This document shows positions 1-64,000 of a DNA stretch of 64,000 nt, piece after piece; within the stretch, counting starts at the first letter, position 1, and the number at the start of each line of letters is the position of its first letter. The stretch is from Acidobacteriota bacterium. GTDB taxonomy: Bacteria > Acidobacteriota > Vicinamibacteria > Vicinamibacterales > JAKQTR01. Both the position numbers and the translations under genes were made by a program. The stretch is from the NCBI GenBank assembly GCA_026393755.1, contig JAPKZO010000009.1, forward strand, positions 1 through 64,000, in the 5' to 3' direction. The notes below the pieces were generated by a model. That model was not told the DNA's origin. It worked only from the letters and a program-made list of their open reading frames with translations, and searched no databases.

Positions 1-1
1 C

Positions 2-322
2 AACACCGAGCGGGCCTCAGGTCAGTGGAACACGTACGGGTACTTCTCGTACTTCATTGGATTCGGCAAGAGGAAGGCGCCGGCTGCCGGCGGGATCGAT
101 CTGGCGACCATTGCGAGGGCTGCAGGCATTTCGATGCCGGCCATGCCGGCCCCGCAGGCTCAACCCCGTTACCGGCTCTCGTTCAGCCTTAACATGTCGA
201 ACCTGACGAACCACGCGAACTACGTCGGCTACAACGGCATCATGACGTCGCCGCTGTTCAAGAAACCGACGCAGGTGCAGGGAGTGCGGACGTTCAACCT
301 GTCGGCGAACTTCAGCTTCTGA
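2..322 (+). CDS. TonB-dependent receptor-like outer-membrane protein, C-terminal end (partial)
   Basis: This is the last 106 codons of a protein whose start lies left of the window. The readable part has alternating aromatic and polar residues of a late beta-barrel, the stretch NLTNHANYVGYNG, and an ASP-free terminal strand ending in Phe, as expected for an outer-membrane barrel. It closely matches the C-terminus of the next gene (545-3205), which carries the same NLTNHANYVGYNG and VQGVRT stretches, so the two are tandem paralogues. Family knowledge: such Oar-like receptors with carboxypeptidase-regulatory-like domains are abundant in Acidobacteriota and are thought to import or bind large substrates. 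The ligand cannot be told. It contains a short proline/alanine-rich loop (PAMPAPQAQP) that is absent from its neighbour. Confidence 0.75.
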   Translation, partial: NTERASGQWNTYGYFSYFIGFGKRKAPAAGGIDLATIARAAGISMPAMPAPQAQPRYRLSFSLNMSNLTNHANYVGYNGIMTSPLFKKPTQVQGVRTFNLSANFSF

Positions 323-544
323 AACCGAAGGCGGCGGGGCGCACGTCAGAATTGTGAGATGACGCGTGTCATGAGCCGTGTCCCGGTCCCGGCTTTCTGG
401 TCTAGAATAGACAGCTGTCTCCCCCGTCCACCTCGCCCCCTAAAGAAGTCAGCGGCGCGCCCCCGTGACAGCTTTCGCTTCCCGTGTTGCGTGCGTCGCC
501 GTCGCCAGCGCCACCGTCGGAGGAATGACATTCGGGAGGTGGGC

Positions 545-3205
545 ATGACTCGTCGCCTCTTCCGCAGTCTTGCGCTGCTGTACGTCCTCGGCGGGCTTTC
601 CGCCACATCAATGGCGCAGCCGGCGCCAATCAGCAGGTTGATCATTACGGTCGTCGATCCAAGCCGTCTGGTGATTCCCGGTGCCGTCGTCACGGTCGTC
701 GGCATCGACGACGCCACAAAGAAGACGAACATCGCGCCGATCAAGTCGACCGACAGGGGGCTCGCGACGTTTGAGGGATTGCCTCTCGGCCGATATGCGG
801 TGCACGGCGAATTTCCGGGCTTTGAACTGGGCGCGATCGGAGAACTTCGGCTCAAGGCGGGCGACAACAGGCACCTGCTGCTCTTGCCCCTCGCCAGGAT
901 GACGACCGAGATCACGGTGGCTCGCGACCCGCAGACGACGGCGTCTGACCGCGGCACCACGTTCGGATCGGCGCTCACGCGAGAACAGATCGATGCGCTC
1001 TCGGACGACCCCAACGAGATGGCGAAGCAGCTTCAGGACATGGCGGGCGCTGGCGCGGCAATTCGCGTCGATAGTTTCGAGGGCCAGCAACTGCCGCCCA
1101 AGGCGCAGATCAAGGCCATCCACATCACGCGCGATAAGTTTGCCGCGGAGAACCACTCGGCCGGCGGGATGTTTGTCGACATCATCACGCAGCCGGGCAT
1201 CGGAGCGCTGCAGGGTACCGTGCGCCTTTCGCTCGCCGACAGCGCGCTGGACGGACGCAACCCGCTCATCCCGAAGAAAGGACCGGCTCAGTGGCAGAAC
1301 CCCGTGTTCAGCGTCAGCGGCCCGCTCATCAAGGATAAGAGCAGCGTCGGTCTGTGGGTCAGCCGCTACCACGGGTACACGACGCCGATCCAGTACGCGG
1401 CAACGCCCACGGGCACGCTCGCGGAGAACATGAATGTGCGTGTCCTGGAAGACATGCTCGCCGTTCAGGGCATGTTCGATTACGCCCTTACGCCGGACCA
1501 GACCCTGCGCGCGGTCGGGTACCGCTACACAGACCGGATGAGGAACCTTGGTGTCGGCGCGTACGATCTCATCGAACGCGCGTACTCGACGCAGGATACC
1601 GCCGCGGTGCTGCGCCTGCAGGAAGCCGGCCCGATTGGCCGGCGGTTCTTTATCAACACCCGGCTCTTGATGACCTGGAACGACAGCACGTCCACATCGT
1701 CGCTCGAGGCGCCGACGGTCATCGTCAACGACGCCTTCACAAGCGGCGGGGCCCAGCGGTCCGGCGGCCGCCACACGCGCAGGCTCTCGCTGCAGTCCGA
1801 CCTCGACTACGTCCGCGGCGTTCACTCCTGGCGCACGGGCATCTCGTTCGACGGCGGCCGGTATCGGTCAGACGACACCGCGAACGTCCTGGGCACGTAC
1901 ACATTCGAGAGCCTTGCCGCGTTCCAGGCCGGCCTGCCCCGCACGTATACTCGACGGATTGGTGATCCGAGCATCAGCTACTGGAACGTGCAGGCGGCCT
2001 GGTATCTGCAGGACGACATTCGCGTACGCAAGAGCCTCACGCTCAGCCCGGGCATTCGGGTGGAGGCGCAGACGCATCTGAATGATCACAACAACATCGG
2101 CCCGCGGTTCGGCATCACGTGGGCGCCATTCAAGAGCGGCAAGACGACGCTGCGGGCGAGTGTCGGCCGCTTCTACGACTGGCTCAATGCGGGCACATAC
2201 GAACAGACCCTGCGCGTTGACGGCTTTCGCCAGCAGGAGTTGAACATCGTCACGCCGGCGTACCCGGATACCGGGACACTTGGGCTGATTCCGGCGACCA
2301 ACAGATATCTGCTCGGGGCGGACGCGCGAATGGCGAACAATACGCGCGTGAGCTTCGGACTCGATCAGCAGATCACCAAAGTGATGCGGATCAATGTCCT
2401 CTACGCCGACACCTGGGCCAGCGGCCTGCTGGCTGGCGACAACCTGAACGCCCCGGTGGATGGCGTGCGCTCGAACCCGACGTTTGCGAATATTATCGAG
2501 ACGGCGTCGGCCGGTGAGTCGCGTTCGCGATCCCTGGCCACGACGCTGAATCTGAATCTCGCTCCGCCGTCGATCGGACCGGCAACGACCGGTCGGCGCT
2601 TCAATTGGCGGCGGGGGTTGATCGTGTACGCGGGCTACACGCTCGCGACAGCCCGGAACAACGTGGATGACGCCTTCAGCGTCCCGGCGAGCGGACGGCT
2701 GGATACGGAGTGGGGTCCATCGTTCGGCGACGTGCGACACCGGGTCTATGCGTCGTTGAACAGCACGGCGCTCAAGAACCTGACCGCCATGATCGCGATT
2801 CGGGCATCATCCGGCTCGCCGTACACGATCCGCACGGGCCGCGATGACAATGGCGATCTCCTGTTCAACGATCGCCCGGCGGGCGTGGGTCGAAACACTG
2901 AGCGAGCAACGGGCCAGTGGGATGTGTACGGCAACTTCTCGTACACGATTGGGTTCGGCACGAAGAAGGTACCTGGCGGCCTCGGAATCTCGGTCACGTC
3001 GACCGCAAGCGGGCTGCAGGTGACGCCGGTGGACAGGGGCAATCTGACCCGCTATCGTCTCGTGTTCTCTGCGTACGTCCAGAACCTGACCAATCACGCG
3101 AACTACGTCGGCTACAACGGCAACATGACGTCGCCGTTCTTCCTGAAGCCGACCAATGTTCAAGGCGTGCGGACCGTCAGCCTGAGCGCGAGCCTGAGCT
3201 TCTGA
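545..3205 (+). CDS. TonB-dependent receptor-like protein with carboxypeptidase-regulatory-like N-domain
   Basis: An 886-residue outer-membrane protein. I chose the ATG at 545 because GGGAGGT stands 4 bases upstream and a signal peptide (TRRLFRSLALLYVLGGLSATSMAQ) follows; the frame is open further upstream to 359 but has no secretion signal there. Residues about 27-120 form a carboxypeptidase-regulatory-like domain (VVDPSRLVIPGAVVTVVG). A degenerate plug follows, then a long barrel ending in SLSASLSF. The clear plug motif of classical siderophore receptors is not visible, so substrate and energy coupling are open. It is the tandem paralogue of the preceding partial gene. The 222-base gap before it contains a 12-bp palindrome AGACAGCTGTCT at 409-420 that could be regulatory. 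Confidence 0.8.
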   Translation: MTRRLFRSLALLYVLGGLSATSMAQPAPISRLIITVVDPSRLVIPGAVVTVVGIDDATKKTNIAPIKSTDRGLATFEGLPLGRYAVHGEFPGFELGAIGELRLKAGDNRHLLLLPLARMTTEITVARDPQTTASDRGTTFGSALTREQIDALSDDPNEMAKQLQDMAGAGAAIRVDSFEGQQLPPKAQIKAIHITRDKFAAENHSAGGMFVDIITQPGIGALQGTVRLSLADSALDGRNPLIPKKGPAQWQNPVFSVSGPLIKDKSSVGLWVSRYHGYTTPIQYAATPTGTLAENMNVRVLEDMLAVQGMFDYALTPDQTLRAVGYRYTDRMRNLGVGAYDLIERAYSTQDTAAVLRLQEAGPIGRRFFINTRLLMTWNDSTSTSSLEAPTVIVNDAFTSGGAQRSGGRHTRRLSLQSDLDYVRGVHSWRTGISFDGGRYRSDDTANVLGTYTFESLAAFQAGLPRTYTRRIGDPSISYWNVQAAWYLQDDIRVRKSLTLSPGIRVEAQTHLNDHNNIGPRFGITWAPFKSGKTTLRASVGRFYDWLNAGTYEQTLRVDGFRQQELNIVTPAYPDTGTLGLIPATNRYLLGADARMANNTRVSFGLDQQITKVMRINVLYADTWASGLLAGDNLNAPVDGVRSNPTFANIIETASAGESRSRSLATTLNLNLAPPSIGPATTGRRFNWRRGLIVYAGYTLATARNNVDDAFSVPASGRLDTEWGPSFGDVRHRVYASLNSTALKNLTAMIAIRASSGSPYTIRTGRDDNGDLLFNDRPAGVGRNTERATGQWDVYGNFSYTIGFGTKKVPGGLGISVTSTASGLQVTPVDRGNLTRYRLVFSAYVQNLTNHANYVGYNGNMTSPFFLKPTNVQGVRTVSLSASLSF

Positions 3206-3264
3206 GGTTCGGCGTTCGAGTCGGCGCGTGAATCGATCGTGATCGTGAGTCTTGTCTGATGGCA

Positions 3265-3286
3265 GGGGCACGGCATGCCGTGCCCC
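3265..3286. repeat. 22-bp perfect palindrome, REP-like or bidirectional terminator
   Basis: Two 11-base arms (GGGGCACGGCA and its exact complement) abut with no loop, flanked by CA on the left and TACGGG on the right. It sits between the convergent ends of the receptor gene (stop at 3205) and the M19 peptidase gene (stop at 3348), so it may terminate transcription from both sides, although there is no T-run. From memory, near-identical GGGGCACGG palindromes are dispersed in many bacterial genomes, so it may equally be a mobile REP-type unit. Only one copy is seen here. Confidence 0.6.
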
Positions 3287-3347
3287 TACGGGACGTCCGC
3301 GTTCGCGCCAAGCCGCGGCAGAGGCGGCTATCAACTTGGGGTCTCGC

Positions 3348-4694
3348 CTACCTGGTCTTCTGCAGCTTCGCCGCGACGTTCTCCACGTCGCGCCAGACAC
3401 GCAGCAGGTTGCCTCCCCAGATCTTCTTGATCTGCTCTTCGGTATAGCCGCGCCTCACCAACTCGATTGTCACATTGGGCGCGTCGGTGTCGTCGTTGAA
3501 CCCGGCGATGCCGCCGCCGCCATCGAAGTCGGTGCCAATGCCCACGTGATCGATGCCGGCAACCTTGACCGCGTGGTCGATGTGATCGACGAAGTCCTTG
3601 AGCGACGCCGGCGGGAACTTCGCATCAACGTCCTTCATCCGTTCCTCGAGCAGCGCCATCTTCTTCTCGTACTCGGCGCGCTGCTCGTCAGTCATCGGCG
3701 CCGCCGCGGCCCGACGACCGACGACCTCCGCTGCCGCACCCGCCGCTGCTCCCGCACCGCCACGACCACCGCCAGCGCCGCGCCCGCCACGGGCCGGCAG
3801 CCCGATTTCCTCACGCAGTTTCGCGATGGCTGCGGTCCGGGCCGGATCATCCATCTTCAGGAAGCTGGCCAGCGCCACGGTCTGGATGACGCCGCCGTTC
3901 TTCGTCAGGGCCTTGAGCTGGTCGTCGGTGAGATTGCGGTCGACGTCGGCGAGCGCCTTGCTGCCGGAATGCGACGCGATGATCGGCGCCTTTGTGAGAG
4001 CGATCACGTCCCAGAACGACTTCTCAGCGATGTGCGACACGTCGATCATCATGCCGAGACGGTTCATTTCGGCCACGACTTGGCGACCCAACGCGGACAG
4101 ACCGTTGTGAAGCGGCTCGCGGGACCCGGACGAATCGGCCAGCTGGTTATTGCCACTGTGCGACAGCGTGATGTACCGCGCCCCGAGGTCGTAGAACTTC
4201 TTGACGTTGGCCAGGTCCATTCCCATTGGGTAGCCGTTCTCGACGCCGGTCATAATCACCCGCTTGCCCGTCTTGGCAATCCGTTCGACATCGGCGGGCG
4301 AGGTGGCAAACGCGCAGCGGTTCGGATACATCTGTTCGGTCAGGCGCTTGAGCGCAGCAAACTTGACCATCGCCTGCTCATGCGCCCGCGCGTACCCGGC
4401 GGCGTCCAGTGGCCCCTGTCCGACGTATACGGCCAGGAACACCCCTTTGAGGCCGCCCTTCTCCATCTTCGTCAAATCGCACTTCAACCGGCTCGTCGGC
4501 GCGCCGGGATCGAGCGCCGGCGTGGCGTAGTCCGCGCCGCCGATGTCCACATGGGTGTCAAGCGTGATGGCGTCCTTGTGGATGGCCATCGCTTTGGCGA
4601 CGAGAGGATCCGGTTTCTCGGCGGCCTGCTGGAACGCAACGAGCGCGATGGGCAGAATCACAAGACTACAGAGGGCAACGAACTTGGTCGGCAT
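3348..4694 (-). CDS. membrane dipeptidase, peptidase family M19
   Basis: A 448-residue zinc dipeptidase of the renal dipeptidase family, expected to cleave dipeptides in the periplasm. The start is ATG at 4694: a signal peptide (TKFVALCSLVILPIALVAF) follows and GGAGA lies just upstream. Family landmarks in order are the LDTHVD zinc motif (His-x-Asp), the bridging Glu in GVENGYPMG, His in LSHSGNN, His in ASHSGSKAL and the late GIGTDFDGG. An Ala/Gly/Arg-rich insertion (about 35 residues, near 3690-3810) interrupts the catalytic barrel. It looks like a low-complexity surface loop and is not part of the family core. Divergent from the M20 hydrolase gene at 4850. Confidence 0.88.
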   Translation of the reverse strand: MPTKFVALCSLVILPIALVAFQQAAEKPDPLVAKAMAIHKDAITLDTHVDIGGADYATPALDPGAPTSRLKCDLTKMEKGGLKGVFLAVYVGQGPLDAAGYARAHEQAMVKFAALKRLTEQMYPNRCAFATSPADVERIAKTGKRVIMTGVENGYPMGMDLANVKKFYDLGARYITLSHSGNNQLADSSGSREPLHNGLSALGRQVVAEMNRLGMMIDVSHIAEKSFWDVIALTKAPIIASHSGSKALADVDRNLTDDQLKALTKNGGVIQTVALASFLKMDDPARTAAIAKLREEIGLPARGGRGAGGGRGGAGAAAGAAAEVVGRRAAAAPMTDEQRAEYEKKMALLEERMKDVDAKFPPASLKDFVDHIDHAVKVAGIDHVGIGTDFDGGGGIAGFNDDTDAPNVTIELVRRGYTEEQIKKIWGGNLLRVWRDVENVAAKLQKTR

Positions 4695-4849
4695 GATGCG
4701 GTGTCTCCGGTGAACGTTCAGGCGGCTGGCCCGTTCGCGCCAGGGGGCGTGACGCGTCACCAGCAATCGAGAAGAATACCTCAATGGCGCGTAGGATACG
4801 TTGCCGGGCACCCTTGCCGCAAGCACGCCGGAGGAAGACGAGCTAGAGT

Positions 4850-6076
4850 ATGCCGGTGAGCCTGCGAGTCAATGCCGCCCGCCTGCAGCATCACCTCGAC
4901 GAGTTGGCCCGGATTGGGGCGCCCGCCTCCGGTGGCGTCTGCCGGCTGGCCTTCAGCGTGGCGGACAAACAGGGACGGGACTATGTCGAAGCGCGCATGC
5001 GATCGCTCGGCCTCGCGGTGCGAATCGATCGGATTGGCAACCTCCTCGGCGTCCGGCGGGGCGCAGACGCCGGCCGACTGGTGCTGGCCGGTTCTCACCT
5101 CGACACGGTGGGGACCGCCGGCCGGTTCGACGGCAGTGTCGGCGTCCTCGGCGCGCTCGAGGTCATCGAAACCCTCAACGACGCCCGGGTTTCGACCGGG
5201 CCGCCGATTGGCGTCATCGCCTTCGCCAACGAAGAGGGTGCCCGCTTCGCGCCCGACATGATGGGCAGTCTGGTGTTCCGCGGCGATCTTCGGATCGAAG
5301 ATGCGCGAAGCCGGGTCGACAGAGACGGCATGTCTGTGGGTGAGGCAATCGATCTGACCGGTTACGCGGGCCCCGACAATCTTGACGACGTCGCCGTGCG
5401 CGCCTACCTCGAGCTGCACATCGAGCAGGGGCCGATCCTCGAGCACGCGCACACGACGATTGGTGTCGTCGAAGCCGTGCAGGGTCTCACCTGGATCACC
5501 TTCACGCTCACGGGCGCCACGGCCCATGCGGGCGCAACTCCCATCGACATGCGGCGCGATGCCGGCTATGTGGCAGCCGCCATCGTCCAGTACGCGCGGA
5601 CTCTGTCCCACGACATCGAGGGCCAGCGCGCCACCGTCGGAGCGCTTTCGCTCGCTCCGAACATCGTCAATGTTGTCCCGGAGCGTGCCCGCCTGACGGT
5701 TGATCTTCGGAATCCCGATGCCGATCGTCTCGCGATGGCCGAGCAGCGTCTGCAGCAGTTCGTGGCCGACCGGGCGGCGGCCGAACGCGTCACGGTGTCA
5801 TACGTCACCGACGTCAGGGTGCCGCCCGTGCAGTTCGACACGGCAGTGGTGACGCACGTGCAGGATGCGGCCACGGCGCTGGGTTACTCGTCGATGCGCA
5901 TGGTGAGCGGCGCCGGGCACGACGCCCAGATTCTCTCGCGGAAGTTCCCGGCCGCCATGATCTTCGTTCCGAGCCGCGGCGGGATCAGTCACAACGTTGA
6001 CGAGTTCACATCGACCAGTGATCTGGAAGCCGGCGCAAACGTGCTGCTGCATACGGTGCTGGCGCTGGCGGTGTAG
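4850..6076 (+). CDS. M20-family amidohydrolase of the hydantoinase/carbamoylase type
   Basis: A 408-residue cytosolic metal amidase. Motifs match the N-carbamoyl-L-amino-acid hydrolase / allantoate amidohydrolase branch of M20: GSHLDTVG (His and Asp ligands), the GRFDGSVGVLG turn, FANEEGARF (catalytic Glu pair), HIEQGP, the dimer-domain ATAHAGATP, and GAGHDAQ near the C-terminus. Length is typical (about 410). No signal peptide is visible. Expected substrates are N-carbamoyl amino acids or ureido acids; the exact one cannot be told from sequence. It stands alone, divergent from the M19 dipeptidase and convergent with the M42-type gene, whose stop is only 17 bases away. Confidence 0.87.
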   Translation: MPVSLRVNAARLQHHLDELARIGAPASGGVCRLAFSVADKQGRDYVEARMRSLGLAVRIDRIGNLLGVRRGADAGRLVLAGSHLDTVGTAGRFDGSVGVLGALEVIETLNDARVSTGPPIGVIAFANEEGARFAPDMMGSLVFRGDLRIEDARSRVDRDGMSVGEAIDLTGYAGPDNLDDVAVRAYLELHIEQGPILEHAHTTIGVVEAVQGLTWITFTLTGATAHAGATPIDMRRDAGYVAAAIVQYARTLSHDIEGQRATVGALSLAPNIVNVVPERARLTVDLRNPDADRLAMAEQRLQQFVADRAAAERVTVSYVTDVRVPPVQFDTAVVTHVQDAATALGYSSMRMVSGAGHDAQILSRKFPAAMIFVPSRGGISHNVDEFTSTSDLEAGANVLLHTVLALAV

Positions 6077-6093
6077 AGCGGAAACGGGGTCGG

Positions 6094-8307
6094 TTACCGC
6101 CGGGCCGCCGCTCCTGGAAACGACTCCGCCACCGCCACAAGCATCCGCACGAGCGCATCGACGTCACGCGCATCGACGACCTCGACGGACGAGTGCGAGT
6201 ACCGCCCGGGCCAACTGAGACCCGCCGTCGCGACGCCGACCGGCACGAAACTGCCGGCATCGGTCCCCCCCCCGTTCGCGCCGAGCACCGTCGGAATGCC
6301 CCGCGCACGTGCAAACGCCGTGAGGCCTGATACGAGCGCCCTCGGGGCCATCGAACTGCTGTCGATTCCACGAACGACAGCGGCTCCCGCCCCCAGCTTG
6401 AGATACGCGAGCCGCATTGAATCGACGGGAGAATCGGACGAGGGTGACGTATCGACGGCAAACATGTAATCCGCGGGCACGTTCCCGGCCAGAAACGCCG
6501 ATCCGACCAGCCCGATCTCCTCGCCCACGACCCAGGCAAACGTGACGCGGTTGGCCACGCGAGCCGGATCAATCCGCCACAGGGCTTCGATAAGCGCCGC
6601 GTCGCCGACCCGGTCGTCCATCGATCGGCCGGTGGCTCGCTGGCCCGCCAGTTTCGTGAAGACTTTTCTCACCGACAGCGTGTCGCCCGCGGCGATCCCC
6701 AGTGCGGTGGTCTCGGCCTTTGAATCGGTCCCGAAGTACACGAACACGTCGTCTGCCGCCGGAAATGCCTCGGCGGCTTTCGCGTAGTTGGCGCGGGGCG
6801 CCATCACCGCCTGCACGGTCCCCCGGGCGGTGTGCACGACCACTGGCCTGGCTTCGTAGATCGCATCCATCACGCCGCCGCGGCGTCTCACCGTCGCGGT
6901 GCCGTCGTCGCGCACGGCTGAGATCTGATAACCCACTTCGTCCATGTGCGCGACAAACACCAGGGAGGCGCCGCCCTTGCCAAACGAGACCGAGACATTG
7001 CCCTTCTCGTCGACCACGGGCTTGGCCCATGACGGCAGCCACTGCCGCACGACGTCGGCCACCGCCACTTCGTTCGGAGACACTCCGTGCGTCTCGATGA
7101 GCGCCGACAACACCGAGAACAACGGCGGCGCACCGAAGGCGCGACCGGTCTTCTTCCCGGCCGGCGCGGTGCCGACCGAAGGAGCCGCCTCCGACTGAGT
7201 CGCCGCCGTCGCAGGCAGCCCGGCGCACTCCTCCAGGAGCCTCACGAGTGACTGCACGTCGCGCGCGTCCACGACCTCGACCGGGGTCTGCGCAAAGAGC
7301 ACCGGCAACGCGATCGCCGACACCTTGGCGGCCGGCCACGGCAGACTCCCTGCGGGCAGCGAGGCCATCTGAATCTTCACGCCGGCTCTGGCTGCGGCGG
7401 CCTCCGCGGGAGCGTCGCCCTTCCGCACGAGCGGACCACCGCCCAATTCGCCTGCCGCTCCTCGGCCGCTCACATCCGACGACAGCGTCACCCGATCCAG
7501 CAGAACGACGCGATCGGGCTCAATCTCGCGCGCCAGTCGCGCGAGGCCACGCCCGCGATAGACCCCCTGCGTCGTCCAGGCCACGGTCAACGTGCCGGCG
7601 ATCTCCGGCGCCTTCTCCCGCCTCGCGAGCAGTTCGACCAGTGCGAAGGCATTCGCGCGGCCCTGGGTCACGACGCCGGCAGTCCTGCCACGCTCCAGCG
7701 GCTGTATGCGGTCGCGAAGCGACACCGTGTCCAGCAACTGAATGCCCAGCGGCTGTGTCTCGGCCTGGCCCGATGATCCGATGTCCACCCACAGGTCGTC
7801 GATCGTCCGGATCGATCGCGCCAGCACCTGCGGCCCACCCAGATGCTGTGATGTCGATGCCACGACGCCCGGCACCAGCGCGCCATGATCGGTTCGGATG
7901 ACGACGGGCTGGCTGTAGTGATACTGCTCGAACAGCCGATGCTGAATGCCAGAGGTGTAGCGCTGCAATCGCAGATACCCATCGTCGCCGACGCGCGACA
8001 CGATGAAGCCATCCTCATCGATGTTGGTGACCAGCAGCACGTGCGGGCTGCCGCTTCCAGTCGTTACGATCAGGTTGCCGATCGAGTCGACGCGCGGCCT
8101 GGCCCATTTCGGGAGCGCCGCCGCAATCACCTCACGCACCGCGGTTTCATCACCGGATACGCCTGGTGTCTCGACGAGCCGGCTGAATACTCCCTGTCCG
8201 GGCGTGGCCGGATCAGCACCGCGGATCGCCACCGACCACAGGCTGATGGCGGCCAGGGCCCACCCGTATGCGGCGATTGTCCGACTCGGTCTGCTTCTGA
8301 ACAGCAT
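6094..8307 (-). CDS. tandem double M42-type aminopeptidase, N-half catalytically degenerate
   Basis: A 737-residue exported protein made of two M42 glutamyl-aminopeptidase-like units. The second unit (about residues 390-737) keeps the metal and catalytic set: AHMDEVGY with His454, DDRVGDAALIEAL, VVGEEIGLVGS (Glu596-Glu597), DTSPSSD, GTDAGSF and the final RYSHSSVEVVD. The first unit (about 30-370) aligns over its whole length but has TNIDEDGF (Asn95 in place of the ligand His), VTQGRANAFALVELL in place of DDR, and WTTQGVYRG in place of the Glu pair. It is therefore probably a non-catalytic regulatory or assembly domain. Start at ATG 8307 with GGAGGAG in front. That site overlaps the stop region of the upstream amidohydrolase gene, so the two are co-transcribed. 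Confidence 0.82.
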   Translation of the reverse strand: MLFRSRPSRTIAAYGWALAAISLWSVAIRGADPATPGQGVFSRLVETPGVSGDETAVREVIAAALPKWARPRVDSIGNLIVTTGSGSPHVLLVTNIDEDGFIVSRVGDDGYLRLQRYTSGIQHRLFEQYHYSQPVVIRTDHGALVPGVVASTSQHLGGPQVLARSIRTIDDLWVDIGSSGQAETQPLGIQLLDTVSLRDRIQPLERGRTAGVVTQGRANAFALVELLARREKAPEIAGTLTVAWTTQGVYRGRGLARLAREIEPDRVVLLDRVTLSSDVSGRGAAGELGGGPLVRKGDAPAEAAAARAGVKIQMASLPAGSLPWPAAKVSAIALPVLFAQTPVEVVDARDVQSLVRLLEECAGLPATAATQSEAAPSVGTAPAGKKTGRAFGAPPLFSVLSALIETHGVSPNEVAVADVVRQWLPSWAKPVVDEKGNVSVSFGKGGASLVFVAHMDEVGYQISAVRDDGTATVRRRGGVMDAIYEARPVVVHTARGTVQAVMAPRANYAKAAEAFPAADDVFVYFGTDSKAETTALGIAAGDTLSVRKVFTKLAGQRATGRSMDDRVGDAALIEALWRIDPARVANRVTFAWVVGEEIGLVGSAFLAGNVPADYMFAVDTSPSSDSPVDSMRLAYLKLGAGAAVVRGIDSSSMAPRALVSGLTAFARARGIPTVLGANGGGTDAGSFVPVGVATAGLSWPGRYSHSSVEVVDARDVDALVRMLVAVAESFPGAAARR

Positions 8308-8319
8308 GATCTCCTCCAG

Positions 8320-9309
8320 CTACCTGTCCCCGATACCGAGCAGTTTCGCCGCGTTGCCGCCGAGAATGCCGGCTCTGGCCGCATCATCGATGTCGAGCGA
8401 GCGGATGCTCTCCAGCATCAGCGACAGGCTGCCGATCTGATGCGGGTAGTCGCTGCCAGCCAGGATGTGGTCCGCCCCGGCGAAGGCAATGGCCATCTTC
8501 TGGGCGTCGGGGTTGAAGTTCACGGTGTCGAAGTAGAACGCCTTGAGGTACTCGCTTGGCGGCCGCGTGATGTGCTCGCGGCATTCGCGGAACGCCCGGA
8601 ATCCGCGATCAAGCCGCTCGGCCAGATACGGGATGGCGCCGCCGAGATGTCCAAGCACCCACTTGATCCGCGGGAACCGCTCGGGCACGCCGGCAAACAC
8701 CAGGTGCGCCGCGGCCAGCGTCGTATCCATGAGGAACCCGACCAGCGGCATCAACCAGAACTCCGTCATCGCCTCGACGCTCGTCGGGTGATTCGGGTGG
8801 ATGAAGAAGACCGCGCCCATGTCGTTGGCGACCTCGTAGAGCGGCCAGAATCGATGGTCGGCAAGCGCCACACCGTTCACATTACTGAACAGCATCGCCC
8901 CGGGCAGACCCAGCTTCTTCATCGCCCGCTCCAGTTCCCTGGCGGATGCGCGCGGATCGTTGAGGGGCAGCGTCGCGAGCGCGGCAAACCGGCCGCCAGG
9001 CCTGGCGACCGCCTGCGCGAATCCGTCGTTGACGAGCCGGGCGAGTTCGGCGGCCCGCTCGGGCGTCTCCACGTGCGTTCCGGGCGTCGTCAGCGTGACG
9101 ACCTGGCGATCGACACCGTGCTCGTCGAGGACCCGTTCGCGGTACTCGATATCGCGATGTCCAGGCACGACGATGTTGTAGTCGCCGGGGTAGTACAGGA
9201 GCGGGTTGCCCTCCTTGTCGACGCCGACGGTTACGCTGGTGCCACCCGATCGCAATGCGTCGAGGTAGGCTGGAGGGTAATAGTGATTGTGAAAATCGAT
9301 CACGGGCAT
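8320..9309 (-). CDS. metal-dependent amidohydrolase, ACMSD-like (amidohydrolase 2)
   Basis: A 329-residue TIM-barrel hydrolase or decarboxylase. The N-terminal IDFHNHYYP holds the His-x-His metal pair, followed by FFIHPNHP, the WVLGHLGG histidine and AGSDYPHQIG with the catalytic Asp. This order is that of the amidohydrolase-2 family (2-amino-3-carboxymuconate semialdehyde decarboxylase, resorcylate decarboxylases). Start at ATG 9309 with a strong AGGAGGA 9 bases upstream. The frame stays open for another kilobase upstream, but that part lies over the permease gene and has no protein-like pattern. Middle gene of a permease - amidohydrolase - M42 peptidase operon, which suggests turnover of an imported amino-acid-like or aromatic compound. 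Confidence 0.85.
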   Translation of the reverse strand: MPVIDFHNHYYPPAYLDALRSGGTSVTVGVDKEGNPLLYYPGDYNIVVPGHRDIEYRERVLDEHGVDRQVVTLTTPGTHVETPERAAELARLVNDGFAQAVARPGGRFAALATLPLNDPRASARELERAMKKLGLPGAMLFSNVNGVALADHRFWPLYEVANDMGAVFFIHPNHPTSVEAMTEFWLMPLVGFLMDTTLAAAHLVFAGVPERFPRIKWVLGHLGGAIPYLAERLDRGFRAFRECREHITRPPSEYLKAFYFDTVNFNPDAQKMAIAFAGADHILAGSDYPHQIGSLSLMLESIRSLDIDDAARAGILGGNAAKLLGIGDR

Positions 9310-9356
9310 GCAACGTCCTCCTAAATCCTCCGACTCACCAAGTCGGCAACAAAGCG

Positions 9357-10676
9357 CTACGTTCGACCTCGCGGCCTGAACAAATAGTACGCCGGAAGGC
9401 CGGCGCCGACCAGCAGCAGCCCAATCAGCGCCTCGACCGGATCCGCGACGAGTTGATTGATGGCAATCGCCGCGGCCACGAGCGCGAACAGCGCGGGCAC
9501 GACCGGATACCCGGGCACGCGATAGGTCGGCCGGTAGTCGGTTCTCCTGCGCGCGACGAACAACCCCACCGCCATGGCGGCGAAGAAGATCCACTCCGTG
9601 TAGACGACGCGGGTGAAGAGCGCCCGATAGGTGCCCGTCGCCACCAGCACCGACGCCCACACCGCCTGAGCCATGATGGCCCGGTGCGGCGTCTGGAAAC
9701 GGGGGTGCACGACCCCGAGCCACCCGAGCGCGCGGTTGTCGCCCGCCATCGAGAAGTAGACGCGCGGACCGAGCAGGATGATGCCGCTCAACGCACCAAA
9801 CGTCGAGAAGACGACCAGCGCCGACAGGAAGGCGCCTCCCCCGTAGCCGAGCACGGCATCGGCCGCATCGGCGGCCACGCGGGTCGACGCCATGACGCGG
9901 TCGAGCGGCAGCACATAGAGGTACACGGCGTTCAGCGCGACGTAGCAGACCGTCACGATCGCGGTGCCCAGCATCAGCGCCCTCGGGATGGTTCGTCTGG
10001 CCTCGACCGTTTCTCCTCCGATGTACGTCACCATGTGCCAGCCGCCGAACGCGAACAGTCCCGCCGCCACCGCCCGCGGGAATTGCAGCAGCGCGTCGGG
10101 ACGCGTACGACTCCCGGCGAAATGGGGCAGGTGCGCGCCGAGGACGAATCCGAACAGGATGATCAGCGCGACGGCGCAGAGCTTGCCCAGCGTGAAGCCG
10201 GCCTGCACGCGGCTGCCGAACCTGACGCCCACGTAATTGATCGCAGAGAGCATGAAGATGGCCACGATCGCGGCCGCCTGCTGCCCGGCCGATGAGAGCG
10301 GCACGAAGTACGCCGCATAGCGGGCGAACACGACGGCGATCGCCGCGATGATGCCGGAGTGCATCGTCCAGAACATCGCCCACGCCCAGAGAAACCCGAC
10401 CGCCGGCGAGAGCGTTTCACGGAGAAACACATACACGCCGCCGGTGCGCGGATACGCGGAGGAGAGCTCGGCGCAGATGAGAGAACCGGCGATCGTGAGC
10501 AGGCCGGCGACCGTCCATGCCGCCAGGATTCCGGGAATCGACGGCAGCGCGCTGCTGATCTCCGAGGGCTGGACAAAGATCGACGCGCCGATAATCGTGC
10601 CGACCACCATCGCCGTTGCATGCGGCAATCGGAGGGAGCGCTGGAGTTCCGGTGGCGGAGCGGGAGCGGCGGCCAT
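9357..10676 (-). CDS. APC-family amino-acid permease
   Basis: An inner-membrane transporter of about 439 residues with some twelve hydrophobic segments. The first helix carries the APC signature GTIIGASIF (the broken helix that binds the substrate amino group), and AELSSAYPRTGGVYVFLRE follows as in LAT-like and amino-acid/polyamine permeases. The start is ATG at 10676; a TTG codon directly before it is a less likely start. First gene of the operon with the amidohydrolase (48-base gap) and the M42 peptidase. The substrate is probably an amino acid or a derivative handled by those two enzymes, which is inference. Confidence 0.85.
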   Translation of the reverse strand: MAAAPAPPPELQRSLRLPHATAMVVGTIIGASIFVQPSEISSALPSIPGILAAWTVAGLLTIAGSLICAELSSAYPRTGGVYVFLRETLSPAVGFLWAWAMFWTMHSGIIAAIAVVFARYAAYFVPLSSAGQQAAAIVAIFMLSAINYVGVRFGSRVQAGFTLGKLCAVALIILFGFVLGAHLPHFAGSRTRPDALLQFPRAVAAGLFAFGGWHMVTYIGGETVEARRTIPRALMLGTAIVTVCYVALNAVYLYVLPLDRVMASTRVAADAADAVLGYGGGAFLSALVVFSTFGALSGIILLGPRVYFSMAGDNRALGWLGVVHPRFQTPHRAIMAQAVWASVLVATGTYRALFTRVVYTEWIFFAAMAVGLFVARRRTDYRPTYRVPGYPVVPALFALVAAAIAINQLVADPVEALIGLLLVGAGLPAYYLFRPRGRT

Positions 10677-10777
10677 CAAGCCCGCATGCTAGCACGGAGG
10701 CCCATGTCTGCGGTCTCCCGTTGATCCGCGCGGGCGAAGATGCGATGCTGTCAGATCTGGGCCAGGAGAAATCAGAC

Positions 10778-13504
10778 ATGTTCACGTTCAGGCGAACCCT
10801 TGTTGTCGTGTGCCTCGGAATCGGTGTTGCGGCGGCGGCGGTCGGCCTGTCGCCGGTGTCAGCCCAGCAGCCAATCGCTCAAAGTCTCTCATCCGCGCTG
10901 CGGTGGCGCCTGGTCGGGCCGTTCCGCGGCGGGCGCATCAATGCCGTGAGTGGAGTGCCTGGTCAGCCCAACACGTTCTTCTACGGATCGGTGGGCGGCG
11001 GCGTCTGGAAGTCCGCCAATGCGGGCCGCACGTGGAGGCCGGTGTTCGATGGGCAGCCCGTCGCGTCGATCGGCGCCATCGCAGTCGCGCCGTCCAATCC
11101 AGCCGTGATGTACGTCGGCACGGGCGAATCCGACATGCGCGATTCGATTGGCTATGGCAACGGGATGTACAAGTCCGCTGACGGTGGCGAGACGTGGGCG
11201 CACGTGGGTCTCGACGAGACGAAACAAATCGCCCGGGTCGTTGTCGATCCGAAGAACGCCAACATCGTGTTCGTGGCCGCCCTCGGCAGCGCCTACGGCC
11301 CAAGTCCCGACCGTGGGGTCTACCGCTCGCTCGACGGCGGGAAGACGTGGAAGAAGGTGCTGTACAGGAACGACAGCGTCGGCGCGGTCGATCTGGTGAT
11401 CAACCCGGCGAATCCACGAGTGGTCTATGCGGCGATGTGGGCCACGCGCCGTCCGCCATGGTACGTCTACGGACCGTCGAACGGGCCGGGGAGCGGCATC
11501 TTCAAGTCGACCGATGGCGGCACGTCGTGGCAGGCGCTCGCCGGCGGCCTTCCCACCGAAGGCGTCGGCCGCATCGGGCTCGCCCTCGCCGCGAATCCGC
11601 GGCGGGTGTACGCCATCGTCGACGCGAAGAACGGCGGACTCTATCGGTCCGAGGACGCCGGAGCGACGTGGCTGAAGATCTCCGGCGATACCCGCGTCTG
11701 GGGTCGTGGATGGTATTTCGAGAAGATCGCAGCCGATCCGAAGAATGTCGATCTCGTCTACGTCTCGAACACGTCGCTCTATCGATCCTCAGACGGCGGC
11801 AAGAGCTGGACACCCATCAAGGGCGCGCCGGGTGGCGACGATTACCATCAGCTCTGGATCTCGCCCGAGGATTCCAGGCGCATGGTGCTGGCCAGTGACC
11901 AGGGCGCCATTGTCACGGTCGATGGCGCCGAGACGTGGAGTTCCTGGTACAACCAGTCCACCGCTCAGCTCTACCACGTGGCGGCCGACAACCGGTTTCC
12001 CTACTGGATCTCCGGCGCGCAGCAGGACAGCGGTGCGGTGACCGTGCCTTCGCGCGGTCCGCACGCTGTGATATCGATGCACGAATGGACGGGAACCTGC
12101 GCTGGCGGCGAAAGCGGCTACACCGCGCCCGATCCGCTCCATCCCGAAATCCTGTTTGGAGGCACCGTGTCGCGCTGCAACGTCGTGACCGGCCTCACCG
12201 AGAACGTGTCGCCCGAACGCGGCGCGGAAGGCGGTCCGTTCCGTCACGCGTGGACGCAGCCGCTCGTGTTCTCCGAGGCGAACCCCCACAAGCTCTACTT
12301 CGCGAACCAGTATCTGTACAAGACCACGACCGGGGGCGACAGCTGGACACGAATCAGCCCCGACCTCACGCGCGACGATCCGGGCGTGCCGTCGAATCTC
12401 GATGCCGCGGCCGCCGCCGATGCCCCAGCCGAGAAGCGCCGCGGCGTGATCTACACCATCGCGCCGTCGCCTGTCCGCGACTATCTCGTCTGGGTCGGCA
12501 CCGATGACGGGTACATCCACGTCACTCCCGATGATGGCAAGACATGGCAGAACGTGACGCCTCCGGCCCTGACGTCGTGGAGCAAGGTGACGATGATCGA
12601 GGCGTCATACGCCGACGAGCTGGAAGCCTACGCCGCCGTCGAGCGGCACCAGCTGCAGGACTACGAGCCCTACATCTACCGGACGCGCGACGGCGGTAAG
12701 ACGTGGAAGCTCATTACGCGCGGCTTGCCCGCTGGTGACTACGTCCAGACGGTGAAGGAAGATCCCGTGCGCCGGGGGTTGCTCTTTGCCGGCACCGAGC
12801 GCGGCGTGTTCATGTCGTTCAACGACGGCGACGACTGGCAATCGTTGCAACTGAACCTGCCGGCGACATCGATGCGCGATCTGGCCGTGAAGAACGACGA
12901 TCTGATCGTGGCCACGCACGGCAGAGGATTCTGGATTCTCGACGACATCACGCCGCTGCGCCAGATTGGAGATGGCGTGATTGCCGCCGGCGCGTTCCTC
13001 TTCAAACCGGCAGACGCTGTCAATGTGCCCGTGCCGAGCGAGCAGGGCACGCCCCTGCCGAGGGATGAACCGTTCGCGGAGAACCGGCCGTATGGCGCGA
13101 TCGTCGACTACTACCTCAAGAGCGCGTCTGCCGGCCCGGTAACGATCGAGGTTCTCGATGGCGCCGGGCAGACGATCAGGCACGTCTCGAGCGCCGATCC
13201 GACGCCGGCCCGCGATCCGAACACGCTCAACATTCCCGCGCACTGGGTGTCCACGCCGGAACCGCTCTCGACGGCGGCAGGCACGCACCGTTGGATCTGG
13301 GATCTGAGAGCGGCGCCATCGGTCGGTGGTGGTGGGCGCGGTGCGGGAGTTGCCGGCGGCGGCGGTCGTGGCGGGGCCGGTGGCGGTGGTGGCCGGGGTG
13401 GCGCTGCGCTCTCGCAACCGGGGACGTACACGGTCAAGCTGACCGTCGACGGAAAGAGCTACACGCAGCCGTTGGTGGTGAGGCCGGATCCGCGGTTGCG
13501 ATGA
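10778..13504 (+). CDS. exported VPS10/sortilin-type beta-propeller protein
   Basis: A 908-residue exported protein. ATG 10778 was chosen because AGGAGAA lies 8 bases upstream and a clean signal peptide follows (FTFRRTLVVVCLGIGVAAA, cleavage near VSAQQ). The body is a string of Asp-box/BNR-like repeats (SADGGETW, SLDGGKTW, STDGGTSW, SEDAGATW, SSDGGKSW, TRDGGKTW) that fold as a large beta-propeller, resembling sortilin VPS10 domains and Ycf48. The C-terminal part has a beta-sandwich and a Gly/Arg-rich tract (about 13320-13410) before the final TVDGKSYTQPLVVR. Databases often call such proteins glycosyl hydrolases, but no catalytic evidence is visible; binding is as likely. A paralogue lies at 17738-20944. 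Confidence 0.82.
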   Translation: MFTFRRTLVVVCLGIGVAAAAVGLSPVSAQQPIAQSLSSALRWRLVGPFRGGRINAVSGVPGQPNTFFYGSVGGGVWKSANAGRTWRPVFDGQPVASIGAIAVAPSNPAVMYVGTGESDMRDSIGYGNGMYKSADGGETWAHVGLDETKQIARVVVDPKNANIVFVAALGSAYGPSPDRGVYRSLDGGKTWKKVLYRNDSVGAVDLVINPANPRVVYAAMWATRRPPWYVYGPSNGPGSGIFKSTDGGTSWQALAGGLPTEGVGRIGLALAANPRRVYAIVDAKNGGLYRSEDAGATWLKISGDTRVWGRGWYFEKIAADPKNVDLVYVSNTSLYRSSDGGKSWTPIKGAPGGDDYHQLWISPEDSRRMVLASDQGAIVTVDGAETWSSWYNQSTAQLYHVAADNRFPYWISGAQQDSGAVTVPSRGPHAVISMHEWTGTCAGGESGYTAPDPLHPEILFGGTVSRCNVVTGLTENVSPERGAEGGPFRHAWTQPLVFSEANPHKLYFANQYLYKTTTGGDSWTRISPDLTRDDPGVPSNLDAAAAADAPAEKRRGVIYTIAPSPVRDYLVWVGTDDGYIHVTPDDGKTWQNVTPPALTSWSKVTMIEASYADELEAYAAVERHQLQDYEPYIYRTRDGGKTWKLITRGLPAGDYVQTVKEDPVRRGLLFAGTERGVFMSFNDGDDWQSLQLNLPATSMRDLAVKNDDLIVATHGRGFWILDDITPLRQIGDGVIAAGAFLFKPADAVNVPVPSEQGTPLPRDEPFAENRPYGAIVDYYLKSASAGPVTIEVLDGAGQTIRHVSSADPTPARDPNTLNIPAHWVSTPEPLSTAAGTHRWIWDLRAAPSVGGGGRGAGVAGGGGRGGAGGGGGRGGAALSQPGTYTVKLTVDGKSYTQPLVVRPDPRLR

Positions 13505-13515
13505 CGGGATGAGAC

Positions 13516-16500
13516 CTACACCGGCTGCGTCGGGCAGCCGGCGTACGTGCACCCGGGGAGCAGCCGTTCGCGCTTCATGATCACGCTGTGCGGCAGCACA
13601 AGGGTGTCCTCGCCCACGTCGGCGCCATAGAGCAGCACGCCCGCGTCGCCCACGCTCGCGCGGCGGCGAACCCTGACGCGGTCGATCTTGAGTACGCGGT
13701 CCTCGAAGGTGTGCGCCTGAAACTGGCAGCACACCGTCGCCTCGTCTTCGAACTGCAGCATGTCGGGATCGACCACCTGCGAGTAGCCGCCGCCGAGCAC
13801 GACGTGCCGGCCGATCTGCATGCCCATCGCGCGCAGGTACCACGGCAGCAGCAGCGTGCCTTCAAGGTACGACAACGGGAACCGCGCGTACACCTGCCAG
13901 GCGACGAAGAAGAAATCCCACCGGCTGCACCAGCACGACCAGAGCGGATGCACACCGGGCCGCACGCGACCGAGCAATCCCCACTTGAGTGCGAACACCA
14001 GCAGACAGAACGCCGCGCCCGTGCCGAGCGTGACGAGCGGCATCACACCCCATAGCACCACGGCCGATGGCACCATGTCGTCGGCCGCGGCCAGCGTCTT
14101 CAGCCAGGCGAGGCCAACCAGCGCGGATCCGATCGGCAGGGCCGACCGCGCCGCCTCCCACAGCATCCGGTTGATGTAGCGGATCCACGACGGCTCGTGC
14201 GTCAGACTGCGGTCGACTTCGACGATCTCCCGCTTGACCAGTTCGAACGGCGGATGGCCGAACCAGGACGTGTGCGGCCGCATCAACTGGTCGTCGGCCC
14301 GCGTGCTGACGCCGACCAGGATGCCGTCCGGCAGATGCTGGCCGGATGGAATCACGGCGTGGTTCCCCGCGAACGAATCATCCCCGACGTGTGTCCGCGA
14401 GAGGGTCACGGTGCCGCGATGCACGAACGGTCCACCGATGTAGATGCCATCGGCGAAGAAGGTCTCTCCCCCGATCTCGACCAGTTCGGGCACCAGATCG
14501 AGAATCGTGCTGATCTCGCAGTTGGGACCGATGGTCATGCCCGTGAGACGGAGCCACGTGGGCCAGAACATCGTGCCGCTCAGCCATTCGCCGGCCTTGT
14601 GCACCAGACTCGTCTTCAGCCACACGCGAATGTACGCCAGGCTCCACCGGCTGATGACTCCCTCGGGCACGCGTCCGAGGGCGCGCATCAACCCGATCTC
14701 CAGCATGAGCGTCAACGGCGACGCGGCCAGGATCACGATCAGCAACGGAACCAGCCACGAGGCGCCAACCGTCGGCGCGTTCAACCACGCCACCACGTGC
14801 CGGGCCTCGACGCCCAGAACGCTGGCGGCGGCCACGGTCAGCAGCGCCAGCGGCACCAGGCGCAGCGCGGCAAACCCGGTGCGCGCCAGGATCATGAGGA
14901 TGCCGTGCGATGCGGGCGACCACTCGTGCGATCCATCTGCGATCGACGGCCGAATCGCGGCCGCGCCCGCTGGTGCGGCTGGAACGCCGTCCCATCGCTC
15001 TCCACCTGGCACGCTCGCGCCACGCGGCAGGTACGACAGCGCGGCCAGTTGACTGTCAGGCGCCATGACGGCCCAGCCAGCGACACCGCCGCGGGTCTCG
15101 ATCGTGACGCCCGAGCCGAGCGTCACGGGAGCGAGCACGACCTGCCCGTCCTCGTAGTCCACGACGTTGAGCGCCGCGTCCTGGCTGATCGTGACATCGT
15201 CTCCAATGTCCAGCAGATCCCATCCGCCCGACAGCAGGTTGACGCCCCGATGGATGTGCACGCCCTTGCCGATGCGGGCGCCGAGCGCGCGCAGCACCGT
15301 CTGCTGAAACAGGGTGGCCTCGAGCAGCCGCCACGGCACCAGCCGCACCGCCCGCTGCACGATCCAGTTGCGGACGTAGAACCCGCCCCACACCGGCGCG
15401 GTCAGCGGCTCATACTTCCCTATCAACACGCGCTTGATGGCGATCGCCGCGAGCGCCGCCAGTGGCGTGTAGAGGACCAGTGCCGCCATCGACAGCCACG
15501 GAGCCGCGAGGATGAACACGCCAAGGCCAAGGCGATTGACTACTGCTGGCGCGAGCGTGAATGTGATCAGATATGCCGCGGGCGACACGACCAGCAGGCC
15601 CGCAGTCAACCATGCGAGCTGAACGATGGTGGCGAAGACGGGACGTCCCTCGACACGTGGCGCGGAGGCCTCCCGCGGCGCCCCCTGGTGCGGGGCTGCG
15701 GCCACCTTGTGGGCCAGCCTGGCGATGGTCGGCGCGACGTACACGTCCCGGACGGTCACGCTCGCAGTGGACGGGTCGTCGCGCAACAGCGAGACAAGCA
15801 TCGCCGCGTGCAGCGAATCCCCGCCGAGATCAGAGAAGAAGTCGTCGTGAATCGAGATCGGATCCTTGCGCCGGAGGACGTCGCGAATGGCCGCCTCGAT
15901 CCGGATCTCGATCGGGCTCCGGGGAGTGGCCGCGGGCCGGTCTGCCACGCCATCGGCATGGCCGTTGCCGCCCGCCTCGAGGATCGGCAGCGCGGTCCGG
16001 CTCACCTTGCCGCCCACGGTCCTCGGCAGTGCCTTCAACACGCCGAAGCGGCTGGGCACCATGTAGGCCGGCAGCACGCCCCGGATGGCCGCTTTCAGTT
16101 CGTCCGCGGTCGGCACCGCATCGGGTCGCTCCGGCACCACAAACGCCACCAGTGTCTGTCCGGCTTCATCTTCCTGCACGCGGCACGCGGCTTCGCGAAC
16201 GCCCGGGCATTCTGACAACCGCGTCTCGATCGCCTCGAGTTCCACGCGGTAGCCCCTGATCTTCACTTGCCCGTCGATCCGGCCGTGATAGAAGAAGAGG
16301 CCGTCGGGTTGGCGCGTGGCTAGATCGCCGGTGCGGTAGATGCGGCCGTGCGTCGGGTGATGCGGGAAGCGTTCCGCTGTCAGCGCCTCCCGATGGCGAT
16401 ACCCTCTTGCCAGCCCGATGCCGGCTATGCACAGCTCGCCCTTGACGCCATCGGGAACCTGTTCGAGGTGCTCATCCAAGATGAACGCCTGAAGTCCGGG

Positions 16501-17577
16501 CACGGGACGGCCAATCGAAATCGGGTCGCCCGCCCGAATCTCCGTGCGGATGGCGGTCACGGTGCACTCGGTGGGTCCCCAGCCATTGATCAGGAGGCGG
16601 CCGGGAGCCCATCGATCGGCCACGTCCCTGGGCAACGCCTCGCCGCCGACGTAGACGAACCGAAGGTCGGGCAGTGCGGTCAACGGGTCGGCGCATCCCA
16701 TCGCGCGAAGCATCGTGGGCGGCGGACAGAGCACCGTGATGTGTTCGCGCTGCAACCACGCCACCAGATCCGGCCCAAGCCTTGCCGTGTCTTCGTCCAT
16801 CACCACAAGCGTGGCGCCCACCGCCCAGCCCAGCCAGATCTCCTCGACCGAGGAGTCGTAGGCCGACGAGGAGTTCTGCGACACGCGGTCGGCCGAGGAC
16901 ACGTTGAGTTCGTCGATGTCGGCAGCCACGAGGTTCGCGGCGCTGCCGTGCTCGATCATGACGCCCTTGGGCCGTCCCGTCGTGCCCGAGGTGTAGATCA
17001 CGTAGGCGAGATCCCGGGGCGTCACCCACGCCGGCGCTCCTGCCGATGCGAAGGGCAATCCCTCCTGGCGGCACCAGTCGACCACGTCGATCGTCAAGCC
17101 CGGATCGAGCCCGCACGTCACGGCGCGCTCAGCTCCGTCGCGGTCGGTGAGCAGCGCGATCGCGTTCGAATCGCGCAGAATCTCCTCGGCCTGGGCATCG
17201 GGGAACGCCGGATCGATGCACGCGTACGCGGCGCCTGCCTTGAGCACGGCCAGCTGGGCCACATACAGATGTTCGGAAGTGCGAGGCAGCTGAATTGCGA
17301 TAACGCACTCGCCCGACGTGCGCTGGCGAAGCGCTGTGGCCAACGCGTCTGCCTGCTCGTTGAGTTGAGCGTAGGTGACGAACCGTCGCTGCGGCCGCCC
17401 GAGGCCCGGCGGCACTTCAACCGCGACATGGTCCGGCCAGCGTATCGCGGCACGTTCAAAGAACTCGTGCAGCAGTTCAGGGTGCCGACGCGGCCCGGAC
17501 GTCGAGTCCACGACCGGCAGGGGCGACAGATCGCTGTGGACTCGATGACTCATGAAGGACGCTTGATTATACGGCAT
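13516..17577 (-). CDS. Pls/PosA-type single-module non-ribosomal peptide synthetase
   Basis: A 1353-residue membrane synthetase. Residues about 30-545 are an adenylation domain ([11 protein letters not shown] from Tyr195, [24 protein letters not shown]). Residues about 555-640 are a carrier domain whose LGGDSL serine (Ser588) takes phosphopantetheine. The rest alternates hydrophobic helices with three soluble blocks, including left-handed hexapeptide-type repeats and [19 protein letters not shown]. This layout is that of epsilon-poly-lysine synthetase and relatives, which polymerise one diamino acid without a condensation or thioesterase domain. By-eye specificity residues are D-S-E-C-Y-G-G-V-T-K; I cannot name the substrate. 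Start is ATG 17577 or the ATG at 17553. Convergent with the first VPS10 gene and divergent from the second. Confidence 0.87.
17566..17571 (-). promoter_or_regulatory. perfect TATAAT -10 hexamer at the synthetase start
   Basis: On the minus strand TATAAT lies 12 bases before the in-frame ATG at 17553 and overlaps the first codons if translation starts at 17577. A perfect -10 box is rare in such GC-rich sequence. No good -35 hexamer is seen 16-18 bases upstream. If used, the mRNA would begin about 6 bases before the 17553 ATG, giving an almost leaderless transcript and making 17553 the true start. Confidence 0.3.
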
Positions 17578-17737
17578 GATGACGCTTCATGAACGCCTCA
17601 CTGTGGTACCATTCGCACCGCCTCCATCTGGCTCGACGGGATGCCGTCACGCCATGACACGTCTGAGGAGAATCGACCTCGCACCGGCTGCACCTCTGAG
17701 GCGATTCGACGTCACATCATTTTCGGGGAGCGCTGAC

Positions 17738-20700
17738 ATGAGAAGACTGTTTCTACTGACAGCCCTCGGGATCGGTCTGGTCGCGACGGCGATCGTCGGA
17801 GCCGGGCAGGGTCCCGGCGGCGGTACGGACCGTCTGACGGCCGACCTGCTCAAAGGCTTCGAACTGCGCAGCATCGGGCCCGGCATCGCCACCGGACGCA
17901 TAGCCGACATCGCGATCGACGCGAAGAACCCGTCGGTGTGGTACATCGCTTCGGCCTTCGGCGGTCTGTGGAAGACGACCAACCGGGGCGTCACGTTCAA
18001 TCCGATCTTCGACGACGGCGGATCTTTTTCGCTCTGTTGCGTGGTGATCGATCCGAAGGACTCGAACACGTTATGGCTCGGGACCGGCGAGCACAACAGT
18101 CAGCGCAGCGCCCACTTCGGCGACGGCGTCTACAAGTCGATCGACGGCGGCAAGACCTGGAAGCGCATGGGGCTTGCCACGTCTGAGCACATCGGACGGA
18201 TCGCCATCGATCCTCGCAATACGAGCGTGGTCTACGTGGCGTCTCAAGGCCCGCTGTGGTCGGCCGGCGGAGAGCGCGGACTCTACAAGACCATCGACGG
18301 CGGAGCCACGTGGACAGCGGTCCTGACGATCAGCCCGGACACCGGCATCACCGATGTCGTGCTCGACACCAGGAATCCGGACATCGTGATCGCGGCGGCG
18401 TATCAGCGGCGGCGGGCGGTGGGCCAGATGATCGGCGGCGGTCCGGAAGGCGGGATCTTCAAGTCGACCAACGCCGGCAAGACGTTCACCAAGCTCACCA
18501 AGGGCCTGCCAACGGGCGACATGGGGCGGGTCGGCCTCGCCATTGACGGACGAAAATCGCCGGCGACGCTGTTTGCGATTGTGGATGCGAAGCGCGACGA
18601 GGCGGGATTCTACCGGTCTGACGATCTCGGCGCGACCTGGTCGCGAATCGGTCACATGACGCCGCCAGCCGGTCGGGGCGGCGGCGGTGGCCGGGCAGCT
18701 GCCGCGGGCGGCGCGCAGGCGGCGGCCACTCCTCCGGCAGGAGCGGCCGGGGCGCAGGCAGCGGCTGCCCCAGCGGGCGCGGCCGGTGCTCGAGCCGCGG
18801 CCGGTAGAGGACGCGCAGCGGCAGGAGCGCAGGCGGCGGCCGCTCCGGCGGCCGGCCAGGCAACTCCAGCCCGCGACGACTGGTATCGCGGCGGCGGCGC
18901 ACAGTACTACCACAAGCTGTTTGTCGACCCGTGGCGGCCAGATACGATCTACTCGATCAACGTGAACATGGAACGCAGCACCGACGGCGGCAAGAACTGG
19001 CTGCGGACGGGCTGGGAGAACACGGGCGTTCACGTCGACCACCACGTGCTCACCTTTGATCCCTCCGACAAACGCCACATGCTGCTCGGCAACGACGGCG
19101 GCGTCTACGAATCCTACGATGAGGGCGCAACCTGGAGGTTCTTCACGAACCTGCCGGTGACTCAGTACTACCGCGTGTCGACGGACAACTCGAGCCCGTT
19201 CTACCGCGTCTGCGGCGGCGCGCAGGACAACTGGTCGCATTGCGGGCCATCGCGGACCCTGAATCGCTGGGGCATCCGCACGAGCGACTGGTTCATCGCC
19301 GCCGGCGGCGACGGCTTCCAGAGCCGCAACGATCCGGAAGATCCCAACATCGTGTACGCCTCGTCGCAGGATGGAAACGTGAGTCGTTACGACGTGTCGA
19401 CGGGTGTCTCGAAGTCGATCCGGCCGCCGCAGTCGCGCGGCTCCGGCCGGGGCGGCAGCAGCGGCGGCGACGATGCCATGGCAGGCGGCCAGCCTCCCGT
19501 GGTTCAGCCTCCTGCGGGCCAGCCTGGGGCGGCGCCGGCAGGCGGACGCGGACAGGGCGGCGGACGCGGCGGGGCCGCCGGCGGCGATCGCGCCAACTGG
19601 GACGCACCGTATATCATCAGTCCGCATTCATCGAAACGACTGTACTGGGCGAGCAACAAGCTCTATCGCAGTGACGATCGCGGCGATACCTGGACGGCCG
19701 TAAGCGGCGATCTCTCGCGCAACCTCAATCGCGACGAGATCCCGATTATGGGCAAGCTGTGGCCCGCAGACTCGGTTGCACGAAACACATCGAGCACGGC
19801 GCTCAGCAACATCGTGTCACTCGATGAGTCGCCGCTGCTCGAAGGCTTGATCTACGCAGGCACAGACGATGGGCTCGTGCAGGCGACTGAGGACGGCGGA
19901 AAGAACTGGCGCAAGATTGACCAGTTCCCTGGGGTGCCACAGTGGACCTACGTGTCCGACGTGTTCGCATCGCCACGCGACGCCAACGTCGTATTCGTCA
20001 CGCTCAACAACTGGCAGCGCGGAGACTTTAAGCCATACGTGGTGAAGAGCGCCGACCGCGGGCGCACATGGACCAACATCGCTGGCGACCTGCCGGACCG
20101 TCACGACGTGTGGTCGATCATTCAGGATCACGTCAACGGCGACCTGCTGTTTGCGGGTACTGAGTTTGGCCTCTTTGTCAGCGTGGATGGCGGGCGGCAC
20201 TGGACGCAGTTCAAGGCCGGGATCCCGGTCATCCAGGTGCGTGACATGACCGTGCAGCGCCGCGAGAACGACCTCGTGCTGGCGACGTTCGGTCGCGGCT
20301 TCTACATCCTCGATGATTACAGCGCCCTCAGGGACGTCAACGCGAAGACGCTCGCCGAAGACGCGCACCTGTTCCCGCTGCGGGACGCGTATTCGTTCAG
20401 CCAGACCGGGATGGCGCCCGCCGGCACCGCCGGCATCGGATCGCTGTCGGGAAACTGGACGACGCCGAATCCGCCGTTCGGCGCGGTGTTCACGTACAAC
20501 GTCAGCAGGGACATGCCCGCCGACGCCAAGCTCGTGTTGACGATCACCGATGAGACGGGCAAACAGGTCCGCCGGCTCGACCTCGAGAAGACGGCCGGCT
20601 TGCGGCGCGTGGTGTGGAATCTGCGCGGGGAAGCCCCGGCGGCACCGGCGCGGCCGGGCGATGCGGAGACGACGGACGGAGACAGCCAGGTGCCTCAGGG

Positions 20701-20944
20701 AGTTGTCCCGATCCAGTCAGTCGGCCAGATCGGCAGCACGGGCCAGGCGGGCGGGCGTGGCCAGGCGGGTGGAACCCCTGGCGCCGCCGGACAAGCCCAG
20801 GGAGGCTTCGGCGGCGGACGCGGCGGCGGGGCGCCGCTGGCAACAACCGGACGGTATCAGGCCGTACTCGGCAAGCTGGTGGGCGACCAGGTGACGGCCA
20901 TCGGCGCGCCGCAGTCGTTCCTCGTCGTCATGATTCCGCAGTAG
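17738..20944 (+). CDS. exported VPS10/sortilin-type beta-propeller protein with Ala/Gly-rich inserts
   Basis: A 1068-residue paralogue of the protein at 10778-13504. The start at ATG 17738 follows GGGGAG by 7 bases and is followed by the signal peptide [20 protein letters not shown]. It carries Asp-box repeats such as [24 protein letters not shown] and SDDRGDTW. Three low-complexity tracts interrupt it: one Ala/Gly/Gln-rich stretch of about 70 residues (18667-18880), one Gly/Arg-rich (19433-19590), and one near the C-terminus (20740-20840). These tracts fall between propeller blades, so they are probably surface loops. Exported, likely periplasmic or on the cell surface. The function is not known; binding or processing of a polymer is inferred only from the fold. 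Confidence 0.8.
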
Positions 20945-20979
20945 GGCCGGTTTCAGAACCGGTTCGCGTGGCAGATCGC

Positions 20980-21017
20980 GGGCCTGAGGATCGAACAGCT
21001 TTCCGATCCTCAGGCCC
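20980..21017. terminator. 14-bp perfect stem between convergent genes
   Basis: Arms GGGCCTGAGGATCG (20980-20993) and its exact complement (21004-21017) enclose a 10-base loop, AACAGCTTTC. The hairpin lies between the stop of the VPS10 gene (20944) and the stop of the protease gene on the other strand (21025), so it can serve both. There is no strong T-run. A smaller hairpin, CCGGTT-TCAG-AACCGG, precedes it at 20948-20963. Confidence 0.7.
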
Positions 21018-21024
21018 GTCCTGT

Positions 21025-21885
21025 CTATCTCTGTGCCGCATTGGACACGTAGCTCAGAATGAAGCTCGAGATGCCGTCGTTCTTCACCCGCGCGAAGTTG
21101 CTCGTGCCATTCACGCAGTAGTCCGTCGCCGACGAGGTGATCCCCGCCACCGCCCATACGCCTCCGTCGGAGATCAGCAGTGGCCCGCCAGAATCGCCGG
21201 CACAGACAGAACTGGCTGTCGGCGTCGTGGCGGTCACAACGAGATAGGAGGACGTGACGTCCGACACCGTGACAAAGCCCGCGCGCAACGTGCCGATGCT
21301 CCCGGTCGCTGACTGGCCGTAGCCGGCGATCACGCCCTGCTCGCCTCGGCTCACGTCGCGGCTCAGCAGGAGCGGTGTCGGCGTCCGGCCCAACGACTGC
21401 GAGAACTTCACAACGCCGACATCGAGCGACGATGCACCGGTGCCTGAGTAGCCCGGGCTGGCATGGAACTCGGTCGAGAACACGAAAGGTCCGCTGCCCA
21501 GGTCGACCCTCACACCCGTGACGTCAGCCGCGTCTGCGTGCAGGCAGTGCGCCGCGGTCATCACCCACTGGCTGTCGATCACCGTGCCGGAACAGTAGTG
21601 GTCCAACTTCTCAGCGCCAACGAGCACCTGCAACCACAGCACACTCGAACTGGCGGCCTGAGGCACGCAGTCGGTCCCGTTGACGATCGTCTCTGGCGTG
21701 GTCAAGAACCCCGCCACCGCGCCGCAGGCGTTTCCTGTCACGGGGGGGATGGGGTTCGACGGTGAGGTGGGACTGGTGGGCGTCGTCGGCGTCGAATTGG
21801 AGCCGCCGCCGCAAGCGGGTGCCGTCATGGCCGCGACCGCGGCAATGCCAACAGCCATACGCGCCAGCGTCATCCTTGCCGACAT
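21025..21885 (-). CDS. trypsin-like serine protease (S1), probable lipoprotein
   Basis: A 286-residue exported protease. ATG 21885 was chosen because GGAGGG stands 11 bases upstream and a signal sequence follows, ending in APACGGG, a possible though imperfect lipobox, then a Ser/Thr/Pro linker. The catalytic triad is visible: His in VMTAAHCLH, Asp in SLDVGVVKF and Ser in CAGDSGGPL. A Cys pair near DHYCSGTVI and TAAHC fits the conserved chymotrypsin-fold disulfide. Expected action is on periplasmic or external proteins. It is monocistronic and convergent with the VPS10 gene. Confidence 0.87.
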   Translation of the reverse strand: MSARMTLARMAVGIAAVAAMTAPACGGGSNSTPTTPTSPTSPSNPIPPVTGNACGAVAGFLTTPETIVNGTDCVPQAASSSVLWLQVLVGAEKLDHYCSGTVIDSQWVMTAAHCLHADAADVTGVRVDLGSGPFVFSTEFHASPGYSGTGASSLDVGVVKFSQSLGRTPTPLLLSRDVSRGEQGVIAGYGQSATGSIGTLRAGFVTVSDVTSSYLVVTATTPTASSVCAGDSGGPLLISDGGVWAVAGITSSATDYCVNGTSNFARVKNDGISSFILSYVSNAAQR

Positions 21886-22029
21886 ACGCACGTGGGCCCT
21901 CCAGTCGGATCGCGAGGGCGGGGGGTCGTGCGACCGTGACCGGCGCCGACTGCCACGCTCTCCCATGAGTGTATGGCCCGCGGGGCGGCACTTCAAGCAC
22001 ACACGGGCACCGGCCTGACATAACCGGGC

Positions 22030-22059
22030 TTGACGCTCACCCTCAGACCGACGTAACGT
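22030..22059 (+). promoter_or_regulatory. candidate sigma-70 promoter of the spermidine-synthase-like gene
   Basis: TTGACG (22030-22035) and TAACGT (22054-22059) are separated by 18 bases, about 45 bases before the ATG at 22106. The same TAACGT-type -10 hexamer occurs in the promoter found at 38728-38756. Confidence 0.4.
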
Positions 22060-22105
22060 GACGCGCTTGCCCTGATCCGGATCGACGACAACGAACGGTT
22101 GCACT

Positions 22106-24349
22106 ATGGCCCTTTACGCGGGGATCTTCCTCATCACGCTCTCCGGTCTCATGTTCGAGATCGGGCTGACGCGCATCTTCTCGGCGACAATCTGGTATCA
22201 CTTCGCCTTTATCGCGATTTCGGTCGCGCTGCTCGGCTGGGGCGTGGGAGGCTTCGCGGTTCATCTGCTCCGCCGGCGCGTGGCGCTGACGATCGAGCGC
22301 GCGGCCGGCGTCACGTTCGCCTACGGGCTCTCGATTCCCCTGTGCCTCTGGCTGATGGTGCGGGCGCCCTTCGATCCGGGCCTGTTGCCGTTCTACTTCG
22401 CGGTGTCGCTCTTTCCGTTCCTGCTGGCCGGGATGGCGCTGTCGATGGTGTTCACGATCCGGCAGAGTGAAGCCGCGCGCCTCTACTTCGCCGATCTGCT
22501 CGGCGCATCCGGCGGCGCGCTGGCGGTCACCGCCATCCTCTCGTACCTGGGCGGCGAGAACGCGATACTGGCTGTCGGGGTCGCACCGCTGATCGCGTCG
22601 TTCTGCTTCTGGCGGCGCCTGCGCGTGCCGGCTGGCGTCGCGATTGTGCTGCTGCTGGTCGCCATCGGTCTCAACGAACAGACGGGCCTGTTCAAGATCC
22701 GCAGCGCGCCGACCAAGGGCATGTATCAGCACATGGCAGCCACGCCCGGGGCGAAGGTTGCGCTGACCGGGTGGAACGCGTACTCGCGCATCGACGCAGT
22801 AACGGGCTTCGCGTCGCCCTATCTCGCGAGACTCTACATTGATTCGGACGCGTGGACGAGCATCCTGGAATGGGACGGCCGGGCCGAGAGCATCGCCCCA
22901 TTGAAGGAGTGGTACCGCGCGCTGCCGTTCAAGGTCGCGCCGGACAAGCCGAAGACGCTCGTCATCGGGCCTGGAGGCGGTTCGGATGTGCTGGTTGCCA
23001 TCGCGGCGGGCGCCGAGCAGGTGACTGCGGTCGAGATGAACCCGCTCATGCTCCAGTTCGTGCGGCATTTCGGCGCGAAGGCCGGCAACCTCTACGATCA
23101 CCCGAAAGTCGAGACCATTCTCTCTGAAGGTCGCAATTTCATCATGCGGACCGATCGCCGGTTCGACGTGATTCTGCTCGGCTTCGTAGATTCGTGGGCG
23201 GCCGTGGCGTCGGGCGGGTTGTCACTCTCCGAAAACCACCTCTACACGGTGGAGGCGTTCAAGGCGTACTTCGATCACCTGACGCCGGAGGGCGAACTGG
23301 TGATTCTGCGCTGGGACGTTGACGTGGCGCGCCTGGTCTCGAACGCCGTCGCCTTGCTCGGGCCGACTGAGGCCGGCAAGCGCGTCGCCGTGTTCCTCGA
23401 GAAACGGGATGGCGGACCCGGCGATCCGCCGCAGATGATCTTCATCCTGAAGAAGCAGCCATTCACCGGCGCCGAGACGGCGCGGATGGATGGCTGGCAA
23501 TCGGCGCGGCCGATCATCATCCCGGGCCGCCACGTCGAGGAGCCATATGCGGCGCTGTTCGACGGCCGTACGACCCTGGCACAGTACGTCGACGCCGCCG
23601 ACACGCGCGTGGACCCGGTATTCGACGATCGCCCGTTCTTCTTCGCGCGACAGAAGCCGTGGGGCATCCCGGCGACGATGAGGCGTGCGTTCTTCCTGAT
23701 CCTCGCACCGGTCGCACTCCTGTGCGTGGCGTTTCTCGCTCTCGGCAAGCCGGAAGGCGAACCGGCCGGTCCTTACGCGCGGTCTCTGGTCTATTTCGCG
23801 TCGCTCGGCCTCGGGTTCATCGCGGTGGAACTGGCCCTGCTTCAGCACCTCACACTGCTGCTGGGTCATCCGATCTTCACGCTGTCGATCTTGCTGTTTA
23901 CGCTGCTGGCGGCCGGCGGGGTCGGCAGCATGTCGAGCGGCCGATTCTCGATTGGAAAGGTGTGCGCGGGAATTGCCCTGCTCGCCGCGGCCTACGCGTT
24001 CGCGCTGCCGCGCCTGGTGCCAACCTTGCTCTGGATGCCGCTTACTGCCCGCATCGCGATTGCCATCGTTGTGGCGGCGCCGCTTGGTTTCCTGATGGGC
24101 ATGCCGTTTCCCCGCGGCCTGCAGGCGAGCGGAGTCGGACCGTTCCCGCCGCCGCCATTCTACTGGGGCCTCAACGGCATCTTCTCGGTCGTCGGTTCGA
24201 TCGGCACGATGTCGGTCGCCGTCGTCTTCGGGTTCACCTGGGCGATGCTGGCGGGGGCCGCGTGCTACGCGGTGGCCGCATTCGCATCAGGCGTGTTTCG
24301 ACATCCGGCCGGCCGCCCCCCGGCCAAGGAAGCCGCCCTCGCGGCGTGA
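22106..24349 (+). CDS. membrane-embedded spermidine-synthase-like protein
   Basis: A 747-residue integral membrane protein. About six or seven hydrophobic helices (residues 1-190) are followed by a spermidine-synthase/methyltransferase-like Rossmann domain (about 265-460: LVIGPGGGSDVLVAIAAGA, then VTAVEMNPLML and LSEGRNFIM), and then six or seven more helices (about 530-740). The glycine-rich loop and acidic VEMN are those that bind decarboxylated or normal S-adenosylmethionine. The usual catalytic Asp of aminopropyl transfer is not obvious; the equivalent region reads LLGFVDSWAAV. Family knowledge: such fusions are widespread and functionally uncharacterised. No obvious ribosome site precedes the start. 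Confidence 0.75.
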   Translation: MALYAGIFLITLSGLMFEIGLTRIFSATIWYHFAFIAISVALLGWGVGGFAVHLLRRRVALTIERAAGVTFAYGLSIPLCLWLMVRAPFDPGLLPFYFAVSLFPFLLAGMALSMVFTIRQSEAARLYFADLLGASGGALAVTAILSYLGGENAILAVGVAPLIASFCFWRRLRVPAGVAIVLLLVAIGLNEQTGLFKIRSAPTKGMYQHMAATPGAKVALTGWNAYSRIDAVTGFASPYLARLYIDSDAWTSILEWDGRAESIAPLKEWYRALPFKVAPDKPKTLVIGPGGGSDVLVAIAAGAEQVTAVEMNPLMLQFVRHFGAKAGNLYDHPKVETILSEGRNFIMRTDRRFDVILLGFVDSWAAVASGGLSLSENHLYTVEAFKAYFDHLTPEGELVILRWDVDVARLVSNAVALLGPTEAGKRVAVFLEKRDGGPGDPPQMIFILKKQPFTGAETARMDGWQSARPIIIPGRHVEEPYAALFDGRTTLAQYVDAADTRVDPVFDDRPFFFARQKPWGIPATMRRAFFLILAPVALLCVAFLALGKPEGEPAGPYARSLVYFASLGLGFIAVELALLQHLTLLLGHPIFTLSILLFTLLAAGGVGSMSSGRFSIGKVCAGIALLAAAYAFALPRLVPTLLWMPLTARIAIAIVVAAPLGFLMGMPFPRGLQASGVGPFPPPPFYWGLNGIFSVVGSIGTMSVAVVFGFTWAMLAGAACYAVAAFASGVFRHPAGRPPAKEAALAA

Positions 24350-24407
24350 CGCGGGCGGATGGAGATCCCGCTTCCGCGTCGTGGCCGCGGCGCCTTCCCG
24401 CCTCCAG

Positions 24408-24569
24408 TTAGTCCGGAAGCGATTGCCCCCTGGTCTCTACGCCCAGCGGGAGCAGGAACAGCCCGATCAGGAACGCCACGGATGTGAGCGCCACGGGCGT
24501 CCCAATCGTGTGGAAGTAGGACACCCCCGAACCCAACAGGAACGTAATTCCTGCGCCGAACAGGAAATT
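24408..24569 (-). pseudogene. C-terminal remnant of an MFS transporter
   Basis: Read on the minus strand, 53 codons before the stop TAA (24408-24410) encode a typical last-two-helix end of a sugar/organic-acid MFS permease: FLFGAGITFLLGSGVSYFHT, then PVALTSVAFLIGLFLLPLGV and ETRGQSLPD. There is no start or ribosome site, and the coding pattern stops abruptly at the GGGGTCGGACCTAATT motif on its 5' side. Only the tail of the gene is left. It lies convergent to the spermidine-synthase-like gene. Confidence 0.7.
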
Positions 24570-24591
24570 AGGTCCGACCCCAATTTCTCTA
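24566..24591 (-). repeat. copy 1 of a short repeat: TAGAGAAATTGG followed by GGTCGGACCTAATT
   Basis: On the plus strand this reads AATTAGGTCCGACCCCAATT (24566-24585) followed by TCTCTA. It starts exactly where the MFS remnant loses its reading and includes the stop codon of the membrane-protein gene. Related sequence lies at 25319-25367 on the far side of that gene. Confidence 0.5.
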
Positions 24592-25278
24592 CAACGCGTT
24601 GATAGCGATCCAGGCGCCGAGACCGAACACGACCATCCAGCGGAGATGGCCCCGCAGGGTGAGCACCTTCATGCTGACGATGAGTTCTCGAACAAAGGCG
24701 AGCGGCGTGAGCACGGCGGCGCCCAGAAACGCTCCCTGGACCCAATAGGGCACGCGGTGCCACTCGCTGTGGCCGCGCAGCAGTTCCTGCAGCGGCGTGC
24801 CGTGCGCGAGGCCCAGGGCGAGTGCGGACGCGGCATATGCGCCGAGCGCCAGAATGATCAGCCTGAGCCATACGGCGAGGCCGCGTGGCGTGGCCATGCG
24901 CAGCGTGGCGAGCACGGTGATGACCAGCGCGGTCGATGTCAGGATGGCGGGCATTGACCGCTTGAACATGACGACGCCGACGGCGAGCCCCGCCGGTTCC
25001 TGGGTAAGCCACACGAGAATCCCCAGAAACAGGTAGAACGCCGCTGGCGTCTGAGTGACGATCCCAGGAGCCGCAAGCCGAGAGCCTTGTCGAAGGGCCC
25101 AGAGGCTCAGCACGACATAGAGCGCAATCGGCGCCGCCACCCATAGGCGAGCCGGCGACCCGCTCAGCCACGTTTCGATGCCGGCGTCGATCAGCGCGGC
25201 GTCCATCAGGAGCCTGACCAGCAGGAGTCCCCCCCATCGCCACGAGGAAGAGGGGCCGGGACGGATTACCGTCGGCAT
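24589..25278 (-). CDS. unknown integral membrane protein
   Basis: A protein of about 229 residues with six predicted hydrophobic helices and no recognised family. Visible features are an N-terminal helix after WRWGG, a Gly/Ala-rich middle (LIILALGAYAASALALGLAHG), and a last helix ending WMVVFGLGAWIAINAL. The start is ATG 25278 with a weak GAGAG upstream; a GTG at 25311 is possible. It lies 48 bases downstream of the ABC permease gene on the same strand, but a 16-bp palindrome separates them, and short direct repeats flank the gene. It may therefore be an independent insertion and not part of the metal uptake operon. Confidence 0.6.
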   Translation of the reverse strand: MPTVIRPGPSSSWRWGGLLLVRLLMDAALIDAGIETWLSGSPARLWVAAPIALYVVLSLWALRQGSRLAAPGIVTQTPAAFYLFLGILVWLTQEPAGLAVGVVMFKRSMPAILTSTALVITVLATLRMATPRGLAVWLRLIILALGAYAASALALGLAHGTPLQELLRGHSEWHRVPYWVQGAFLGAAVLTPLAFVRELIVSMKVLTLRGHLRWMVVFGLGAWIAINAL

Positions 25279-25287
25279 GCGTCTCTC

Positions 25288-25303
25288 ATTACAGAATTGT
25301 AAT
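25288..25303 (-). promoter_or_regulatory. palindromic operator candidate ATTACA-GAAT-TGTAAT
   Basis: Perfect 6-base arms around a 4-base spacer, 9 bases upstream of the membrane-protein ATG. On the minus strand the box contains TACAAT, a good -10 hexamer, so a protein bound here would block the promoter. Its AT-rich form resembles Fur/Zur-family boxes in a general way and the neighbouring genes are metal uptake genes, but the assignment is inference. Confidence 0.35.
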
Positions 25304-25318
25304 CCGGTCACGCAGGCG

Positions 25319-25367
25319 CCAATTCTCTAATCCACTCGAGACGTTGTCGACAATTGGTCCCGACCCC
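25319..25367 (-). repeat. copy 2 of the short repeat (TAGAGAATTGG, and GGGGTCGGGACCAATT)
   Basis: Minus-strand TAGAGAATTGG (25319-25329, containing the ABC permease stop) and GGGGTCGGGACCAATT (25352-25367, coding for the last residues RGRDQLS of the permease). Compared with copy 1, the TAGAGAA block is near-identical and the GGGGTCGG block matches at 13 of 16 positions. Together they bracket the membrane-protein gene. Confidence 0.4.
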
Positions 25368-26196
25368 TATAGAGGATCAGCGGCCGGACCGCGGCCATGA
25401 GGACCAGCGTCACGCCGAACGTGCACACGATGGTCGCTCCGGTCGGGAAGTCGAGAATGAGGGAGAGGTACACGCCCACCGCCGACACGACCGTCCCCAT
25501 CGTCCATCCGATCGCCAGGCGCGTCCCGATGCGCTCCGAATAGAGCATGGCGGCGACTGACGGCACGATCAGGTAACAGAACACCAGGACGACACCCGCG
25601 ATCGACACCGACGAGGTGACAACCAAGCCGAACGACACATAGAACAGGAAGTCCCAGAACCGGACGTTTAGCCCGGTCACTTCCGGGCGATCATGGTTCA
25701 CCGAAATGGCGAGGAACTTCTTGCGGAAGACGAAATGGAAGGCCCCGACCGCAGCGTAGAGCAGGGCGGTCTGGATGACCTTCTCCCAGGACACCGCCAG
25801 AATGTTGCCGACCAGCATGTCTTTGAGGTGTTCGCTCTCAGATGGTGCCTTGCTCATGGCGAGCATCGACGCCGCCGACGCGACGGCGTAGCAGATGCCT
25901 ATGACGGCCTCCTGCGGAATCCGCGACTTGTGGGTCCGGACAAGCGCGAACACCGCCGCGCCGATAAAGGTGAAGCCCAGGCTCATCCAGTAGACCAGGG
26001 ACGTGTGGGCCTGCCCCGCACCGGCCTGGATCACCAGCGCAAGCGTGGCGCCGAGCGCGGCGAACTGCGCGAGAGACAGGTCCACGAAGATCACTCCACG
26101 CTCGACCACGTGGACCCCGAGATACGCGTGAATCCCCGTAAGGATCAGGCTCGCGGCGAACGGCGCCGCGAGAAAGCTCACGATCGTCCAATCCAT
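25327..26196 (-). CDS. metal-ion ABC transporter permease (ABC-3 family)
   Basis: A 289-residue inner-membrane permease with seven or eight helices, of the ZnuB/MntB/TroC family (ITGIHAYLGVHVVERGVIFVD near the N-terminus; TSSVSIAGVVLVFCYLIVP late). It should move zinc or manganese handed over by the binding protein encoded directly upstream. ATG 26196 is preceded by AGGAGT. The gap to the binding-protein gene is 8 bases, so they form an operon. No ATPase gene lies in the cluster or the window. The C-terminal residues after ILYRG are encoded by a repeat-like sequence, so the natural end may have been altered. Confidence 0.87.
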   Translation of the reverse strand: MDWTIVSFLAAPFAASLILTGIHAYLGVHVVERGVIFVDLSLAQFAALGATLALVIQAGAGQAHTSLVYWMSLGFTFIGAAVFALVRTHKSRIPQEAVIGICYAVASAASMLAMSKAPSESEHLKDMLVGNILAVSWEKVIQTALLYAAVGAFHFVFRKKFLAISVNHDRPEVTGLNVRFWDFLFYVSFGLVVTSSVSIAGVVLVFCYLIVPSVAAMLYSERIGTRLAIGWTMGTVVSAVGVYLSLILDFPTGATIVCTFGVTLVLMAAVRPLILYRGRDQLSTTSRVD

Positions 26197-26204
26197 CGTG
26201 ACTC

Positions 26205-27134
26205 CTATTTCCCCCCAACCGCCTTGATTCCGCCCACCAGCAGCTTGATGTTGTACTCGAAGAGGCTGACGTAGTCGGTCGCCTCCTTCACTCCCCCTAC
26301 CGACGGGGGCATCACCAGCACCCGCGCTCCGGTCGCTCGGCCGATGGCCTCTGGCGTCTTGAGGTCGAAATACGGCTCGACCAGCACGATCTTGACGCTC
26401 AGACGTTTCATCTCGCCCACCAGCTCGAGGGTGTGACCGGGGCTTGGGGAAATGCCAGGCCGGGGTTCCACGTAACCGATCACGTCCAGGCCGAATCGAT
26501 CGGCAAAGTTCGAAAACGACCGATGGTACGTGACGATCTTGATGCCCTTGTAGGGCGCCATGTCGGCGTACCAGCGCTTCTCCCCCTCCGTCAGTCGAAC
26601 ATTGAAATCGGCGCGCCGCTGCTCGAAGTACGCGCTGTCGCCAGGCCGGAACTGTGAGAGCCTATCGGCGATTTCCTTCGCGATGATGCGCCCATTTTCT
26701 GGGTCCATCCAGTAGTGCGGATTGCCAAGCGGGTGCACGTCCCCCATCGCCCGCGTAATCTGACCGGTCGGGATGTCCAGGATCCTCACACGCTGCGAGG
26801 CATCCAGGTAGCCCGCAGCGCCCTCCTGCACCTTCGCGTTGCGGCTCTGTTGAATGAGGGGCGGCAACCAGCCAATCTCGAGGTCACGGCCGACCACGAT
26901 CAGCAGGTCGGCCTTTTGCAGCTTGAGGATAAAGCTCGGCTTGGCTTCAACGAAGTGTGGATCCTGGTAGCCCTTGGCGATCGCCTCGACGTTTGTGCGA
27001 TCACCGCCGACCTCGCGGGCCAGCGAAGCCAGATCCTCAGTGGCCGCAACGACGTTGAGCTTCGATTGCGCGATTGCCCCGGCCGGCATCATCAGCGCCG
27101 AGACAACGATGAGCGTGACAGCGTGTCTGGTCAT
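26205..27134 (-). CDS. metal-binding lipoprotein-like substrate-binding protein (TroA/ZnuA family)
   Basis: A 309-residue periplasmic binding protein with a signal peptide (TLIVVSALMMPAGAIAQ). Three His ligands of the cluster A-I fold are visible (YQDPHFVEAKPS, GNPHYWMDPEN, IVTYHRSFSNFADRFGL), and the fourth acidic ligand lies in VEPYFDLKTP. The His-rich loop common in zinc-specific ZnuA is absent, so zinc, manganese or iron are all possible. It is the middle gene of a porin - binding protein - permease operon. The gap to the porin gene is 12 bases. Confidence 0.87.
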   Translation of the reverse strand: MTRHAVTLIVVSALMMPAGAIAQSKLNVVAATEDLASLAREVGGDRTNVEAIAKGYQDPHFVEAKPSFILKLQKADLLIVVGRDLEIGWLPPLIQQSRNAKVQEGAAGYLDASQRVRILDIPTGQITRAMGDVHPLGNPHYWMDPENGRIIAKEIADRLSQFRPGDSAYFEQRRADFNVRLTEGEKRWYADMAPYKGIKIVTYHRSFSNFADRFGLDVIGYVEPRPGISPSPGHTLELVGEMKRLSVKIVLVEPYFDLKTPEAIGRATGARVLVMPPSVGGVKEATDYVSLFEYNIKLLVGGIKAVGGK

Positions 27135-27146
27135 ATGCGTGTGCCC

Positions 27147-28481
27147 TTAGAACGGATGGGCGCCGTGCGCGCCAATCGCGAACTGGAATTGCATCAGGAA
27201 TTCGTTGGCGGTCTGGGTCTGCTGCGCGTAGCGTGTCCGCCTGTACATCCCGCGAATGATGCTGAATTCGCTGGGCACGTACGTGAGCACGAGCGCCTGC
27301 CCGGTGTCGATGAGCACCGCATGGTCGGCGTGCGCCGAGCGGTCTACGCGCACGCCGGTGAACCACCGGCGGCCAAGCTGGTAGTCACCAGACACATAGT
27401 ACCCGAAGGCCGACTGAGGGCCGTCGTTCTGCTCGCGCCGGCTCCACACGAACTCGCTGCGGGCGATGAACGAGCGGTAGATCGAGCGCTGCAACGGCTT
27501 CCAGCGCAGCGTCGCGTCCAGGCCGAACAGCCGGGTCGTGAACCGGCCGAGGTCAATGCCGTTCGTCACTCCTGAGTTGTTGTGGCCCGTCGCGAACGAC
27601 GTTCCCAGATCGACATTGGTCGACTCGCTGAGGTCCTGGTACGCCCGCAGCCGCGCGAGGTACGCCAAGTCGCTTCGTTGGCTGGACCGGAAAACGTCGG
27701 CCGAATCGCCCCGGAACAGCTGTCCGGTTGCCTCGAGGAAGAACCAGGGGTTCGGAATGAGGCGGGCCGCCGAGATGCCAGCATCGTTGATCCCGTCTTC
27801 GCCGCCCACCAGGTTTCTCGTAACCAGAGGGCGGTCGGCCCACGGAAGCACGTGCGTATGCAGGCCGTTCACCTTGCCAAATGCCGCTCTCATCTTCCCC
27901 ACCTTGAGCAGCAGCCCGCCGGGGATCGTCGGAAACGTCACAAAGCCCTCTTCGACGCTCACGCCCTCCTCGCCGAAAGACAGAAAGAAATCGGCACGCG
28001 CGTACGGATCGACGATCGCCTGCAAGGCGATTTCAGATTCGTGCAGTTCCAGCGCCTTGCCGGGATCGGGATTGCCGGTGCTGTTGCCCCCCGTCCCGAG
28101 GAAGTTCCCTATCGCCGAAATGTCGGGGTTGAACACCTTCGACGCCCCCGCGCTGCTGGCGCCGCCGGGCGCGGGTGCAGGCTGAGTCTGAATGCCGGCC
28201 TCCGCCGGGGCTTGCGGGGCCGGCGCTGGCGGGGCCGGTGCTGGCGAGGTCGCCGCTACGGCGGGCTGATCCTGCGTCACCACGGCTGATGCCGCAACCT
28301 TCGCTTCCAGCGCGGCGAGGCGATCTCCATACTGCTTCCGGATCTGCTCAAATTCCCTGCGGAGTTGTTCGATCGCTTTTCGCATAGCCTCGGGATCTGT
28401 CGTCTGCGCTCGAGCCGGCGCGATCGCAAACACGAGGGCTATCGCTGCCACCAATGCCGAAATACGCAACCAGTGACGCAT
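27147..28481 (-). CDS. outer-membrane porin-like protein with N-terminal coiled coil
   Basis: A 444-residue outer-membrane protein. GGAGGT precedes ATG 28481, followed by a signal peptide (VAAIALVFAIAPARAQ). Residues about 30-70 form a short heptad coiled coil (QLRREFEQIRKQYGDRLAALEAKV), as in OprO/OprP-type porins that bind peptidoglycan or trimerise. A Pro/Ala-rich linker comes next (about 75-115), and then a barrel of about 320 residues ending in Phe. It is the first gene before the metal-binding protein and permease, so it probably lets metal ions or chelates cross the outer membrane. The substrate assignment is inference from context. Confidence 0.75.
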   Translation of the reverse strand: MRHWLRISALVAAIALVFAIAPARAQTTDPEAMRKAIEQLRREFEQIRKQYGDRLAALEAKVAASAVVTQDQPAVAATSPAPAPPAPAPQAPAEAGIQTQPAPAPGGASSAGASKVFNPDISAIGNFLGTGGNSTGNPDPGKALELHESEIALQAIVDPYARADFFLSFGEEGVSVEEGFVTFPTIPGGLLLKVGKMRAAFGKVNGLHTHVLPWADRPLVTRNLVGGEDGINDAGISAARLIPNPWFFLEATGQLFRGDSADVFRSSQRSDLAYLARLRAYQDLSESTNVDLGTSFATGHNNSGVTNGIDLGRFTTRLFGLDATLRWKPLQRSIYRSFIARSEFVWSRREQNDGPQSAFGYYVSGDYQLGRRWFTGVRVDRSAHADHAVLIDTGQALVLTYVPSEFSIIRGMYRRTRYAQQTQTANEFLMQFQFAIGAHGAHPF

Positions 28482-28595
28482 AGAGACCTCCAGATGCCGA
28501 GTCCGCTCACGTGCACCAGCCTGGGGGCCGGGCAGACACCGGTGCCTCCGCGTCTTCGCGGGAGCAACTCCGAGGAACTACAGGGGCAGTCGGGA

Positions 28596-28871
28596 TCAGG
28601 AAATAACGAGTGGAGGCGATCGGCCCGTCGTCGCGGAAGCGACGGGAGTCATCACAGCGAGCCGCGGGGTGGCTACGACCTCTCCGACGACACGGAACAC
28701 CCCCGTCGTGCGAACGGTCTGGTCGCCGGTGTGATCAGCGACCTGATTCGCCGCACAGGCGGCACAGTGTCGGGGAGAGTGTTGATGACACGCAAAGTCG
28801 TGGTGCAAGGCGGGGGTGGCCATGATAACCACGAGGTACAGCGCAATGCTCCACCCCGCACATGCTCGCAC
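28596..28871 (-). CDS. small His/Cys-rich exported protein at the head of the metal uptake cluster
   Basis: A probable 91-residue protein starting with GTG at 28871 (the frame is open further upstream but shows no protein pattern). The hydrophobic leader WSIALYLVVIMATPAL is followed at once by HHDFACHQHSPRHCAACAANQ, which packs five His and three Cys into about 20 residues, a plausible metal-binding site. The rest is unremarkable. The gene lies 114 bases upstream of the porin gene on the same strand. I recall similar small proteins beside ABC-3 metal transport genes, which supports the call. The start codon is uncertain. Confidence 0.5.
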   Translation of the reverse strand: MRACAGWSIALYLVVIMATPALHHDFACHQHSPRHCAACAANQVADHTGDQTVRTTGVFRVVGEVVATPRLAVMTPVASATTGRSPPLVIS

Positions 28872-29061
28872 GCGCCGGTCGACTTCGACTATGCCCACTG
28901 TTTCAATGATAGTAGCGGGCGCGACCAATTTCAATCCGGGGCCGCGACTCTTGTCGTTTTCCGGTCCTTCCAGCCAGAAGATTCTCCAACGCTTTCGGCT
29001 ATGATGGTGCTCAAATCGGCGTCGTCCAAGGCTCGGGCGGCGCGAAACCCTGGAGTGTCGC

Positions 29062-29481
29062 ATGAAGAAGCTGTTGACCACGCTGTTTGTCGCGGCGCTG
29101 CTGTTCCCGGCCGCGGTGTTCGCTCAGAACCCGCCGAAGGAACCCGAGAAACCAAAAGACACCAAGACTGACAAGATCGACATCACCGGCGTATGGGACA
29201 CGATTATCGAAAGCCCGGAGGGGACCTTCAACGTCACCACGACGTTCAAGCAAGAGGGCGAGAAGGTGACGGGGACACAGGCCAGCCAGCAGGCGGGTGA
29301 GGTCGCCGTCGAGGGCACGCTCACCGGGGCGGACCTGAAGTACGGGATCACCATCGACTGGGGCGGCCAGGCGATGCCGATCGCGTTTACCGGCAAGGTC
29401 GACGGGGATTCGATCTCGGGCCTGTGCGACTTCGGCGGGATGGCCAGCGGCACCTGGTCGGCGAAGAAGCAGAAGAAGTAG
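29062..29481 (+). CDS. small secreted beta-rich protein, function unknown
   Basis: A 139-residue protein with a classical signal peptide (KKLLTTLFVAALLFPAAVFAQ), a charged Lys/Pro/Glu linker, and a beta-rich body of repeating short strands (GVWDTIIESPEGTFNVTTTF, then a KVTGT block and a GTLTGADLKYGI block), ending in a lysine cluster. Similar modules occur in Acidobacteriota as stand-alone proteins or attached to exported enzymes, and no function is known to me. ATG 29062 is preceded by GGAGTGTCGC, a fair ribosome site. It is convergent with the NrfD-type gene. Confidence 0.72.
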   Translation: MKKLLTTLFVAALLFPAAVFAQNPPKEPEKPKDTKTDKIDITGVWDTIIESPEGTFNVTTTFKQEGEKVTGTQASQQAGEVAVEGTLTGADLKYGITIDWGGQAMPIAFTGKVDGDSISGLCDFGGMASGTWSAKKQKK

Positions 29482-29515
29482 GCGTGGCGCCGGCGGCGCA
29501 CGGGGGCCGCAGCCG

Positions 29516-30772
29516 TCAGTGCCAGGCGACTGGCCAGCCCGGAGCAGGCTCCGGCGCGTCATCCCCGTGAAACTCGCCCAGGGTAATGGGCACGGCGACC
29601 TTCAGCATCAGCGTGAAGATCAGGAAGCCGATGGCGAACACGCCGGCCGCGACGCGCAGTTCCACGATCGACGGCGCATACTCGTAGATCTCGCCGAGTG
29701 TGTCCGGCGTCAGCCCGGGAATGATCAGCCCCATCCCCTTGTCGATGTAGCACCCGGCGTACGTCGCCAGGCACCCGATATTGAGGAGCACCCAGTTGCG
29801 GCGGGCGGCCGGAACAATGAAGAGTCCGAAGGCCAGCACATTGAGCCCGACCGCCGTCCACGCGTAGGGCACCAGCGTGGTGTGCGTGCCCAGGCCGAAG
29901 AACCAGTACCGGACGTACACCGCGTGTTCGGTGTTGGAGTAGAACTCCTTGAACGCCTCGGCGCCGTGCAGAAACAGGTTCAAGAACATCGCGTAGGCCA
30001 TCAACTCGGCAATCTTCGAGATGGCCTCATCCTGAATTTCGAAACGCGTGAACCGCCGCAGCAGCTGGAGCACGATCAGCAGAATGGCGGGGCCCGAGCA
30101 GAAGGCCGACGCCAGGAACTGCGGCGCGAGGATCGAGGCGTTCCAGTACGGCCGTGCCGCCAGGCCATTGAACAGGAACGCGGTCACGGTGTGAATGCCC
30201 ACGGCCATCGGGATCGACAGCAGCACGAGCGGAACGACGACTCGCGTGTTGTAGTGGCGCCCGTTGAAGGCCCGATACAGGATGTGGGTCACGACGATGA
30301 AGTTGATCGCGAAGTAGATGTTGAGCACGATCACATCCCACGCCAGGATCGACTGCGGGAAGTTGAGGCGCCCAACTGGCGGCAGCAGGTGCCAGAAGCG
30401 ATCCGGCCGGCCGATGTCGACCAGCACGAAGAGCAGGCACATGGTGATGGCGCTCAACGCCAGCAGTTCTCCATAGATCACGATCTCCCGGATCGGCTTC
30501 CAGTCGTAGACATACGCCGGAATCACCAGCACGACGGCGGCCGCGGCCACGCCGACCAGAAACGTGAAGTTGCCGATGTAGAAGCCCCAACTGACCTGGT
30601 CCCGCATGGCCGTGACGCCGAGGCCCTCGGACACCTGCCGCGCATAGGCCAGGCCGCCCGACGCGATCAGGACACCCAGGAACGCCAGCCACGTCCAGTA
30701 GGCCGCGTTGCCGTGCCACACCAGGCGAAGACTGCCTTTGACGAACTGCGCGAACTGACGCACAACGGTCAC
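29516..30772 (-). CDS. NrfD/PsrC-type integral membrane subunit of a quinone-linked oxidoreductase
   Basis: A 418-residue protein with about nine or ten transmembrane helices, of the polysulfide-reductase/NrfD family. This subunit exchanges electrons and protons between membrane quinone and a periplasmic Fe-S partner. Family features are GFYIGNFTFLVGVAAAAVVL at the second helix, DIGRPDRFWHLLPP after the fourth, and long amphipathic loops. A GTG start at 30772 lies 7 bases after the stop of the ferredoxin-subunit gene. It is the last gene of the operon small membrane protein - CNB protein - tetraheme cytochrome - ferredoxin subunit - NrfD. No molybdopterin catalytic subunit is nearby. Confidence 0.87.
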   Translation of the reverse strand: MTVVRQFAQFVKGSLRLVWHGNAAYWTWLAFLGVLIASGGLAYARQVSEGLGVTAMRDQVSWGFYIGNFTFLVGVAAAAVVLVIPAYVYDWKPIREIVIYGELLALSAITMCLLFVLVDIGRPDRFWHLLPPVGRLNFPQSILAWDVIVLNIYFAINFIVVTHILYRAFNGRHYNTRVVVPLVLLSIPMAVGIHTVTAFLFNGLAARPYWNASILAPQFLASAFCSGPAILLIVLQLLRRFTRFEIQDEAISKIAELMAYAMFLNLFLHGAEAFKEFYSNTEHAVYVRYWFFGLGTHTTLVPYAWTAVGLNVLAFGLFIVPAARRNWVLLNIGCLATYAGCYIDKGMGLIIPGLTPDTLGEIYEYAPSIVELRVAAGVFAIGFLIFTLMLKVAVPITLGEFHGDDAPEPAPGWPVAWH

Positions 30773-30779
30773 GGGATCC

Positions 30780-31658
30780 TCACGTCGCGTAAAAGTAAAA
30801 GAACTTCGGCAGCGTGTTCAGTTCTTCCTTGAGCACCATCACGCGCTTGTGTTCGATGATGTACCGAATCTCGCTCTCCGGGTCGAGCAGGTTCCCGAAC
30901 TTGCGCGCGCCCACCGGGCAGACTTCGACGCAGGCCGGGTAGCGGCCCTTCCTGGTGCGCTGGATACAGAAGGTGCACTTCTCGACGACGCCTTTTGGCC
31001 GCGGCCGGTTGCCAAGATAGTGCGTATTCACATTCAGTTGATCCTTCGGAATCGTCGGCTGCCGCCAGTTGAAATGACGCGCGCCGTACGGACAGGCTGC
31101 CATGCAGTAGCGGCACCCGATGCACCAGTCGTAGTCGATGACGACGATGCCGTCAGGATCCGTCCAGGTAGCCCCGGTCGGACACACCTTGGTGCACGGC
31201 GCCTGGCGGCACTGTTGACAGGCCACCGGCACGTAGAAATGGCCCTCCTCGGGAACTTCCTTCGGCTGGTAGTAGGGATTCGCTTCGGCGAAATCGACGC
31301 CCTTCTCCTTCTCCATCGAGAACACGCGAATCCAGTGAACCTGGGGATCCCGCGACTGATTGTTCTCGTCGACGCATGCGTACACACACCGCCGGCATCC
31401 GATGCAGCGTGAGATGTCGAGGGCGTAGGCAAACTCGACCCCAGGCATCGCCGCCGTGTCGGCCACATGAACCGCCGTGCCGTACTGCTCGGCGTACTTG
31501 CGCTCCATCTCGGCGATGAGCCCCTTCAGCCGGTCCTTCGACATCTCGTGCAGGCGCTTCGGACCGCACGCCGTCAGGACGAAACCGGCAGCTGCCGCCG
31601 CCGCCGACGTCGTGAACTGCCTGCGCGTCATCCCCGCTGGTCGCCCGTTGGCCTCCAT
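30780..31658 (-). CDS. Tat-exported ferredoxin subunit with four [4Fe-4S] motifs
   Basis: A 292-residue electron-transfer subunit of the HybA/DsrO/PsrB class. A twin-arginine signal (TRRQFTTSAAAAAAGFVLTAC) lies near the N-terminus; the start is ATG 31658 or the ATG at 31631. Four Cys groups can hold [4Fe-4S] clusters: CIGCRRCVYACVDEN, CQQCRQAPCTKVCPTGA, CIGCRYCMAACPYGA and CTFCIQRTRKGRYPACVEVC. It should wire the tetraheme cytochrome to the NrfD membrane subunit on the periplasmic side. The cytochrome gene lies 27 bases upstream. Confidence 0.88.
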   Translation of the reverse strand: MEANGRPAGMTRRQFTTSAAAAAAGFVLTACGPKRLHEMSKDRLKGLIAEMERKYAEQYGTAVHVADTAAMPGVEFAYALDISRCIGCRRCVYACVDENNQSRDPQVHWIRVFSMEKEKGVDFAEANPYYQPKEVPEEGHFYVPVACQQCRQAPCTKVCPTGATWTDPDGIVVIDYDWCIGCRYCMAACPYGARHFNWRQPTIPKDQLNVNTHYLGNRPRPKGVVEKCTFCIQRTRKGRYPACVEVCPVGARKFGNLLDPESEIRYIIEHKRVMVLKEELNTLPKFFYFYAT

Positions 31659-31685
31659 CCGGAATTCCCCTCTCTCGAGCTCGAA

Positions 31686-32231
31686 CTACTTCGGCGGCCG
31701 AGTCGGCCGCACGGGTGCAGGTTTCGGTGCGATCGGTTTGAACCGCGGCTGGTGCGGGTTATGGCAATTCGCGCACAGCAGGTACTTCTTGTGGCCGTTC
31801 CAGTCGCCCGTGCGCCGGCCGTGCACGCCAGCGCGCCAATCGCGAAACTTCTCACCGTGGCATTGCCCGCACAATCGGTAAGACTCTTCGAAGGGCACGA
31901 GTTCGCCACTGGCCAGATGCAGGTAGTCGCGGTCGTTCGCATCGTGACAATCCAGACACCACCGATGCTCGGCATCATGCTTGAGATCGATGTCGGTATG
32001 CATGTCGGTGAGGACCCGCCGCGTGCGGTTGACCTTCAGGTCCTTGTGGCACGCCGAACACGGGAAGATCCCGTCGGAAAACGGAGGCGGCGGCACTTCC
32101 GGGCGTTCCTCCGCCTTGGCAGCCGCCGGCCTGCCCTGCGGCGCCGCCTGCTGCGGCTGCTGGCCGACCGCGTAGAGCGCCGCGCCCGCCAGCACCACGG
32201 CCGCGGCAAACAAGACGATCCGTCTCAACAT
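31686..32231 (-). CDS. tetraheme cytochrome c
   Basis: A 181-residue periplasmic or membrane-anchored cytochrome with four CxxCH heme sites: CSACH, CLDCH, CGQCH and CANCH. An N-terminal hydrophobic helix (RRIVLFAAAVVLAGAALYAVG) serves as signal or anchor, followed by a Gln/Pro/Ala linker. Several extra His residues (DMHTDIDLKHDAEHR) can be the distal ligands, as in cytochrome c3/c7-type proteins. The C-terminus is proline-rich (PAPVRPTRPPK). GAGG precedes ATG 32231. It is the probable electron carrier of the operon. Confidence 0.9.
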   Translation of the reverse strand: MLRRIVLFAAAVVLAGAALYAVGQQPQQAAPQGRPAAAKAEERPEVPPPPFSDGIFPCSACHKDLKVNRTRRVLTDMHTDIDLKHDAEHRWCLDCHDANDRDYLHLASGELVPFEESYRLCGQCHGEKFRDWRAGVHGRRTGDWNGHKKYLLCANCHNPHQPRFKPIAPKPAPVRPTRPPK

Positions 32232-32246
32232 GAATGCCTCGACGCC

Positions 32247-32717
32247 CTACAGAGCCCGAAGTTCGACGACGCGTTGCATCTCGCGCAGCCACATGGCCTG
32301 GAACACCTGCAGCCGCTGGCCGACCACCGACGCAAGGTTATGCGTCATAACGTACCCCACAAGCGGATGCGCCGCAAAGTGCGCCAGCAGGGCGTCTCGC
32401 GAAAACGCCAGCACGTCGGTCTCGAGCTGGGCAGTCGCCTTCAATGTGAACCGGTGCGGCGGAATCAGTGCCGACCACCCGACCGTCTGTCCCGGCAGCC
32501 GCTCTTCGACGAGGATGTCTTCTTCGCGGCCCTGCACCTGCAGCGGCAGCGTCAGCGAGATCCGGCCGCGCTCGATGACGTACAAACTGGTGGCCTCGGC
32601 GCCGAGCTTGAACAATTCGCCGCCGCTCGGGATGCGGCTCCGCACGCCCAGGGCCAGTACCTCGACGGCATCAGCGTCCGCGAGGTCTTTCACGAGGTCG
32701 ATGTGATTAGCGGTCAT
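32247..32717 (-). CDS. stand-alone cyclic-nucleotide-binding-domain protein
   Basis: A 156-residue protein that is almost only a Crp-type cNMP-binding beta-roll (GGELFKLGAEATSLYVIERG, then EERLPGQTVGWSALIPPHRF) followed by a C-terminal helix (YVMTHNLASVVGQRLQVFQAMWLREM). There is no helix-turn-helix, so it does not act as a Crp-like DNA binder. The phosphate-binding signature GE(L/I)AL is replaced by GWSALIPPH, so it may not bind cAMP. It may sense a ligand for the redox complex encoded downstream. GAGGTG precedes ATG 32717, and the gap to the cytochrome gene is 15 bases. Confidence 0.82.
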   Translation of the reverse strand: MTANHIDLVKDLADADAVEVLALGVRSRIPSGGELFKLGAEATSLYVIERGRISLTLPLQVQGREEDILVEERLPGQTVGWSALIPPHRFTLKATAQLETDVLAFSRDALLAHFAAHPLVGYVMTHNLASVVGQRLQVFQAMWLREMQRVVELRAL

Positions 32718-32830
32718 GGGAGCACCTCAAAGAAAGAAGAACGCAGCGTCTGGTCGGGGGCATGGGGGCCACGGCCAGACGCTGCGGGGGGTCTATTTGG
32801 GGACGGTTTCGAAACCGGTTCCAGTTCTTT

Positions 32831-33169
32831 CTAGTGAACAAGGGGCGACGTCGTCCGGCTATGAAGTGATGCCGCCGTCGGCGCGTCAAGGAACGATTCT
32901 GCCGCGGCCTGCTCGAGGCGAACGTGGCGATCGATCTGGAGCAGCAATACTTCGAGGGGCACCTGCCGGGGCCCGGCCGACGCGGCGAGCGACGCCTCGG
33001 CGATGTCCGAGAAGAAGCGGGGTTGCGCGAACGACAGATGCATGCCCGGTCGGGCGATGGGGCGCGCCACCTGAACGTCCTGCTCCTCGCGCGTAGCCGC
33101 ACCAAACGCCACGCACGCCACCGCGAAACAGAAGACGCTCATCGTCAGAATCATCAGGAACATCGCCAT
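32831..33169 (-). CDS. small single-helix membrane protein, first gene of the redox operon
   Basis: A 112-residue protein, unrecognised. AGGAGG stands 6 bases before ATG 33169. An N-terminal transmembrane helix (MFLMILTMSVFCFAVACVAFG) is followed by a hydrophilic region with PLEVLLLQIDRHVRLEQAAAESFL, predicted helical. It lies 113 bases upstream of the CNB-protein gene on the same strand, so probably in one transcript. The function is unknown; a small assembly or anchor subunit is possible. Confidence 0.55.
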   Translation of the reverse strand: MAMFLMILTMSVFCFAVACVAFGAATREEQDVQVARPIARPGMHLSFAQPRFFSDIAEASLAASAGPRQVPLEVLLLQIDRHVRLEQAAAESFLDAPTAASLHSRTTSPLVH

Positions 33170-33276
33170 CGGCACCCTCCTTTTCTGACGTCGGCATAAT
33201 CACGATCGGTGCCAGATCGAACGCGACAGAATCCTGGGGCAATCGTGCTGATCCGGGAGCTGCGAAGGACTGGCTT

Positions 33277-33313
33277 CTGACAGATTGTCAGGCGCGAACT
33301 GACAGGACGTCAG
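33277..33313. promoter_or_regulatory. pair of CTGACA-type palindromes 22 bp apart
   Basis: CTGACA-GAT-TGTCAG (33277-33291) and CTGAC-AGGAC-GTCAG (33299-33313) are centred 22 bp apart, that is two helical turns, as enhancer-type sites for dimers of NtrC-class activators often are. They lie in the 367-base gap between the redox operon (start 33169, minus) and the exported protein/kinase/regulator operon (start 33537, plus). I searched both directions for a GG-N10-GC sigma-54 promoter and found no convincing one. On the plus side TTGACA occurs near 33358 without a clear -10. Otherwise the gap holds nothing recognisable. Confidence 0.55.
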
Positions 33314-33536
33314 GCACGATGGGCTCAGAACCCGGCGGGTGCGGGGAGCGGCGGAGTTGACAAGAGCTGCCGCAGGGGGCCTACTAGTCGATATACCTGC
33401 TCAGTTGATCGGCCGGCGCCAACGTTCGCAGTCGCGGTGCGTCGGGAAGATTCGCACGCCACGTCTGAATGTCCCGTCGGCCGGCGCGTGATCAGGATGT
33501 CCGGTTCCTTGCAGCCGTCCCTCAGGAGGGAGCGTC

Positions 33537-35288
33537 ATGTCGCGTCAGGCCCCCTTGCGCGTGTTCGCCGCCTGTCTGCTTTCGATCTTTCTGGGAACCT
33601 CATCGCTGGCCCAGACTCCCCCACCCAAGCCGCCGGCCAGACCGCAGGCGACCGCAAAGCCTGCGGTTCCAGCAGTCAAGACTCCACCAGCCAAGGCCGC
33701 ACCCGCGGCCGGACCCGTCAAAGCGACGCCAGCGCCGGAGCCACCGGCCAGCGACGTCAAGATCCATACCCGGTACACCCGCGGCGCGGAAGTGTCCGAG
33801 AACACGACCTACATTCATGGCCCGCGCCAGCGAGTGGAGTTTCCCGGGATTGTCACGCTCGACCAGTGCGACCTGAGTCGCACCGTGCTCCTGAACGGCG
33901 CGTCGAAGAAGTACCTGATCCGGCCTTACCCGGCGGAGGCGCCGGCCGCCGTCGCCCCGCCGCCATCGACGGACATGGAGGCCATGGCGGCGATGGGCAT
34001 GATGGGCCGCGGCGGCCAGCCGCAGCCCAAGGGCGGCGTGATCACGTACACGGCGACGCTCACCGATACGCTCGAGCGCAAGCCCCTGTTCGGCAAGGAC
34101 GCTCGCCGCATCAGGACGGTGATCGTCAAGCAGCCCAGCGCATCTGCGTGCGATAAGACGGGATTGAAGATCGAGGTGGACGGGTGGTACGTGGATCTTC
34201 CGGAATCGGCCGGTTGCACCAAGCGGTCGGCCGCGCCAGAAGTTCCCGCGGCCCCTTCCACCGACGCGTGCGTGGATCGGGTCGAATCCCGGAGCGTCGG
34301 GGACGCGAAGCTGGGGTTCCCCGTGGCGATGGTCACCACAACGACCACCGGCGACGGTGACAAGAAGGAAACGAGCAGCACGTCGATGGAGGTGACCGAC
34401 CTGGCGGTCACGAGGCTTCCGGCCGCGCTCTTCGGCGTGCCGCCGGACTTCGTCGAAGCCAACAGCTCAGCGGAGTTGCTGCCCACGCTTGCCGCGGGCG
34501 GCAGCCTGACGGAGACCCTTTTCGGATCGACGGCTGATGGCACGAGCTCGGCGGCACCGAAAAGGCCCGGCATCATCAGGGTCGGGGTCCTCGAGCCGAC
34601 AAACCAGACGTCGCACGCGATCGCTGCCCGGCAGCTTCGCGAACATCTCGTTGGCGAGTTCCACAAGGCGCCCTTCGAAGCACTGGCGCTGGCGGGCACG
34701 GCGGCAGGCGACTCCCAGCAGGATGCCGCGCGCTTCGGTTGCGACTACATCCTGTTTACGGAGGTCACCGACATCAGGACGTCGAAGCCGGGAAGGGTGA
34801 CCGGGCTGTTGAAACGCACCGCAGGCGAGGACGCCACGCGCGACATTCACGAGGTGAAGCTCGACTACAAGCTCTACGCGGTCGGCGGAACGGCGACCAC
34901 GGTGGCGACGGGCAGCTCGAAGGCCTCGAGCGGCGGCATCGGGGTCAGCACTGGGCTGAAGCTTGCCGCCGTTGCCGGGCGAATGTACTTGAGCATGTAC
35001 GGCATGGGTGGGCTGGGCATGGGGATGATGAATCCCCTGATGTCGATCCCGGGGCTCAGCGGCGCGGCGGGGTCGTTCGCGGCGAGCGGGCTGTTTGATC
35101 CGCGCATGAAAGCGATGAGCTCGATGACGCAGATCGTGAGTACGGTCGGGATGAACGGCTTGGGGGCGATGGCCGGCGCTCCGGGAGGTGATGACGACAG
35201 CGAGGCGGCCCTGACGCAGACGGTCGGCGCCGCGCTCGACCGCGCGGCCAAGACCACCATGGAGCAGCTGCAATCCCGGAAGAAGTGA
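33537..35288 (+). CDS. large exported protein of unknown function, coupled to the sensor kinase
   Basis: A 583-residue protein with a signal peptide (VFAACLLSIFLGTSSLAQ), a Pro/Ala/Lys-rich linker (about 28-70) and a beta-rich N-terminal half (residues 75-310) with isolated Cys residues at DQCDLS, SACDKTG, SAGCTKR and TDACVDR. The C-terminal half (about 345-583) resembles curli-assembly CsgG-like nucleotide-binding folds in general pattern: IIRVGVLEPTNQTS, then FGCDYILFTEVTDI. A Met/Gly-rich stretch (MYGMGGLGMGMMNPLMSIPG) lies near 490. The stop overlaps the kinase start (GTGA), so the two are translationally coupled. No function is assigned. Confidence 0.68.
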   Translation: MSRQAPLRVFAACLLSIFLGTSSLAQTPPPKPPARPQATAKPAVPAVKTPPAKAAPAAGPVKATPAPEPPASDVKIHTRYTRGAEVSENTTYIHGPRQRVEFPGIVTLDQCDLSRTVLLNGASKKYLIRPYPAEAPAAVAPPPSTDMEAMAAMGMMGRGGQPQPKGGVITYTATLTDTLERKPLFGKDARRIRTVIVKQPSASACDKTGLKIEVDGWYVDLPESAGCTKRSAAPEVPAAPSTDACVDRVESRSVGDAKLGFPVAMVTTTTTGDGDKKETSSTSMEVTDLAVTRLPAALFGVPPDFVEANSSAELLPTLAAGGSLTETLFGSTADGTSSAAPKRPGIIRVGVLEPTNQTSHAIAARQLREHLVGEFHKAPFEALALAGTAAGDSQQDAARFGCDYILFTEVTDIRTSKPGRVTGLLKRTAGEDATRDIHEVKLDYKLYAVGGTATTVATGSSKASSGGIGVSTGLKLAAVAGRMYLSMYGMGGLGMGMMNPLMSIPGLSGAAGSFAASGLFDPRMKAMSSMTQIVSTVGMNGLGAMAGAPGGDDDSEAALTQTVGAALDRAAKTTMEQLQSRKK

Positions 35289-37192
35289 ACCGCCCGGGTG
35301 TTGTGCCCTTCATCATGCGATTCTGGCCCCGATTCACGAGCATGTCCGTCGGCCTGGCTGTGGGGGTGACTGCGGCGGTCACTGCCGCCTGCGCCGCCGG
35401 CGCCTACGTGTATTCCCTCCATCACTTCGAATCGCTGATTGAGACGGCTCGAACCACGGCGCTGGCGGAAGGCGAACTGATCACCGCCGCCCTCGAGCAT
35501 CAGATGATCGAGAACGACCGAAGCCTCATTGCCAGGATGATTGAGACGTTCGGCAAGCAGCCGCGCATCGAGAGCGTCGCGCTGCTCGACCGCTTCGGGA
35601 TCCCGCGATTCACGAGTTCGCCCCTGCTGCCCACCGGCGACCTCACGTTGAAATCGCCGACGTGCCAGTCGTGTCACCAGTATCCGGCTGAGAAGCGCGG
35701 CACGAGCCGCGTCATCGAAACCCAGGGCGGCATCGTTCTTCGCACGGTCGTGCCCGTCCGCAACAAGGCGGAATGCCACCGGTGCCACGATGCGAACCTC
35801 CGAATCAACGGCATTCTGATCCTCGACATCAATGCGGGTGAAATCCGGACGGCGATGAACCGGGATCTTCGCTACATGGTCGCCGGCAGCTGCGCGCTGA
35901 CGCTCCTGCTGGTCGGCGCCATCGCGATCGTCGTGCGGGTCGCGGTGCTGCGCCGCCTCCAGCGGTTCGAAACGACCGCGCGCCTGATTGCCGCGGGCGA
36001 CTTGAGCCGGCGCGTGCCCGCCGGAGGAGGCTCAGACACCGTCTCGTGGCTCGCCCGCGAGTTCAACACGATGGCAGATTCGGTCACCGGCCTGGTGGGC
36101 GAAGTTCGAAGCCAGCGCGAGCGCCTGGAGACGATCATCAACAGCATCGACGACGGCATCGCGGTGCTCGACGGCAAGCGGCAGGTGATTGCCGCCAACG
36201 ATGCGTTCCTGCAGCGCACCGGGCGCTCACGCGATCAGGTGCTCGGCATGTGCTGCCAGGACGTGACGGAAGGGATGTGCGACGCTGCGGACTGCCCGAC
36301 CGTCGGCTGCCTGGAGTCGGGCGAGCGCCAGGTTCACATCACCGAACGGCGCGGGAGCGATGGCACGCCGGTGTGGGAGGAGGTGCACACCTCTCCCATC
36401 CGCGATGCGGCCGGCAAGGTCCTCAACGTCGTCGAAGTGTGGCGCGATATCTCCGATCGGCGGGCCGCCGAGGCGCGGCTGGCCGAGTCGCATCGCCTGG
36501 CCTCGCTCGGCGTCCTGGCCTCGGGCTTCTCGCACGAGCTCAACACGCCGCTCGGAACCGTGCTGATGTGCGTCGAGGGCATCCTCCGTGAGGCGCAGAC
36601 CTCCGAGCCTGGAGGCGCCGATCTGGGGCGCATTGGCGAAAGCGCCACGATCGCGCGTGACCAGGTGCTGCGATGCCGCGGCATCACGCAGCACTTCCTG
36701 CGTTTGTCTCGCGGCCAGCCGTCCGCCGGCGACATCGTCGAAGTGCCGGCGATCATCACCGCTGTCGCGCGGCTGATTGAGCCGACCGCACGCGCGCATT
36801 CGGTCACCATCGCGGTCGAGCCGCCCGCCGAACCGCTGCGCGTGCGCGCAGACGAGGCCGAGCTGCAGCATGCGCTCATCAACCTGGTGTTGAACGCGAT
36901 CCAGGCGTGCAAACAAGGCGGACGAGTCGTGCTGTCGACCGAAGGAGGGCCGCAGGTTCACCTGCGCGTCGCCGACGATGGGTGCGGGATCCAGCCGGAA
37001 TTCCAGAGCCGGATCTTTGAACCGTTCTTCAGCATGCGGAAGGGGGGGACAGGCCTGGGTCTGTTCCTGTCATTGAACTTCGTCCGGCGATGGGGAGGCG
37101 ATATCGTCGTGAGCAGCACTCAGGGCAAGGGCTCGACATTCGAAGTGGTACTCCCGGCGTTCGGCAGCACGGCCGGGCAGGAGTCGGCATGA
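35285..37192 (+). CDS. histidine kinase with periplasmic di-heme CxxCH sensor, HAMP and PAS
   Basis: A 635-residue sensor kinase. TM1 is at about 20-43. The periplasmic sensor holds CQSCH (residue 127) and CHRCH (residue 164), two c-type heme attachment sites. TM2 is at about 197-222, followed by HAMP, a PAS domain (about 285-400) with five Cys within 20 residues (from Cys323), the phosphoacceptor His417 in GFSHELNTPLG, and a HATPase domain (NLVLNAIQACKQGGRV, DDGCGI, GGTGLGLFLS). It should read redox state, NO or a related signal through heme and phosphorylate the regulator encoded next. The GTG start overlaps the preceding stop; an ATG at 35315 is the alternative. The stop overlaps the regulator ATG. 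Confidence 0.88.
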   Translation: MNRPGVVPFIMRFWPRFTSMSVGLAVGVTAAVTAACAAGAYVYSLHHFESLIETARTTALAEGELITAALEHQMIENDRSLIARMIETFGKQPRIESVALLDRFGIPRFTSSPLLPTGDLTLKSPTCQSCHQYPAEKRGTSRVIETQGGIVLRTVVPVRNKAECHRCHDANLRINGILILDINAGEIRTAMNRDLRYMVAGSCALTLLLVGAIAIVVRVAVLRRLQRFETTARLIAAGDLSRRVPAGGGSDTVSWLAREFNTMADSVTGLVGEVRSQRERLETIINSIDDGIAVLDGKRQVIAANDAFLQRTGRSRDQVLGMCCQDVTEGMCDAADCPTVGCLESGERQVHITERRGSDGTPVWEEVHTSPIRDAAGKVLNVVEVWRDISDRRAAEARLAESHRLASLGVLASGFSHELNTPLGTVLMCVEGILREAQTSEPGGADLGRIGESATIARDQVLRCRGITQHFLRLSRGQPSAGDIVEVPAIITAVARLIEPTARAHSVTIAVEPPAEPLRVRADEAELQHALINLVLNAIQACKQGGRVVLSTEGGPQVHLRVADDGCGIQPEFQSRIFEPFFSMRKGGTGLGLFLSLNFVRRWGGDIVVSSTQGKGSTFEVVLPAFGSTAGQESA

Positions 37193-38547
37193 CGAAGGCC
37201 ACACGGTCCATCCTTCTCGTCGATGATGATGTGGCGTTTCGCCACGTGATGGCGGGCGAGTTGACGCGGATGCAATTCGAGGTGTCCGACGCGGGATCGG
37301 GTGAAGAGGGCCTCAAGCGCATCATCGAACACGAACCGGACATCGTCCTGCTCGACCTGCAGATGCCGGGCATCAGCGGCCTCGATACGCTCAAGGCCAT
37401 CCGCGAATCGAACCCTGGCGTCGAGGTCATCATGCTGACCGGTCACGGATCGATTGACACCGCCATCGAATCGATCCGCGCGGGGGCGTTCGATTACGTC
37501 GTGAAGCCCTGTCCGCTCGATGAACTCGAAGTCCGGATCCAGCGCGCCCTGGAGCGGCAGGCGCTTCGCCGGCGAGCCTCGATCCTCGAGCGGGGGCTGA
37601 CGCCGCCCGATCTCGGCAGCTCGTTTGTGGGAAACAGCCCGGAGTTCAGTCATCTTCTTCGCTTGATCGACCGGGTCGCGCCGACAGACTCCACCGTACT
37701 GGTGACGGGCGAGACCGGATCGGGCAAGGAGATGGTGTCCAAGCTCATCCATACGCGAAGCCTGCGGCGCGGGCGGCCGTTTGTCGTCGTCGAGTGCGCG
37801 GCGCTGCAGGAGACGCTGCTCCAGAGCGAGCTGTTCGGTCATGAGCGTGGCGCGTTCACCGGCGCCGATCGCGCCAAGGCGGGCCTGTTCGAAGTGGCCA
37901 ACGGGGGCACGATCTTCCTGGACGAAATCGGAGAAGTCAGTCAGACGACGCAGGTCAAGCTGTTGAGAGTGCTCGACACCTCAACATTCAGGCACGTCGG
38001 GGGCACCAGTGAGATTCGCGTTGATGTGCGCGTCCTGGCGGCCACCAATCGCGATCTGCCGGCGATGGTACGGCAGGGGCTGTTTCGAGAGGATCTGTAC
38101 TACCGGCTGAGCACGATTGCGATTGAAATCCCGCCGCTGAGGAAGCGCCGTCCGGACATCGATCTGCTGGCCGACTACTTCGTCGAGCGGCTCAACGAAC
38201 GATTTGGATACGAGAAGCGGCTCGGTGCCGCCGCCCGCGAAGTCTTGTGCCGCCACGACTGGCCGGGCAATGTCCGCGAACTGCTGCACGCGATCGAGGC
38301 TGCGATGATCGTCTGCGAGGGCACCGAGATCCAGCCGGAACACCTGCCGAACTCCATTCGCGGCGCCGCGGCCCCGCACACGCCGACCGGCGACGGCGCC
38401 CTGCCGACGCTGGACGTCCTCGAACGCGCCCACATCGAATCGGCGCTTCGCGCGACGGGAGGCCACCGCGGCGGCGCCGCGAAGATGCTGGGCATCAGCG
38501 AGCGCAATCTCTATCGCAAACTGCGGCAGTACGGCCTGTTGACCTGA
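37189..38547 (+). CDS. NtrC-class sigma-54-dependent response regulator
   Basis: A 452-residue regulator. The receiver domain has phosphoacceptor Asp56 (IVLLDLQMPG), followed by an AAA+ domain with Walker A GETGSGKE (from residue 174), the sigma-54 contact loop GAFTGAD (from residue 221) and GTIFLDEIGE, then a Fis-type helix-turn-helix at the C-terminus (GGAAKMLGISERNLYRKLRQ). The ATG at 37189 overlaps the kinase stop (ATGA). It is the partner of the heme-sensor kinase. Likely targets are the redox operon and/or its own operon through the palindromes at 33277-33313, which is inference. Confidence 0.92.
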   Translation: MTKATRSILLVDDDVAFRHVMAGELTRMQFEVSDAGSGEEGLKRIIEHEPDIVLLDLQMPGISGLDTLKAIRESNPGVEVIMLTGHGSIDTAIESIRAGAFDYVVKPCPLDELEVRIQRALERQALRRRASILERGLTPPDLGSSFVGNSPEFSHLLRLIDRVAPTDSTVLVTGETGSGKEMVSKLIHTRSLRRGRPFVVVECAALQETLLQSELFGHERGAFTGADRAKAGLFEVANGGTIFLDEIGEVSQTTQVKLLRVLDTSTFRHVGGTSEIRVDVRVLAATNRDLPAMVRQGLFREDLYYRLSTIAIEIPPLRKRRPDIDLLADYFVERLNERFGYEKRLGAAAREVLCRHDWPGNVRELLHAIEAAMIVCEGTEIQPEHLPNSIRGAAAPHTPTGDGALPTLDVLERAHIESALRATGGHRGGAAKMLGISERNLYRKLRQYGLLT

Positions 38548-38592
38548 CGGTTTGTCCTGCTGTTTCTGCGCGGCATGGGCGAGCGACAATAG

Positions 38593-38607
38593 ATTGGTCC
38601 GTCCAAA
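38593..38607. promoter_or_regulatory. distal FadR/GntR-type operator candidate, copy A
   Basis: ATTGGTCCGTCCAAA, with TTGG and CCAA arms 5 bases apart, about 120 bases upstream of the -35 box of the SDR operon. The same sequence stands at 44789 and a full-length version at 46635. Confidence 0.5.
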
Positions 38608-38727
38608 CGGTCGGACGGCCAACGAACGCCAGCCGAGGAGTGGAACGTGATCGACGGGATAATCAATCATTGAAAGTACCATTTTTGCTTGTACTTATGG
38701 CCATATAGACCCGATGTCGATCCCGGC

Positions 38728-38756
38728 TTGACAGGCTGGTGCCATCCGCGTAACGT
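38728..38756 (+). promoter_or_regulatory. sigma-70 promoter of the SDR-LarA-gnd operon
   Basis: TTGACA (38728-38733), a 17-base spacer and TAACGT (38751-38756). The paralogous leader at 44924-44952 keeps the same hexamers (TTGACA, TAAGGT) and the same spacing while the spacer sequence has diverged, which is good evidence of function. The predicted 5' leader is about 130 bases. Confidence 0.7.
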
Positions 38757-38780
38757 TTCCAGTGGACACTCGTGGCCGTC

Positions 38781-38806
38781 GCAGGCTACTGCCTGCGGTC
38801 AGACCG
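38781..38806. promoter_or_regulatory. hairpin and FadR-type operator CGGTC-A-GACCG downstream of the promoter
   Basis: GCAGGC-TACT-GCCTGC (38781-38796) abuts the palindrome CGGTCAGACCG (38796-38806). The GGTCAGACC core begins 41 bases after the -10 box. The twin leader has GGTCAGACC 40 bases after its own -10. The core fits the GntR/FadR-subfamily half-site rule TGGTC-N-GACCA and would act as a roadblock operator. Confidence 0.6.
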
Positions 38807-38893
38807 GATAGAGATGGATGCCCCGGCGCAACCGCGGCCGAATTGGCCGCGTCAGCCGCCTCGAAGTCGGTATCGTGCTGATTGAGAATCGCT

Positions 38894-39727
38894 ATGAACC
38901 TGGAAGAACTGGCTCGGCTGTACAACTTCAGTGGTCAGACCATCGCGGTCACGGGCGGCACCGGCATCCTCGGCGGCGAGATCGCCTGCGCACTGGTCGG
39001 ATGCGGTGCCAATGTTGCGATTCTCGACCGCAATACCGATCCGGCCGCCGGGTTGCTGGATCGGGTGGGCGCGGCGGCAAGCCGCACGGTGGTGATCGGC
39101 ACCGACGTGCTGGACGCGGCGAGCCTGCAACGCGCCGCGGATCAGATCCTGGAGAAATTCGGCAGAATCGATGCCCTGGTCAACGGCGCCGGTGGCAATC
39201 ATCCGAACTCCACAACCGGTCCCAAGTCCTCGTTCTTCCATCTGCCCCCTGATGCGCTGCGATGGGTCTTTGATCTCAACCTCCTCGGCACGATCCTCCC
39301 CTGCCAGGTGTTCGGCCAGATGATGGCCCGGCAGAAGAGCGGGACCATCCTCAATATCTCGTCGATGAACGCGTTCCGTCCGCTCACCCGCATCCCCGCG
39401 TACTCGGCGGCGAAGGCCGGCGTGAGCAACTTCACGCAGTGGCTGGCGGTGCATCTGGCGCAGGAGTACTCGCCCCTGATCCGCGTTAATGCCATCGCGC
39501 CTGGCTTCTTCCTCACGCAACAGAATCGCTTCTTGCTGACCGACGAGAAGACGGGCGACCTCACGCCGCGAGGACAGTCCATTATCAGTCACACGCCGAT
39601 GGGTCGGTTCGGCGAGCCTGTAGACTTGTTCGGCACGGTGCTGTGGCTCTTGTCGCCAGCCTCGGCCTTCGTGACGGGGATCGTCGTCCCAGTCGACGGG
39701 GGCTTCTCCGCGTTCAGCGGCGTGTAG
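38894..39727 (+). CDS. SDR oxidoreductase, mannonate-oxidoreductase (fructuronate reductase) type
   Basis: A 277-residue short-chain dehydrogenase. The nucleotide-binding motif TGGTGILG (Thr20-Gly27) is followed by NGAGGN, Ser in NISSMNA and the Tyr170-x3-Lys174 catalytic pair (AYSAAKAG). A long insert around NHPNSTTGPKSSFFHLPPD and the C-terminal DEKTGDLTPRGQSIISHTPM are features I associate with Bacillus-type UxuB, which interconverts D-fructuronate and D-mannonate. The start is ATG 38894. It is the first gene of the operon with the LarA-like epimerase (50-base gap) and 6-phosphogluconate dehydrogenase. Other sugar-acid SDR activities remain possible. Confidence 0.82.
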   Translation: MNLEELARLYNFSGQTIAVTGGTGILGGEIACALVGCGANVAILDRNTDPAAGLLDRVGAAASRTVVIGTDVLDAASLQRAADQILEKFGRIDALVNGAGGNHPNSTTGPKSSFFHLPPDALRWVFDLNLLGTILPCQVFGQMMARQKSGTILNISSMNAFRPLTRIPAYSAAKAGVSNFTQWLAVHLAQEYSPLIRVNAIAPGFFLTQQNRFLLTDEKTGDLTPRGQSIISHTPMGRFGEPVDLFGTVLWLLSPASAFVTGIVVPVDGGFSAFSGV

Positions 39728-39777
39728 GACATACGGGCAAGTGGGATAGTCGCAGCACCGCTGACGGAGCTTCTACG

Positions 39778-41067
39778 GTGGAAACGGTCACACACTCGCC
39801 AGTTGGCTCCGTGCACGGGGTGATCGGTCGCGGAGCCGGCGCGGCGCACCTGGCGCCAGACGATGTCCGAGCCGTCGTGCGGGAGGCGCTGGCGTCTCTG
39901 CCGCTTGATGGCAAGCGACTGCTGGTGATCATCCCCGACGGCACGCGAACGATGCCGATGCCGCTGATCTGGGACACGCTCGAGACTGAAGCGTGGCCGC
40001 GGGTGTCGGCGCTCGATTATCTGGTTGCACTCGGCACGCACCAGCCGATGAACGACCAGCAACTTACCCGCCTCGTGGGCCGGACGGTGGTCGGCGGCCG
40101 CGCGGGCCGGAGCCGGATCTTCAACCACCGCTGGGATGATCCGGCCACGTTCGTCACGCTGGGGACCATTCCGGCATCCGAGATCGGGACGTTGACCGGC
40201 GGTCTGTTCGATCGATCGGTCGTCGTCTCACTGAACAAGCTCATCTTCGACTACGACCAGGTGCTCATCTGCGGTCCGGTATTTCCGCACGAAGTCGTCG
40301 GGTTCTCGGGCGGCAACAAGTACCTGTTTCCGGGCATCGCGGGCCCGGATCTCATCAACTTCACGCATTGGCTGGGCGCCATCATCTGCAGCTACCACGT
40401 GATCGGTGCGGGCTACACGCCGGTGCGCGCCGTCATCGACCGGGCGGCCTCGCTGGTCACTGTTCCGGTGAGTTGCCTCGCATTGGTCGTGACCCACGAT
40501 GGCGTCGACGGGATCTACTTCGGCGCCCCCGAGGACGCGTGGCGCGCGGCGTCGGCGGTTTCGGCGAAGACCCACATCATCTACGTCGATCGGCCGTTTC
40601 GCCGCGTGCTGTCGATCATGCCGGAGATGTACGACGACCTCTGGACGGCGGCCAAGGGCATGTACAAGCTCGAGCCGGCCATCGCCGATGGCGGCGAGGT
40701 GGTAATCTACGCGCCGCACATCACCGAGGTGAGCTACACGCACGGCCGGATCATCGACGAAGTGGGATATCACTGCCGGGATTACTTCCTCGGCCAGTGG
40801 GAGCGATTCAAACAGTACCCGGGCGGCGTACTCGCGCACTCGACACACCTGAAGGGCCTCGGACAGTACGACGCCACGACCGGCGTCGAGACGCCCCGCA
40901 TCCGGGTCACGCTCGCCACCAGCATCCCGGAAGAGCGTTGCCGGCGGATCAATCTTGGCTATCTCGATCCGGCAAGCGTTAAGACAGAGGAGTGGGTCGG
41001 CCGCGAACACGAAGGCGTGCTGGTCGTCCCGCGCGCCGGCGAGATGCTGTACCGGATGAAATCATGA
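39778..41067 (+). CDS. LarA-family nickel-dependent racemase/epimerase
   Basis: A 429-residue enzyme; GTG 39778 follows GGAG by 8 bases, and the length matches lactate racemase LarA (about 424). All key LarA positions are present: Asp54 and Arg57 in PDGTRTMP, His88 in GTHQPM, His171 in PHEVVGFSGG, cofactor-lysine Lys181 in SGGNKYLFPG, and nickel ligand His197 in FTHWLG. The His171-Lys181-His197 spacing (10 and 16) equals that of Lactobacillus LarA. The family includes 2-epimerases of aldonic acids. Placed between a mannonate-type SDR and 6-phosphogluconate dehydrogenase, D-mannonate/D-gluconate 2-epimerisation is the best guess. The cofactor makers LarB, LarC and LarE are not in the window. 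Confidence 0.85.
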   Translation: METVTHSPVGSVHGVIGRGAGAAHLAPDDVRAVVREALASLPLDGKRLLVIIPDGTRTMPMPLIWDTLETEAWPRVSALDYLVALGTHQPMNDQQLTRLVGRTVVGGRAGRSRIFNHRWDDPATFVTLGTIPASEIGTLTGGLFDRSVVVSLNKLIFDYDQVLICGPVFPHEVVGFSGGNKYLFPGIAGPDLINFTHWLGAIICSYHVIGAGYTPVRAVIDRAASLVTVPVSCLALVVTHDGVDGIYFGAPEDAWRAASAVSAKTHIIYVDRPFRRVLSIMPEMYDDLWTAAKGMYKLEPAIADGGEVVIYAPHITEVSYTHGRIIDEVGYHCRDYFLGQWERFKQYPGGVLAHSTHLKGLGQYDATTGVETPRIRVTLATSIPEERCRRINLGYLDPASVKTEEWVGREHEGVLVVPRAGEMLYRMKS

Positions 41068-41089
41068 GGATGCCGAGGGAGCCTGAAGC

Positions 41090-42493
41090 ATGACGTGCGA
41101 TATCGGGGTGGTGGGACTGGGAGTGATGGGCAGCAACCTGGCCCTCAATATGGAACGCCACGGATTCCGGATTGCGGGCTACGACCTTGATGCCGCCAAG
41201 GCCGTGGCGTGGGCCGCCGGACCCGCAGCCGGTAAGCAGGTCGAAGTCGCGGCCACGCCCGATCAGCTGATGGCCATTCTGAAGAAGCCCCGCCGCGTGC
41301 TGATGATGGTGCCGGCCGGGGATCCGGTCGATCACGCGATCGCCCATCTCAAAGGCCATCTCGAGACGGGTGACATCCTGATCGACGGCGGCAACTCCCT
41401 GTTCTCCGACACCGAGCGCCGCAACAAGGCACTCGCCGCCGAGGGCTTCCACTATGTCGGCACCGGCGTGTCGGGCGGCGAACAGGGTGCGCTCTGGGGT
41501 CCGAGCATCATGCCGGGTGGTCAGCGGGAGGCCTGGGAGGCGCTCGCCCCGATCTTCCGTGCGATCGCCGCCAAGGCTGACGATGGGGCGCCGTGCGTTG
41601 AGTACATGGGACCCGGGGGCGCCGGCCATTATGTCAAGATGGTGCACAACGGAATCGAGTACGGCGACATGCAACTGATCGCCGAAACCTACGACATTCT
41701 GTCGCGCGGCCTTGGCCTGTCGGCGCCCGAACTGGCCGACGTGTTCGAGGAGTGGAACACGGGCGAACTCAAGTCCTATCTGATTGAGATCACGGCCGAG
41801 GTGCTCAGAAGGATCGACCCCGACACGGGCCGGCCGCTCGTGGACGTGATCCTCGACGAGGCGGCGCAGAAGGGCACGGGCAAGTGGATGAGCCAGAACG
41901 CGCTTGATGTGGGCGCGCCCATCCCGACGGTCAATGCGGCGGTCGAGGGACGGATCATCTCAGCGTTGAAGCCGCAGCGAGTGGCGGCCAGCCGGTTCCT
42001 GCACGGCCCCGAACCGCGGCACGTCGGCAACCGGCAGTTCCTGATCGACGCCACGCGCGATGCGCTCTACGCGAGCAAGATCACGTCATACGCGCAAGGC
42101 CTGGGATTGCTGCGCATGGCGTCAGACGAGTATGGTTACGACCTGCAGCCGGGCGACATCAGCAAGATCTGGCGAGCCGGCTGCATCATCCGCGCGGGCC
42201 TGCTCGGCGACATCATGGCGGCGTTCAGGCTCACGCCGTCGCTCGTCAATCTGCTGATGGACGAGGCGTTCCGCGACGCGATCGAGCGGCGACAGCACTC
42301 GTGGCGCTTCGTCATCCAGACCAGCGTCGGTCTGGGGATTCCCGTGCTGGCGATGAGCGCGTCGCTCGGCTACTTCGACGCGTACCGCAGCGAGAGGCTG
42401 CCTGCCAACCTTACGCAGGGGCAGAGAGACTACTTCGGCGCCCACACGTATCGTCGCATTGACAAGCCGGGTGTGTTTCACACGGAGTGGTAG
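41090..42493 (+). CDS. gnd: 6-phosphogluconate dehydrogenase, decarboxylating
   Basis: A 467-residue enzyme of full family length that oxidises 6-phosphogluconate to ribulose 5-phosphate and CO2 in the cytosol. It has the Rossmann motif VGLGVMGSNLALNME, then IDGGNSLFSDTERR, the family signature VGTGVSGGEQGALWGPSIMPG, the catalytic Lys/His region GHYVKMVHNGIEYGDMQLIA and the C-terminal GAHTYRRIDK. It starts 22 bases after the LarA-like gene on the same strand, in one operon with sugar-acid enzymes. This suggests that gluconate 6-phosphate made from hexuronates enters the pentose phosphate route. Confidence 0.95.
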   Translation: MTCDIGVVGLGVMGSNLALNMERHGFRIAGYDLDAAKAVAWAAGPAAGKQVEVAATPDQLMAILKKPRRVLMMVPAGDPVDHAIAHLKGHLETGDILIDGGNSLFSDTERRNKALAAEGFHYVGTGVSGGEQGALWGPSIMPGGQREAWEALAPIFRAIAAKADDGAPCVEYMGPGGAGHYVKMVHNGIEYGDMQLIAETYDILSRGLGLSAPELADVFEEWNTGELKSYLIEITAEVLRRIDPDTGRPLVDVILDEAAQKGTGKWMSQNALDVGAPIPTVNAAVEGRIISALKPQRVAASRFLHGPEPRHVGNRQFLIDATRDALYASKITSYAQGLGLLRMASDEYGYDLQPGDISKIWRAGCIIRAGLLGDIMAAFRLTPSLVNLLMDEAFRDAIERRQHSWRFVIQTSVGLGIPVLAMSASLGYFDAYRSERLPANLTQGQRDYFGAHTYRRIDKPGVFHTEW

Positions 42494-42768
42494 GCCATGT
42501 CTGCGGAGCGGCGAGGCTCATCCGGAACGCGCCCGGGAAGACGATCTCAGCACGATTGCGTGAGCTTGTTGCCCCACGGGCATAGAATGTCGGCCGCGGA
42601 TGAAGCGAGGGCGGCAAGGAAGCCGCCCGGGCTGCCGGTGTCGGACTGGACGTCGGGGATGGCACCGTCGGCCTGGCTGGTAAGGGCACGATGTGCCTGC
42701 CTCTGCGCCAGTGGGTGTTCGTGGCGCGAACTCGTCGCGGTATCCTCAAGATGCCGAAAGGAGTTTCC

Positions 42769-44607
42769 ATGCTGACTCGGTATCCGGCCGCCATCCTGGC
42801 CGTGGTCGTTGTATGTGCCGTCACCCTGACCGGCGCGAGACAGGCTGGGCCTGCACGAGGCATGTTGCCCTACCAGGACTCTCGACGACCCGTCGTCGAG
42901 CGCGTCGACGACCTGCTCGCGCTCATGACGATTGACGAGAAGGTCGGGCAGATGACACAGCCAGACCACACCTACCTGAAATCCCCGGACGACGTCGCCC
43001 GCTACTTCGTCGGATCGGTTCTGAGCGGCGGGAACTCGGAAATCCCGGACGTGTCGCCGGCTGGCTGGGCGGAATTCGTCACGGGACTGGAGAAACGGGC
43101 CCTGGCCACGCGGCTCGGCATTCCTATCCTGTACGGCATCGACGCCGTGCACGGACACAACAACGTGCGCAACGCCGTGATCTTTCCCCACAACATCGGG
43201 CTGGGCTGCACGCGGAATCCGAGAATCGTCGAAGATGCCGCCCGCGTCACGGCGCAGGAAGTTGCGGCAACGGGTATGCACTGGACGTTCGGACCCTGCC
43301 TCGCCGTCCCACAGGACGAGCGGTGGGGACGGACCTACGAGGGCTTCGGCGAGACGCCGGAACTCGTGGCCGAGCTGGGAGCCGCCGCCATTCGCGGCTT
43401 CCAGGGCGAGGATCTGTCGCGGCCAGGCGGCGTGCTCGCGTCGGCCAAACACTATGTTGGCGACGGCGGCACGACCAACGGGATCGACCAGGGGGACGCC
43501 CGCGTCGACGAGGCCACGCTCCGCCGGATCCATCTGCCAGGGTACGTTGCGGCGGTCAAGGCGGGCGTCGGTTCCGTCATGGCGTCGTTCAGCAGCTGGA
43601 ACAGCCAGAAGATTCACGGCCACAAGTACCTGCTCACCACCGTTCTCAAGGGTGAGTTGGGCTTCAAGGGGTTCGTCGTATCCGACTGGAAGGCGCTGGA
43701 GCAACTGCCCGGCGACTACGCGCAGCAGATCGAGAAGTCAGTCGACGCCGGCGTCGACATGGTGATGGTCCCGGATATCTACCCCCAGTTCTTCGAGACG
43801 CTGAAGACGCTCGTCGTTTCAGGGCGCATGCCGATCGCGCGCATCGACGACGCCGTGCGGCGCATTCTGACAGTGAAGTTCCGTATGGGGCTATTCGAGC
43901 GGCCGTTTGGCGATCAGTCGCTGCTGGCGCAGGTCGGATCGGCCGCGCACCGTTCGGTGGCACGTCAGGCCGTTCGTGAGTCGTTGGTACTGCTGGCTAA
44001 CCGAAATGCGGTGCTTCCGCTCGCCCAGACCACGCCTGCCATTGTGGTCGCCGGGAAGGCGGCCGACGACATTGGCATGCAGTGCGGGGGATGGACCATC
44101 ACGTGGCAGGGGGCGGCGGGCCCCATCACGAAGGGCACGACGATTCTCCAGGCTATCCGCAACGCCGCGCCGCGCAGCACGGTCAGCTTCTCTCCGACCG
44201 GTGAAGTAGCGAAGGAAGCCAAGGTCGCGGTGGTCGTGATCGGCGAAGCACCTTACGCTGAGATGCAGGGGGATCGCTCCGACCTGTCGCTCGATCGGGC
44301 GGACGTCGCGCTCGTTCGGCGCGTCAAGGCCGCGGGGCTGCCGACCGTCGTGGTGCTGCTGTCGGGCCGGCCGATGATCATCGAGCCGATCCTGGCTGAT
44401 GCCGACGCGATCGTTGCGGCCTGGTTGCCGGGTACCGAGGGGGACGGCGTCGCCGACGTCCTGTTTGGCTCGTACAACCCGACCGGCAAGCTCAGCCACA
44501 CCTGGCCCCGGTCGATGGAGCAGATTCCGATCAACGTCGAACCGAGGGATGAGAAGCCGAGAGCCGTTCCGCTCTTCGAGTACGGCTTCGGCCTTCGGTA
44601 TCGGTAG
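42769..44607 (+). CDS. GH3 beta-glucosidase/exo-glucanase
   Basis: A 612-residue exported glycoside hydrolase. AAAGGAG stands 5 bases before ATG 42769, and a signal peptide (LTRYPAAILAVVVVCAVTLTG) follows. The N-terminal TIM barrel carries IPILYGIDAVHGHNN, ASAKHYVGDGGT and the nucleophile Asp in GFVVSDWKALE. The second domain runs from about residue 400 (VLLANRNAVLPL, WLPGTEGDGVADVLFG). It should release glucose from beta-1,3/1,4-gluco-oligosaccharides in the periplasm. It is followed directly by the remnant of a GH16 gene, which suggests a former beta-1,3-glucan (laminarin) locus. The 275-base gap upstream shows nothing recognisable. Confidence 0.9.
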   Translation: MLTRYPAAILAVVVVCAVTLTGARQAGPARGMLPYQDSRRPVVERVDDLLALMTIDEKVGQMTQPDHTYLKSPDDVARYFVGSVLSGGNSEIPDVSPAGWAEFVTGLEKRALATRLGIPILYGIDAVHGHNNVRNAVIFPHNIGLGCTRNPRIVEDAARVTAQEVAATGMHWTFGPCLAVPQDERWGRTYEGFGETPELVAELGAAAIRGFQGEDLSRPGGVLASAKHYVGDGGTTNGIDQGDARVDEATLRRIHLPGYVAAVKAGVGSVMASFSSWNSQKIHGHKYLLTTVLKGELGFKGFVVSDWKALEQLPGDYAQQIEKSVDAGVDMVMVPDIYPQFFETLKTLVVSGRMPIARIDDAVRRILTVKFRMGLFERPFGDQSLLAQVGSAAHRSVARQAVRESLVLLANRNAVLPLAQTTPAIVVAGKAADDIGMQCGGWTITWQGAAGPITKGTTILQAIRNAAPRSTVSFSPTGEVAKEAKVAVVVIGEAPYAEMQGDRSDLSLDRADVALVRRVKAAGLPTVVVLLSGRPMIIEPILADADAIVAAWLPGTEGDGVADVLFGSYNPTGKLSHTWPRSMEQIPINVEPRDEKPRAVPLFEYGFGLRYR

Positions 44608-44630
44608 CGGCGTGAACCGGTCGCGACGGA

Positions 44631-44741
44631 TTAATCAACCTCGCGATTGGCGGTTCATGGGGCGGACAGAAGGGCATCGACGACGCGCTGTTTCCGAAGC
44701 GCTTCCTCATCGACTACGTTCGGATCTACCAGCGGCGGTGA
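44631..44741 (+). pseudogene. C-terminal remnant of a GH16 endo-beta-glucanase
   Basis: 36 codons plus stop read LINLAIGGSWGGQKGIDDAL followed by FPKRFLIDYVRIYQRR. This is the conserved C-terminal strand pair of GH16 laminarinases, in which a LAxGGxWGG block is followed by FP..FxVDYVRVYQ. There is no start, and an in-frame stop lies just upstream at 44613-44615, so the rest of the gene has been deleted. It follows the intact GH3 gene by 23 bases. Confidence 0.75.
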
Positions 44742-44787
44742 GGCCGTCGACCAGTCACACGACCGGCCGCCGAACATGAGGTTGACA

Positions 44788-44802
44788 AATTGGTCCGTCC
44801 AC
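44788..44802. promoter_or_regulatory. distal FadR/GntR-type operator candidate, copy B
   Basis: AATTGGTCCGTCCAC, matching the core ATTGGTCCGTCCA of copy A (38593). It directly follows TTGACA (44782-44787), which has no -10 partner at the right distance. Confidence 0.45.
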
Positions 44803-44923
44803 AACGCCAGGCTGTCGGCGGCGATGCTTCAGGTGACCGATCGTGGAGGCGACTGGCACGAACCCAGGCAAAGGCCATACTTGCCTTTACTTAAGGCATG
44901 GCAGCACATGTCACGCTCTCGGC

Positions 44924-44952
44924 TTGACAGCCGGGTCCTCTCCACGTAAGGT
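44924..44952 (+). promoter_or_regulatory. sigma-70 promoter of the PfkB kinase gene
   Basis: TTGACA (44924-44929), a 17-base spacer and TAAGGT (44947-44952). Hexamers and spacing are conserved with the SDR-operon promoter although the spacers differ. The leader to the kinase ATG is about 150 bases. Confidence 0.7.
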
Positions 44953-44991
44953 TGCCGGTGAACATCCGTCGCCACGCCTCGCTTTCACTGT

Positions 44992-45000
44992 GGTCAGACC
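44992..45000. promoter_or_regulatory. FadR-type operator core GGTC-A-GACC, copy B
   Basis: GGTCAGACC within TGTGGTCAGACCGGA, 40 bases after the -10 box, at the same place as in copy A (41 bases). Confidence 0.5.
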
Positions 45001-45111
45001 GGAAGAATACCCGCGCCCCGGGGCTCTCGGCCCGAAACGGCGATGGCAGCCGCCTCGAACGACGACGCGGTGTTGATGGGAACGGCCATGAACCTGGAAC
45101 AGTGGTAGACC

Positions 45112-46194
45112 ATGACCAGCCGACTCACGATCCGGCCTGATGGCGAGTTTGATTTCGTGTCGCTCGGGGCGCTGGTTCATCGTCTCGATCCGGGCATCGT
45201 GCCGTTCCGCAAAGCCACGACGTGCGCCATCCACGTGAGCGGCGGCGAGTTCAACTGCGCGGCCAACCTGGCCGACTGCTTCCGGCTTAAGACCGCCGTC
45301 GTCACGGCCATGGCCGACTACCCCATCGGCGATCTCATCGCCGAACGCGTGCGGGCCATGGGCGTCGTGCCGTTCTACAAGCGCTTCGCGCACAATGGCG
45401 TGAATGGCCCCAACATGGCCACCGTCTACAGCGACCGGGGATTCGGCGTTCGCGCGCCCGTAGTGTTTTACAACCGATCGAACGAGGCGGCGGCGCTGCT
45501 CAAACCGGGCGACTTCGACTGGAACGCCATCTTCGGCGGCGGCGTGCGTTGGTTCCACAGTGGCGGTATCTTTGCGTCGCTGTCGGCGACAACCGGCGAG
45601 TTGATTGTTGAGGCCATGACGGCGGCGAAAGCCGCAGGAGCAGTGACCTCGTTTGACCTCAACTTCCGCGAGAAACTCTGGAACATCTGGGGCGGTCAGG
45701 CGAAGGCGGTGGAGGTCGTCCGGCGCATCGTCGAACACGTGGATGTGCTGGTGGGCAACGAAGAGGACCTGCAGAAGGGGCTCGGCATTGCGGGCCCGGA
45801 AGTCGCGGCAACGTCGAAGCTCGACCCGAGTGTGTTCGTTGCGATGATCGAATCGGTCATCAGGAAACACCCCAACGTGAAGGCCGTCGCTACCACGCTC
45901 AGAGAAGTCCACTCGACCAATCGACACGGCTGGGGCGCGGTGGCGTGGTTAGACGGCAGGACCTATGTGTCGCCCACGTGCGACCTGGAGATCATCGATC
46001 GCGTCGGTGGCGGCGACGGCTTCGCATCCGGGTTCATCTACGGTCTGCTGGCCGGCGAATCGCCCGACGCGGCAGTCAGGCTCGGCTGGGCGCATGGCGC
46101 GCTGCTCACGACATTCCCAGGCGACACAACGATGGCCACGGTGGAACAGGTGCGCGCGTTCGCGAAGGGCGGGTCGGCCCGGATTCAGCGGTAG
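45112..46194 (+). CDS. PfkB-family sugar kinase (2-keto-3-deoxygluconate or gluconate kinase type)
   Basis: A 360-residue ribokinase-family enzyme. It has VSGGEFNCAANLADCF (PfkB signature 1 region), SFDLNFREKLWN, VGNEEDL, and the catalytic/anion-hole motif RVGGGDGFASGFIYG, where Asp is the base. Substrates of this branch are KDG, KDGal and related sugar acids. Since 6-phosphogluconate dehydrogenase is in the neighbouring operon and the leaders are shared, it may make gluconate 6-phosphate or KDG 6-phosphate. The two cannot be told apart here. Length is slightly above the usual 310-345. The Shine-Dalgarno is weak (GTGGTAG). Confidence 0.82.
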   Translation: MTSRLTIRPDGEFDFVSLGALVHRLDPGIVPFRKATTCAIHVSGGEFNCAANLADCFRLKTAVVTAMADYPIGDLIAERVRAMGVVPFYKRFAHNGVNGPNMATVYSDRGFGVRAPVVFYNRSNEAAALLKPGDFDWNAIFGGGVRWFHSGGIFASLSATTGELIVEAMTAAKAAGAVTSFDLNFREKLWNIWGGQAKAVEVVRRIVEHVDVLVGNEEDLQKGLGIAGPEVAATSKLDPSVFVAMIESVIRKHPNVKAVATTLREVHSTNRHGWGAVAWLDGRTYVSPTCDLEIIDRVGGGDGFASGFIYGLLAGESPDAAVRLGWAHGALLTTFPGDTTMATVEQVRAFAKGGSARIQR

Positions 46195-46236
46195 CGCGGA
46201 AGCGGTGGCCTGAAATCACGGAGCCTGGAGGATCTC

Positions 46237-46368
46237 ATGAGCGAACCCGTCATTTCACCTGGCACCTGTATCGTCCGTCGCACCGCCGACCGGAAAGGCC
46301 GCACGGTGTCGGTGTCGCCCGACCGCACGGCGGCGCGCTACCTGCACGATGGCCGCTTCCCTGTCTAG
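46237..46368 (+). CDS. small ORF (43 residues) after the kinase gene, possible gene remnant
   Basis: GGAGGAT stands 4 bases before ATG 46237, and codon use matches the neighbours. The product (MSEPVISPGTCIVRRTADRK and so on, ending RYLHDGRFPV) has no recognised family. A further in-frame tail of 20 codons, EEWMHADIWLMK-stop, is readable at 46404-46466 without a start. Together they look like the head and tail of one gene that lost its middle. A 6-base hairpin (CTCAGC/GCTGAG) lies between them. Alternatively this is a real micro-protein co-transcribed with the kinase. Confidence 0.4.
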   Translation: MSEPVISPGTCIVRRTADRKGRTVSVSPDRTAARYLHDGRFPV

Positions 46369-46593
46369 GCTCAGCGGCTTACCGAAATCCCACAACGTGC
46401 TGAGACTCTAACTGGCCGCAGCGCGCCGAGGAGTGGATGCACGCCGACATCTGGCTCATGAAGTAACCGGAATGAAAGAGCCCATTCAAACATTTCGGTA
46501 TGACCAGACTTGAAGATTCCGTTCCTGAGCCTGCAAATTGCCTACGCCGCGTGAAACGTAATTGCTAAGAGTTTTGGCCGATTTTTCATTTTC

Positions 46594-46622
46594 TTGACTG
46601 ACTCCACGGTGTGTGGTAGTTT
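46594..46622 (+). promoter_or_regulatory. sigma-70 promoter of the TonB receptor gene
   Basis: TTGACT (46594-46599), a 17-base spacer and TAGTTT (46617-46622), about 84 bases before the receptor ATG. The region upstream (46560-46592) is AT-rich, which is unusual here and promoter-like. Confidence 0.5.
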
Positions 46623-46634
46623 CTGCCAGTTCAG

Positions 46635-46651
46635 AATTGGTCAGTCCAATT
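46635..46651. promoter_or_regulatory. FadR/GntR-type operator AATTGG-TCAGT-CCAATT
   Basis: A 17-bp inverted repeat with 6-base arms starting 12 bases after the -10 hexamer, so it covers the expected transcript start. It is the best copy of the ATTGGTCnGTCCA motif also found at 38593 and 44789, and it resembles UxuR/ExuR and PdhR-type boxes (AATTGG...CCAATT). Confidence 0.6.
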
Positions 46652-46705
46652 TGCCACGGCGATGCGTGCTTGAGTCGGCCGAATGGTTTGAGCGTGGAGG
46701 TCATT

Positions 46706-49700
46706 ATGAGAAGGCGGCTGGGGATGGTAACGAGCCTGATCGCTGTGGCTCTGTTGGCGGTCGCGCCCGCAGTGCACGCGCAGGCGACAACGGGCCGGAT
46801 CTCCGGAATTGTCAGAGACTCTTCCGGTGGCGTCCTGCCAGGCGTCTCGGTCACCGTGACCGAGACCAAGACTGGGTTCACGCGCACCGAGGGCACCGAT
46901 GCGCAAGGCGCCTTCATCTTCGTCTCGTTGCCCCTGGGCAACTACACCGTTGGAGCCGAACTGCAGGGCTTCAAGAAGGCGTCGAAGTCGGGGTTCGTGC
47001 TCAGTGCTGACGGGCGCTTGACGGCGGACTTCAATCTCGAAGTGGGACAGTTCAGCGAAACGGTGCAGGTCACGGTTGGTGCTGAAACGGTCAACACCGT
47101 ATCGGGAGAGGTCGCGCGCAATGTTGACCGGGCGCAGGTGCAGGATCTCGCGCTCAACGGCCGCAACTATCTGCAGTTGGCCAGTTTGATCCCGGGCGCG
47201 CCGGTGATGCAGGGCAACATGAACGCGCTCGACATCATGACCGGACTTGGCATCAACATGTCCATCAACGGGAGCCGGGGCAACGCCAACTCGCTGACCG
47301 TGGACGGCGGATTCAACATGGACTCTGGCAGCAATAACAGCCAGATCAGCAACGTCGGCGTCGACTTCATCGAAGAGGTCAGCATCAAGACGGCGAGCTT
47401 CTCGGCGGAGTACGGACGCAACTCCGGCGCGGCGATCAACGTGGTCACGCGGAGCGGATCCAACACGTTCAAGGGATCGGTCTACGAGTATCTCCGCCGC
47501 GACAAGTTCGACGCCAACGACTGGTTTGCGAACCTGAAGCACGTGGCGAAGCCATCGCTCAAGTACGACAACTACGGCTTCAGTCTTGGCGGCCCCGTCT
47601 TCAAGGACAAACTCTTCTTCTTCGGCGGCGTTGAGTGGAAGAAGATCGATCGCTTTACGGCGCCGACGTTCCGGACCATACCGAACAGTGCCATGCGAAA
47701 CGGCGACTTCAGCTCTCTGGCGACGTCTCTCAAGGACCCGTCCACCGGGCTCGCGTTCCAAGGCAACATCATTCCACCGAACATGATCACGGCCGACGGC
47801 AAGGCGATTGCGAGCGTCTACGCGGCCATGGCGCTGAAAGCCTCGTCGTACACGGACACGCCGACGACCAACAACGCGCTGTTTATGGACCCGAATCCGT
47901 TCCGTTTCCGACAGGAGATGGCGCGGTTGGACTTCCAGCCGAGTGGGTCGCACCGGTTGACCGGTCGTCTGGTGCTCGACCACTACGATCTGATTGATCC
48001 GGGGGGGACCTTCATCACGTCCCAGCTGCCAACGGTGCCGACCGAGCGCATGCGCCCAGGCCGGAACGTCCAGGTCAATCACTACTGGACGATTGGTGGA
48101 AACCTGGTCAATGAAGCGAAATTCAATTACTCGGCCAACGGCCAGATCATTCCTCCGGTGGGCGATACGTGGAAGCGCGACACCTACGGCTTCCAGTTCG
48201 CGCAGGTGTACACGGGTGGCGGACGGTACGAGAACAGCATTCCGGACGTGAACGTGACGAACTTCGCCTCGTTCCGAGGTGCGGCGCAGTCGCTCATCTC
48301 GCCGACGTGGGACTACTCGTTCAGCGACAAACTGACGTGGATCAAGGGCGCGCACACCGTCCAGGGCGGCGTCATGGTGGTCCGTAATGGCAAGGATCAG
48401 AACGGCCGCTCCGGTTACGCGGGCGTCCTGACGTTCCAGACGAACAGCAACACGATCACCAGCGGCAACGCCTTCGCCGATGTGCTGTTGGGGAACTTCT
48501 ACAACTACAACGAGGCTCAACTCGACCCGATGGGATACTTCCGGTTCTGGCAGCGCGAGGCGTTCGTGTCCGACGCGTGGCGCGTGAACAAGCAACTGAG
48601 CGTCGAATTTGGTGTTCGCTACGCGTGGCAGATGCCGACCTCCACGCTCGGGAACAACACGACCAGCTTCGACCCGGCCTTGTACAGCGCCGCTCAGGCG
48701 GTGACGATGAACACCAATGGGACCATCGTCGCGGGCACCGGCAATCGGTACAACGGCCTGACCAGGCCCGGCGCCGTGCCGAGCGATCAGGTTGCCAACG
48801 TGCCGAATGCCAACAGCCCGGCTGTGGCGACGGTTCCAAACGCGAAGTATCCAGGCTATTACAACACCCAGAATCTGTTCGCGCCGCGCTTCAGCTTTGC
48901 GTACACGCCGTTTGGCGATAAGCGCACCGTGGTCCGCGGCGGCGCGGGCCTCTTCTACGACCGGCCGGAAGGCAATCTGTACTTTGCGCTGGTCAACAAC
49001 CCGCCGTTTTCCTTGAGTTCCTCGTACCTGATGGGTAACCTGTCGAACATCCAGGCCGGTACAGTGCCGCCCATTACACCGTGGGCCAGCATGAACGCGC
49101 TCGATCCGAACATGAAGATCCCGCGCGTCTGGAACTACAACATCGGCGTGCAGCGCGACCTGGGGTTGTGGGGCTTGTTCGCCGAGGTGACATACGTGGG
49201 CGCCAAGGGCCAGCAGCAGATTCGGCAGCCCGACATCAACTATCCGACCTTCACCGACATTGCGGCCAATGCGGTCGGGGCAAAGTACAGCATCGACTAC
49301 CTGCGGCCCTATAAGGGCTACACGTCGATCCTGATGCGCTTGTCGGATGCGAGCTCGACGTACAACTCGCTGCAGGTGTTCCTCAGCAAGCGCCGAGGTG
49401 ATCTGAACTTCTCGTTGAACTATACGCTGTCGAAGGCGATGGACAACGGGAGCGGCAACGGGGACAACCCTGATTCCGGCGTCGCCCCGCTCGCCTACAA
49501 CTACGGGCCGAGCGACAACGATCGCCGGCACGTATTTGTCGGCACGTGGACATACCGGGTGCCGTTCTTCCGCAACGAGAGGAACCTCCTGGGCTATACG
49601 CTTGGCGGGTGGGAGATCTCCGGGATCGCTCGGTACCAGTCTGGCGGGCCGATCACCATCACCGGGACGCAGGTGATTGGCCGCCGGGCCGACTACCTCG

Positions 49701-50041
49701 GAACCGACCCGTACCTGGCGGGTGCGCCAGTGATTTCAGCTGCGGGCGTCGTGTCGTACATCGATCCGGTCGCGTTCGCGGTTGCCCCGGCTGATCGGCT
49801 GGGCAACTCGGCGCGAGGCCAGGTGCGGGGACCGTCGTACTACAACTGGGACATCTCTCTGCGTAAGCAGATCCCGCTCAAGGGAACGGTCAAGGCCCAG
49901 TTCCAGGCGGACTTCTTCAACGCGTTCAACATGGTTCAGTTCCAGAACCCGGCGACCAACCTGTCGGGGTCGGGATTCGGGTTGATCACCGCGGTGCAGC
50001 CGCCTCGCAATATTCAGCTCGGGTTCCGGGTGACGTTCTAG
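46706..50041 (+). CDS. TonB-dependent receptor with carboxypeptidase-regulatory-like domain
   Basis: An 1111-residue outer-membrane receptor. GGAGG stands 5 bases before ATG 46706, and a signal peptide (VTSLIAVALLAVAPAVHAQ) follows. Residues about 25-110 are a carboxypeptidase-regulatory-like domain (GRISGIVRDSSGGVLPGVSV). A plug follows (LNGRNYLQLASLIPGAP, SINGSRGNANSLTVDGG, ISIKTASFSAEYGRNSGAAI-like) and then a barrel ending IQLGFRVTF. An operator of the uronate-type regulon covers its promoter, so it is the likely outer-membrane gate for polyuronide or oligouronide uptake. It belongs to the Oar-like group and not to SusC, and no SusD partner is present. Confidence 0.87.
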   Translation: MRRRLGMVTSLIAVALLAVAPAVHAQATTGRISGIVRDSSGGVLPGVSVTVTETKTGFTRTEGTDAQGAFIFVSLPLGNYTVGAELQGFKKASKSGFVLSADGRLTADFNLEVGQFSETVQVTVGAETVNTVSGEVARNVDRAQVQDLALNGRNYLQLASLIPGAPVMQGNMNALDIMTGLGINMSINGSRGNANSLTVDGGFNMDSGSNNSQISNVGVDFIEEVSIKTASFSAEYGRNSGAAINVVTRSGSNTFKGSVYEYLRRDKFDANDWFANLKHVAKPSLKYDNYGFSLGGPVFKDKLFFFGGVEWKKIDRFTAPTFRTIPNSAMRNGDFSSLATSLKDPSTGLAFQGNIIPPNMITADGKAIASVYAAMALKASSYTDTPTTNNALFMDPNPFRFRQEMARLDFQPSGSHRLTGRLVLDHYDLIDPGGTFITSQLPTVPTERMRPGRNVQVNHYWTIGGNLVNEAKFNYSANGQIIPPVGDTWKRDTYGFQFAQVYTGGGRYENSIPDVNVTNFASFRGAAQSLISPTWDYSFSDKLTWIKGAHTVQGGVMVVRNGKDQNGRSGYAGVLTFQTNSNTITSGNAFADVLLGNFYNYNEAQLDPMGYFRFWQREAFVSDAWRVNKQLSVEFGVRYAWQMPTSTLGNNTTSFDPALYSAAQAVTMNTNGTIVAGTGNRYNGLTRPGAVPSDQVANVPNANSPAVATVPNAKYPGYYNTQNLFAPRFSFAYTPFGDKRTVVRGGAGLFYDRPEGNLYFALVNNPPFSLSSSYLMGNLSNIQAGTVPPITPWASMNALDPNMKIPRVWNYNIGVQRDLGLWGLFAEVTYVGAKGQQQIRQPDINYPTFTDIAANAVGAKYSIDYLRPYKGYTSILMRLSDASSTYNSLQVFLSKRRGDLNFSLNYTLSKAMDNGSGNGDNPDSGVAPLAYNYGPSDNDRRHVFVGTWTYRVPFFRNERNLLGYTLGGWEISGIARYQSGGPITITGTQVIGRRADYLGTDPYLAGAPVISAAGVVSYIDPVAFAVAPADRLGNSARGQVRGPSYYNWDISLRKQIPLKGTVKAQFQADFFNAFNMVQFQNPATNLSGSGFGLITAVQPPRNIQLGFRVTF

Positions 50042-50328
50042 GGACGGGCTCAGAACCTCCGTCAGCGGATGGCTAGTCGGCCGCCAAGACGGGTGTTGAA
50101 ACCGAGTGTCATCTGCGGACCCGTCGCGGGCCGCTGAGACAAGTGGCGCGGGCCAGGCTCCTGCCGGCCGTCTTCGAAATCGAGGAGGCCGACGGGGTTC
50201 TGGCCCGTCACCGTTTCGACAGGGGATCGCCTGGCGTCCGTGCGGCCAGGCGGTGTCTCGAGCCCCCCCAGTCCATAATGACCCGATTATCCGGATCCGG
50301 AATTGCTCGGCCTTCATGGAGTCCGTCG

Positions 50329-51690
50329 ATGAAAACGATTCTGGCTGTTGCGCTCGCATGTGTGCTGCTGGCCGTTCCAGTCGTCGCGCAAGACGGCGGT
50401 TGGCGGCCGCTCTTCAACGGGAAGAGCCTCGACGGCTGGTATCAGTGCAACGGAACGGCTCCGTTCACCGTCGAGGATGGGACGATCACCGGCCGGACCG
50501 TCGTCAAGTCGCCCAACAGCTTCCTGTGCACGAAGGAACGCTTCGGCGATTTCATCCTCGAGTACGACGTATGGGTCGCGACCAATCTGAACAGTGGGAT
50601 GCAGCTTCGAAGCACCGCCGATCCGGCCATCAAGAACGGGCGCGTTCACGGCTACCAGGTCGAGATCGACCCGTCGGATCGGGCATGGAGCGGCGGGATC
50701 TACGACGAGGCTCGCCGGGGGTGGCTCCACACCCTGGTCGGCCAGGACGCCGCACGCAACGCGTTCAAGATGGGTGAGTGGAACAGGTTCCGCGTCGAGG
50801 CCATCGGCACGTCCATCCGAACCTGGCTCAACGGCGTTCCCTGCGCGAACATCGTGGACGACCTCTCACCGACCGGGATCCTCGGCCTGCAGGTTCATTC
50901 AATCGGATCGGACGAGAAGAAGACGGGAGAACTCATCCGGTTCCGCAACATCCGTATCCTCACGCAGAATCTCGAAGCGAACCGGACGGCCGACAAGGGC
51001 GACACGCCGCAGTTCAACTACATCCCGAACACGCTGACCGTCCGTGAGAAGAAGGAGGGCTGGACACTGCTGTGGGACGGCACCTCGAAAGCCGGGTGGC
51101 GCGGCGCGAAGTCGGACACCTTCCCCACAGGCGGATGGGAGATCAAGGACGGCGTGCTGGCGGTTGACGAAACCGGTGGCCAGGAATCCACGGCAGGCGG
51201 CGACATCGTCACGGTTGACCAGTACGAGAACTTCGAACTGATCGTGGACTACAACATCACGAAGGGCGCCAACAGCGGCGTCAAGTACTTCGTCGACACG
51301 ACGCTGAACAAGGGGGCGGGCTCTTCGATCGGGTGCGAGTTCCAGATTCTCGATGACGACGTGCACCCCGACGCGAAGCTGGGGGTCAACGGCAACCGGA
51401 AGAATGCCGGCCTCTACGACTTGATTCCGCCACAAAACATCCGGTTCAATGGCGTCGGCGAGTGGAACCGTGCGCGGATTATCGTCCAGGGGAAACATGT
51501 CGAGCACTGGCTCAACGGGTTCAAGACGGTCGAGTACGAGCGCGCCACGCAGATGTGGCGAGCGCTGGTGGATCACAGCAAGTATGTGGTCTGGCCAAAG
51601 TTCGGCGAGGCACCCAAGGGGCACATTCTGCTGCAGGACCACGGTAACCGGGTGTCGTTTCGATCGATCAAGATTCGCGAACTGAAGTAG
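50329..51690 (+). CDS. exported protein with two DUF1080 (3-keto-glycoside hydrolase-like) domains
   Basis: A 453-residue protein. ATG 50329 is preceded by GGAG at 8 bases and followed by the signal peptide KTILAVALACVLLAVPVVAQ. Two DUF1080 (concanavalin/laminin-G-like) units lie in tandem, residues about 22-215 (WRPLFNGKSLDGWYQCNG, LNSGMQLRS, HGYQVEIDPS) and about 245-453 (WTLLWDGTSKAGWRGAKS, ANSGVKYFVD, GCEFQILDDD). Members of this family act on 3-keto-glycosides. The adjacent Gfo/Idh/MocA gene (24 bases downstream) could make or reduce such 3-keto sugars. The 287-base gap upstream shows no gene. Confidence 0.87.
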   Translation: MKTILAVALACVLLAVPVVAQDGGWRPLFNGKSLDGWYQCNGTAPFTVEDGTITGRTVVKSPNSFLCTKERFGDFILEYDVWVATNLNSGMQLRSTADPAIKNGRVHGYQVEIDPSDRAWSGGIYDEARRGWLHTLVGQDAARNAFKMGEWNRFRVEAIGTSIRTWLNGVPCANIVDDLSPTGILGLQVHSIGSDEKKTGELIRFRNIRILTQNLEANRTADKGDTPQFNYIPNTLTVREKKEGWTLLWDGTSKAGWRGAKSDTFPTGGWEIKDGVLAVDETGGQESTAGGDIVTVDQYENFELIVDYNITKGANSGVKYFVDTTLNKGAGSSIGCEFQILDDDVHPDAKLGVNGNRKNAGLYDLIPPQNIRFNGVGEWNRARIIVQGKHVEHWLNGFKTVEYERATQMWRALVDHSKYVVWPKFGEAPKGHILLQDHGNRVSFRSIKIRELK

Positions 51691-51714
51691 GCCGGTCGAG
51701 GGAACGGAGGGCAC

Positions 51715-53178
51715 ATGTCACATTCATCACGCAGCGAGCGCGAGGCGTCGCGGCGCCGGTTTCTGAAGACGTCCATCGCCGCGTCCGCCGGGTTGTTCCT
51801 GCCGACGTTCATTCCTCGCACGTACTTGTTCGGCGCGCAGACTCCACCGAGCCGCCGGATCAACGTGGCGCAGATTGGCTGCGGTCGGATGGGCACCGAG
51901 GATTTGCGCGGCACGATGGCGCACGACCTCTGCCGCATGGTGGCGGTATGCGATCTCGACGCGAAGCGCCTGGAACAGGCGCGGGCCGAGGTCGAGCAGT
52001 TCTACAAGGCCAAGGGCGAGAGTCGCGTGGACGTCAAGGCGTACCGCGACTACCACGAGGTGCTGGCCAGGCCAGACATCGACGCCGTGATCGTGACCCC
52101 GCCGGATCACTGGCACGCGATTGTCGCGGTTGAGGCGGTGCTGGCCGGCAAGGACCTGCACGTGCAGAAGCCCCTGACGTACGACATTGCCGAGGCCATC
52201 GCGCTGCGCACGGCCGTTCGCGCCAAGGGACGCATTCTTCAGACGGGCAGCCAGCAGCGGTCGTCACAACCATGGAACACGTTCCGCATTGCCACCGAAG
52301 CGGTGCGCAACGGAAGGATCGGGCAGATCAAGACCATCAGGGTGGGGATTGGCCAGGACAAGCCGAAAGGACAGGCGCCAATAGCCCAGCCCGTGCCCGC
52401 GACGTTCGACTACGAGACGTGGCTCGGTCCGGCGCCGCAGCAGCCGTACATGGAAGATCGCGTGCACCCCCAGGAGGGGTATGGCCGGCCCGGTTGGATT
52501 ACGACCGAGGACTTCGGTCTCGGGATGATCACCAACTGGGGCGCGCACCACATGGACATCGCCCATTGGGGCATGGGGATGGAATTGAGCGGGCCGACGA
52601 GCATCGAGGCTCGCGCCGACTTCATGACCGGAGATGTGTGGACGGTGCACGAGACATATCACGTCGAAATGACGTACCCCAACGGCGTGCTGCTCATCAT
52701 GGACAACTCGTTTCCGAACGGCGTCCGATTCGAGGGCACTGAAGGCTGGGTGTTCTGTGCGCGCGGATCCGCGCAGGTGACGAGCAGCGATCCTGGGGCC
52801 ACTGGCCAGAAGGACGGGCGGAAGTCGCTCGATGCCAGCGACCTTCGACTGCTGAGCGCGCCGTACGGACCCAACGCCAAGCGCTGGATGGCCAGCGAGA
52901 ATTCCTATCGAAACTGGCTCGAAGCAATAGCCAAGCGCCAGGACCCGATCGCACCTGTTGATCAGGCGGCCCGCAGTCTCGAGGCGTGTGCCGCCGCCTG
53001 GATCGGGATGAAGCTCAGGCGAAAGCTCACGTGGGATCCGAAACTCGAGCAGTTCGTCGGCGATGCGGAGGCCAACGCGATGTGCGCGCGCAAGCCCCGC
53101 GCTGCCAAGTACGACCTCGCACAGATCATGAAGTCGGCGGGCCTCGTCAAGAGCCCAGCGCCGTCGCCGGTGAAGTGA
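51715..53178 (+). CDS. Tat-exported Gfo/Idh/MocA-family oxidoreductase
   Basis: A 487-residue NAD(P)-dependent sugar oxidoreductase. A twin-arginine signal (ASRRRFLKTSIAASAGLFLP) is followed by the Rossmann motif VAQIGCGRMGTE, DHWHAIVAVEAVLAGKD and VQKPLTYD, where Gln replaces the usual Glu of the EKP motif. That replacement is common in the Tat-exported branch I know. It probably acts as a periplasmic glycoside 3-dehydrogenase or reductase with tightly bound cofactor and works with the DUF1080 protein encoded just upstream. The C-terminal domain has NWGAHHMDIAHWGMG. Confidence 0.9.
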   Translation: MSHSSRSEREASRRRFLKTSIAASAGLFLPTFIPRTYLFGAQTPPSRRINVAQIGCGRMGTEDLRGTMAHDLCRMVAVCDLDAKRLEQARAEVEQFYKAKGESRVDVKAYRDYHEVLARPDIDAVIVTPPDHWHAIVAVEAVLAGKDLHVQKPLTYDIAEAIALRTAVRAKGRILQTGSQQRSSQPWNTFRIATEAVRNGRIGQIKTIRVGIGQDKPKGQAPIAQPVPATFDYETWLGPAPQQPYMEDRVHPQEGYGRPGWITTEDFGLGMITNWGAHHMDIAHWGMGMELSGPTSIEARADFMTGDVWTVHETYHVEMTYPNGVLLIMDNSFPNGVRFEGTEGWVFCARGSAQVTSSDPGATGQKDGRKSLDASDLRLLSAPYGPNAKRWMASENSYRNWLEAIAKRQDPIAPVDQAARSLEACAAAWIGMKLRRKLTWDPKLEQFVGDAEANAMCARKPRAAKYDLAQIMKSAGLVKSPAPSPVK

Positions 53179-53236
53179 CGAGAAGCATGACGGTGACCGG
53201 CGCGAGTCGTTGAGGGCCCGCTGCGGAGGTCGGCGT

Positions 53237-53419
53237 ATGTGTGCTCGCGGCGGACGCGTTCTGCTGGCGGCATGTCTGATGGTCTCGGCGCCTGGAAGCC
53301 GAGCGGCGCTCGGCCAACAGACGGCGAATGCCGAAGCGCGGTCCGCGCTGATGCGTTCGGCCGAGGAAGCGATGCGTCTCGGCCCGTTCAGCGTCATGCA
53401 GAAGACGCGGGTGCCCCCG
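53237..53419 (+). pseudogene. N-terminal remnant of an alginate-lyase-family gene
   Basis: GGAGG stands 7 bases before ATG 53237, followed by 61 codons: a signal peptide (GRVLLAACLMVSAPGSRAAL), then AEEAMRLGPFSVMQKTRVPP. This is the start of alginate-lyase-fold (PF05426-type) enzymes, where the text normally continues SGDxHDYxSxxPYWWPDP. Here the pattern is lost after Pro, and the frame runs on into the antisense of the GH2 gene. It corresponds to residues about 55-80 of the intact lyase at 59900-61171. The catalytic part has been deleted. Confidence 0.65.
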
Positions 53420-53460
53420 AGGCGCCGGCCCTGGCCCTTCACCACCCATCGCGGCCGGAG

Positions 53461-56400
53461 CTATGGGGCTTTCACGAACACGACGTACATGTTCGCGGCC
53501 TTCACCGCGCCGCTTTCGACGTTGGCGCCGAGCGTCAGGCTTTCGTCGCGCTCGACCCGGCGCTGGAACACGCTCGACGGTTGACCGTTCACCGTGATGC
53601 GCTTCGCAGTCGGCGTGAATTGCCGTGTCAGCCACGCCGGGCGCGGCACACGGTCGTCGTGCGCGATCGACACGACGCTGCCGGCCACGACGGCCAGCTC
53701 CATCAGGTCGACGGCGTCGTAGAGACTTTCCCGGTTCGCGGCCTGAACCCAATCCGCACCCAGAAGATCGTCAGTCAATCCCGCGAGCGGCGAATCGACA
53801 TCGACATAGGCGTTCTTGCCATCGGCGGCGCGGCTTTCGATGTGGACGATGTAGGACGAGGGGCCCGAGTAGTTGAACGATCGGATGAAACGTCCGACCG
53901 CAGCCGACGCCTTCTTCAACGCCCGTGCTGACGTGCCCAGGCCGGGTTCGGGACCAGCCAGAGGCCTCAGCGGCTGGTCAGGCAGTTCGATCGTGGCCAC
54001 CGCCGGCATCACGGCAGAGACACCGCCATCGACGACAACCGTCCGCGACATTACGGTCGCCGTGGCGTCCTTGAGACTCCGGCTGCGCGCGTGCACGGAG
54101 ATCGCCCCGGCCACTCGCCCGGCGCGAATCGCGACGCGGTTGATGCCAGCCTCAAGGTCAAGATAGGTGTTGTTGGTCGAATGGATCTTGCCGCTGTTGT
54201 AGCCGCCGCGCCACGTGCCTGGGCCCGACATCTCGAAATCGACGCGCTGCTGGACGGTTGGGACGCGCTCGCCACGCGCGTCCACGGCCTCGACGTCGAC
54301 GAGCAGAATATCGGCCCCGTCGGCGCGAAGCCCGTCCGGCCCAGCGATGGGCGTGAGCTTCAGCGCAGCGGCCGGCCCGGCTGTCCGCTTGGTCTGCGTC
54401 GCGACAGCCTTACCCGCAGACGACGCAACGGCCCTGATCTCCCCTGCCTCCCATGTGACATCAGGGAACGTAAAGAGATACGTGTCCGACCTCTTGCCAT
54501 GGCCGAGCGATCGGCCGTTGACGAGGAGTTCGACGTCGTCCATGTTCGACGCGACGTAGACCGTCTTCTTCGTCCCAGCCGGATAGGTCCAGTGCCCAAT
54601 GATGTGCACAGCGGGCTCGCCGCGGAACATCACCGCGCACACGTAGTACGCCTCCTTGGGCAACCGCACGCCGTCAACCTCGCCGCCGGCGCGCGCCACT
54701 TCGACGGCCACGCGGCCACCGCTGGTCGAGTCGGAGAAGATCCAGTTGGCGCCGCCGCTGTGCTCGGGCGCTCCGAGTTTCTTCACATACTGCGCCACCT
54801 GGTTCACCGCGAACTGCTCGGAGGTGAGCTGATACGTCTGGCCCTTCGCCTCCGGATACCCGAAGTTCGGCGGCGAGGCATCGTCCCACACGCGGCGAGG
54901 CGACTCCTCGCGGTTGTACTCGCCTTCGACGACGGGAAGCCGAGCGATCTCGCGGCCGCCTTCGGTGCCTATGCCCACGTCCATGAACTCCGCCGTCACC
55001 TGATCCGCGCGGCGGTGCGCGTAGGCCCGACCGCCATGCGGATCGTACATGTCCATCAGGCCGCGCAGTTCTTTCGCGTGCTCCCTCGACACTTTCTGGT
55101 TCCCGCCCTCCCAGATGAAGATCGACGGGTTGTTGCGGAAGTAGATGATCACATCCCGAAATGCGGAAGCCCGAAGTGTCCACGCGGCGGCACGCGTGTC
55201 GGACTCGCCATCGACCCCGGGCTGATCGGTGATGAGGCCGAGACGATCGCCCGCGGCAATGAGCGACGGACCGCCCGCCGTGTGGCCCCATCGGACGAAG
55301 TTCCCGCCCGCCTGCTTCATCAATTGAAGAGTGGATGCGTGCAACCAGTCTGGCAGCGCCGCGCCGAGACCAGGCCACTCATTGGTCGGCTTCTGGCCCC
55401 ATCCGTGGAGCTTCAAGTGTTGGCCGTTGAGGAACAGACCCGCCTGGGCGTCCCAGCGAATCCCCCGGATTCCGAGCGGCACTTCGCTGCTATCGACGGT
55501 GACGCCGTTTGCCCTGAGCGTGCAGACGACGCGATAGAGGTGGGGATAGGCTGGCTCCCACAGGCGCGGCCGCGGGAGGCTGCCGGAGGCCGTCACCCGC
55601 AACCGCCCGCCGGCGGCCATCGACGTCGGCCCTGCCTGCAGGATGAGGATCGATCGCCGATCGGCGTCGAAGACCTCCACCTGCATGTCGACCCGGTCTA
55701 CACCTGCGCTGCGGCCGTTTTCGACGGGCACCTCAACCGTCACCTTCGCGGACTGCGCGGTCACGTCGGTCGCGTAGACGTACGGCCCCACCGTCTTGAG
55801 AAAGCTATAGAGCGGCAGCGTAATGTGCAGAGGATCGGTGACGACGAGCCGCACGTTGCGATAGATTCCGCCGTGCGCCGGATGCCAGTGCGGGTTGTTC
55901 CACGGGATCTGTTCGGCCGACAACTGCTCGAGATCGCCAGGAATCGCCTCGTTCACCTTCGCCGACAGCTGCGCGAGATTGGGGTTGGGTGCGGACTTTC
56001 CGCCCTGCGTCGCGGTGCCCAGGGCGGCCGCCGCCGCTTCGTCGAGCGGATCCTTCATGAAGCGGTTATCGCACATCACCGCCAGCACGTTGGGTGCGCC
56101 GCCGAATCTCACGTGCGGGGTGAGCTCGAAGCCAAATGGCGTGAATCCCGTCTTGCTGACACCGAGCCGCCTGCCGTTGAGATACACCTCCGCCACCTGC
56201 CGCACGCCCTCGAACTCGATGAATACCCGCTTGCCCCGCATCGATTCGGGCAACGTGAACGTCTTCCGATACCACGTGCGGCCGCTCCATTGAATCTGCT
56301 CGCCGCGGTGCCCCGGCGTCGACCAGTTGTCGAATGTGTCGATGTCGTTGTAGGTGTGAGGCGTCGAGACGATGGCCCAGGCGCGATCGTCGAACCCGAC

Positions 56401-56571
56401 CGCCTCAGCCCCGGCTGGATCGGCCTTGATGAATCGCCAGTCGGGATTGAAGTTCAGGATGGTACGTTCCGCTGTGGCCGCGTTGACGGTGCCCAGCAGC
56501 ACACTCGCGCACATGACGAGACCGACGATCAGGCGACGCACTACCTGACGGAAAGAGACGGCTGTGATCAA
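53461..56571 (-). CDS. GH2-family glycoside hydrolase (beta-galactosidase-like)
   Basis: A large exported enzyme of about 1036 residues. The N-terminal sugar-binding domain (FDDRAWAIVSTPHTYND, VEVYLNGRRLG-like) is followed by immunoglobulin-like and TIM-barrel domains (LNGQHLKLHGWGQKP, NNPSIFIWEGGNQ) and C-terminal Ig-like/DUF4982-type domains (NMDDVELLVNGRSLG). The position of the usual acid/base Glu (NE) is Gln in EGGNQ, with a Glu three residues before. The probable nucleophile is in VVEGEYNREE. The start is uncertain: TTG 56571 has GGAGGAG in front, TTG 56598 has none. It is co-transcribed with the GH105-type gene upstream (45-base gap). Confidence 0.78.
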   Translation of the reverse strand: MITAVSFRQVVRRLIVGLVMCASVLLGTVNAATAERTILNFNPDWRFIKADPAGAEAVGFDDRAWAIVSTPHTYNDIDTFDNWSTPGHRGEQIQWSGRTWYRKTFTLPESMRGKRVFIEFEGVRQVAEVYLNGRRLGVSKTGFTPFGFELTPHVRFGGAPNVLAVMCDNRFMKDPLDEAAAAALGTATQGGKSAPNPNLAQLSAKVNEAIPGDLEQLSAEQIPWNNPHWHPAHGGIYRNVRLVVTDPLHITLPLYSFLKTVGPYVYATDVTAQSAKVTVEVPVENGRSAGVDRVDMQVEVFDADRRSILILQAGPTSMAAGGRLRVTASGSLPRPRLWEPAYPHLYRVVCTLRANGVTVDSSEVPLGIRGIRWDAQAGLFLNGQHLKLHGWGQKPTNEWPGLGAALPDWLHASTLQLMKQAGGNFVRWGHTAGGPSLIAAGDRLGLITDQPGVDGESDTRAAAWTLRASAFRDVIIYFRNNPSIFIWEGGNQKVSREHAKELRGLMDMYDPHGGRAYAHRRADQVTAEFMDVGIGTEGGREIARLPVVEGEYNREESPRRVWDDASPPNFGYPEAKGQTYQLTSEQFAVNQVAQYVKKLGAPEHSGGANWIFSDSTSGGRVAVEVARAGGEVDGVRLPKEAYYVCAVMFRGEPAVHIIGHWTYPAGTKKTVYVASNMDDVELLVNGRSLGHGKRSDTYLFTFPDVTWEAGEIRAVASSAGKAVATQTKRTAGPAAALKLTPIAGPDGLRADGADILLVDVEAVDARGERVPTVQQRVDFEMSGPGTWRGGYNSGKIHSTNNTYLDLEAGINRVAIRAGRVAGAISVHARSRSLKDATATVMSRTVVVDGGVSAVMPAVATIELPDQPLRPLAGPEPGLGTSARALKKASAAVGRFIRSFNYSGPSSYIVHIESRAADGKNAYVDVDSPLAGLTDDLLGADWVQAANRESLYDAVDLMELAVVAGSVVSIAHDDRVPRPAWLTRQFTPTAKRITVNGQPSSVFQRRVERDESLTLGANVESGAVKAANMYVVFVKAP

Positions 56572-56615
56572 CGACTCCTCCACGACGTCCTGAGTCAATC
56601 AACTCGTTGAGGCAT

Positions 56616-57758
56616 TCATGAACCCGAGGACTTCGCCATCTTGTAGACCTCGCTGCCAGCCGCGAGCAGCGCGCCAACGCCGTACACTTCCGTCGTGTCC
56701 ACCGTCGTGGCTCCAGGCTTATCTCCGATGCGCTGGACCCAGCCAAGCATGCCATCGGGACGAACAGCCTTGACCATCGCGGCCCATCCACGTTGGACGT
56801 TGGACTCGTAGCGGGTTCTGTCCAACAGGCCGTTGTTGATCCCCCACGCGAGGCCGAACGTGAAGAAGCCGGTTCCGCTCGTCTCAGGATTCGGCAGGCT
56901 TGTCGCATCCAGCAGGCTCGCCCGCCAGAACCCGTCCTCACCCTGCACGGATGCGATCTTGTCCGCCATCTCCTTGAAGAGCGCCACGTATCTGGGGCGA
57001 TCCGGATAGTCGGCCGGCATATCCTGCAGCATCCGAGCCAGACCCGCGAAGACCCAGCCGTTGCCGCGGCTCCAGAACACCTTCTTGCCATTCGGTTCGC
57101 GCTGATCAAGATACCGGCTGTCGCGGTAATAGAGCTTCTCGGTCCTGTCGTACAGGTAGTCGGTGGTCTTCCACCACAGGCGGTTGGCCAGATCGAGGTA
57201 CCTGCGATCGCCAGTCGCCGCGCTCACGGCCGCGAGCGCCGGCGGCCCCATAAAGAGGGCGTCACACCAGGCCCACTCGCGGGTCTCGATGGCGTTTCCC
57301 CACAGGAGCGGCTCATCGTACTTCCGCGTCAGCAGGAAGTTGAACAACGCCAGCGCCGGCGCGAGTATCGTCTTGTCGCGGTCTCGCTGGAAGATCTTCG
57401 CGTAGGTGGCGATCACGGCGTAGTCGTCCGCGTGGCCTGGCCGAAGCCCGGGCCGCCACTGATTCCGCTGGCCCATCGCCTTCATCGCCTCGAAGTACTT
57501 CGGATGGTCGGAGACGTCGGCGAACGCCATCACCCCCGTGTAGAAGGCCGCCTGTGTCCAGTCGTACGGCGCATGGTCGGATGGGTGATCGAGCTGCCAG
57601 TCGGCCGCGGCCGTCATCACCTTGAGGATGGCTCGCTGGTCGATGTCGGCGCTGAACGCCGTTGGTGACACTTGCGCACTCTGCGCCAAAGCCGGCGCCG
57701 CCGAATCCATCAGGACAGCAGCCAGGATTCCGCCCACAATAGACACTGATCGGTTCAT
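56616..57758 (-). CDS. GH105/GH88-type unsaturated glycuronyl hydrolase
   Basis: A 380-residue exported enzyme with an (alpha/alpha)6 barrel. After the signal peptide (SIVGGILAAVLMDSAAPALAQ) come NAIETREWAWCDALFMGPP, whose Asp is the catalytic acid of the family, HADDYAVIATYAKIF, and the hallmark VFWSRGNGWVFAGLARML. The enzyme hydrates the 4,5-double bond of unsaturated uronic acids left by polysaccharide lyases and thereby frees them. It is first in an operon with the large GH2 gene and divergent from the beta-glucuronidase-like gene. Two FadR-type operators lie in the shared intergenic region. Confidence 0.87.
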   Translation of the reverse strand: MNRSVSIVGGILAAVLMDSAAPALAQSAQVSPTAFSADIDQRAILKVMTAAADWQLDHPSDHAPYDWTQAAFYTGVMAFADVSDHPKYFEAMKAMGQRNQWRPGLRPGHADDYAVIATYAKIFQRDRDKTILAPALALFNFLLTRKYDEPLLWGNAIETREWAWCDALFMGPPALAAVSAATGDRRYLDLANRLWWKTTDYLYDRTEKLYYRDSRYLDQREPNGKKVFWSRGNGWVFAGLARMLQDMPADYPDRPRYVALFKEMADKIASVQGEDGFWRASLLDATSLPNPETSGTGFFTFGLAWGINNGLLDRTRYESNVQRGWAAMVKAVRPDGMLGWVQRIGDKPGATTVDTTEVYGVGALLAAGSEVYKMAKSSGS

Positions 57759-57852
57759 GTGAGGACGCCCCCCTACGCCGGTCGATCATCGGCCAGATCG
57801 TCGACCCGTGCCGACCTTTCCGGCGACCGTGCGATACATTATCCCCGGTTTC

Positions 57853-57863
57853 TGGTCTGACCA
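57853..57863. promoter_or_regulatory. FadR-type operator TGGTC-T-GACCA between divergent uronide genes
   Basis: A perfect 11-bp palindrome that matches the TGGTC-N-GACCA rule exactly. On the minus strand it lies about 10 bases upstream of a GATAAT -10 box of the GH105 gene. On the plus strand it covers the -35 region before TAGAAT (57877-57882). Confidence 0.6.
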
Positions 57864-57885
57864 CACGCGCTTGGCGTAGAATCAA

Positions 57886-57898
57886 CCGGTCCGACCGG
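57886..57898. promoter_or_regulatory. FadR-type operator CCGGTC-C-GACCGG at the glucuronidase transcript start
   Basis: A perfect 13-bp palindrome starting 3 bases after the TAGAAT -10 box of the plus-strand gene, so it would overlap the start of transcription. It shares the GGTC-N-GACC core with 57853, 38797 and 44992. Confidence 0.55.
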
Positions 57899-57989
57899 AG
57901 GGGCACTCCAGACGGCGGCGGCGCCTCGGGAGCCGGCTGTCTCGGGCGGAGGGTACGCGAGGAACCGGGTGACAACAGGAGGTGGGCCG

Positions 57990-59805
57990 ATGAGTCGAGT
58001 CGTTCGTATGACCGTGTTCGCGACGCCGCTGTTGCTGGTCGCGGTGGGCTTCACCCGACAACCGGCCGGACTCGCGCCATCGGCCGGACTTGCGCAACCA
58101 ACCGGCCTCATCGCCAACATCGAGCACCGGTCGACAATCAGCCTCAACGGGCCGTGGCACTACATCGTCGATCCGTACGACTCTGGCTATTACGACTACC
58201 GGCACCTGCCCCGCACGGACGGCTATTTCCAGAATGCGGTGCCGCGCGACAAGCGCGACCTGGTCGAATACAGCTTCGCAAAGTCCGACACTCTGATGGT
58301 TCCGGGCGACTGGAACAGCCAGAAGAAGGAGCTCTTCTACTACGAGGGCACGGTCTGGTACGAGCGCTCGTTCACCTATCGCAAGCCGCCAAGCAAACGG
58401 GTGTTTCTCGCCGTGGGCGCCGCGAACTACCTCGCTCGCGTCTACGTGAACGCCAAGCAGGTGTGCGAACACGAAGGCGGCTTCACTGGCTTCAACTGCG
58501 AAGTGACGGACCAGGTGAACGACGGCGAGAACTTCGTGGTGATCTATGTCAACAACCAGCGGCGACGCGACGCGGTGCCCACCGATGTGACGGACTGGTG
58601 GAATTATGGTGGGCTGACCCGCGACGTCGAGCTGGTCGAGGTACCGGCCATCTTCCTCGAGGACTACTTCCTTCAGTTGCGCAAGGGTTCGGTCAGCCAC
58701 ATTGAGGGCTGGGTGCGGATGAGCGAGGGTTCCCACCCGGTGACGGTGCGGATCCCGGAACTGAACGTCGAGCAGCGGGTCCAGACCGACGCGACCGGCG
58801 CAGCCGACATCCGAATCGATGCGCCGGGGCTGGAACGCTGGTCGGAATGGGGAAGTCGTCCGCGACCGCATCGGCTTCCGCACCATCGAGGTGCGCGGGC
58901 GCGAGATCCTGGTGAACGGCACGCCGGTGTTCCTGCGCGGCATCTCCATGCACGAAGAGGCGCCGCTCCGCTCGGGGCGCGGGTCGAGCGAGCAGGATGC
59001 CACCACGCTCCTCGGATGGGTGCAGGAACTGAACGGCAATTTTGCGCGGCTCGCGCACTACCCGCACAATCGCAATATGGCGCGCGTGGCGGATCGCGCC
59101 GGCGTATTCCTCTGGTCCGAAATCCCGGTGTACTGGACGATCGACTGGGAGAATCCGGCGACGCTGGCCAACGCGAAGCGGCAACTCGGCGAGATGATCC
59201 GGCGCGACAAGAATCGCGCGTCCGTGATTCTGTGGTCGGTCGGCAACGAGACGCCGCTGACGCCGGCCCGTCTGGCGTTCATGACCGAGCTGGTGACGAC
59301 CGCGCACCGGCTGGATCCCAGCAGGCCTGTGACCGCGGCGCTCGAGACGCACTACACCGACCGCAACACCAAGGTCATCGACGACCCGCTCGGCAAGGTG
59401 CTCGACGTGCTCGGGTGCAACGAATACGTAGGCTGGTACGAGCGCACGCCCGAGGACGCCGACGCGATTACGTGGAAGACCGTCTACGACAAGCCCCTTG
59501 TCATGAGCGAGTTCGGCGGTGACGCCCGCGCCGGTCTCCACGGCGGCGTCGATGAGCGCTGGACCGAGGAGTACCAGGAGAATCTGTATCAGCACCAGTT
59601 CGAGATGCTGAAGAAGATCGACTTCCTGCGGGGCGCGAGCCCGTGGATCCTCATGGACTTCCGGTCGCCCCGCCGGGTGCTGCCGGGCATTCAGGACAAC
59701 TACAATCGTAAGGGCCTCGTGTCGGACAAGGGAGAGAAGAAGAAGGCGTTCTTTGCCCTAAAGGACTTCTACCGCCAACGTCTCGCGGGCCAGCCCGCAA
59801 GGTGA
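57990..59805 (+). pseudogene. GH2 beta-glucuronidase, broken by a frameshifting deletion
   Basis: A gene of about 605 codons with AGGAGGT before ATG 57990. The first frame gives the jelly-roll and Ig-like domains (VTDWWNYGGLTRDVELVEVP, as in beta-glucuronidases) up to LERWS near 58844. The barrel continues in the +1 frame from NGEVVRDRIGFRTIEV near 58846. About 10-20 codons normally present between these points are missing, so it is a small deletion not divisible by three. The barrel is otherwise complete: acid/base Glu in SVGNE (59248-59250), nucleophile Glu in SEFGGD (59509-59511), NEYVGWY, and Asn-Arg-Lys at 59704-59712, matching the NxK uronate-recognition motif. It is either a recent pseudogene or a sequence error. 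Confidence 0.78.
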
Positions 59806-59899
59806 CGCCCGCAAGCGCGGCGACACGCGCGTCGGTCAGATGGGTTTCCCGATGCTCAGAACGCGGCCGACAGCATATGCTTCGGCCCGCGGAGGCTGC

Positions 59900-61171
59900 G
59901 TGACACGACTGGGAATTGGCGTCATTGGTGCGGGCGCGGCGGTGCTCTGGTTGACGGCCGGTTCGGGATCCACGAGCGGCGCGGCCGATCCTGGAGCGCA
60001 AATGGGAACCGTCAGCGTTGACGTCTGGCGGCCGGATGAGCCACCGATTCCGGACGTTCGTCGATTCGCTCTGACCGAAGCCGACCGGCGGCGTGTGTTC
60101 CAGGCCGCCGAGGCGTACCTGAAAGAAGCGCCGGTGACAGTGACCGCTTCTCACTCGCCCCGGAGCGCGGGGGGGCTTCACGACTTCTCTTCCGAAGGCG
60201 ATTACTGGTGGCCGGATCCGGTGAATCCAGGCGGTCCGTACATCCAGCGTGACGGGATGTCGAACCCGGACAATTTCGTAGACCATCGCCGGGCGATGAT
60301 CAGATTCAGCGAGCACGTCTCCACGCTGACCTCCGCATACGTGCTGACTCGTGACGAGCGGTTCTCCGCGCACGCCATCATCCACTTGCGCGCGTGGTTC
60401 ATCGACGAAGCCACGCGGATGAACCCGAATCTGCTGTACGCGCAGGCGATCTGCAAGAAGGCGACGGGGCGGGGTACCGGCATCATCGATACGATTCATC
60501 TGGTTGAGGTGGCGCGGGCGACCGAACGGCTCTCGATCTCGACATCGGCCCGACCGGCGGACATCGCGGGCATCAAGGACTGGTTCTCTCGGTATCTCGC
60601 GTGGCTGACCACTCATCAGTACGGCATCGACGAGCGGAATGCGAAGAACAATCACGGTACCTGCTGGGTGATGCAGGTGGCGGCGTTCGCGCACCTCACT
60701 GGCAACACCGCCATACTCGATGATTGTCGCAAACGGTACAAGGACGTGCTGCTGCCCGGTCAGATGGCCGCTGACGGGAGCTTCCCTCTCGAAATCAAGC
60801 GCACCAAGCCGTATGGCTATTCGCTCTTCAACCTCGACGCCTTCGCGACCATCTGCCAGATCGTGTCGACGCCGAACGACTCCCTCTGGACGTTCGCGCT
60901 CCCCGATGGCCGGGGGATTCGGAAAGGCATGGCCTTTCTGTTCCCATACATGAAGAACAAGGCCGCCTGGCCGTTTCCGAAGGATGTGATGTACTTCGAC
61001 GAGTGGCCTGTCAGGCATCCCAGCCTGTTGTTTGCGGGGCTCGGGCTGAATGAGGGCGCGTACCTCGACTTGTGGGCTTCGCTCAATTCGTCGCCCACCA
61101 CCGAGGAGGTCATCAGAAATCTGCCGGTCCGCCATCCGCTTCTTTGGGTGGAGGTGCCCTCCACACCTTGA
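59900..61171 (+). CDS. alginate-lyase-family polysaccharide lyase
   Basis: An exported lyase of about 423 residues with an alpha/alpha-toroid fold (PF05426-like; PL5/PL38 relatives that cleave alginate or glucuronan). GTG 59900 has GGAGG 4 bases upstream and begins a signal peptide (TRLGIGVIGAGAAVLWLTAG); the ATGs at 59840 and 59852 have no ribosome site. Landmarks are SEGDYWWPDPVNPGGPYIQR, the catalytic NAKNNHGTCW, and YGYSLFNLDAF with the catalytic Tyr candidate. It should cut uronic-acid polymers by beta-elimination and so feed the GH105 enzyme. A second, truncated member lies at 53237. Confidence 0.83.
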   Translation: MTRLGIGVIGAGAAVLWLTAGSGSTSGAADPGAQMGTVSVDVWRPDEPPIPDVRRFALTEADRRRVFQAAEAYLKEAPVTVTASHSPRSAGGLHDFSSEGDYWWPDPVNPGGPYIQRDGMSNPDNFVDHRRAMIRFSEHVSTLTSAYVLTRDERFSAHAIIHLRAWFIDEATRMNPNLLYAQAICKKATGRGTGIIDTIHLVEVARATERLSISTSARPADIAGIKDWFSRYLAWLTTHQYGIDERNAKNNHGTCWVMQVAAFAHLTGNTAILDDCRKRYKDVLLPGQMAADGSFPLEIKRTKPYGYSLFNLDAFATICQIVSTPNDSLWTFALPDGRGIRKGMAFLFPYMKNKAAWPFPKDVMYFDEWPVRHPSLLFAGLGLNEGAYLDLWASLNSSPTTEEVIRNLPVRHPLLWVEVPSTP

Positions 61172-61241
61172 TGTTGATAGAATTCTCTGCGCTCCTCCTG
61201 TCACGGCCCCTGCGCGTTGTCGCGTGGACGGATTCACACTG

Positions 61242-62132
61242 ATGGACATCGATATTGCCGTGGTTCCCGTCGCCGGTCTCGGTACGCGATTGCTTCCGGC
61301 CACGAAGTCGCAACCCAAGGAAATGCTGCCGGTCGGGCGCAAGCCGGTCGTGCAGTACGTCGTCGAAGAACTGACCCGGGTCGGGATCAAGCGCATGCTG
61401 TTCATCACGGGGCCGGGCAAGACCTCGATCGAGAATCACTTTGATCTGAACGGCGAACTGATTCAGACCCTGCGCGAGACAGGCAAAGAGGAGCTGCTGG
61501 CCGAACTGGAGTTCGACCGGACCGCGGTCCAGTACTTCTACACGCGCCAGCGCCAGTTGCTTGGCCTTGGACACGCGGTATTGTGCGCCCGGGCACTGGT
61601 CGGCCACCAGCCGTTCGTCGTGGCCCTGGGAGATTCCATCATCGGGATGCACGCCGAATCCGATGTGGTTGGGCGGATGACTCGTCAATTCGTCGACAAC
61701 CACGCGGTGGCCGTCATCGCGTTTGAGGAGGTGCCCGACGCCGACGTCTCCAACTACGGCATCGCGCGGCCGCGAACCAGCGGAGACGTCTTCGAAGTGG
61801 CCGACCTGGTCGAAAAGCCCGCCAGGTACGAGGCCCCGAGCAACCTGGCCATCGCGGCCCGCTACGTGCTCTCGCCCCTGATTTTCGACGCGCTCGCCAG
61901 GACCTCTCCAGGCAAGGATGGAGAGATTCAGCTGACCGACGCGATTCGATCACTGTTGCGCGACGGTGGCCGCGTGTACGGCGTGCGGCTGCATCATGAT
62001 GAACGCCGGTACGATATCGGGAACTTCGAGTCCTATTTCGAAGCGTTTGTCGAGTTCGCCCTCGCCGATGCGAAGTTCGGTCCGGCGCTCCGGCGCCGGC
62101 TGGAGGAACTGCTCCATGTTCCTCACGCGTAA
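61242..62132 (+). CDS. galU: UTP-glucose-1-phosphate uridylyltransferase (UDP-sugar pyrophosphorylase)
   Basis: A 296-residue nucleotidyltransferase. The start is ATG 61242. Motifs are VVPVAGLGTRLLPATKSQPK (nucleotide-binding loop with the catalytic Arg and Lys), ALGDSIIG (Mg-binding Asp), VEKPARYEAPSN, and GKDGEIQLTDAI. Length fits GalU (about 290-300). The gene overlaps the glucuronokinase-like gene by 17 bases. In that context it may accept glucuronic acid 1-phosphate as well as glucose 1-phosphate and make UDP-glucuronate or UDP-glucose. The wider specificity is inference. Confidence 0.9.
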   Translation: MDIDIAVVPVAGLGTRLLPATKSQPKEMLPVGRKPVVQYVVEELTRVGIKRMLFITGPGKTSIENHFDLNGELIQTLRETGKEELLAELEFDRTAVQYFYTRQRQLLGLGHAVLCARALVGHQPFVVALGDSIIGMHAESDVVGRMTRQFVDNHAVAVIAFEEVPDADVSNYGIARPRTSGDVFEVADLVEKPARYEAPSNLAIAARYVLSPLIFDALARTSPGKDGEIQLTDAIRSLLRDGGRVYGVRLHHDERRYDIGNFESYFEAFVEFALADAKFGPALRRRLEELLHVPHA

Positions 62133-63123
62133 CCGCGCCTACGCGCGGGCGGGCCTCGTCGGCAACCCCTCGGACGGGTACCACGGCAAGACGATTTCGA
62201 TCAGCGTCAGGAATTTCTGTGCCGAGGTGGTGTTGTACGAATGGGATTCGGTCGACATCGTGCTGGCCGAAGGCGATCGGGCGACGTTCGGATCGGTATA
62301 CGACCTTGCGCGCGATGTGCGCCTGCACGGCTACTACGGCGGCATCCGGCTCATCAAGGCGACGATCAAACAGTTCGTCGAGTACTGCCAGAGCCGCAAG
62401 CTGACACTTCACGAGCGAAACTTCTCGGTTCGCTATCAGACGAACATCCCGCGACAGGTCGGGCTGGCCGGGTCGAGCGCGATTATCGTGGCCACCCTCC
62501 GCAGCCTGATGGACTTCTACGGTATCCGGATTCCCATCGAAGCCCAGCCGAGCTTTGTGCTGCGGGTTGAGCAGAAGGAACTCGGCATCGCCGCCGGACT
62601 CCAGGACCGCGTCATTCAGGTCTACGAAGGCCTGGTCTACATGGACTTCGACAGACGCTGCGAACGGATCGTCGAGGGACTGCCCTCCTATCATTACGAA
62701 CGGCTCGATCCCGCCCTCCTGCCAAACATGTACCTGGCGTACCACGACGCGCTGAGCGAACCGACGGAAGTGTTTCACAACAACATCCGCGAACGCTTCA
62801 ACCGCGGCGAACCGGAGGTAATCCAGGCGATGACGCACTTCGCGGGCCTGGCTGCCCAGGGACGCGACGCGCTGCTGGCGGGCGATGCCGAGGCGCTGGC
62901 TGCGCTGATGAACGAGAATTTCGACACACGCCGTAGCATCTACCAGCTTCCGCCGTGGCAGATCGATCAGATCGAGATCGCGCGGCGCTGCGGCGCGAGC
63001 GCCAAGTTTGCGGGATCGGGCGGGGCGATCCTGGGCACGTACCGAGACGAACCGATGTTCGACAATGTCCGCGCACAACTGTCGCTGGCCGGTTCCCGGA
63101 CGATCAAGCCCATCGTCTCCTGA
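62116..63123 (+). CDS. GHMP kinase, glucuronokinase-like
   Basis: A 335-residue sugar-1-kinase of the GHMP family. ATG 62116 lies inside the end of galU with GGAGGA 8 bases upstream. The N-terminus (ARAGLVGNPSDGYHGKTISI) strongly resembles plant glucuronokinase, where GNPSD and GKTIS precede a variable lobe. The ATP loop is PRQVGLAGSSAIIVATL, and the C-terminal GHMP motif is FAGSGGAILGTY. Expected reaction: D-glucuronate + ATP to glucuronate 1-phosphate, which a UDP-sugar pyrophosphorylase turns into UDP-glucuronate. The overlap with galU and the polyuronide context support this. Other GHMP substrates (galactose, arabinose, heptose) are possible. Confidence 0.8.
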   Translation: MFLTRNRAYARAGLVGNPSDGYHGKTISISVRNFCAEVVLYEWDSVDIVLAEGDRATFGSVYDLARDVRLHGYYGGIRLIKATIKQFVEYCQSRKLTLHERNFSVRYQTNIPRQVGLAGSSAIIVATLRSLMDFYGIRIPIEAQPSFVLRVEQKELGIAAGLQDRVIQVYEGLVYMDFDRRCERIVEGLPSYHYERLDPALLPNMYLAYHDALSEPTEVFHNNIRERFNRGEPEVIQAMTHFAGLAAQGRDALLAGDAEALAALMNENFDTRRSIYQLPPWQIDQIEIARRCGASAKFAGSGGAILGTYRDEPMFDNVRAQLSLAGSRTIKPIVS

Positions 63124-63125
63124 CG

Positions 63126-64000
63126 CTACTTCTTCGGTGGCGGGGCGGTAGACGACGGGGCGGGTTTACCGTCAACCGAGTCCGGCTCCATCAGCTCGCT
63201 GCGCGTGCCATCCGGATCGTAGAGATTGAGCTGGCGCTTGCGGTTGATGCCCGTCCGGACCTCCATCGTCTGCGTATAGCCGGCGCGTCCGGCCCGCGCC
63301 CTCAGCGTGGCCTCGGCCTTCGCAATGTCCGTCACGAATAGCGCGATGTGATGTTGGCTGCCCCGCTTCGCCGGTTCCGGCAGATCCCGACCGAGCATGA
63401 ACTCGACGTAGTCGTCGCCGTCCGGCACCTGCAGGTTGACCCAGCTGAGCTCTTTGCCGTCTCGGCTCCCTCGCCACGTTTCCTTGAACCCCAGGACGTC
63501 CCCGTAGAAGCTCACTGCCTGGTCTAGCGCACCCACCAGGATCCCCAGGTGGCGCATGTCGCGTGACACCGCGTCACCGGTCATCAACTGCCCCTTCGCC
63601 AGGGCCGGCATGCCGGTCGGTTCGTACTCCACAAACTCCAGCGTGTGGCCGTCCGGGTCTTTCACGTTGAAACTGGTGTTGCCGATCCGCCCCTTGCTGA
63701 CCTTGTCGGGCACGGTGATGCCGCGCGCCTTCAGATACAGGCGCATCCCTTCGGCGTCGTTGGTCTCGACGGCGATGTGAGCCAGTCGATCGCTTCCGGC
63801 TTCGCGTTCCGGAAATAACTCGATGTAGTGCCGGTCGTTGATCTTGATGAATGTGAGCGAGAGCGTGCCGTCAGGATTCTTGAGGGGGAAGGCCTCGTCA
63901 TACCCGAGGAACGTCTCGTAGAACGCGCGCGACTTCTCGATGTCGTGGACGTAGAGCGCGGCGTGCGCGATGCCCACGATTCTGGGCCGCCGCGGTTCCT
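63126..64000 (-). CDS. double-domain VOC (glyoxalase-fold) protein, runs off the window
   Basis: Two vicinal-oxygen-chelate domains are visible: residues from HAALYVHDIEKSRAFYETFL to DPDGHTLEFVEYEP, and from MRHLGILVGALDQAVSFYGD to DPDGTRSELMEPD. A Pro-rich tail (SSTAPPPKK) follows. Metal-ligand positions (His and Glu at strand starts) look present in both units. An in-frame GTG at 63977 could be the start, but the reading continues to the right edge with RRPRIV, and relatives usually carry a signal peptide there, so the gene is probably cut by the window. The substrate is unknown. Stops of this gene and the GHMP kinase gene are 2 bases apart (convergent). Confidence 0.78.
   Translation of the reverse strand, partial: EPRRPRIVGIAHAALYVHDIEKSRAFYETFLGYDEAFPLKNPDGTLSLTFIKINDRHYIELFPEREAGSDRLAHIAVETNDAEGMRLYLKARGITVPDKVSKGRIGNTSFNVKDPDGHTLEFVEYEPTGMPALAKGQLMTGDAVSRDMRHLGILVGALDQAVSFYGDVLGFKETWRGSRDGKELSWVNLQVPDGDDYVEFMLGRDLPEPAKRGSQHHIALFVTDIAKAEATLRARAGRAGYTQTMEVRTGINRKRQLNLYDPDGTRSELMEPDSVDGKPAPSSTAPPPKK

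Follow-up and report, generated by a model that had tools for sequence, protein, structure and literature searches.

A recurrent palindrome beside uronate-related genes in a 64,000-nucleotide stretch of an Acidobacteriota genome (the window) very probably marks the operators of a single FadR-subfamily (FCD) GntR repressor, encoded on the same contig beyond the window, which would perhaps act by looping and be released by a sugar acid. A sequence-only reading had listed seven such sites, and all seven stretches were located within 2 bases of where it had placed them: TTGGTCCGTCC at 38594 and 44790, GGTCAGACC at 38797 and 44992, TTGGTCAGTCC at 46637, GGTCTGACC at 57854 and GGTCCGACC at 57888. 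GGTCNGACC occurs six times in the window (shuffle mean 2.37; at least six in 4 of 100 shuffles) and TTGGTCNGTCC three times (mean 0.18; at least three in 0 of 100); the looser TTGGTCNGACCAA with up to three mismatches gives 18 matches against 18.8 expected, no excess, and is uninformative. That the motif always stands upstream of genes is not exact, since two unlisted GGTCNGACC copies lie inside reading frames, at 24571 within a 258-aa ORF and at 38933 within the dehydrogenase gene.

An independent scoring matrix was built solely from promoters that precede orthologues of the regulator elsewhere, the regulator of this genome being left out. Among 63,984 window positions it ranks 46637 first, 57854 second, 44790 fourth, 38594 fifth and 44992 eighth, so that five of the seven listed sites fall within its top eight; 38797 ranks 31st and 57888 201st. 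Eight sites in the window score at least 10 (100 shuffles: mean 2.4, maximum 7), six of them outside the predicted gene set, which leaves 6.9% of the window uncovered. As far as sequence can tell, the operator motif is real and its original interpretation holds. Five sites are retained by the matrix and 38797, weak by score, by aligned counterparts in two relatives; the site given as 57886 (57888 here), unsupported by the matrix, is probably no operator. Sites beyond the original list lie at 46495, at 38931 and ahead of the regulator gene.

The dehydrogenase operon and its leader contain the following features:

38594..38606, + strand: distal operator, TTGGTCCGTCCAA (matrix rank 5; pattern match)
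38728..38756, + strand: promoter-like TTGACA-17-TAACGT, flanked by the operators (the pfkB leader and relatives G001 and G002 have TTGACA and TAAGGT at the aligned positions)
38795..38807, + strand: proximal operator, weak (score 3.3, rank 31)
38894..39727, + strand: SDR-type D-mannonate oxidoreductase, UxuB function (NF006132, 359 bits, cut-off 281)
38931..38943, + strand: intragenic operator-like site, in this genome only (rank 3, score 15.5)
39643..41067, + strand: LarA-family enzyme, likely D-mannonate/D-gluconate 2-epimerase (PF09861), its true start probably further inside
41090..42493, + strand: decarboxylating 6-phosphogluconate dehydrogenase, Gnd (TIGR00873, 643.5 bits, cut-off 426.7)
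42691..44607, + strand: GH3 gene between gnd and pfkB, the arrangement of this genome

Copies of GGTC-C/G-GTCC are found in the dehydrogenase leaders of five relatives, shifted by about 4 alignment columns in G001 and G002, where CTGCGGTAAGACCA, aligned to the proximal site, scores 12.0 and 11.4, respectively. The intragenic site at 38931 is missing from all seven relatives. An NtrC-like regulator (37090-38547) is encoded directly upstream of the SDR operon, which it also adjoins in G002.

In 7/7 relatives pfkB lies directly 3' of gnd. Here it follows the GH3 gene and has a leader of its own:

44784..45099, + strand: copy of the dehydrogenase leader including the first four codons (ATGAACCTGGAA), by local alignment
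44790..44802, + strand: distal operator of pfkB, TTGGTCCGTCCAC (rank 4)
44924..44952, + strand: promoter-like TTGACA-17-TAAGGT, aligned with the dehydrogenase leader
44990..45002, + strand: proximal operator of pfkB (rank 8, score 10.1)
45112..46194, + strand: PfkB-family sugar-acid kinase (PF00294)

The two leaders align locally with a score of 77.5, against a maximum of 23 in 200 shuffles and 14-33 with the leaders of relatives. This duplication is newly noticed here and, since the leaders are copies, their four sites count as two independent ones.

The receptor gene and the divergent glycosidase region contribute the remaining features of the window:

46495..46507, + strand: distal operator of the receptor gene, absent from the original list (rank 7, score 11.0)
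46594..46622, + strand: promoter-like TTGACT-17-TAGTTT
46637..46649, + strand: proximal operator of the receptor gene, TTGGTCAGTCCAA (rank 1, score 21.7)
46706..50041, + strand: TonB-dependent outer-membrane receptor (PF25183, PF13620)
57852..57864: operator between divergent GH88/105 and GH2 genes (rank 2, score 17.0; 0/1000 shuffles)

Distal receptor sites are also present in G048 (12.4) and G045 (9.5), with none scoring at least 9 in G047. The distances of 41, 40 and about 13 bases between -10 box and operator, earlier taken as consistent with repression, are correct if the boxes are TAACGT, TAAGGT and TAGTTT. These -10 boxes are poor, and strict sigma-70 scanning of four leaders was negative for each.

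The candidate regulator is located 3 kb past the window edge on the same contig, followed by genes for an ExuT-like transporter and UxaC (contig coordinates):

66979-67710, minus strand: regulator gene, FCD-type GntR (profile matches)
67724-67736 and 67901-67913: the regulator's own operators (matrix scan)
65625-66938: ExuT-like transporter
64192-65622: uxaC

Its 243-aa product combines an N-terminal GntR winged HTH (PF00392, 65.7 bits, cut-off 27) with a C-terminal FCD effector domain (PF07729, 88.7 bits, cut-off 24.3). A family search found exactly one FCD-domain (FadR-type) GntR protein in the genome, this one, and the earlier proposal of a FadR-subfamily operator for uronate genes, whose regulator was not seen in the window, is strengthened by its position beside uxaC and the exuT-like gene and by the same motif in its own promoter. 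Two further GntR-HTH proteins score above cut-off and one below, none with an FCD domain. None of the 24 NCBIfam models matched by the regulator is passed at its cut-off (bits/cut-off: NanR 117/260, LldR 109.5/311, PdhR 75.6/330, UxuR 50.7/442, ExuR 47.9/396), which places it outside the curated UxuR, ExuR, LldR, PdhR and NanR equivalogs. The orthologue set comprised matches of at least 50% identity, with one fragment (L064) removed. Residues E35, R36, R46 and R50, assigned to DNA contact by their position in the HTH, are invariant in 30/30 orthologues, the protein of this genome included, as are D146, H150, H194 and H216 of the predicted metal site; we take Asp-His-His-His to be the metal site of the FCD domain, and R35 and R49 to be further DNA-contact residues of the FadR subfamily. 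Glu34 and Arg45 are named as DNA-contact residues in the part of PMC7797058 available to us. A de novo search of the orthologous regulator promoters gave ATTGGT-N3-ACCAAT and TTGGTC-N-GACCAA as top palindromes with one mismatch, and close variants of both with two or three, matching the TKGT-N3-ACMA-type operator of the FadR subfamily. These top palindromes are the motif of the sequence-only reading.

The comparison with related genomes gave sites upstream of the orthologous SDR operons in 5/7 relatives and of the orthologous TonB receptors in 3/3, and at 0/47 other orthologue starts, three GH105 genes among them (Fisher p 2.7e-8, from a calculation with shuffles; p values from the comparison itself are conservative, since its background windows held real sites). 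At GH105 the site is not conserved, 3/3 relatives examined lacking one upstream. The G045 and G047 leaders are near-identical and therefore not independent, and one further relative, taken for a duplicate of G045 with equal regulator identity, was not counted. SDR sites are lacking in G003, whose regulator match (56% identical) lies on another contig, and in G059 (58%). Matches by tblastn below 45% identity, with E above 1e-40 or starting after residue 75 were left out.

Could the excess of motifs reflect nothing but the duplicated leader together with common short GC-rich palindromes, with no shared regulon? The two leaders are indeed copies, the loose pattern is not in excess, and genome-wide counts equal their controls: the 13-base pattern with one mismatch gives 11 and 8 against 10 and 10 for the reversed control, and is not commoner, and TTGGTNNNWCCAA gives an uninformative 58 and 58 against 58 and 67. 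The ranking by the independent matrix and the conservation in orthologous promoters nevertheless make this explanation extremely improbable, as does the distribution of the 14 one-mismatch places in the genome, four of which lie on the window's contig, 1.6% of the genome, all of them intergenic, and ten on other contigs, nine within ORFs. Those ten were dropped as regulon members, including the one between ORFs (C10:7812).

It is also highly improbable that another protein binds the sites, such as a different GntR-HTH protein or the NtrC-like regulator. Such proteins exist, and the NtrC-like gene keeps its place beside the SDR operon in two genomes, but the motif stands in the promoter of the FCD protein in this genome and in many orthologues, the other GntR loci lack an FCD domain, and a site of score 10 was found neither at the remaining GntR-HTH loci (three, of about 3.2 kb; best 4.2, 9.3 and 6.6) nor in the 400-base stretch preceding the NtrC-like gene (best -2.6). 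That the leaders act as RNA, a riboswitch or attenuator with the palindromes as parts of its structure, is suggested by their length of about 130 bases and by the duplication of one of them. This too has a very slight chance of being correct: the window has no Rfam match at gathering scores, neither leader folds better than its shuffled versions (z -0.46 and +1.62), for which reasons a riboswitch was rejected, and the distal sites lie upstream of the putative start.

For the circuit centred on the FCD repressor, we suggest that without inducer a repressor dimer on TTGGWCNGWCCAA-like paired palindromes would block transcription of the dehydrogenase operon, pfkB, the TonB receptor and the regulator-exuT-uxaC operon. 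In each pair the distal site would precede the putative start by about 130-165 bp and the proximal site would follow it by about 14-38 bp, the two perhaps joined in a loop. Release would be brought about by a sugar acid made from glucuronate, with fructuronate or mannonate as guesses; such a simple inducer is disfavored because, in the portion of PMC3750489 available, no uronate or intermediate tested changed DNA binding by Thermotoga UxaR.

Paired operators, a trait of loop-forming FCD repressors of the Atu1419 type (two sites 100-200 bp apart at one promoter), were found at four promoters of this genome and at 11/30 regulator promoters. All four assigned promoters here have an operator on either side (one of the eight sites weak), 142-201 bp apart, and the 11 regulator promoters with both sites have them 143-192 bp apart; arithmetic on these spacings shows that they do not hold helical phase. 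At a score of 11 the proximal site is missing in 13/30 orthologues and the distal in 14/30, and 11/30 promoters have just one of the two positions occupied. Pairs that flank the promoter suggest repression by a loop. There is, however, close to an even chance that the same regulator works without one, each operator acting alone, the downstream site as a roadblock and the distal site on polymerase entry or a second start, or as a remnant. The varying spacings and the half-occupied promoters agree with this, as does a reporter library in which distal sites of E. coli LldR gave no stronger repression (PMC7804116, available in part); the flanking of the putative promoter in 4/4 cases speaks for the loop, as does the FCD tetramer Atu1419, reported in the part of PMC7797058 available to loop palindromes 190 bp apart.

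The operon, with mannonate oxidoreductase, LarA, Gnd and a kinase and without UxuA, implies a route in which glucuronate would probably be converted by UxaC to fructuronate, by the SDR to mannonate, by LarA to gluconate, by the kinase to 6-phosphogluconate and by Gnd to ribulose-5-phosphate. A search of this genome found no uxuA, and UxuA is missing in 8/8 genomes that carry the SDR operon, with 7/17 of those lacking the operon having UxuA, a suggestive link (two-sided p 0.057, relatedness uncorrected). Two enolase-superfamily proteins were rejected as ManD: one is assigned to o-succinylbenzoate synthase (317.5 bits, cut-off 200.65; ManD 58/550), and the other comes nearest, though below every cut-off, to the models for N-acetyl-Glu racemase and Ala-Glu epimerase (ManD 19.6/550). 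A third enolase-superfamily match lies below its Pfam cut-off. The best NCBIfam model for LarA, NF052594, describes an untested group-18 putative hexonate epimerase and is matched below cut-off (172 bits against 500). Among solved structures LarA is most similar to 4NAR (GntE2, 220 bits), whose catalytic and cofactor residues it conserves; equivalents of D72, R75, H108, H174, K184, H200 and K298 are retained in an alignment read by eye (residue list from the available part of PMC7583248). The PfkB protein is nearest to an aldolase/sugar kinase fusion (240/700 bits), followed by KDG/KDGal kinase (125/440), both below cut-off, and may be a KDG kinase rather than a gluconate kinase. KDPG aldolase is present in the genome, so a KDG branch is possible, for example for alginate products.

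These results give a guess from sequence the form of a regulon that can be tested and whose regulator gene is named, and they add a naturally occurring example of a control region duplicated once an operon had been interrupted. We put forward tentatively, with more doubt than confidence, that in this bacterial order a FadR-type repressor controls glucuronate use by promoter-enclosing loops of 140-200 bp; that a portable operator-promoter-operator module was copied before pfkB after the GH3 gene had split the operon, restoring control; and that the regulon runs an oxidative glucuronate route, in which LarA epimerization of mannonate to gluconate replaces mannonate dehydratase altogether. The conserved operator pairs offer material for studying whether FadR-type proteins repress by looping, and if LarA stands in for mannonate dehydratase, growth on glucuronate is predicted to depend on nickel.

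The closest known system is the UxaR (TM0439) regulon of Thermotoga maritima, although the regulator matches 3fms, presumably the same protein as TM0439, weakly (25.3 bits). The TM0439 structure 3sxy, so named in PMC4494728, is likewise a weak match (23.5 bits). According to the available part of PMC3750489, one GntR regulator there controls gnd, gntE (LarA family), a kinase and uronate enzymes through multiple palindromic sites at the uronate locus, binding being followed by fluorescence polarization. Gene content and predicted sites of our locus match this type of set (uronate genes, gnd, a gntE-like epimerase, a kinase). Thermotoga differs in also having uxuA and in its transporters, and paired flanking operators are not mentioned for it in that part of the source (PMC3750489). 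Atu1419 of Agrobacterium fabrum, another FCD-type GntR repressor, has its two palindromes spaced by 190 bp, and the loop was seen by electron microscopy; it differs in its motif (ATGTATACAT), its VanR branch and its aromatic acid pathway (PMC7797058, in part).

LldR, PdhR, UxuR, ExuR and NanR of E. coli also belong to the FadR subfamily, and LldR operators reportedly flank the lldPRD promoter. The consensus of the subfamily is TKGT/ACMA, mostly with 3 bases between GT and AC, and NanR differs in binding direct repeats; the part of PMC4494728 available, from which both statements come, names no Acidobacteria. A limited and partly over-broad literature search found no uronate regulon described in Acidobacteriota, and gntE homologues of Acidobacterium and Terriglobus are already in print (via PMC6978723, in part). 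GntE, the D-gluconate 2-epimerases of the LarA superfamily, share their key residues with our LarA, and differ in that activity was shown in groups 19-20 (PMC7583248, in part). In the hybrid galacturonate pathway of Lactobacillus suebicus, mannonate likewise reaches 6-phosphogluconate and ribulose-5-phosphate rather than KDG, but the kinase acts first, followed by a 6-phosphomannonate 2-epimerase for which that study identified no gene (PMC6978723, in part). Set beside these systems, ours appears to be a fairly ordinary though well-supported glucuronate circuit, in which the promoter-flanking operator pairs, the copied pfkB leader and the predicted UxuA-free operon route are new.

All seven operator-like stretches that a sequence-only reading had assigned to a FadR/GntR-type regulator at four uronate-related promoters were located, each within at most two bases of the position proposed for it. 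As bare patterns they exceed chance modestly for GGTCNGACC (six copies in the window against 2.37 expected from shuffles) to clearly for TTGGTCNGTCC (three against 0.18), and two further copies of GGTCNGACC, not previously listed, lie in an ORF (24571) and within the D-mannonate oxidoreductase (dehydrogenase) gene (38933). The same reading held that no such regulator is encoded in the window, which is true: an FCD-domain GntR gene sits 3 kb past its edge on the same contig, of which the window takes up bases 1-64,000 (contig 70,134 bases, genome 4.43 Mb). Family searches of the whole genome returned three GntR-HTH proteins that pass the Pfam cut-off, a fourth match that falls short of it, and a single FCD match.

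The regulator locus (contig coordinates)
66,979-67,710, minus strand, FCD-domain GntR regulator, the only FCD match of the genome
65,625-66,938, ExuT-like transporter, next gene after the regulator
64,192-65,622, UxaC (595 bits, cut-off 387), after the ExuT-like gene
67,724-67,736, predicted proximal operator of the regulator promoter, TTGGTCTGACCGA, 26 bases 5' of the regulator start codon
67,901-67,913, predicted distal operator of the regulator promoter, GTGGACAGACCAT, 203 bases 5' of the regulator start codon

Judged on every sequence feature tested, this is a FadR-subfamily protein; it passes the cut-off of no named equivalog among the curated family models. A search of the same order for relatives of the regulator gave matches at E <= 0.001 in 98 of 162 genomes, many of them distant, and loci were retained for the best matches only. 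For 30 orthologues with an identity of 50% or more, one of them our own regulator (57% or more in 19), the 260 bases upstream were searched with each of the 4,096 possible half-sites at six spacings. With one mismatch, ATTGGT-N3-ACCAAT and TTGGTC-N-GACCAA were the top palindromes (each in 6/19 promoters against a mean of 0 in eight shuffles); close variants (AGTGGT-N3, TAGGTA-N, TTGGTA-N) led when two or three mismatches were allowed. A motif-seeded 17-base matrix was then derived from 29 orthologue promoters, with the window's own regulator left out (44 sites in 24 promoters). Five of the proposed operators, 46637, 57854, 44790, 38594 and 44992, take ranks 1, 2, 4, 5 and 8 in the window, whereas 38797 (rank 31) and 57888 (rank 201) are weak; ranks 3 and 6 fall within the dehydrogenase gene (38931 and 39570), and rank 7 is a new site upstream of the receptor gene (46495). 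The gene set, part of which is long ORFs taken as such rather than by family match, covers all but 6.9% of the window; six of the eight sites scoring at least 10 lie outside it (binomial p 2.8e-6). A different protein could occupy these sites, for example another GntR-HTH protein, but the three other GntR-HTH loci carry zero sites scoring at least 10, and we consider this very improbable.

Seven relatives were compared through contig stretches. The order SDR-LarA-gnd-pfkB, with no other matched gene between, is found in six, and pfkB directly follows gnd in all seven; in the exception, G059, uxaC lies between larA and gnd, and a match-free stretch separates SDR from larA. Scanning from 400 bases 5' of each gene to 60 bases inside it, at a score of at least 10, revealed sites at the SDR gene in five of seven relatives (G001, G002, G045, G047 and G048, none in G003 and G059) and at the receptor in 3/3 orthologues, against 0/47 other cluster-gene starts (best 8.2; p 2.7e-8). 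The independent SDR count is below five, because the G045 and G047 leaders are near-identical. Against 1,000 shuffles each, the five genomes with SDR sites reach 0.003-0.016 for their best SDR upstream site, the other two 0.082 and 0.589; the best receptor site is equalled in 0 to 3 of 1,000, and those upstream of our own GH105 and regulator genes in none. Sites at regulator starts (5/8) are not independent of the matrix. The GH105 promoter, the fourth of the proposed targets, does not hold up as a conserved one: its three orthologues, counted among those 47 starts, carry no site of at least 10.

The dehydrogenase and pfkB leaders align over about 320 bases, the first four dehydrogenase codons included, with the copy ending at 45099 (score 77.5 against 23 for the best of 200 shuffles, and 14-33 against the leaders of five relatives). 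As the pfkB leader duplicates the dehydrogenase leader, the two together contribute two sites, not four, to the independent count. After the copied leader comes CAGTGGT-AGACCATG, similar to the intragenic site 38931 less one base; that intragenic site is missing from 7/7 relatives. While gnd and pfkB are adjacent in relatives, here they are separated by a GH3 gene and a stretch ending like a GH16 protein, and the simplest history would be that the stretch was inserted between them and pfkB captured a duplicate of the control region that serves the operon. Between the GH3 gene and the copied leader (44643-44741), an open frame closes with DDALFPKRFLIDYVRIYQRR and a stop; its 32-residue tail, which we take to resemble a GH16 protein end, has a Pfam match to SKN1/KRE6 at E 0.037 only, below the cut-off, and the stretch is possibly an insertion remnant. 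A mini-ORF at 45088-45108, ATGAACCTGGAACAGTGGTAG, opens with the copied dehydrogenase start codons, stops just 5' of the pfkB start (45112) and might affect pfkB translation.

Putative promoters and putative flanking operators (positions approximate, calculated from a start site assumed 7 bases past the -10 box)
38728-38756, dehydrogenase leader, TTGACA-17-TAACGT, between sites centred at 38600 (-163) and 38801 (+38, weak)
44924-44952, pfkB leader, TTGACA-17-TAAGGT, between sites centred at 44796 (-163) and 44996 (+37)
46594-46622, receptor leader, TTGACT-17-TAGTTT, between sites centred at 46501 (-128) and 46643 (+14)
regulator promoter, TTGACA-17-TAATTG, between two sites 177 bases apart (-158 and +19)

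G001 and G002 have TTGACA, TAAGGT and the proximal site at positions aligned with ours, with a distal copy about four columns off. TTGACA stands 74-140 bases 5' of the start codon in 13/15 regulator promoters inspected; at a score of at least 11, the proximal site is present in 17/30, the distal in 16/30 and both in 11/30, spaced 143-192 bp. Extracts of the published work describe Atu1419, an FCD tetramer, as looping a palindrome pair 190 bp apart (PMC7797058), whereas distal LldR sites did not enhance repression in a reporter library (PMC7804116). Given this precedent on the one hand, and the LldR result and a spacing without helical phasing on the other, looping by the regulator between paired operators is a reasonable proposal, to which we give slightly less than an even chance. 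A short hairpin followed by T-rich bases (46604-46616) lies within the putative receptor promoter.

The predicted regulon comprises UxaC, the ExuT-like carrier, an SDR D-mannonate oxidoreductase (359 bits against a cut-off of 281), a LarA-family enzyme, Gnd (above its model cut-off) and a PfkB kinase. The LarA-family enzyme is nearest to the hexonate-epimerase group, with a score below that group's cut-off, and its catalytic and cofactor residues align with those of GntE2 (PDB 4NAR). No UxuA was found in the genome search, and the two enolase-superfamily proteins above the Pfam cut-off were rejected as ManD by model scores. The genome also encodes two PF01969 proteins (nickel-insertion family), presumably LarC-type. 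Mannonate and gluconate differ at C2, the position inverted by LarA-family enzymes, so that the operon would read as a route from fructuronate through mannonate, gluconate and 6-phosphogluconate to ribulose-5-phosphate; either the kinase or the epimerase may act first, and PfkB may take gluconate, mannonate or KDG.

Nearby, a GalU-like nucleotidyltransferase and a GHMP sugar kinase are adjacent (61050-63123), likewise beside the uronate cluster in G001, G003, G045 and G048, and are a possible sugar-1-phosphate activation route. The cluster's alginate lyase domain gene (59840-61171; PF05426, 290 bits) has an orthologue in G048 whose upstream region is without an operator site. Directly 3' of the receptor (50143-53178), a 3-keto-disaccharide hydrolase domain gene and a Gfo/Idh-type dehydrogenase resemble a 3-keto-sugar route. 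A second regulator paralogue, 54-57% identical, adjoins pfkB in G048, G047 and G045.

Second regulator paralogue (stretches of relatives' DNA)
L079, 3049-3744
L084, 3068-3760
L081, 12245-12547 (partial, contig end)

The FadR-type operator reading for uronate genes is supported and strengthened; the observation was largely right, with two of the seven sites weak and two of the four leaders duplicates, and two features merit experiment. No uronate regulon of Acidobacteriota is described among the literature matches listed, in a search partly too broad to count, and the word Acidobacteria occurs in none of those listed in a narrower one. In the portions of the literature consulted, GntE activity was demonstrated in vitro (PMC7583248), gntE homologues are reported in Acidobacterium and Terriglobus (PMC6978723), and the same pathway logic was earlier proposed for Thermotoga (Rodionova 2012, as cited in PMC7583248 and PMC6978723). 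On the parts of its description covered, the Thermotoga UxaR regulon (PMC3750489) is functionally the nearest described system to the present regulon.

Follow-up and report, generated by a model that had tools for sequence, protein, structure and literature searches.

A pair of overlapping genes in an acidobacterial genome encodes a GHMP-family kinase and a GalU-type uridylyltransferase that probably act together as a UDP-glucuronate salvage module, consisting of a glucuronokinase and a GalU adapted to glucuronate 1-phosphate. The pair lies towards one end of a contig stretch of 64,000 nucleotides, here called the window (Table 1). Many capsules, exopolysaccharides, and pentose-containing glycans are built from UDP-glucuronate, for which UDP-glucose dehydrogenase is generally regarded as the bacterial source. 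In the proposed pathway, the neighbouring lyase and glycosidases would release free D-glucuronate from uronic-acid polymers, and an ExuT-like carrier would import it. The kinase would phosphorylate the sugar at the anomeric position (C1) with ATP, and the linked GalU, with serine in place of aspartate at its C6-facing site, would join glucuronate 1-phosphate to UTP to yield UDP-glucuronate, bypassing UDP-glucose dehydrogenase. The isomerase UxaC would compete with salvage by drawing the same glucuronate into catabolism. The sequences establish the pair itself, its conservation, the separation of the kinase family from galactokinases and heptose kinases, the residue change in GalU, and the hexuronate setting; we infer the substrate, anomeric position, product, direction, and flux of this pathway.

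Table 1. Coordinates of the gene pair, its diagnostic codons, and nearby genes related to uronate metabolism in the window
Feature	Position	Strand	Evidence
D-mannonate oxidoreductase, UxuB-like	38882..39727	+	NF006132 359 bits, cut-off 281
LarA-superfamily putative hexonate epimerase	39643..41067	+	NF052594 172 bits, best NCBIfam match, below cut-off 500
6-phosphogluconate dehydrogenase (Gnd)	41090..42493	+	NF006765 671 bits, cut-off 413
PfkB sugar kinase, KDG-kinase type	45112..46194	+	PF00294; NF041633 240 bits, below cut-off 700
GH88/GH105-type unsaturated uronyl hydrolase	56616..57758	-	PF07470 E 1.3e-78
GH2 beta-glucuronidase-like gene, frame-broken near 58850	57969..59805	+	NF007538 matches in two frames; stops and frame switch
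Alginate_lyase-family polysaccharide lyase	59840..61171	+	PF05426 E 3.4e-86
GalU-type uridylyltransferase, 296 aa	61242..62132	+	NTP_transferase E 1.4e-29; TIGR01099 286.6 bits, cut-off 326.8
Ser132 codon (C6-facing position; Asp in ordinary GalUs)	61635..61637	+	Alignment of 94 window-type and 30 ordinary rows
Gene overlap, 17 bp	62116..62132	+	Sequence
GHMP-family kinase, proposed glucuronokinase, 335 aa	62116..63123	+	GHMP_kinases_N (PF00288) E 3.2e-11; GHMP_kinases_C (PF08544) E 1.1e-6
Asn17-Pro18-Ser19-Asp20 codons, in place of the galactokinase E-H-T-D sugar-binding motif	62164..62175	+	Invariant in 105/105 rows
Asp164-Arg165 codons, proposed catalytic Asp region	62605..62610	+	Invariant in 105/105 rows; role inferred from the GHMP family

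The two genes are read in different frames through their shared bases, and the overlap suggests that the galU-like gene and the kinase may be translationally coupled. A preliminary description of this DNA had given the overlap as 17 bases, which is exact, with strands and frames in agreement. It had also placed the pair after genes for a polymer lyase and a beta-glucuronidase; this order is right, but the split in the GH2 gene had gone unnoticed. An assignment to the fused DrGKUP type, in which a single polypeptide carries both domains, was considered and rejected, the domains being encoded here by two open reading frames.

The kinase forms a family of its own. A maximum-likelihood tree was built from 43 GHMP kinases, drawn from the relatives' galactokinases, homoserine kinases, and IspE, from two HddA-like groups, from the solved heptokinase 3k85, and from the kinase family (with groups of relatives named by eye from their motifs). 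In it the family forms one clade with 100/100 support and the galactokinases form another. The family is also set apart from the HddA-like kinases of the order and from 3k85. No NCBIfam equivalog was matched at its cut-off. Mevalonate kinase was rejected as an identity on score (TIGR00549, 50.9 bits against a cut-off of 163.05), and the HddA/WcbL heptokinase on both score (NF049969, 40.7 bits against 600) and position in the tree. An unauthenticated sequence that we take to be Arabidopsis glucuronokinase (GLCAK) joined the kinase family at 100/100 and is treated as a lead only. This presumed GLCAK shares 42-43% identity with the family over the full length, and the motifs GNPSD, NIPRQ, and GLQDR are common to both.

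Active-site residues are conserved throughout the family. Arg11, the Asn17-Asp20 motif, and Asp164-Arg165 are invariant in a 105-row alignment, which counts the window's own sequence twice, and Arg113 is present in 98 of the rows. Where the kinase family reads R-A-G-L-V-G-N-P-S-D-G (in the window, ARAGLVGNPSDGY), the galactokinases of the order have R-V-N-L-I-G-E-H-T-D-Y (GRVNLIGEHTDY). An identity as galactokinase (GalK) was rejected on this replacement of the GRxNLIGEHxDY motif, as well as on the separate clade. In galactokinase structures, the glutamate of this motif contacts the C6 hydroxyl of the sugar; its exchange for asparagine would therefore remove a charge that is disfavoured by a C6 carboxylate. 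An AlphaFold model of the kinase (pLDDT 89.3, pTM 0.89) shows the sugar-kinase fold. The model's scores against galactokinases, a heptokinase, and mevalonate kinases are nearly the same (Z about 31-33), so the fold gives no indication of the substrate; identity to GalK and heptose kinases in the structure alignments is about 14-20%.

The family is sharply bounded, as shown by the gap between its members and all other matches. A close full-length copy is found in seven of 40 genomes of the order, the window's included, at 66-100% identity, while the remaining matches reach at most 32%. One genome from the window's own genus is without a close copy. Across the phylum, the kinase occurs in 23 of 396 Acidobacteriota genomes, and the phylum containing the Balneolaceae locus L048 has it in 10 of 394 genomes. 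Such patchy occurrence is that of an accessory gene. When bacterial and archaeal genomes were scanned, relatives numbered at least 565. The best-matching 80, which are 57-81% identical over practically their entire length, lie on contigs labelled Acidobacteria, Chloroflexi/Anaerolineae, Verrucomicrobia, Planctomycetota, Balneolales, Desulfobacterales, and Raymondbacteria. No plant or virus-borne GLCAK was found in a scan of viral contigs.

The association with GalU extends far beyond the window. Among the 76 loci with enough flanking DNA, which span several phyla, 73 have a window-type GalU directly upstream of the kinase; this constancy indicates that the arrangement is not due to chance. The galU and kinase matches touch or overlap in 25 of these 73 linked loci, with the window's own overlap geometry in 13. 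For 22 further Acidobacteriota kinases, GalU is upstream in 16, and one of the remaining six begins at a contig end. The linked GalU of the window falls below the GalU equivalog cut-off (Table 1). All the motifs of the superfamily (GTR, PKEM, RQ, GLGH, the metal-binding aspartate, and EK) are present in it, and their counterparts in Klebsiella GalU are functionally required. The window's genome encodes a second, ordinary GalU (G000:C28:408780-409643) that is 47% identical to the linked one. In the corresponding tree, window-type kinase-linked GalUs form a clade of their own, apart from ordinary GalUs, with 100/100 support.

The two types of GalU differ at a position likely to touch the substrate. 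Position 132, in the numbering of the window's enzyme (P0001), is serine in 94/94 window-type rows and aspartate in 30/30 ordinary GalUs; the solved structures 5i1f and 7o2n carry aspartate at the matching position. In the Pseudomonas aeruginosa enzyme UGP, the counterpart residue D131 helps coordinate the glucose moiety, and its alanine mutant is almost inactive (PMC11796359). In a model of Bacteroides fragilis FKP, Val137, beside the metal-binding Asp136, faces the C6 methyl group of fucose 1-phosphate (PMC11982464). Judging from the shared metal-binding aspartate, Val137 and position 132 are presumably equivalent, and together these observations place the exchange of aspartate at the site of the C6 group. 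Since Klebsiella GalU has valine at this position, yet is fully active on glucose 1-phosphate, the loss of aspartate alone is no proof of a new substrate. In four of the five other genomes examined (G410-G413), neither an ordinary GalU, other matches being at most 31% identical, nor a PF01704 enzyme was found; the linked GalU may therefore also serve there as the general UDP-glucose enzyme. These four genomes, with loci L227, L226, L225, and L229, are from Balneolaceae, Anaerolineae, Verrucomicrobia, and Planctomycetes.

A second GalU lineage accompanies the same kinase family in Bacteroidota. The gene order is reversed on a plasmid of Rufibacter tibetensis, the sole record found in the plasmid search, where the kinase is followed by GalU and the genes are annotated "GHMP kinase" and "GalU". 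A phylum-wide search yielded four more reversed loci (L234, L235, L240, L242) and five others in the window order. The GalUs downstream of the kinase branch with ordinary GalUs and are not sister to the window type, and all five have threonine at the aspartate position. Among 118 Bacteroidota genomes, a GalU match at E<=1e-40 is confined to two, in each of which it lies next to the kinase. Two unrelated GalU lineages have thus become attached to one kinase family, and both have lost the same acidic residue. We regard this double linkage, along with the hexuronate context described below, as the strongest evidence for the module. The kinase-downstream GalUs (L125, L234, L235, L240, L242) also read GLGD, not GLGH, in the nucleotide loop.

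Some members of the kinase family are found without GalU. Two divergent kinases of this kind have a transporter gene as their direct neighbour, either a DctP TRAP carrier or an MFS carrier of the ExuT type. In one Acidobacteriota subgroup without an adjoining GalU, a nucleotidyltransferase-like gene (MKPTLVVLAAGIGSRYGSLKQ...) lies about 2-4 kb from the kinase (L148:5771-6676, L149:12530-13441, L150:4641-5546). No NCBIfam model recognized this gene at 1e-10; its product might be an alternative partner of the kinase in these three genomes. On two Planctomycetaceae contigs (L098, L100), a kinase without adjacent GalU comes after a gene that, by eye, resembles glucosamine-6-phosphate isomerase.

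The genes surrounding the pair point to hexuronate metabolism. Orthologues of the lyase precede the pair in two other loci (L036, L158), and the solved chains nearest to the window's lyase, 3nfv and 8bdq, are called alginate lyases. A frame change near 58850 splits the GH2 gene, with residues apparently absent at the junction, as would result from a pseudogene, a recent deletion, or an assembly error. Beyond the window's edge, genes for UxaC, an ExuT-like carrier, and a GntR regulator follow within 0.2-3.7 kb on the same contig (L166). The uxaC product, glucuronate isomerase, scores 595 bits against a cut-off of 387, and the carrier is an MFS protein of the hexuronate/galactonate type whose best match, TIGR00893, is below cut-off. 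In a review of hexuronate catabolism, UxaC is described as uronate isomerase (PMC6353982). Between the kinase and uxaC, the minus strand carries a two-domain gene of the VOC/glyoxalase family (63126-63977 of the window, continuing to C9:64079). Genes for an Oar-like outer-membrane beta-barrel, a 3-keto-disaccharide hydrolase-family protein, and a GFO/IDH/MocA oxidoreductase occupy 46613-53178 and are probably part of the same polysaccharide-use locus. There was no PADLOC match to suggest a role in defence.

This context recurs in relatives of the window. One of them (G002) carries, contiguously, a hexonate epimerase-like gene, gnd, a PfkB kinase, GalU, the kinase, uxaC, and the carrier, and uxaC also flanks the pair in G003 and G024, as well as in the Desulfobacterota loci L044 and L047. 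Among 112 neighbouring proteins, no recurrent neighbour family was found outside Acidobacteriota and Desulfobacterota, as would be expected if the pair were a self-contained two-gene module. The genes at 38882-42493 and 45112-46194 of the window and at L160:3132-6925 suggest that glucuronate may be catabolized through fructuronate, mannonate, gluconate, and 6-phosphogluconate to ribulose 5-phosphate, not by the KDG route. Epimerization between mannonate and gluconate is known for LarA groups 19 and 20 (PMC7583248). The window's genome also contains two UDP-glucose dehydrogenase-type genes, hence salvage is not its sole possible source of UDP-glucuronate. A search for inositol oxygenase gave no match in this genome and equally none in any control genome.

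Several other substrates were weighed against glucuronate, the main rival being galacturonate. The kinase might be an anomeric kinase for galacturonate or mannuronate, with the pair making UDP-galacturonate or a similar UDP-uronate, but we judge this unlikely. UxaC and ExuT serve both the glucuronate and the galacturonate pathways, so these neighbours do not separate the two substrates and galacturonate remains the chief competitor; the membership of the adjacent lyase in the Alginate_lyase family is another point in favour of a different uronate. Against it stands the likeness of the whole family to the unauthenticated sequence that we take to be GLCAK. The adjacent GH2 gene, though frame-broken, is glucuronidase-like, the galacturonokinase of Arabidopsis reportedly has a very different sequence, and zebrafish GLCAK does not use galacturonate (PMC3938481).

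The linked GalU could instead be an ordinary or broad UDP-glucose pyrophosphorylase, fed by the kinase with a neutral sugar 1-phosphate such as glucose 1-phosphate or galactose 1-phosphate. Its fold and catalytic motifs are kept and in several genomes no other GalU-type enzyme was found, but the window's genome already has a separate ordinary GalU, and the C6-facing aspartate is lost in two kinase-linked lineages. Given also that the kinase is without the galactokinase EHTD motif, falls outside the galactokinase clade, and is encoded beside uronate genes, a neutral sugar is improbable. Most doubtful is an HddA/WcbL-type heptose (phosphate) kinase or a divergent mevalonate-type kinase, for which we see very little chance. 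The heptokinases 3k85 and 4usk are the nearest solved sequences, NCBIfam matches to mevalonate kinase and HddA do occur, and the fold scores are similar; those matches are, however, far under the curated cut-offs, the HddA-like kinases of the order branch elsewhere in the tree, the kinase's partner is a uridylyl-type GalU rather than a guanylyltransferase, and no heptose genes are nearby.

The proposed UDP-glucuronate salvage module has counterparts among characterized systems. The zebrafish enzyme DrGKUP joins a GHMP kinase and a nucleotidyltransferase of bacterial type in one fused protein; it phosphorylates only glucuronate among nine sugars, with a Km of 31 uM, and its nucleotidyltransferase is nearly inactive in vitro (PMC3938481). 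The window's pair resembles it in coupling a GHMP kinase to a bacterial-type nucleotidyltransferase with UDP-glucuronate as the end product, the glucuronate specificity being that of DrGKUP and here proposed from the genes. Unlike DrGKUP, a single protein in which a nucleotidyltransferase of about 260 aa comes first, the pair consists of two separate genes and a longer GalU. Arabidopsis GLCAK and UDP-sugar pyrophosphorylase (USP) carry out the same two reactions that are proposed here from sequence. Plant USP, however, is a different, larger, broad-substrate enzyme, and plant glucuronate comes from inositol rather than, as seems to be the case here, from polymer degradation and uptake. Free-sugar salvage by a GHMP kinase and a nucleotidyltransferase is also known from B. 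fragilis FKP, an L-fucokinase/GDP-fucose pyrophosphorylase (PMC11982464). The window's kinase model matches FKP kinase domain structures (9iit, 9iip), but FKP acts on fucose with GTP as one fused protein and has no close sequence relation to the pair. Within the same genome, the linked GalU is like the ordinary GalU in fold, length, and catalytic motifs, and unlike it in its separate clade, its linkage to the kinase, its Ser132, and its score below the equivalog cut-off. The kinase shares the GHMP fold and motifs of GalK, HddA, and WcbL, and differs from them in its sugar-binding motif and its clade.

The preliminary description had read the pair as a glucuronokinase-GalU salvage route akin to that of plants. 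This reading gains support from the hexuronate neighbours, the conservation across phyla, the second GalU lineage, and the change at the C6 site; the module is nevertheless not a copy of the plant route, its second enzyme being of the GalU type and not a plant USP. Grouping of the kinase with galactokinase or heptose kinases, which was to count against that reading, is not seen in the 43-kinase tree. The route had also been called poorly described in bacteria, and the open-access literature searched describes no bacterial glucuronokinase, a scope that leaves priority uncertain. The hexuronate-catabolism review, checked for kinases and UDP-sugars, showed no glucuronate kinase in bacteria (PMC6353982). 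The authors of the DrGKUP study state that bacterial and archaeal genomes carry the pyrophosphorylase alone, and that a fully functional homologue was missing as a control (PMC3938481).

A wider proposal is that the kinase family of at least seven lineages (Acidobacteriota, Chloroflexota, Planctomycetota, Verrucomicrobiota, Bacteroidota, Desulfobacterota, and Raymondbacteria) recruited GalU at least twice, that each GalU was turned into a UDP-glucuronate pyrophosphorylase by the same change at the C6 site, that UDP-glucuronate is thereby made without UDP-glucose dehydrogenase, and that the plant and animal enzymes are later versions of a bacterial invention. We put this forward tentatively, as a possibility that falls somewhat short of probable. 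If the salvage function holds true, the annotations "GHMP kinase" and "GalU" would change in many genomes, and a salvage pair would explain the presence of two GalUs in some of them. The pair would also provide bacterial enzymes for the one-pot synthesis of UDP-glucuronate. For the nucleotidyltransferase step, the zebrafish study noted the lack of a "fully functional homologous enzyme" as a positive control (PMC3938481), and the pair would fill that gap.
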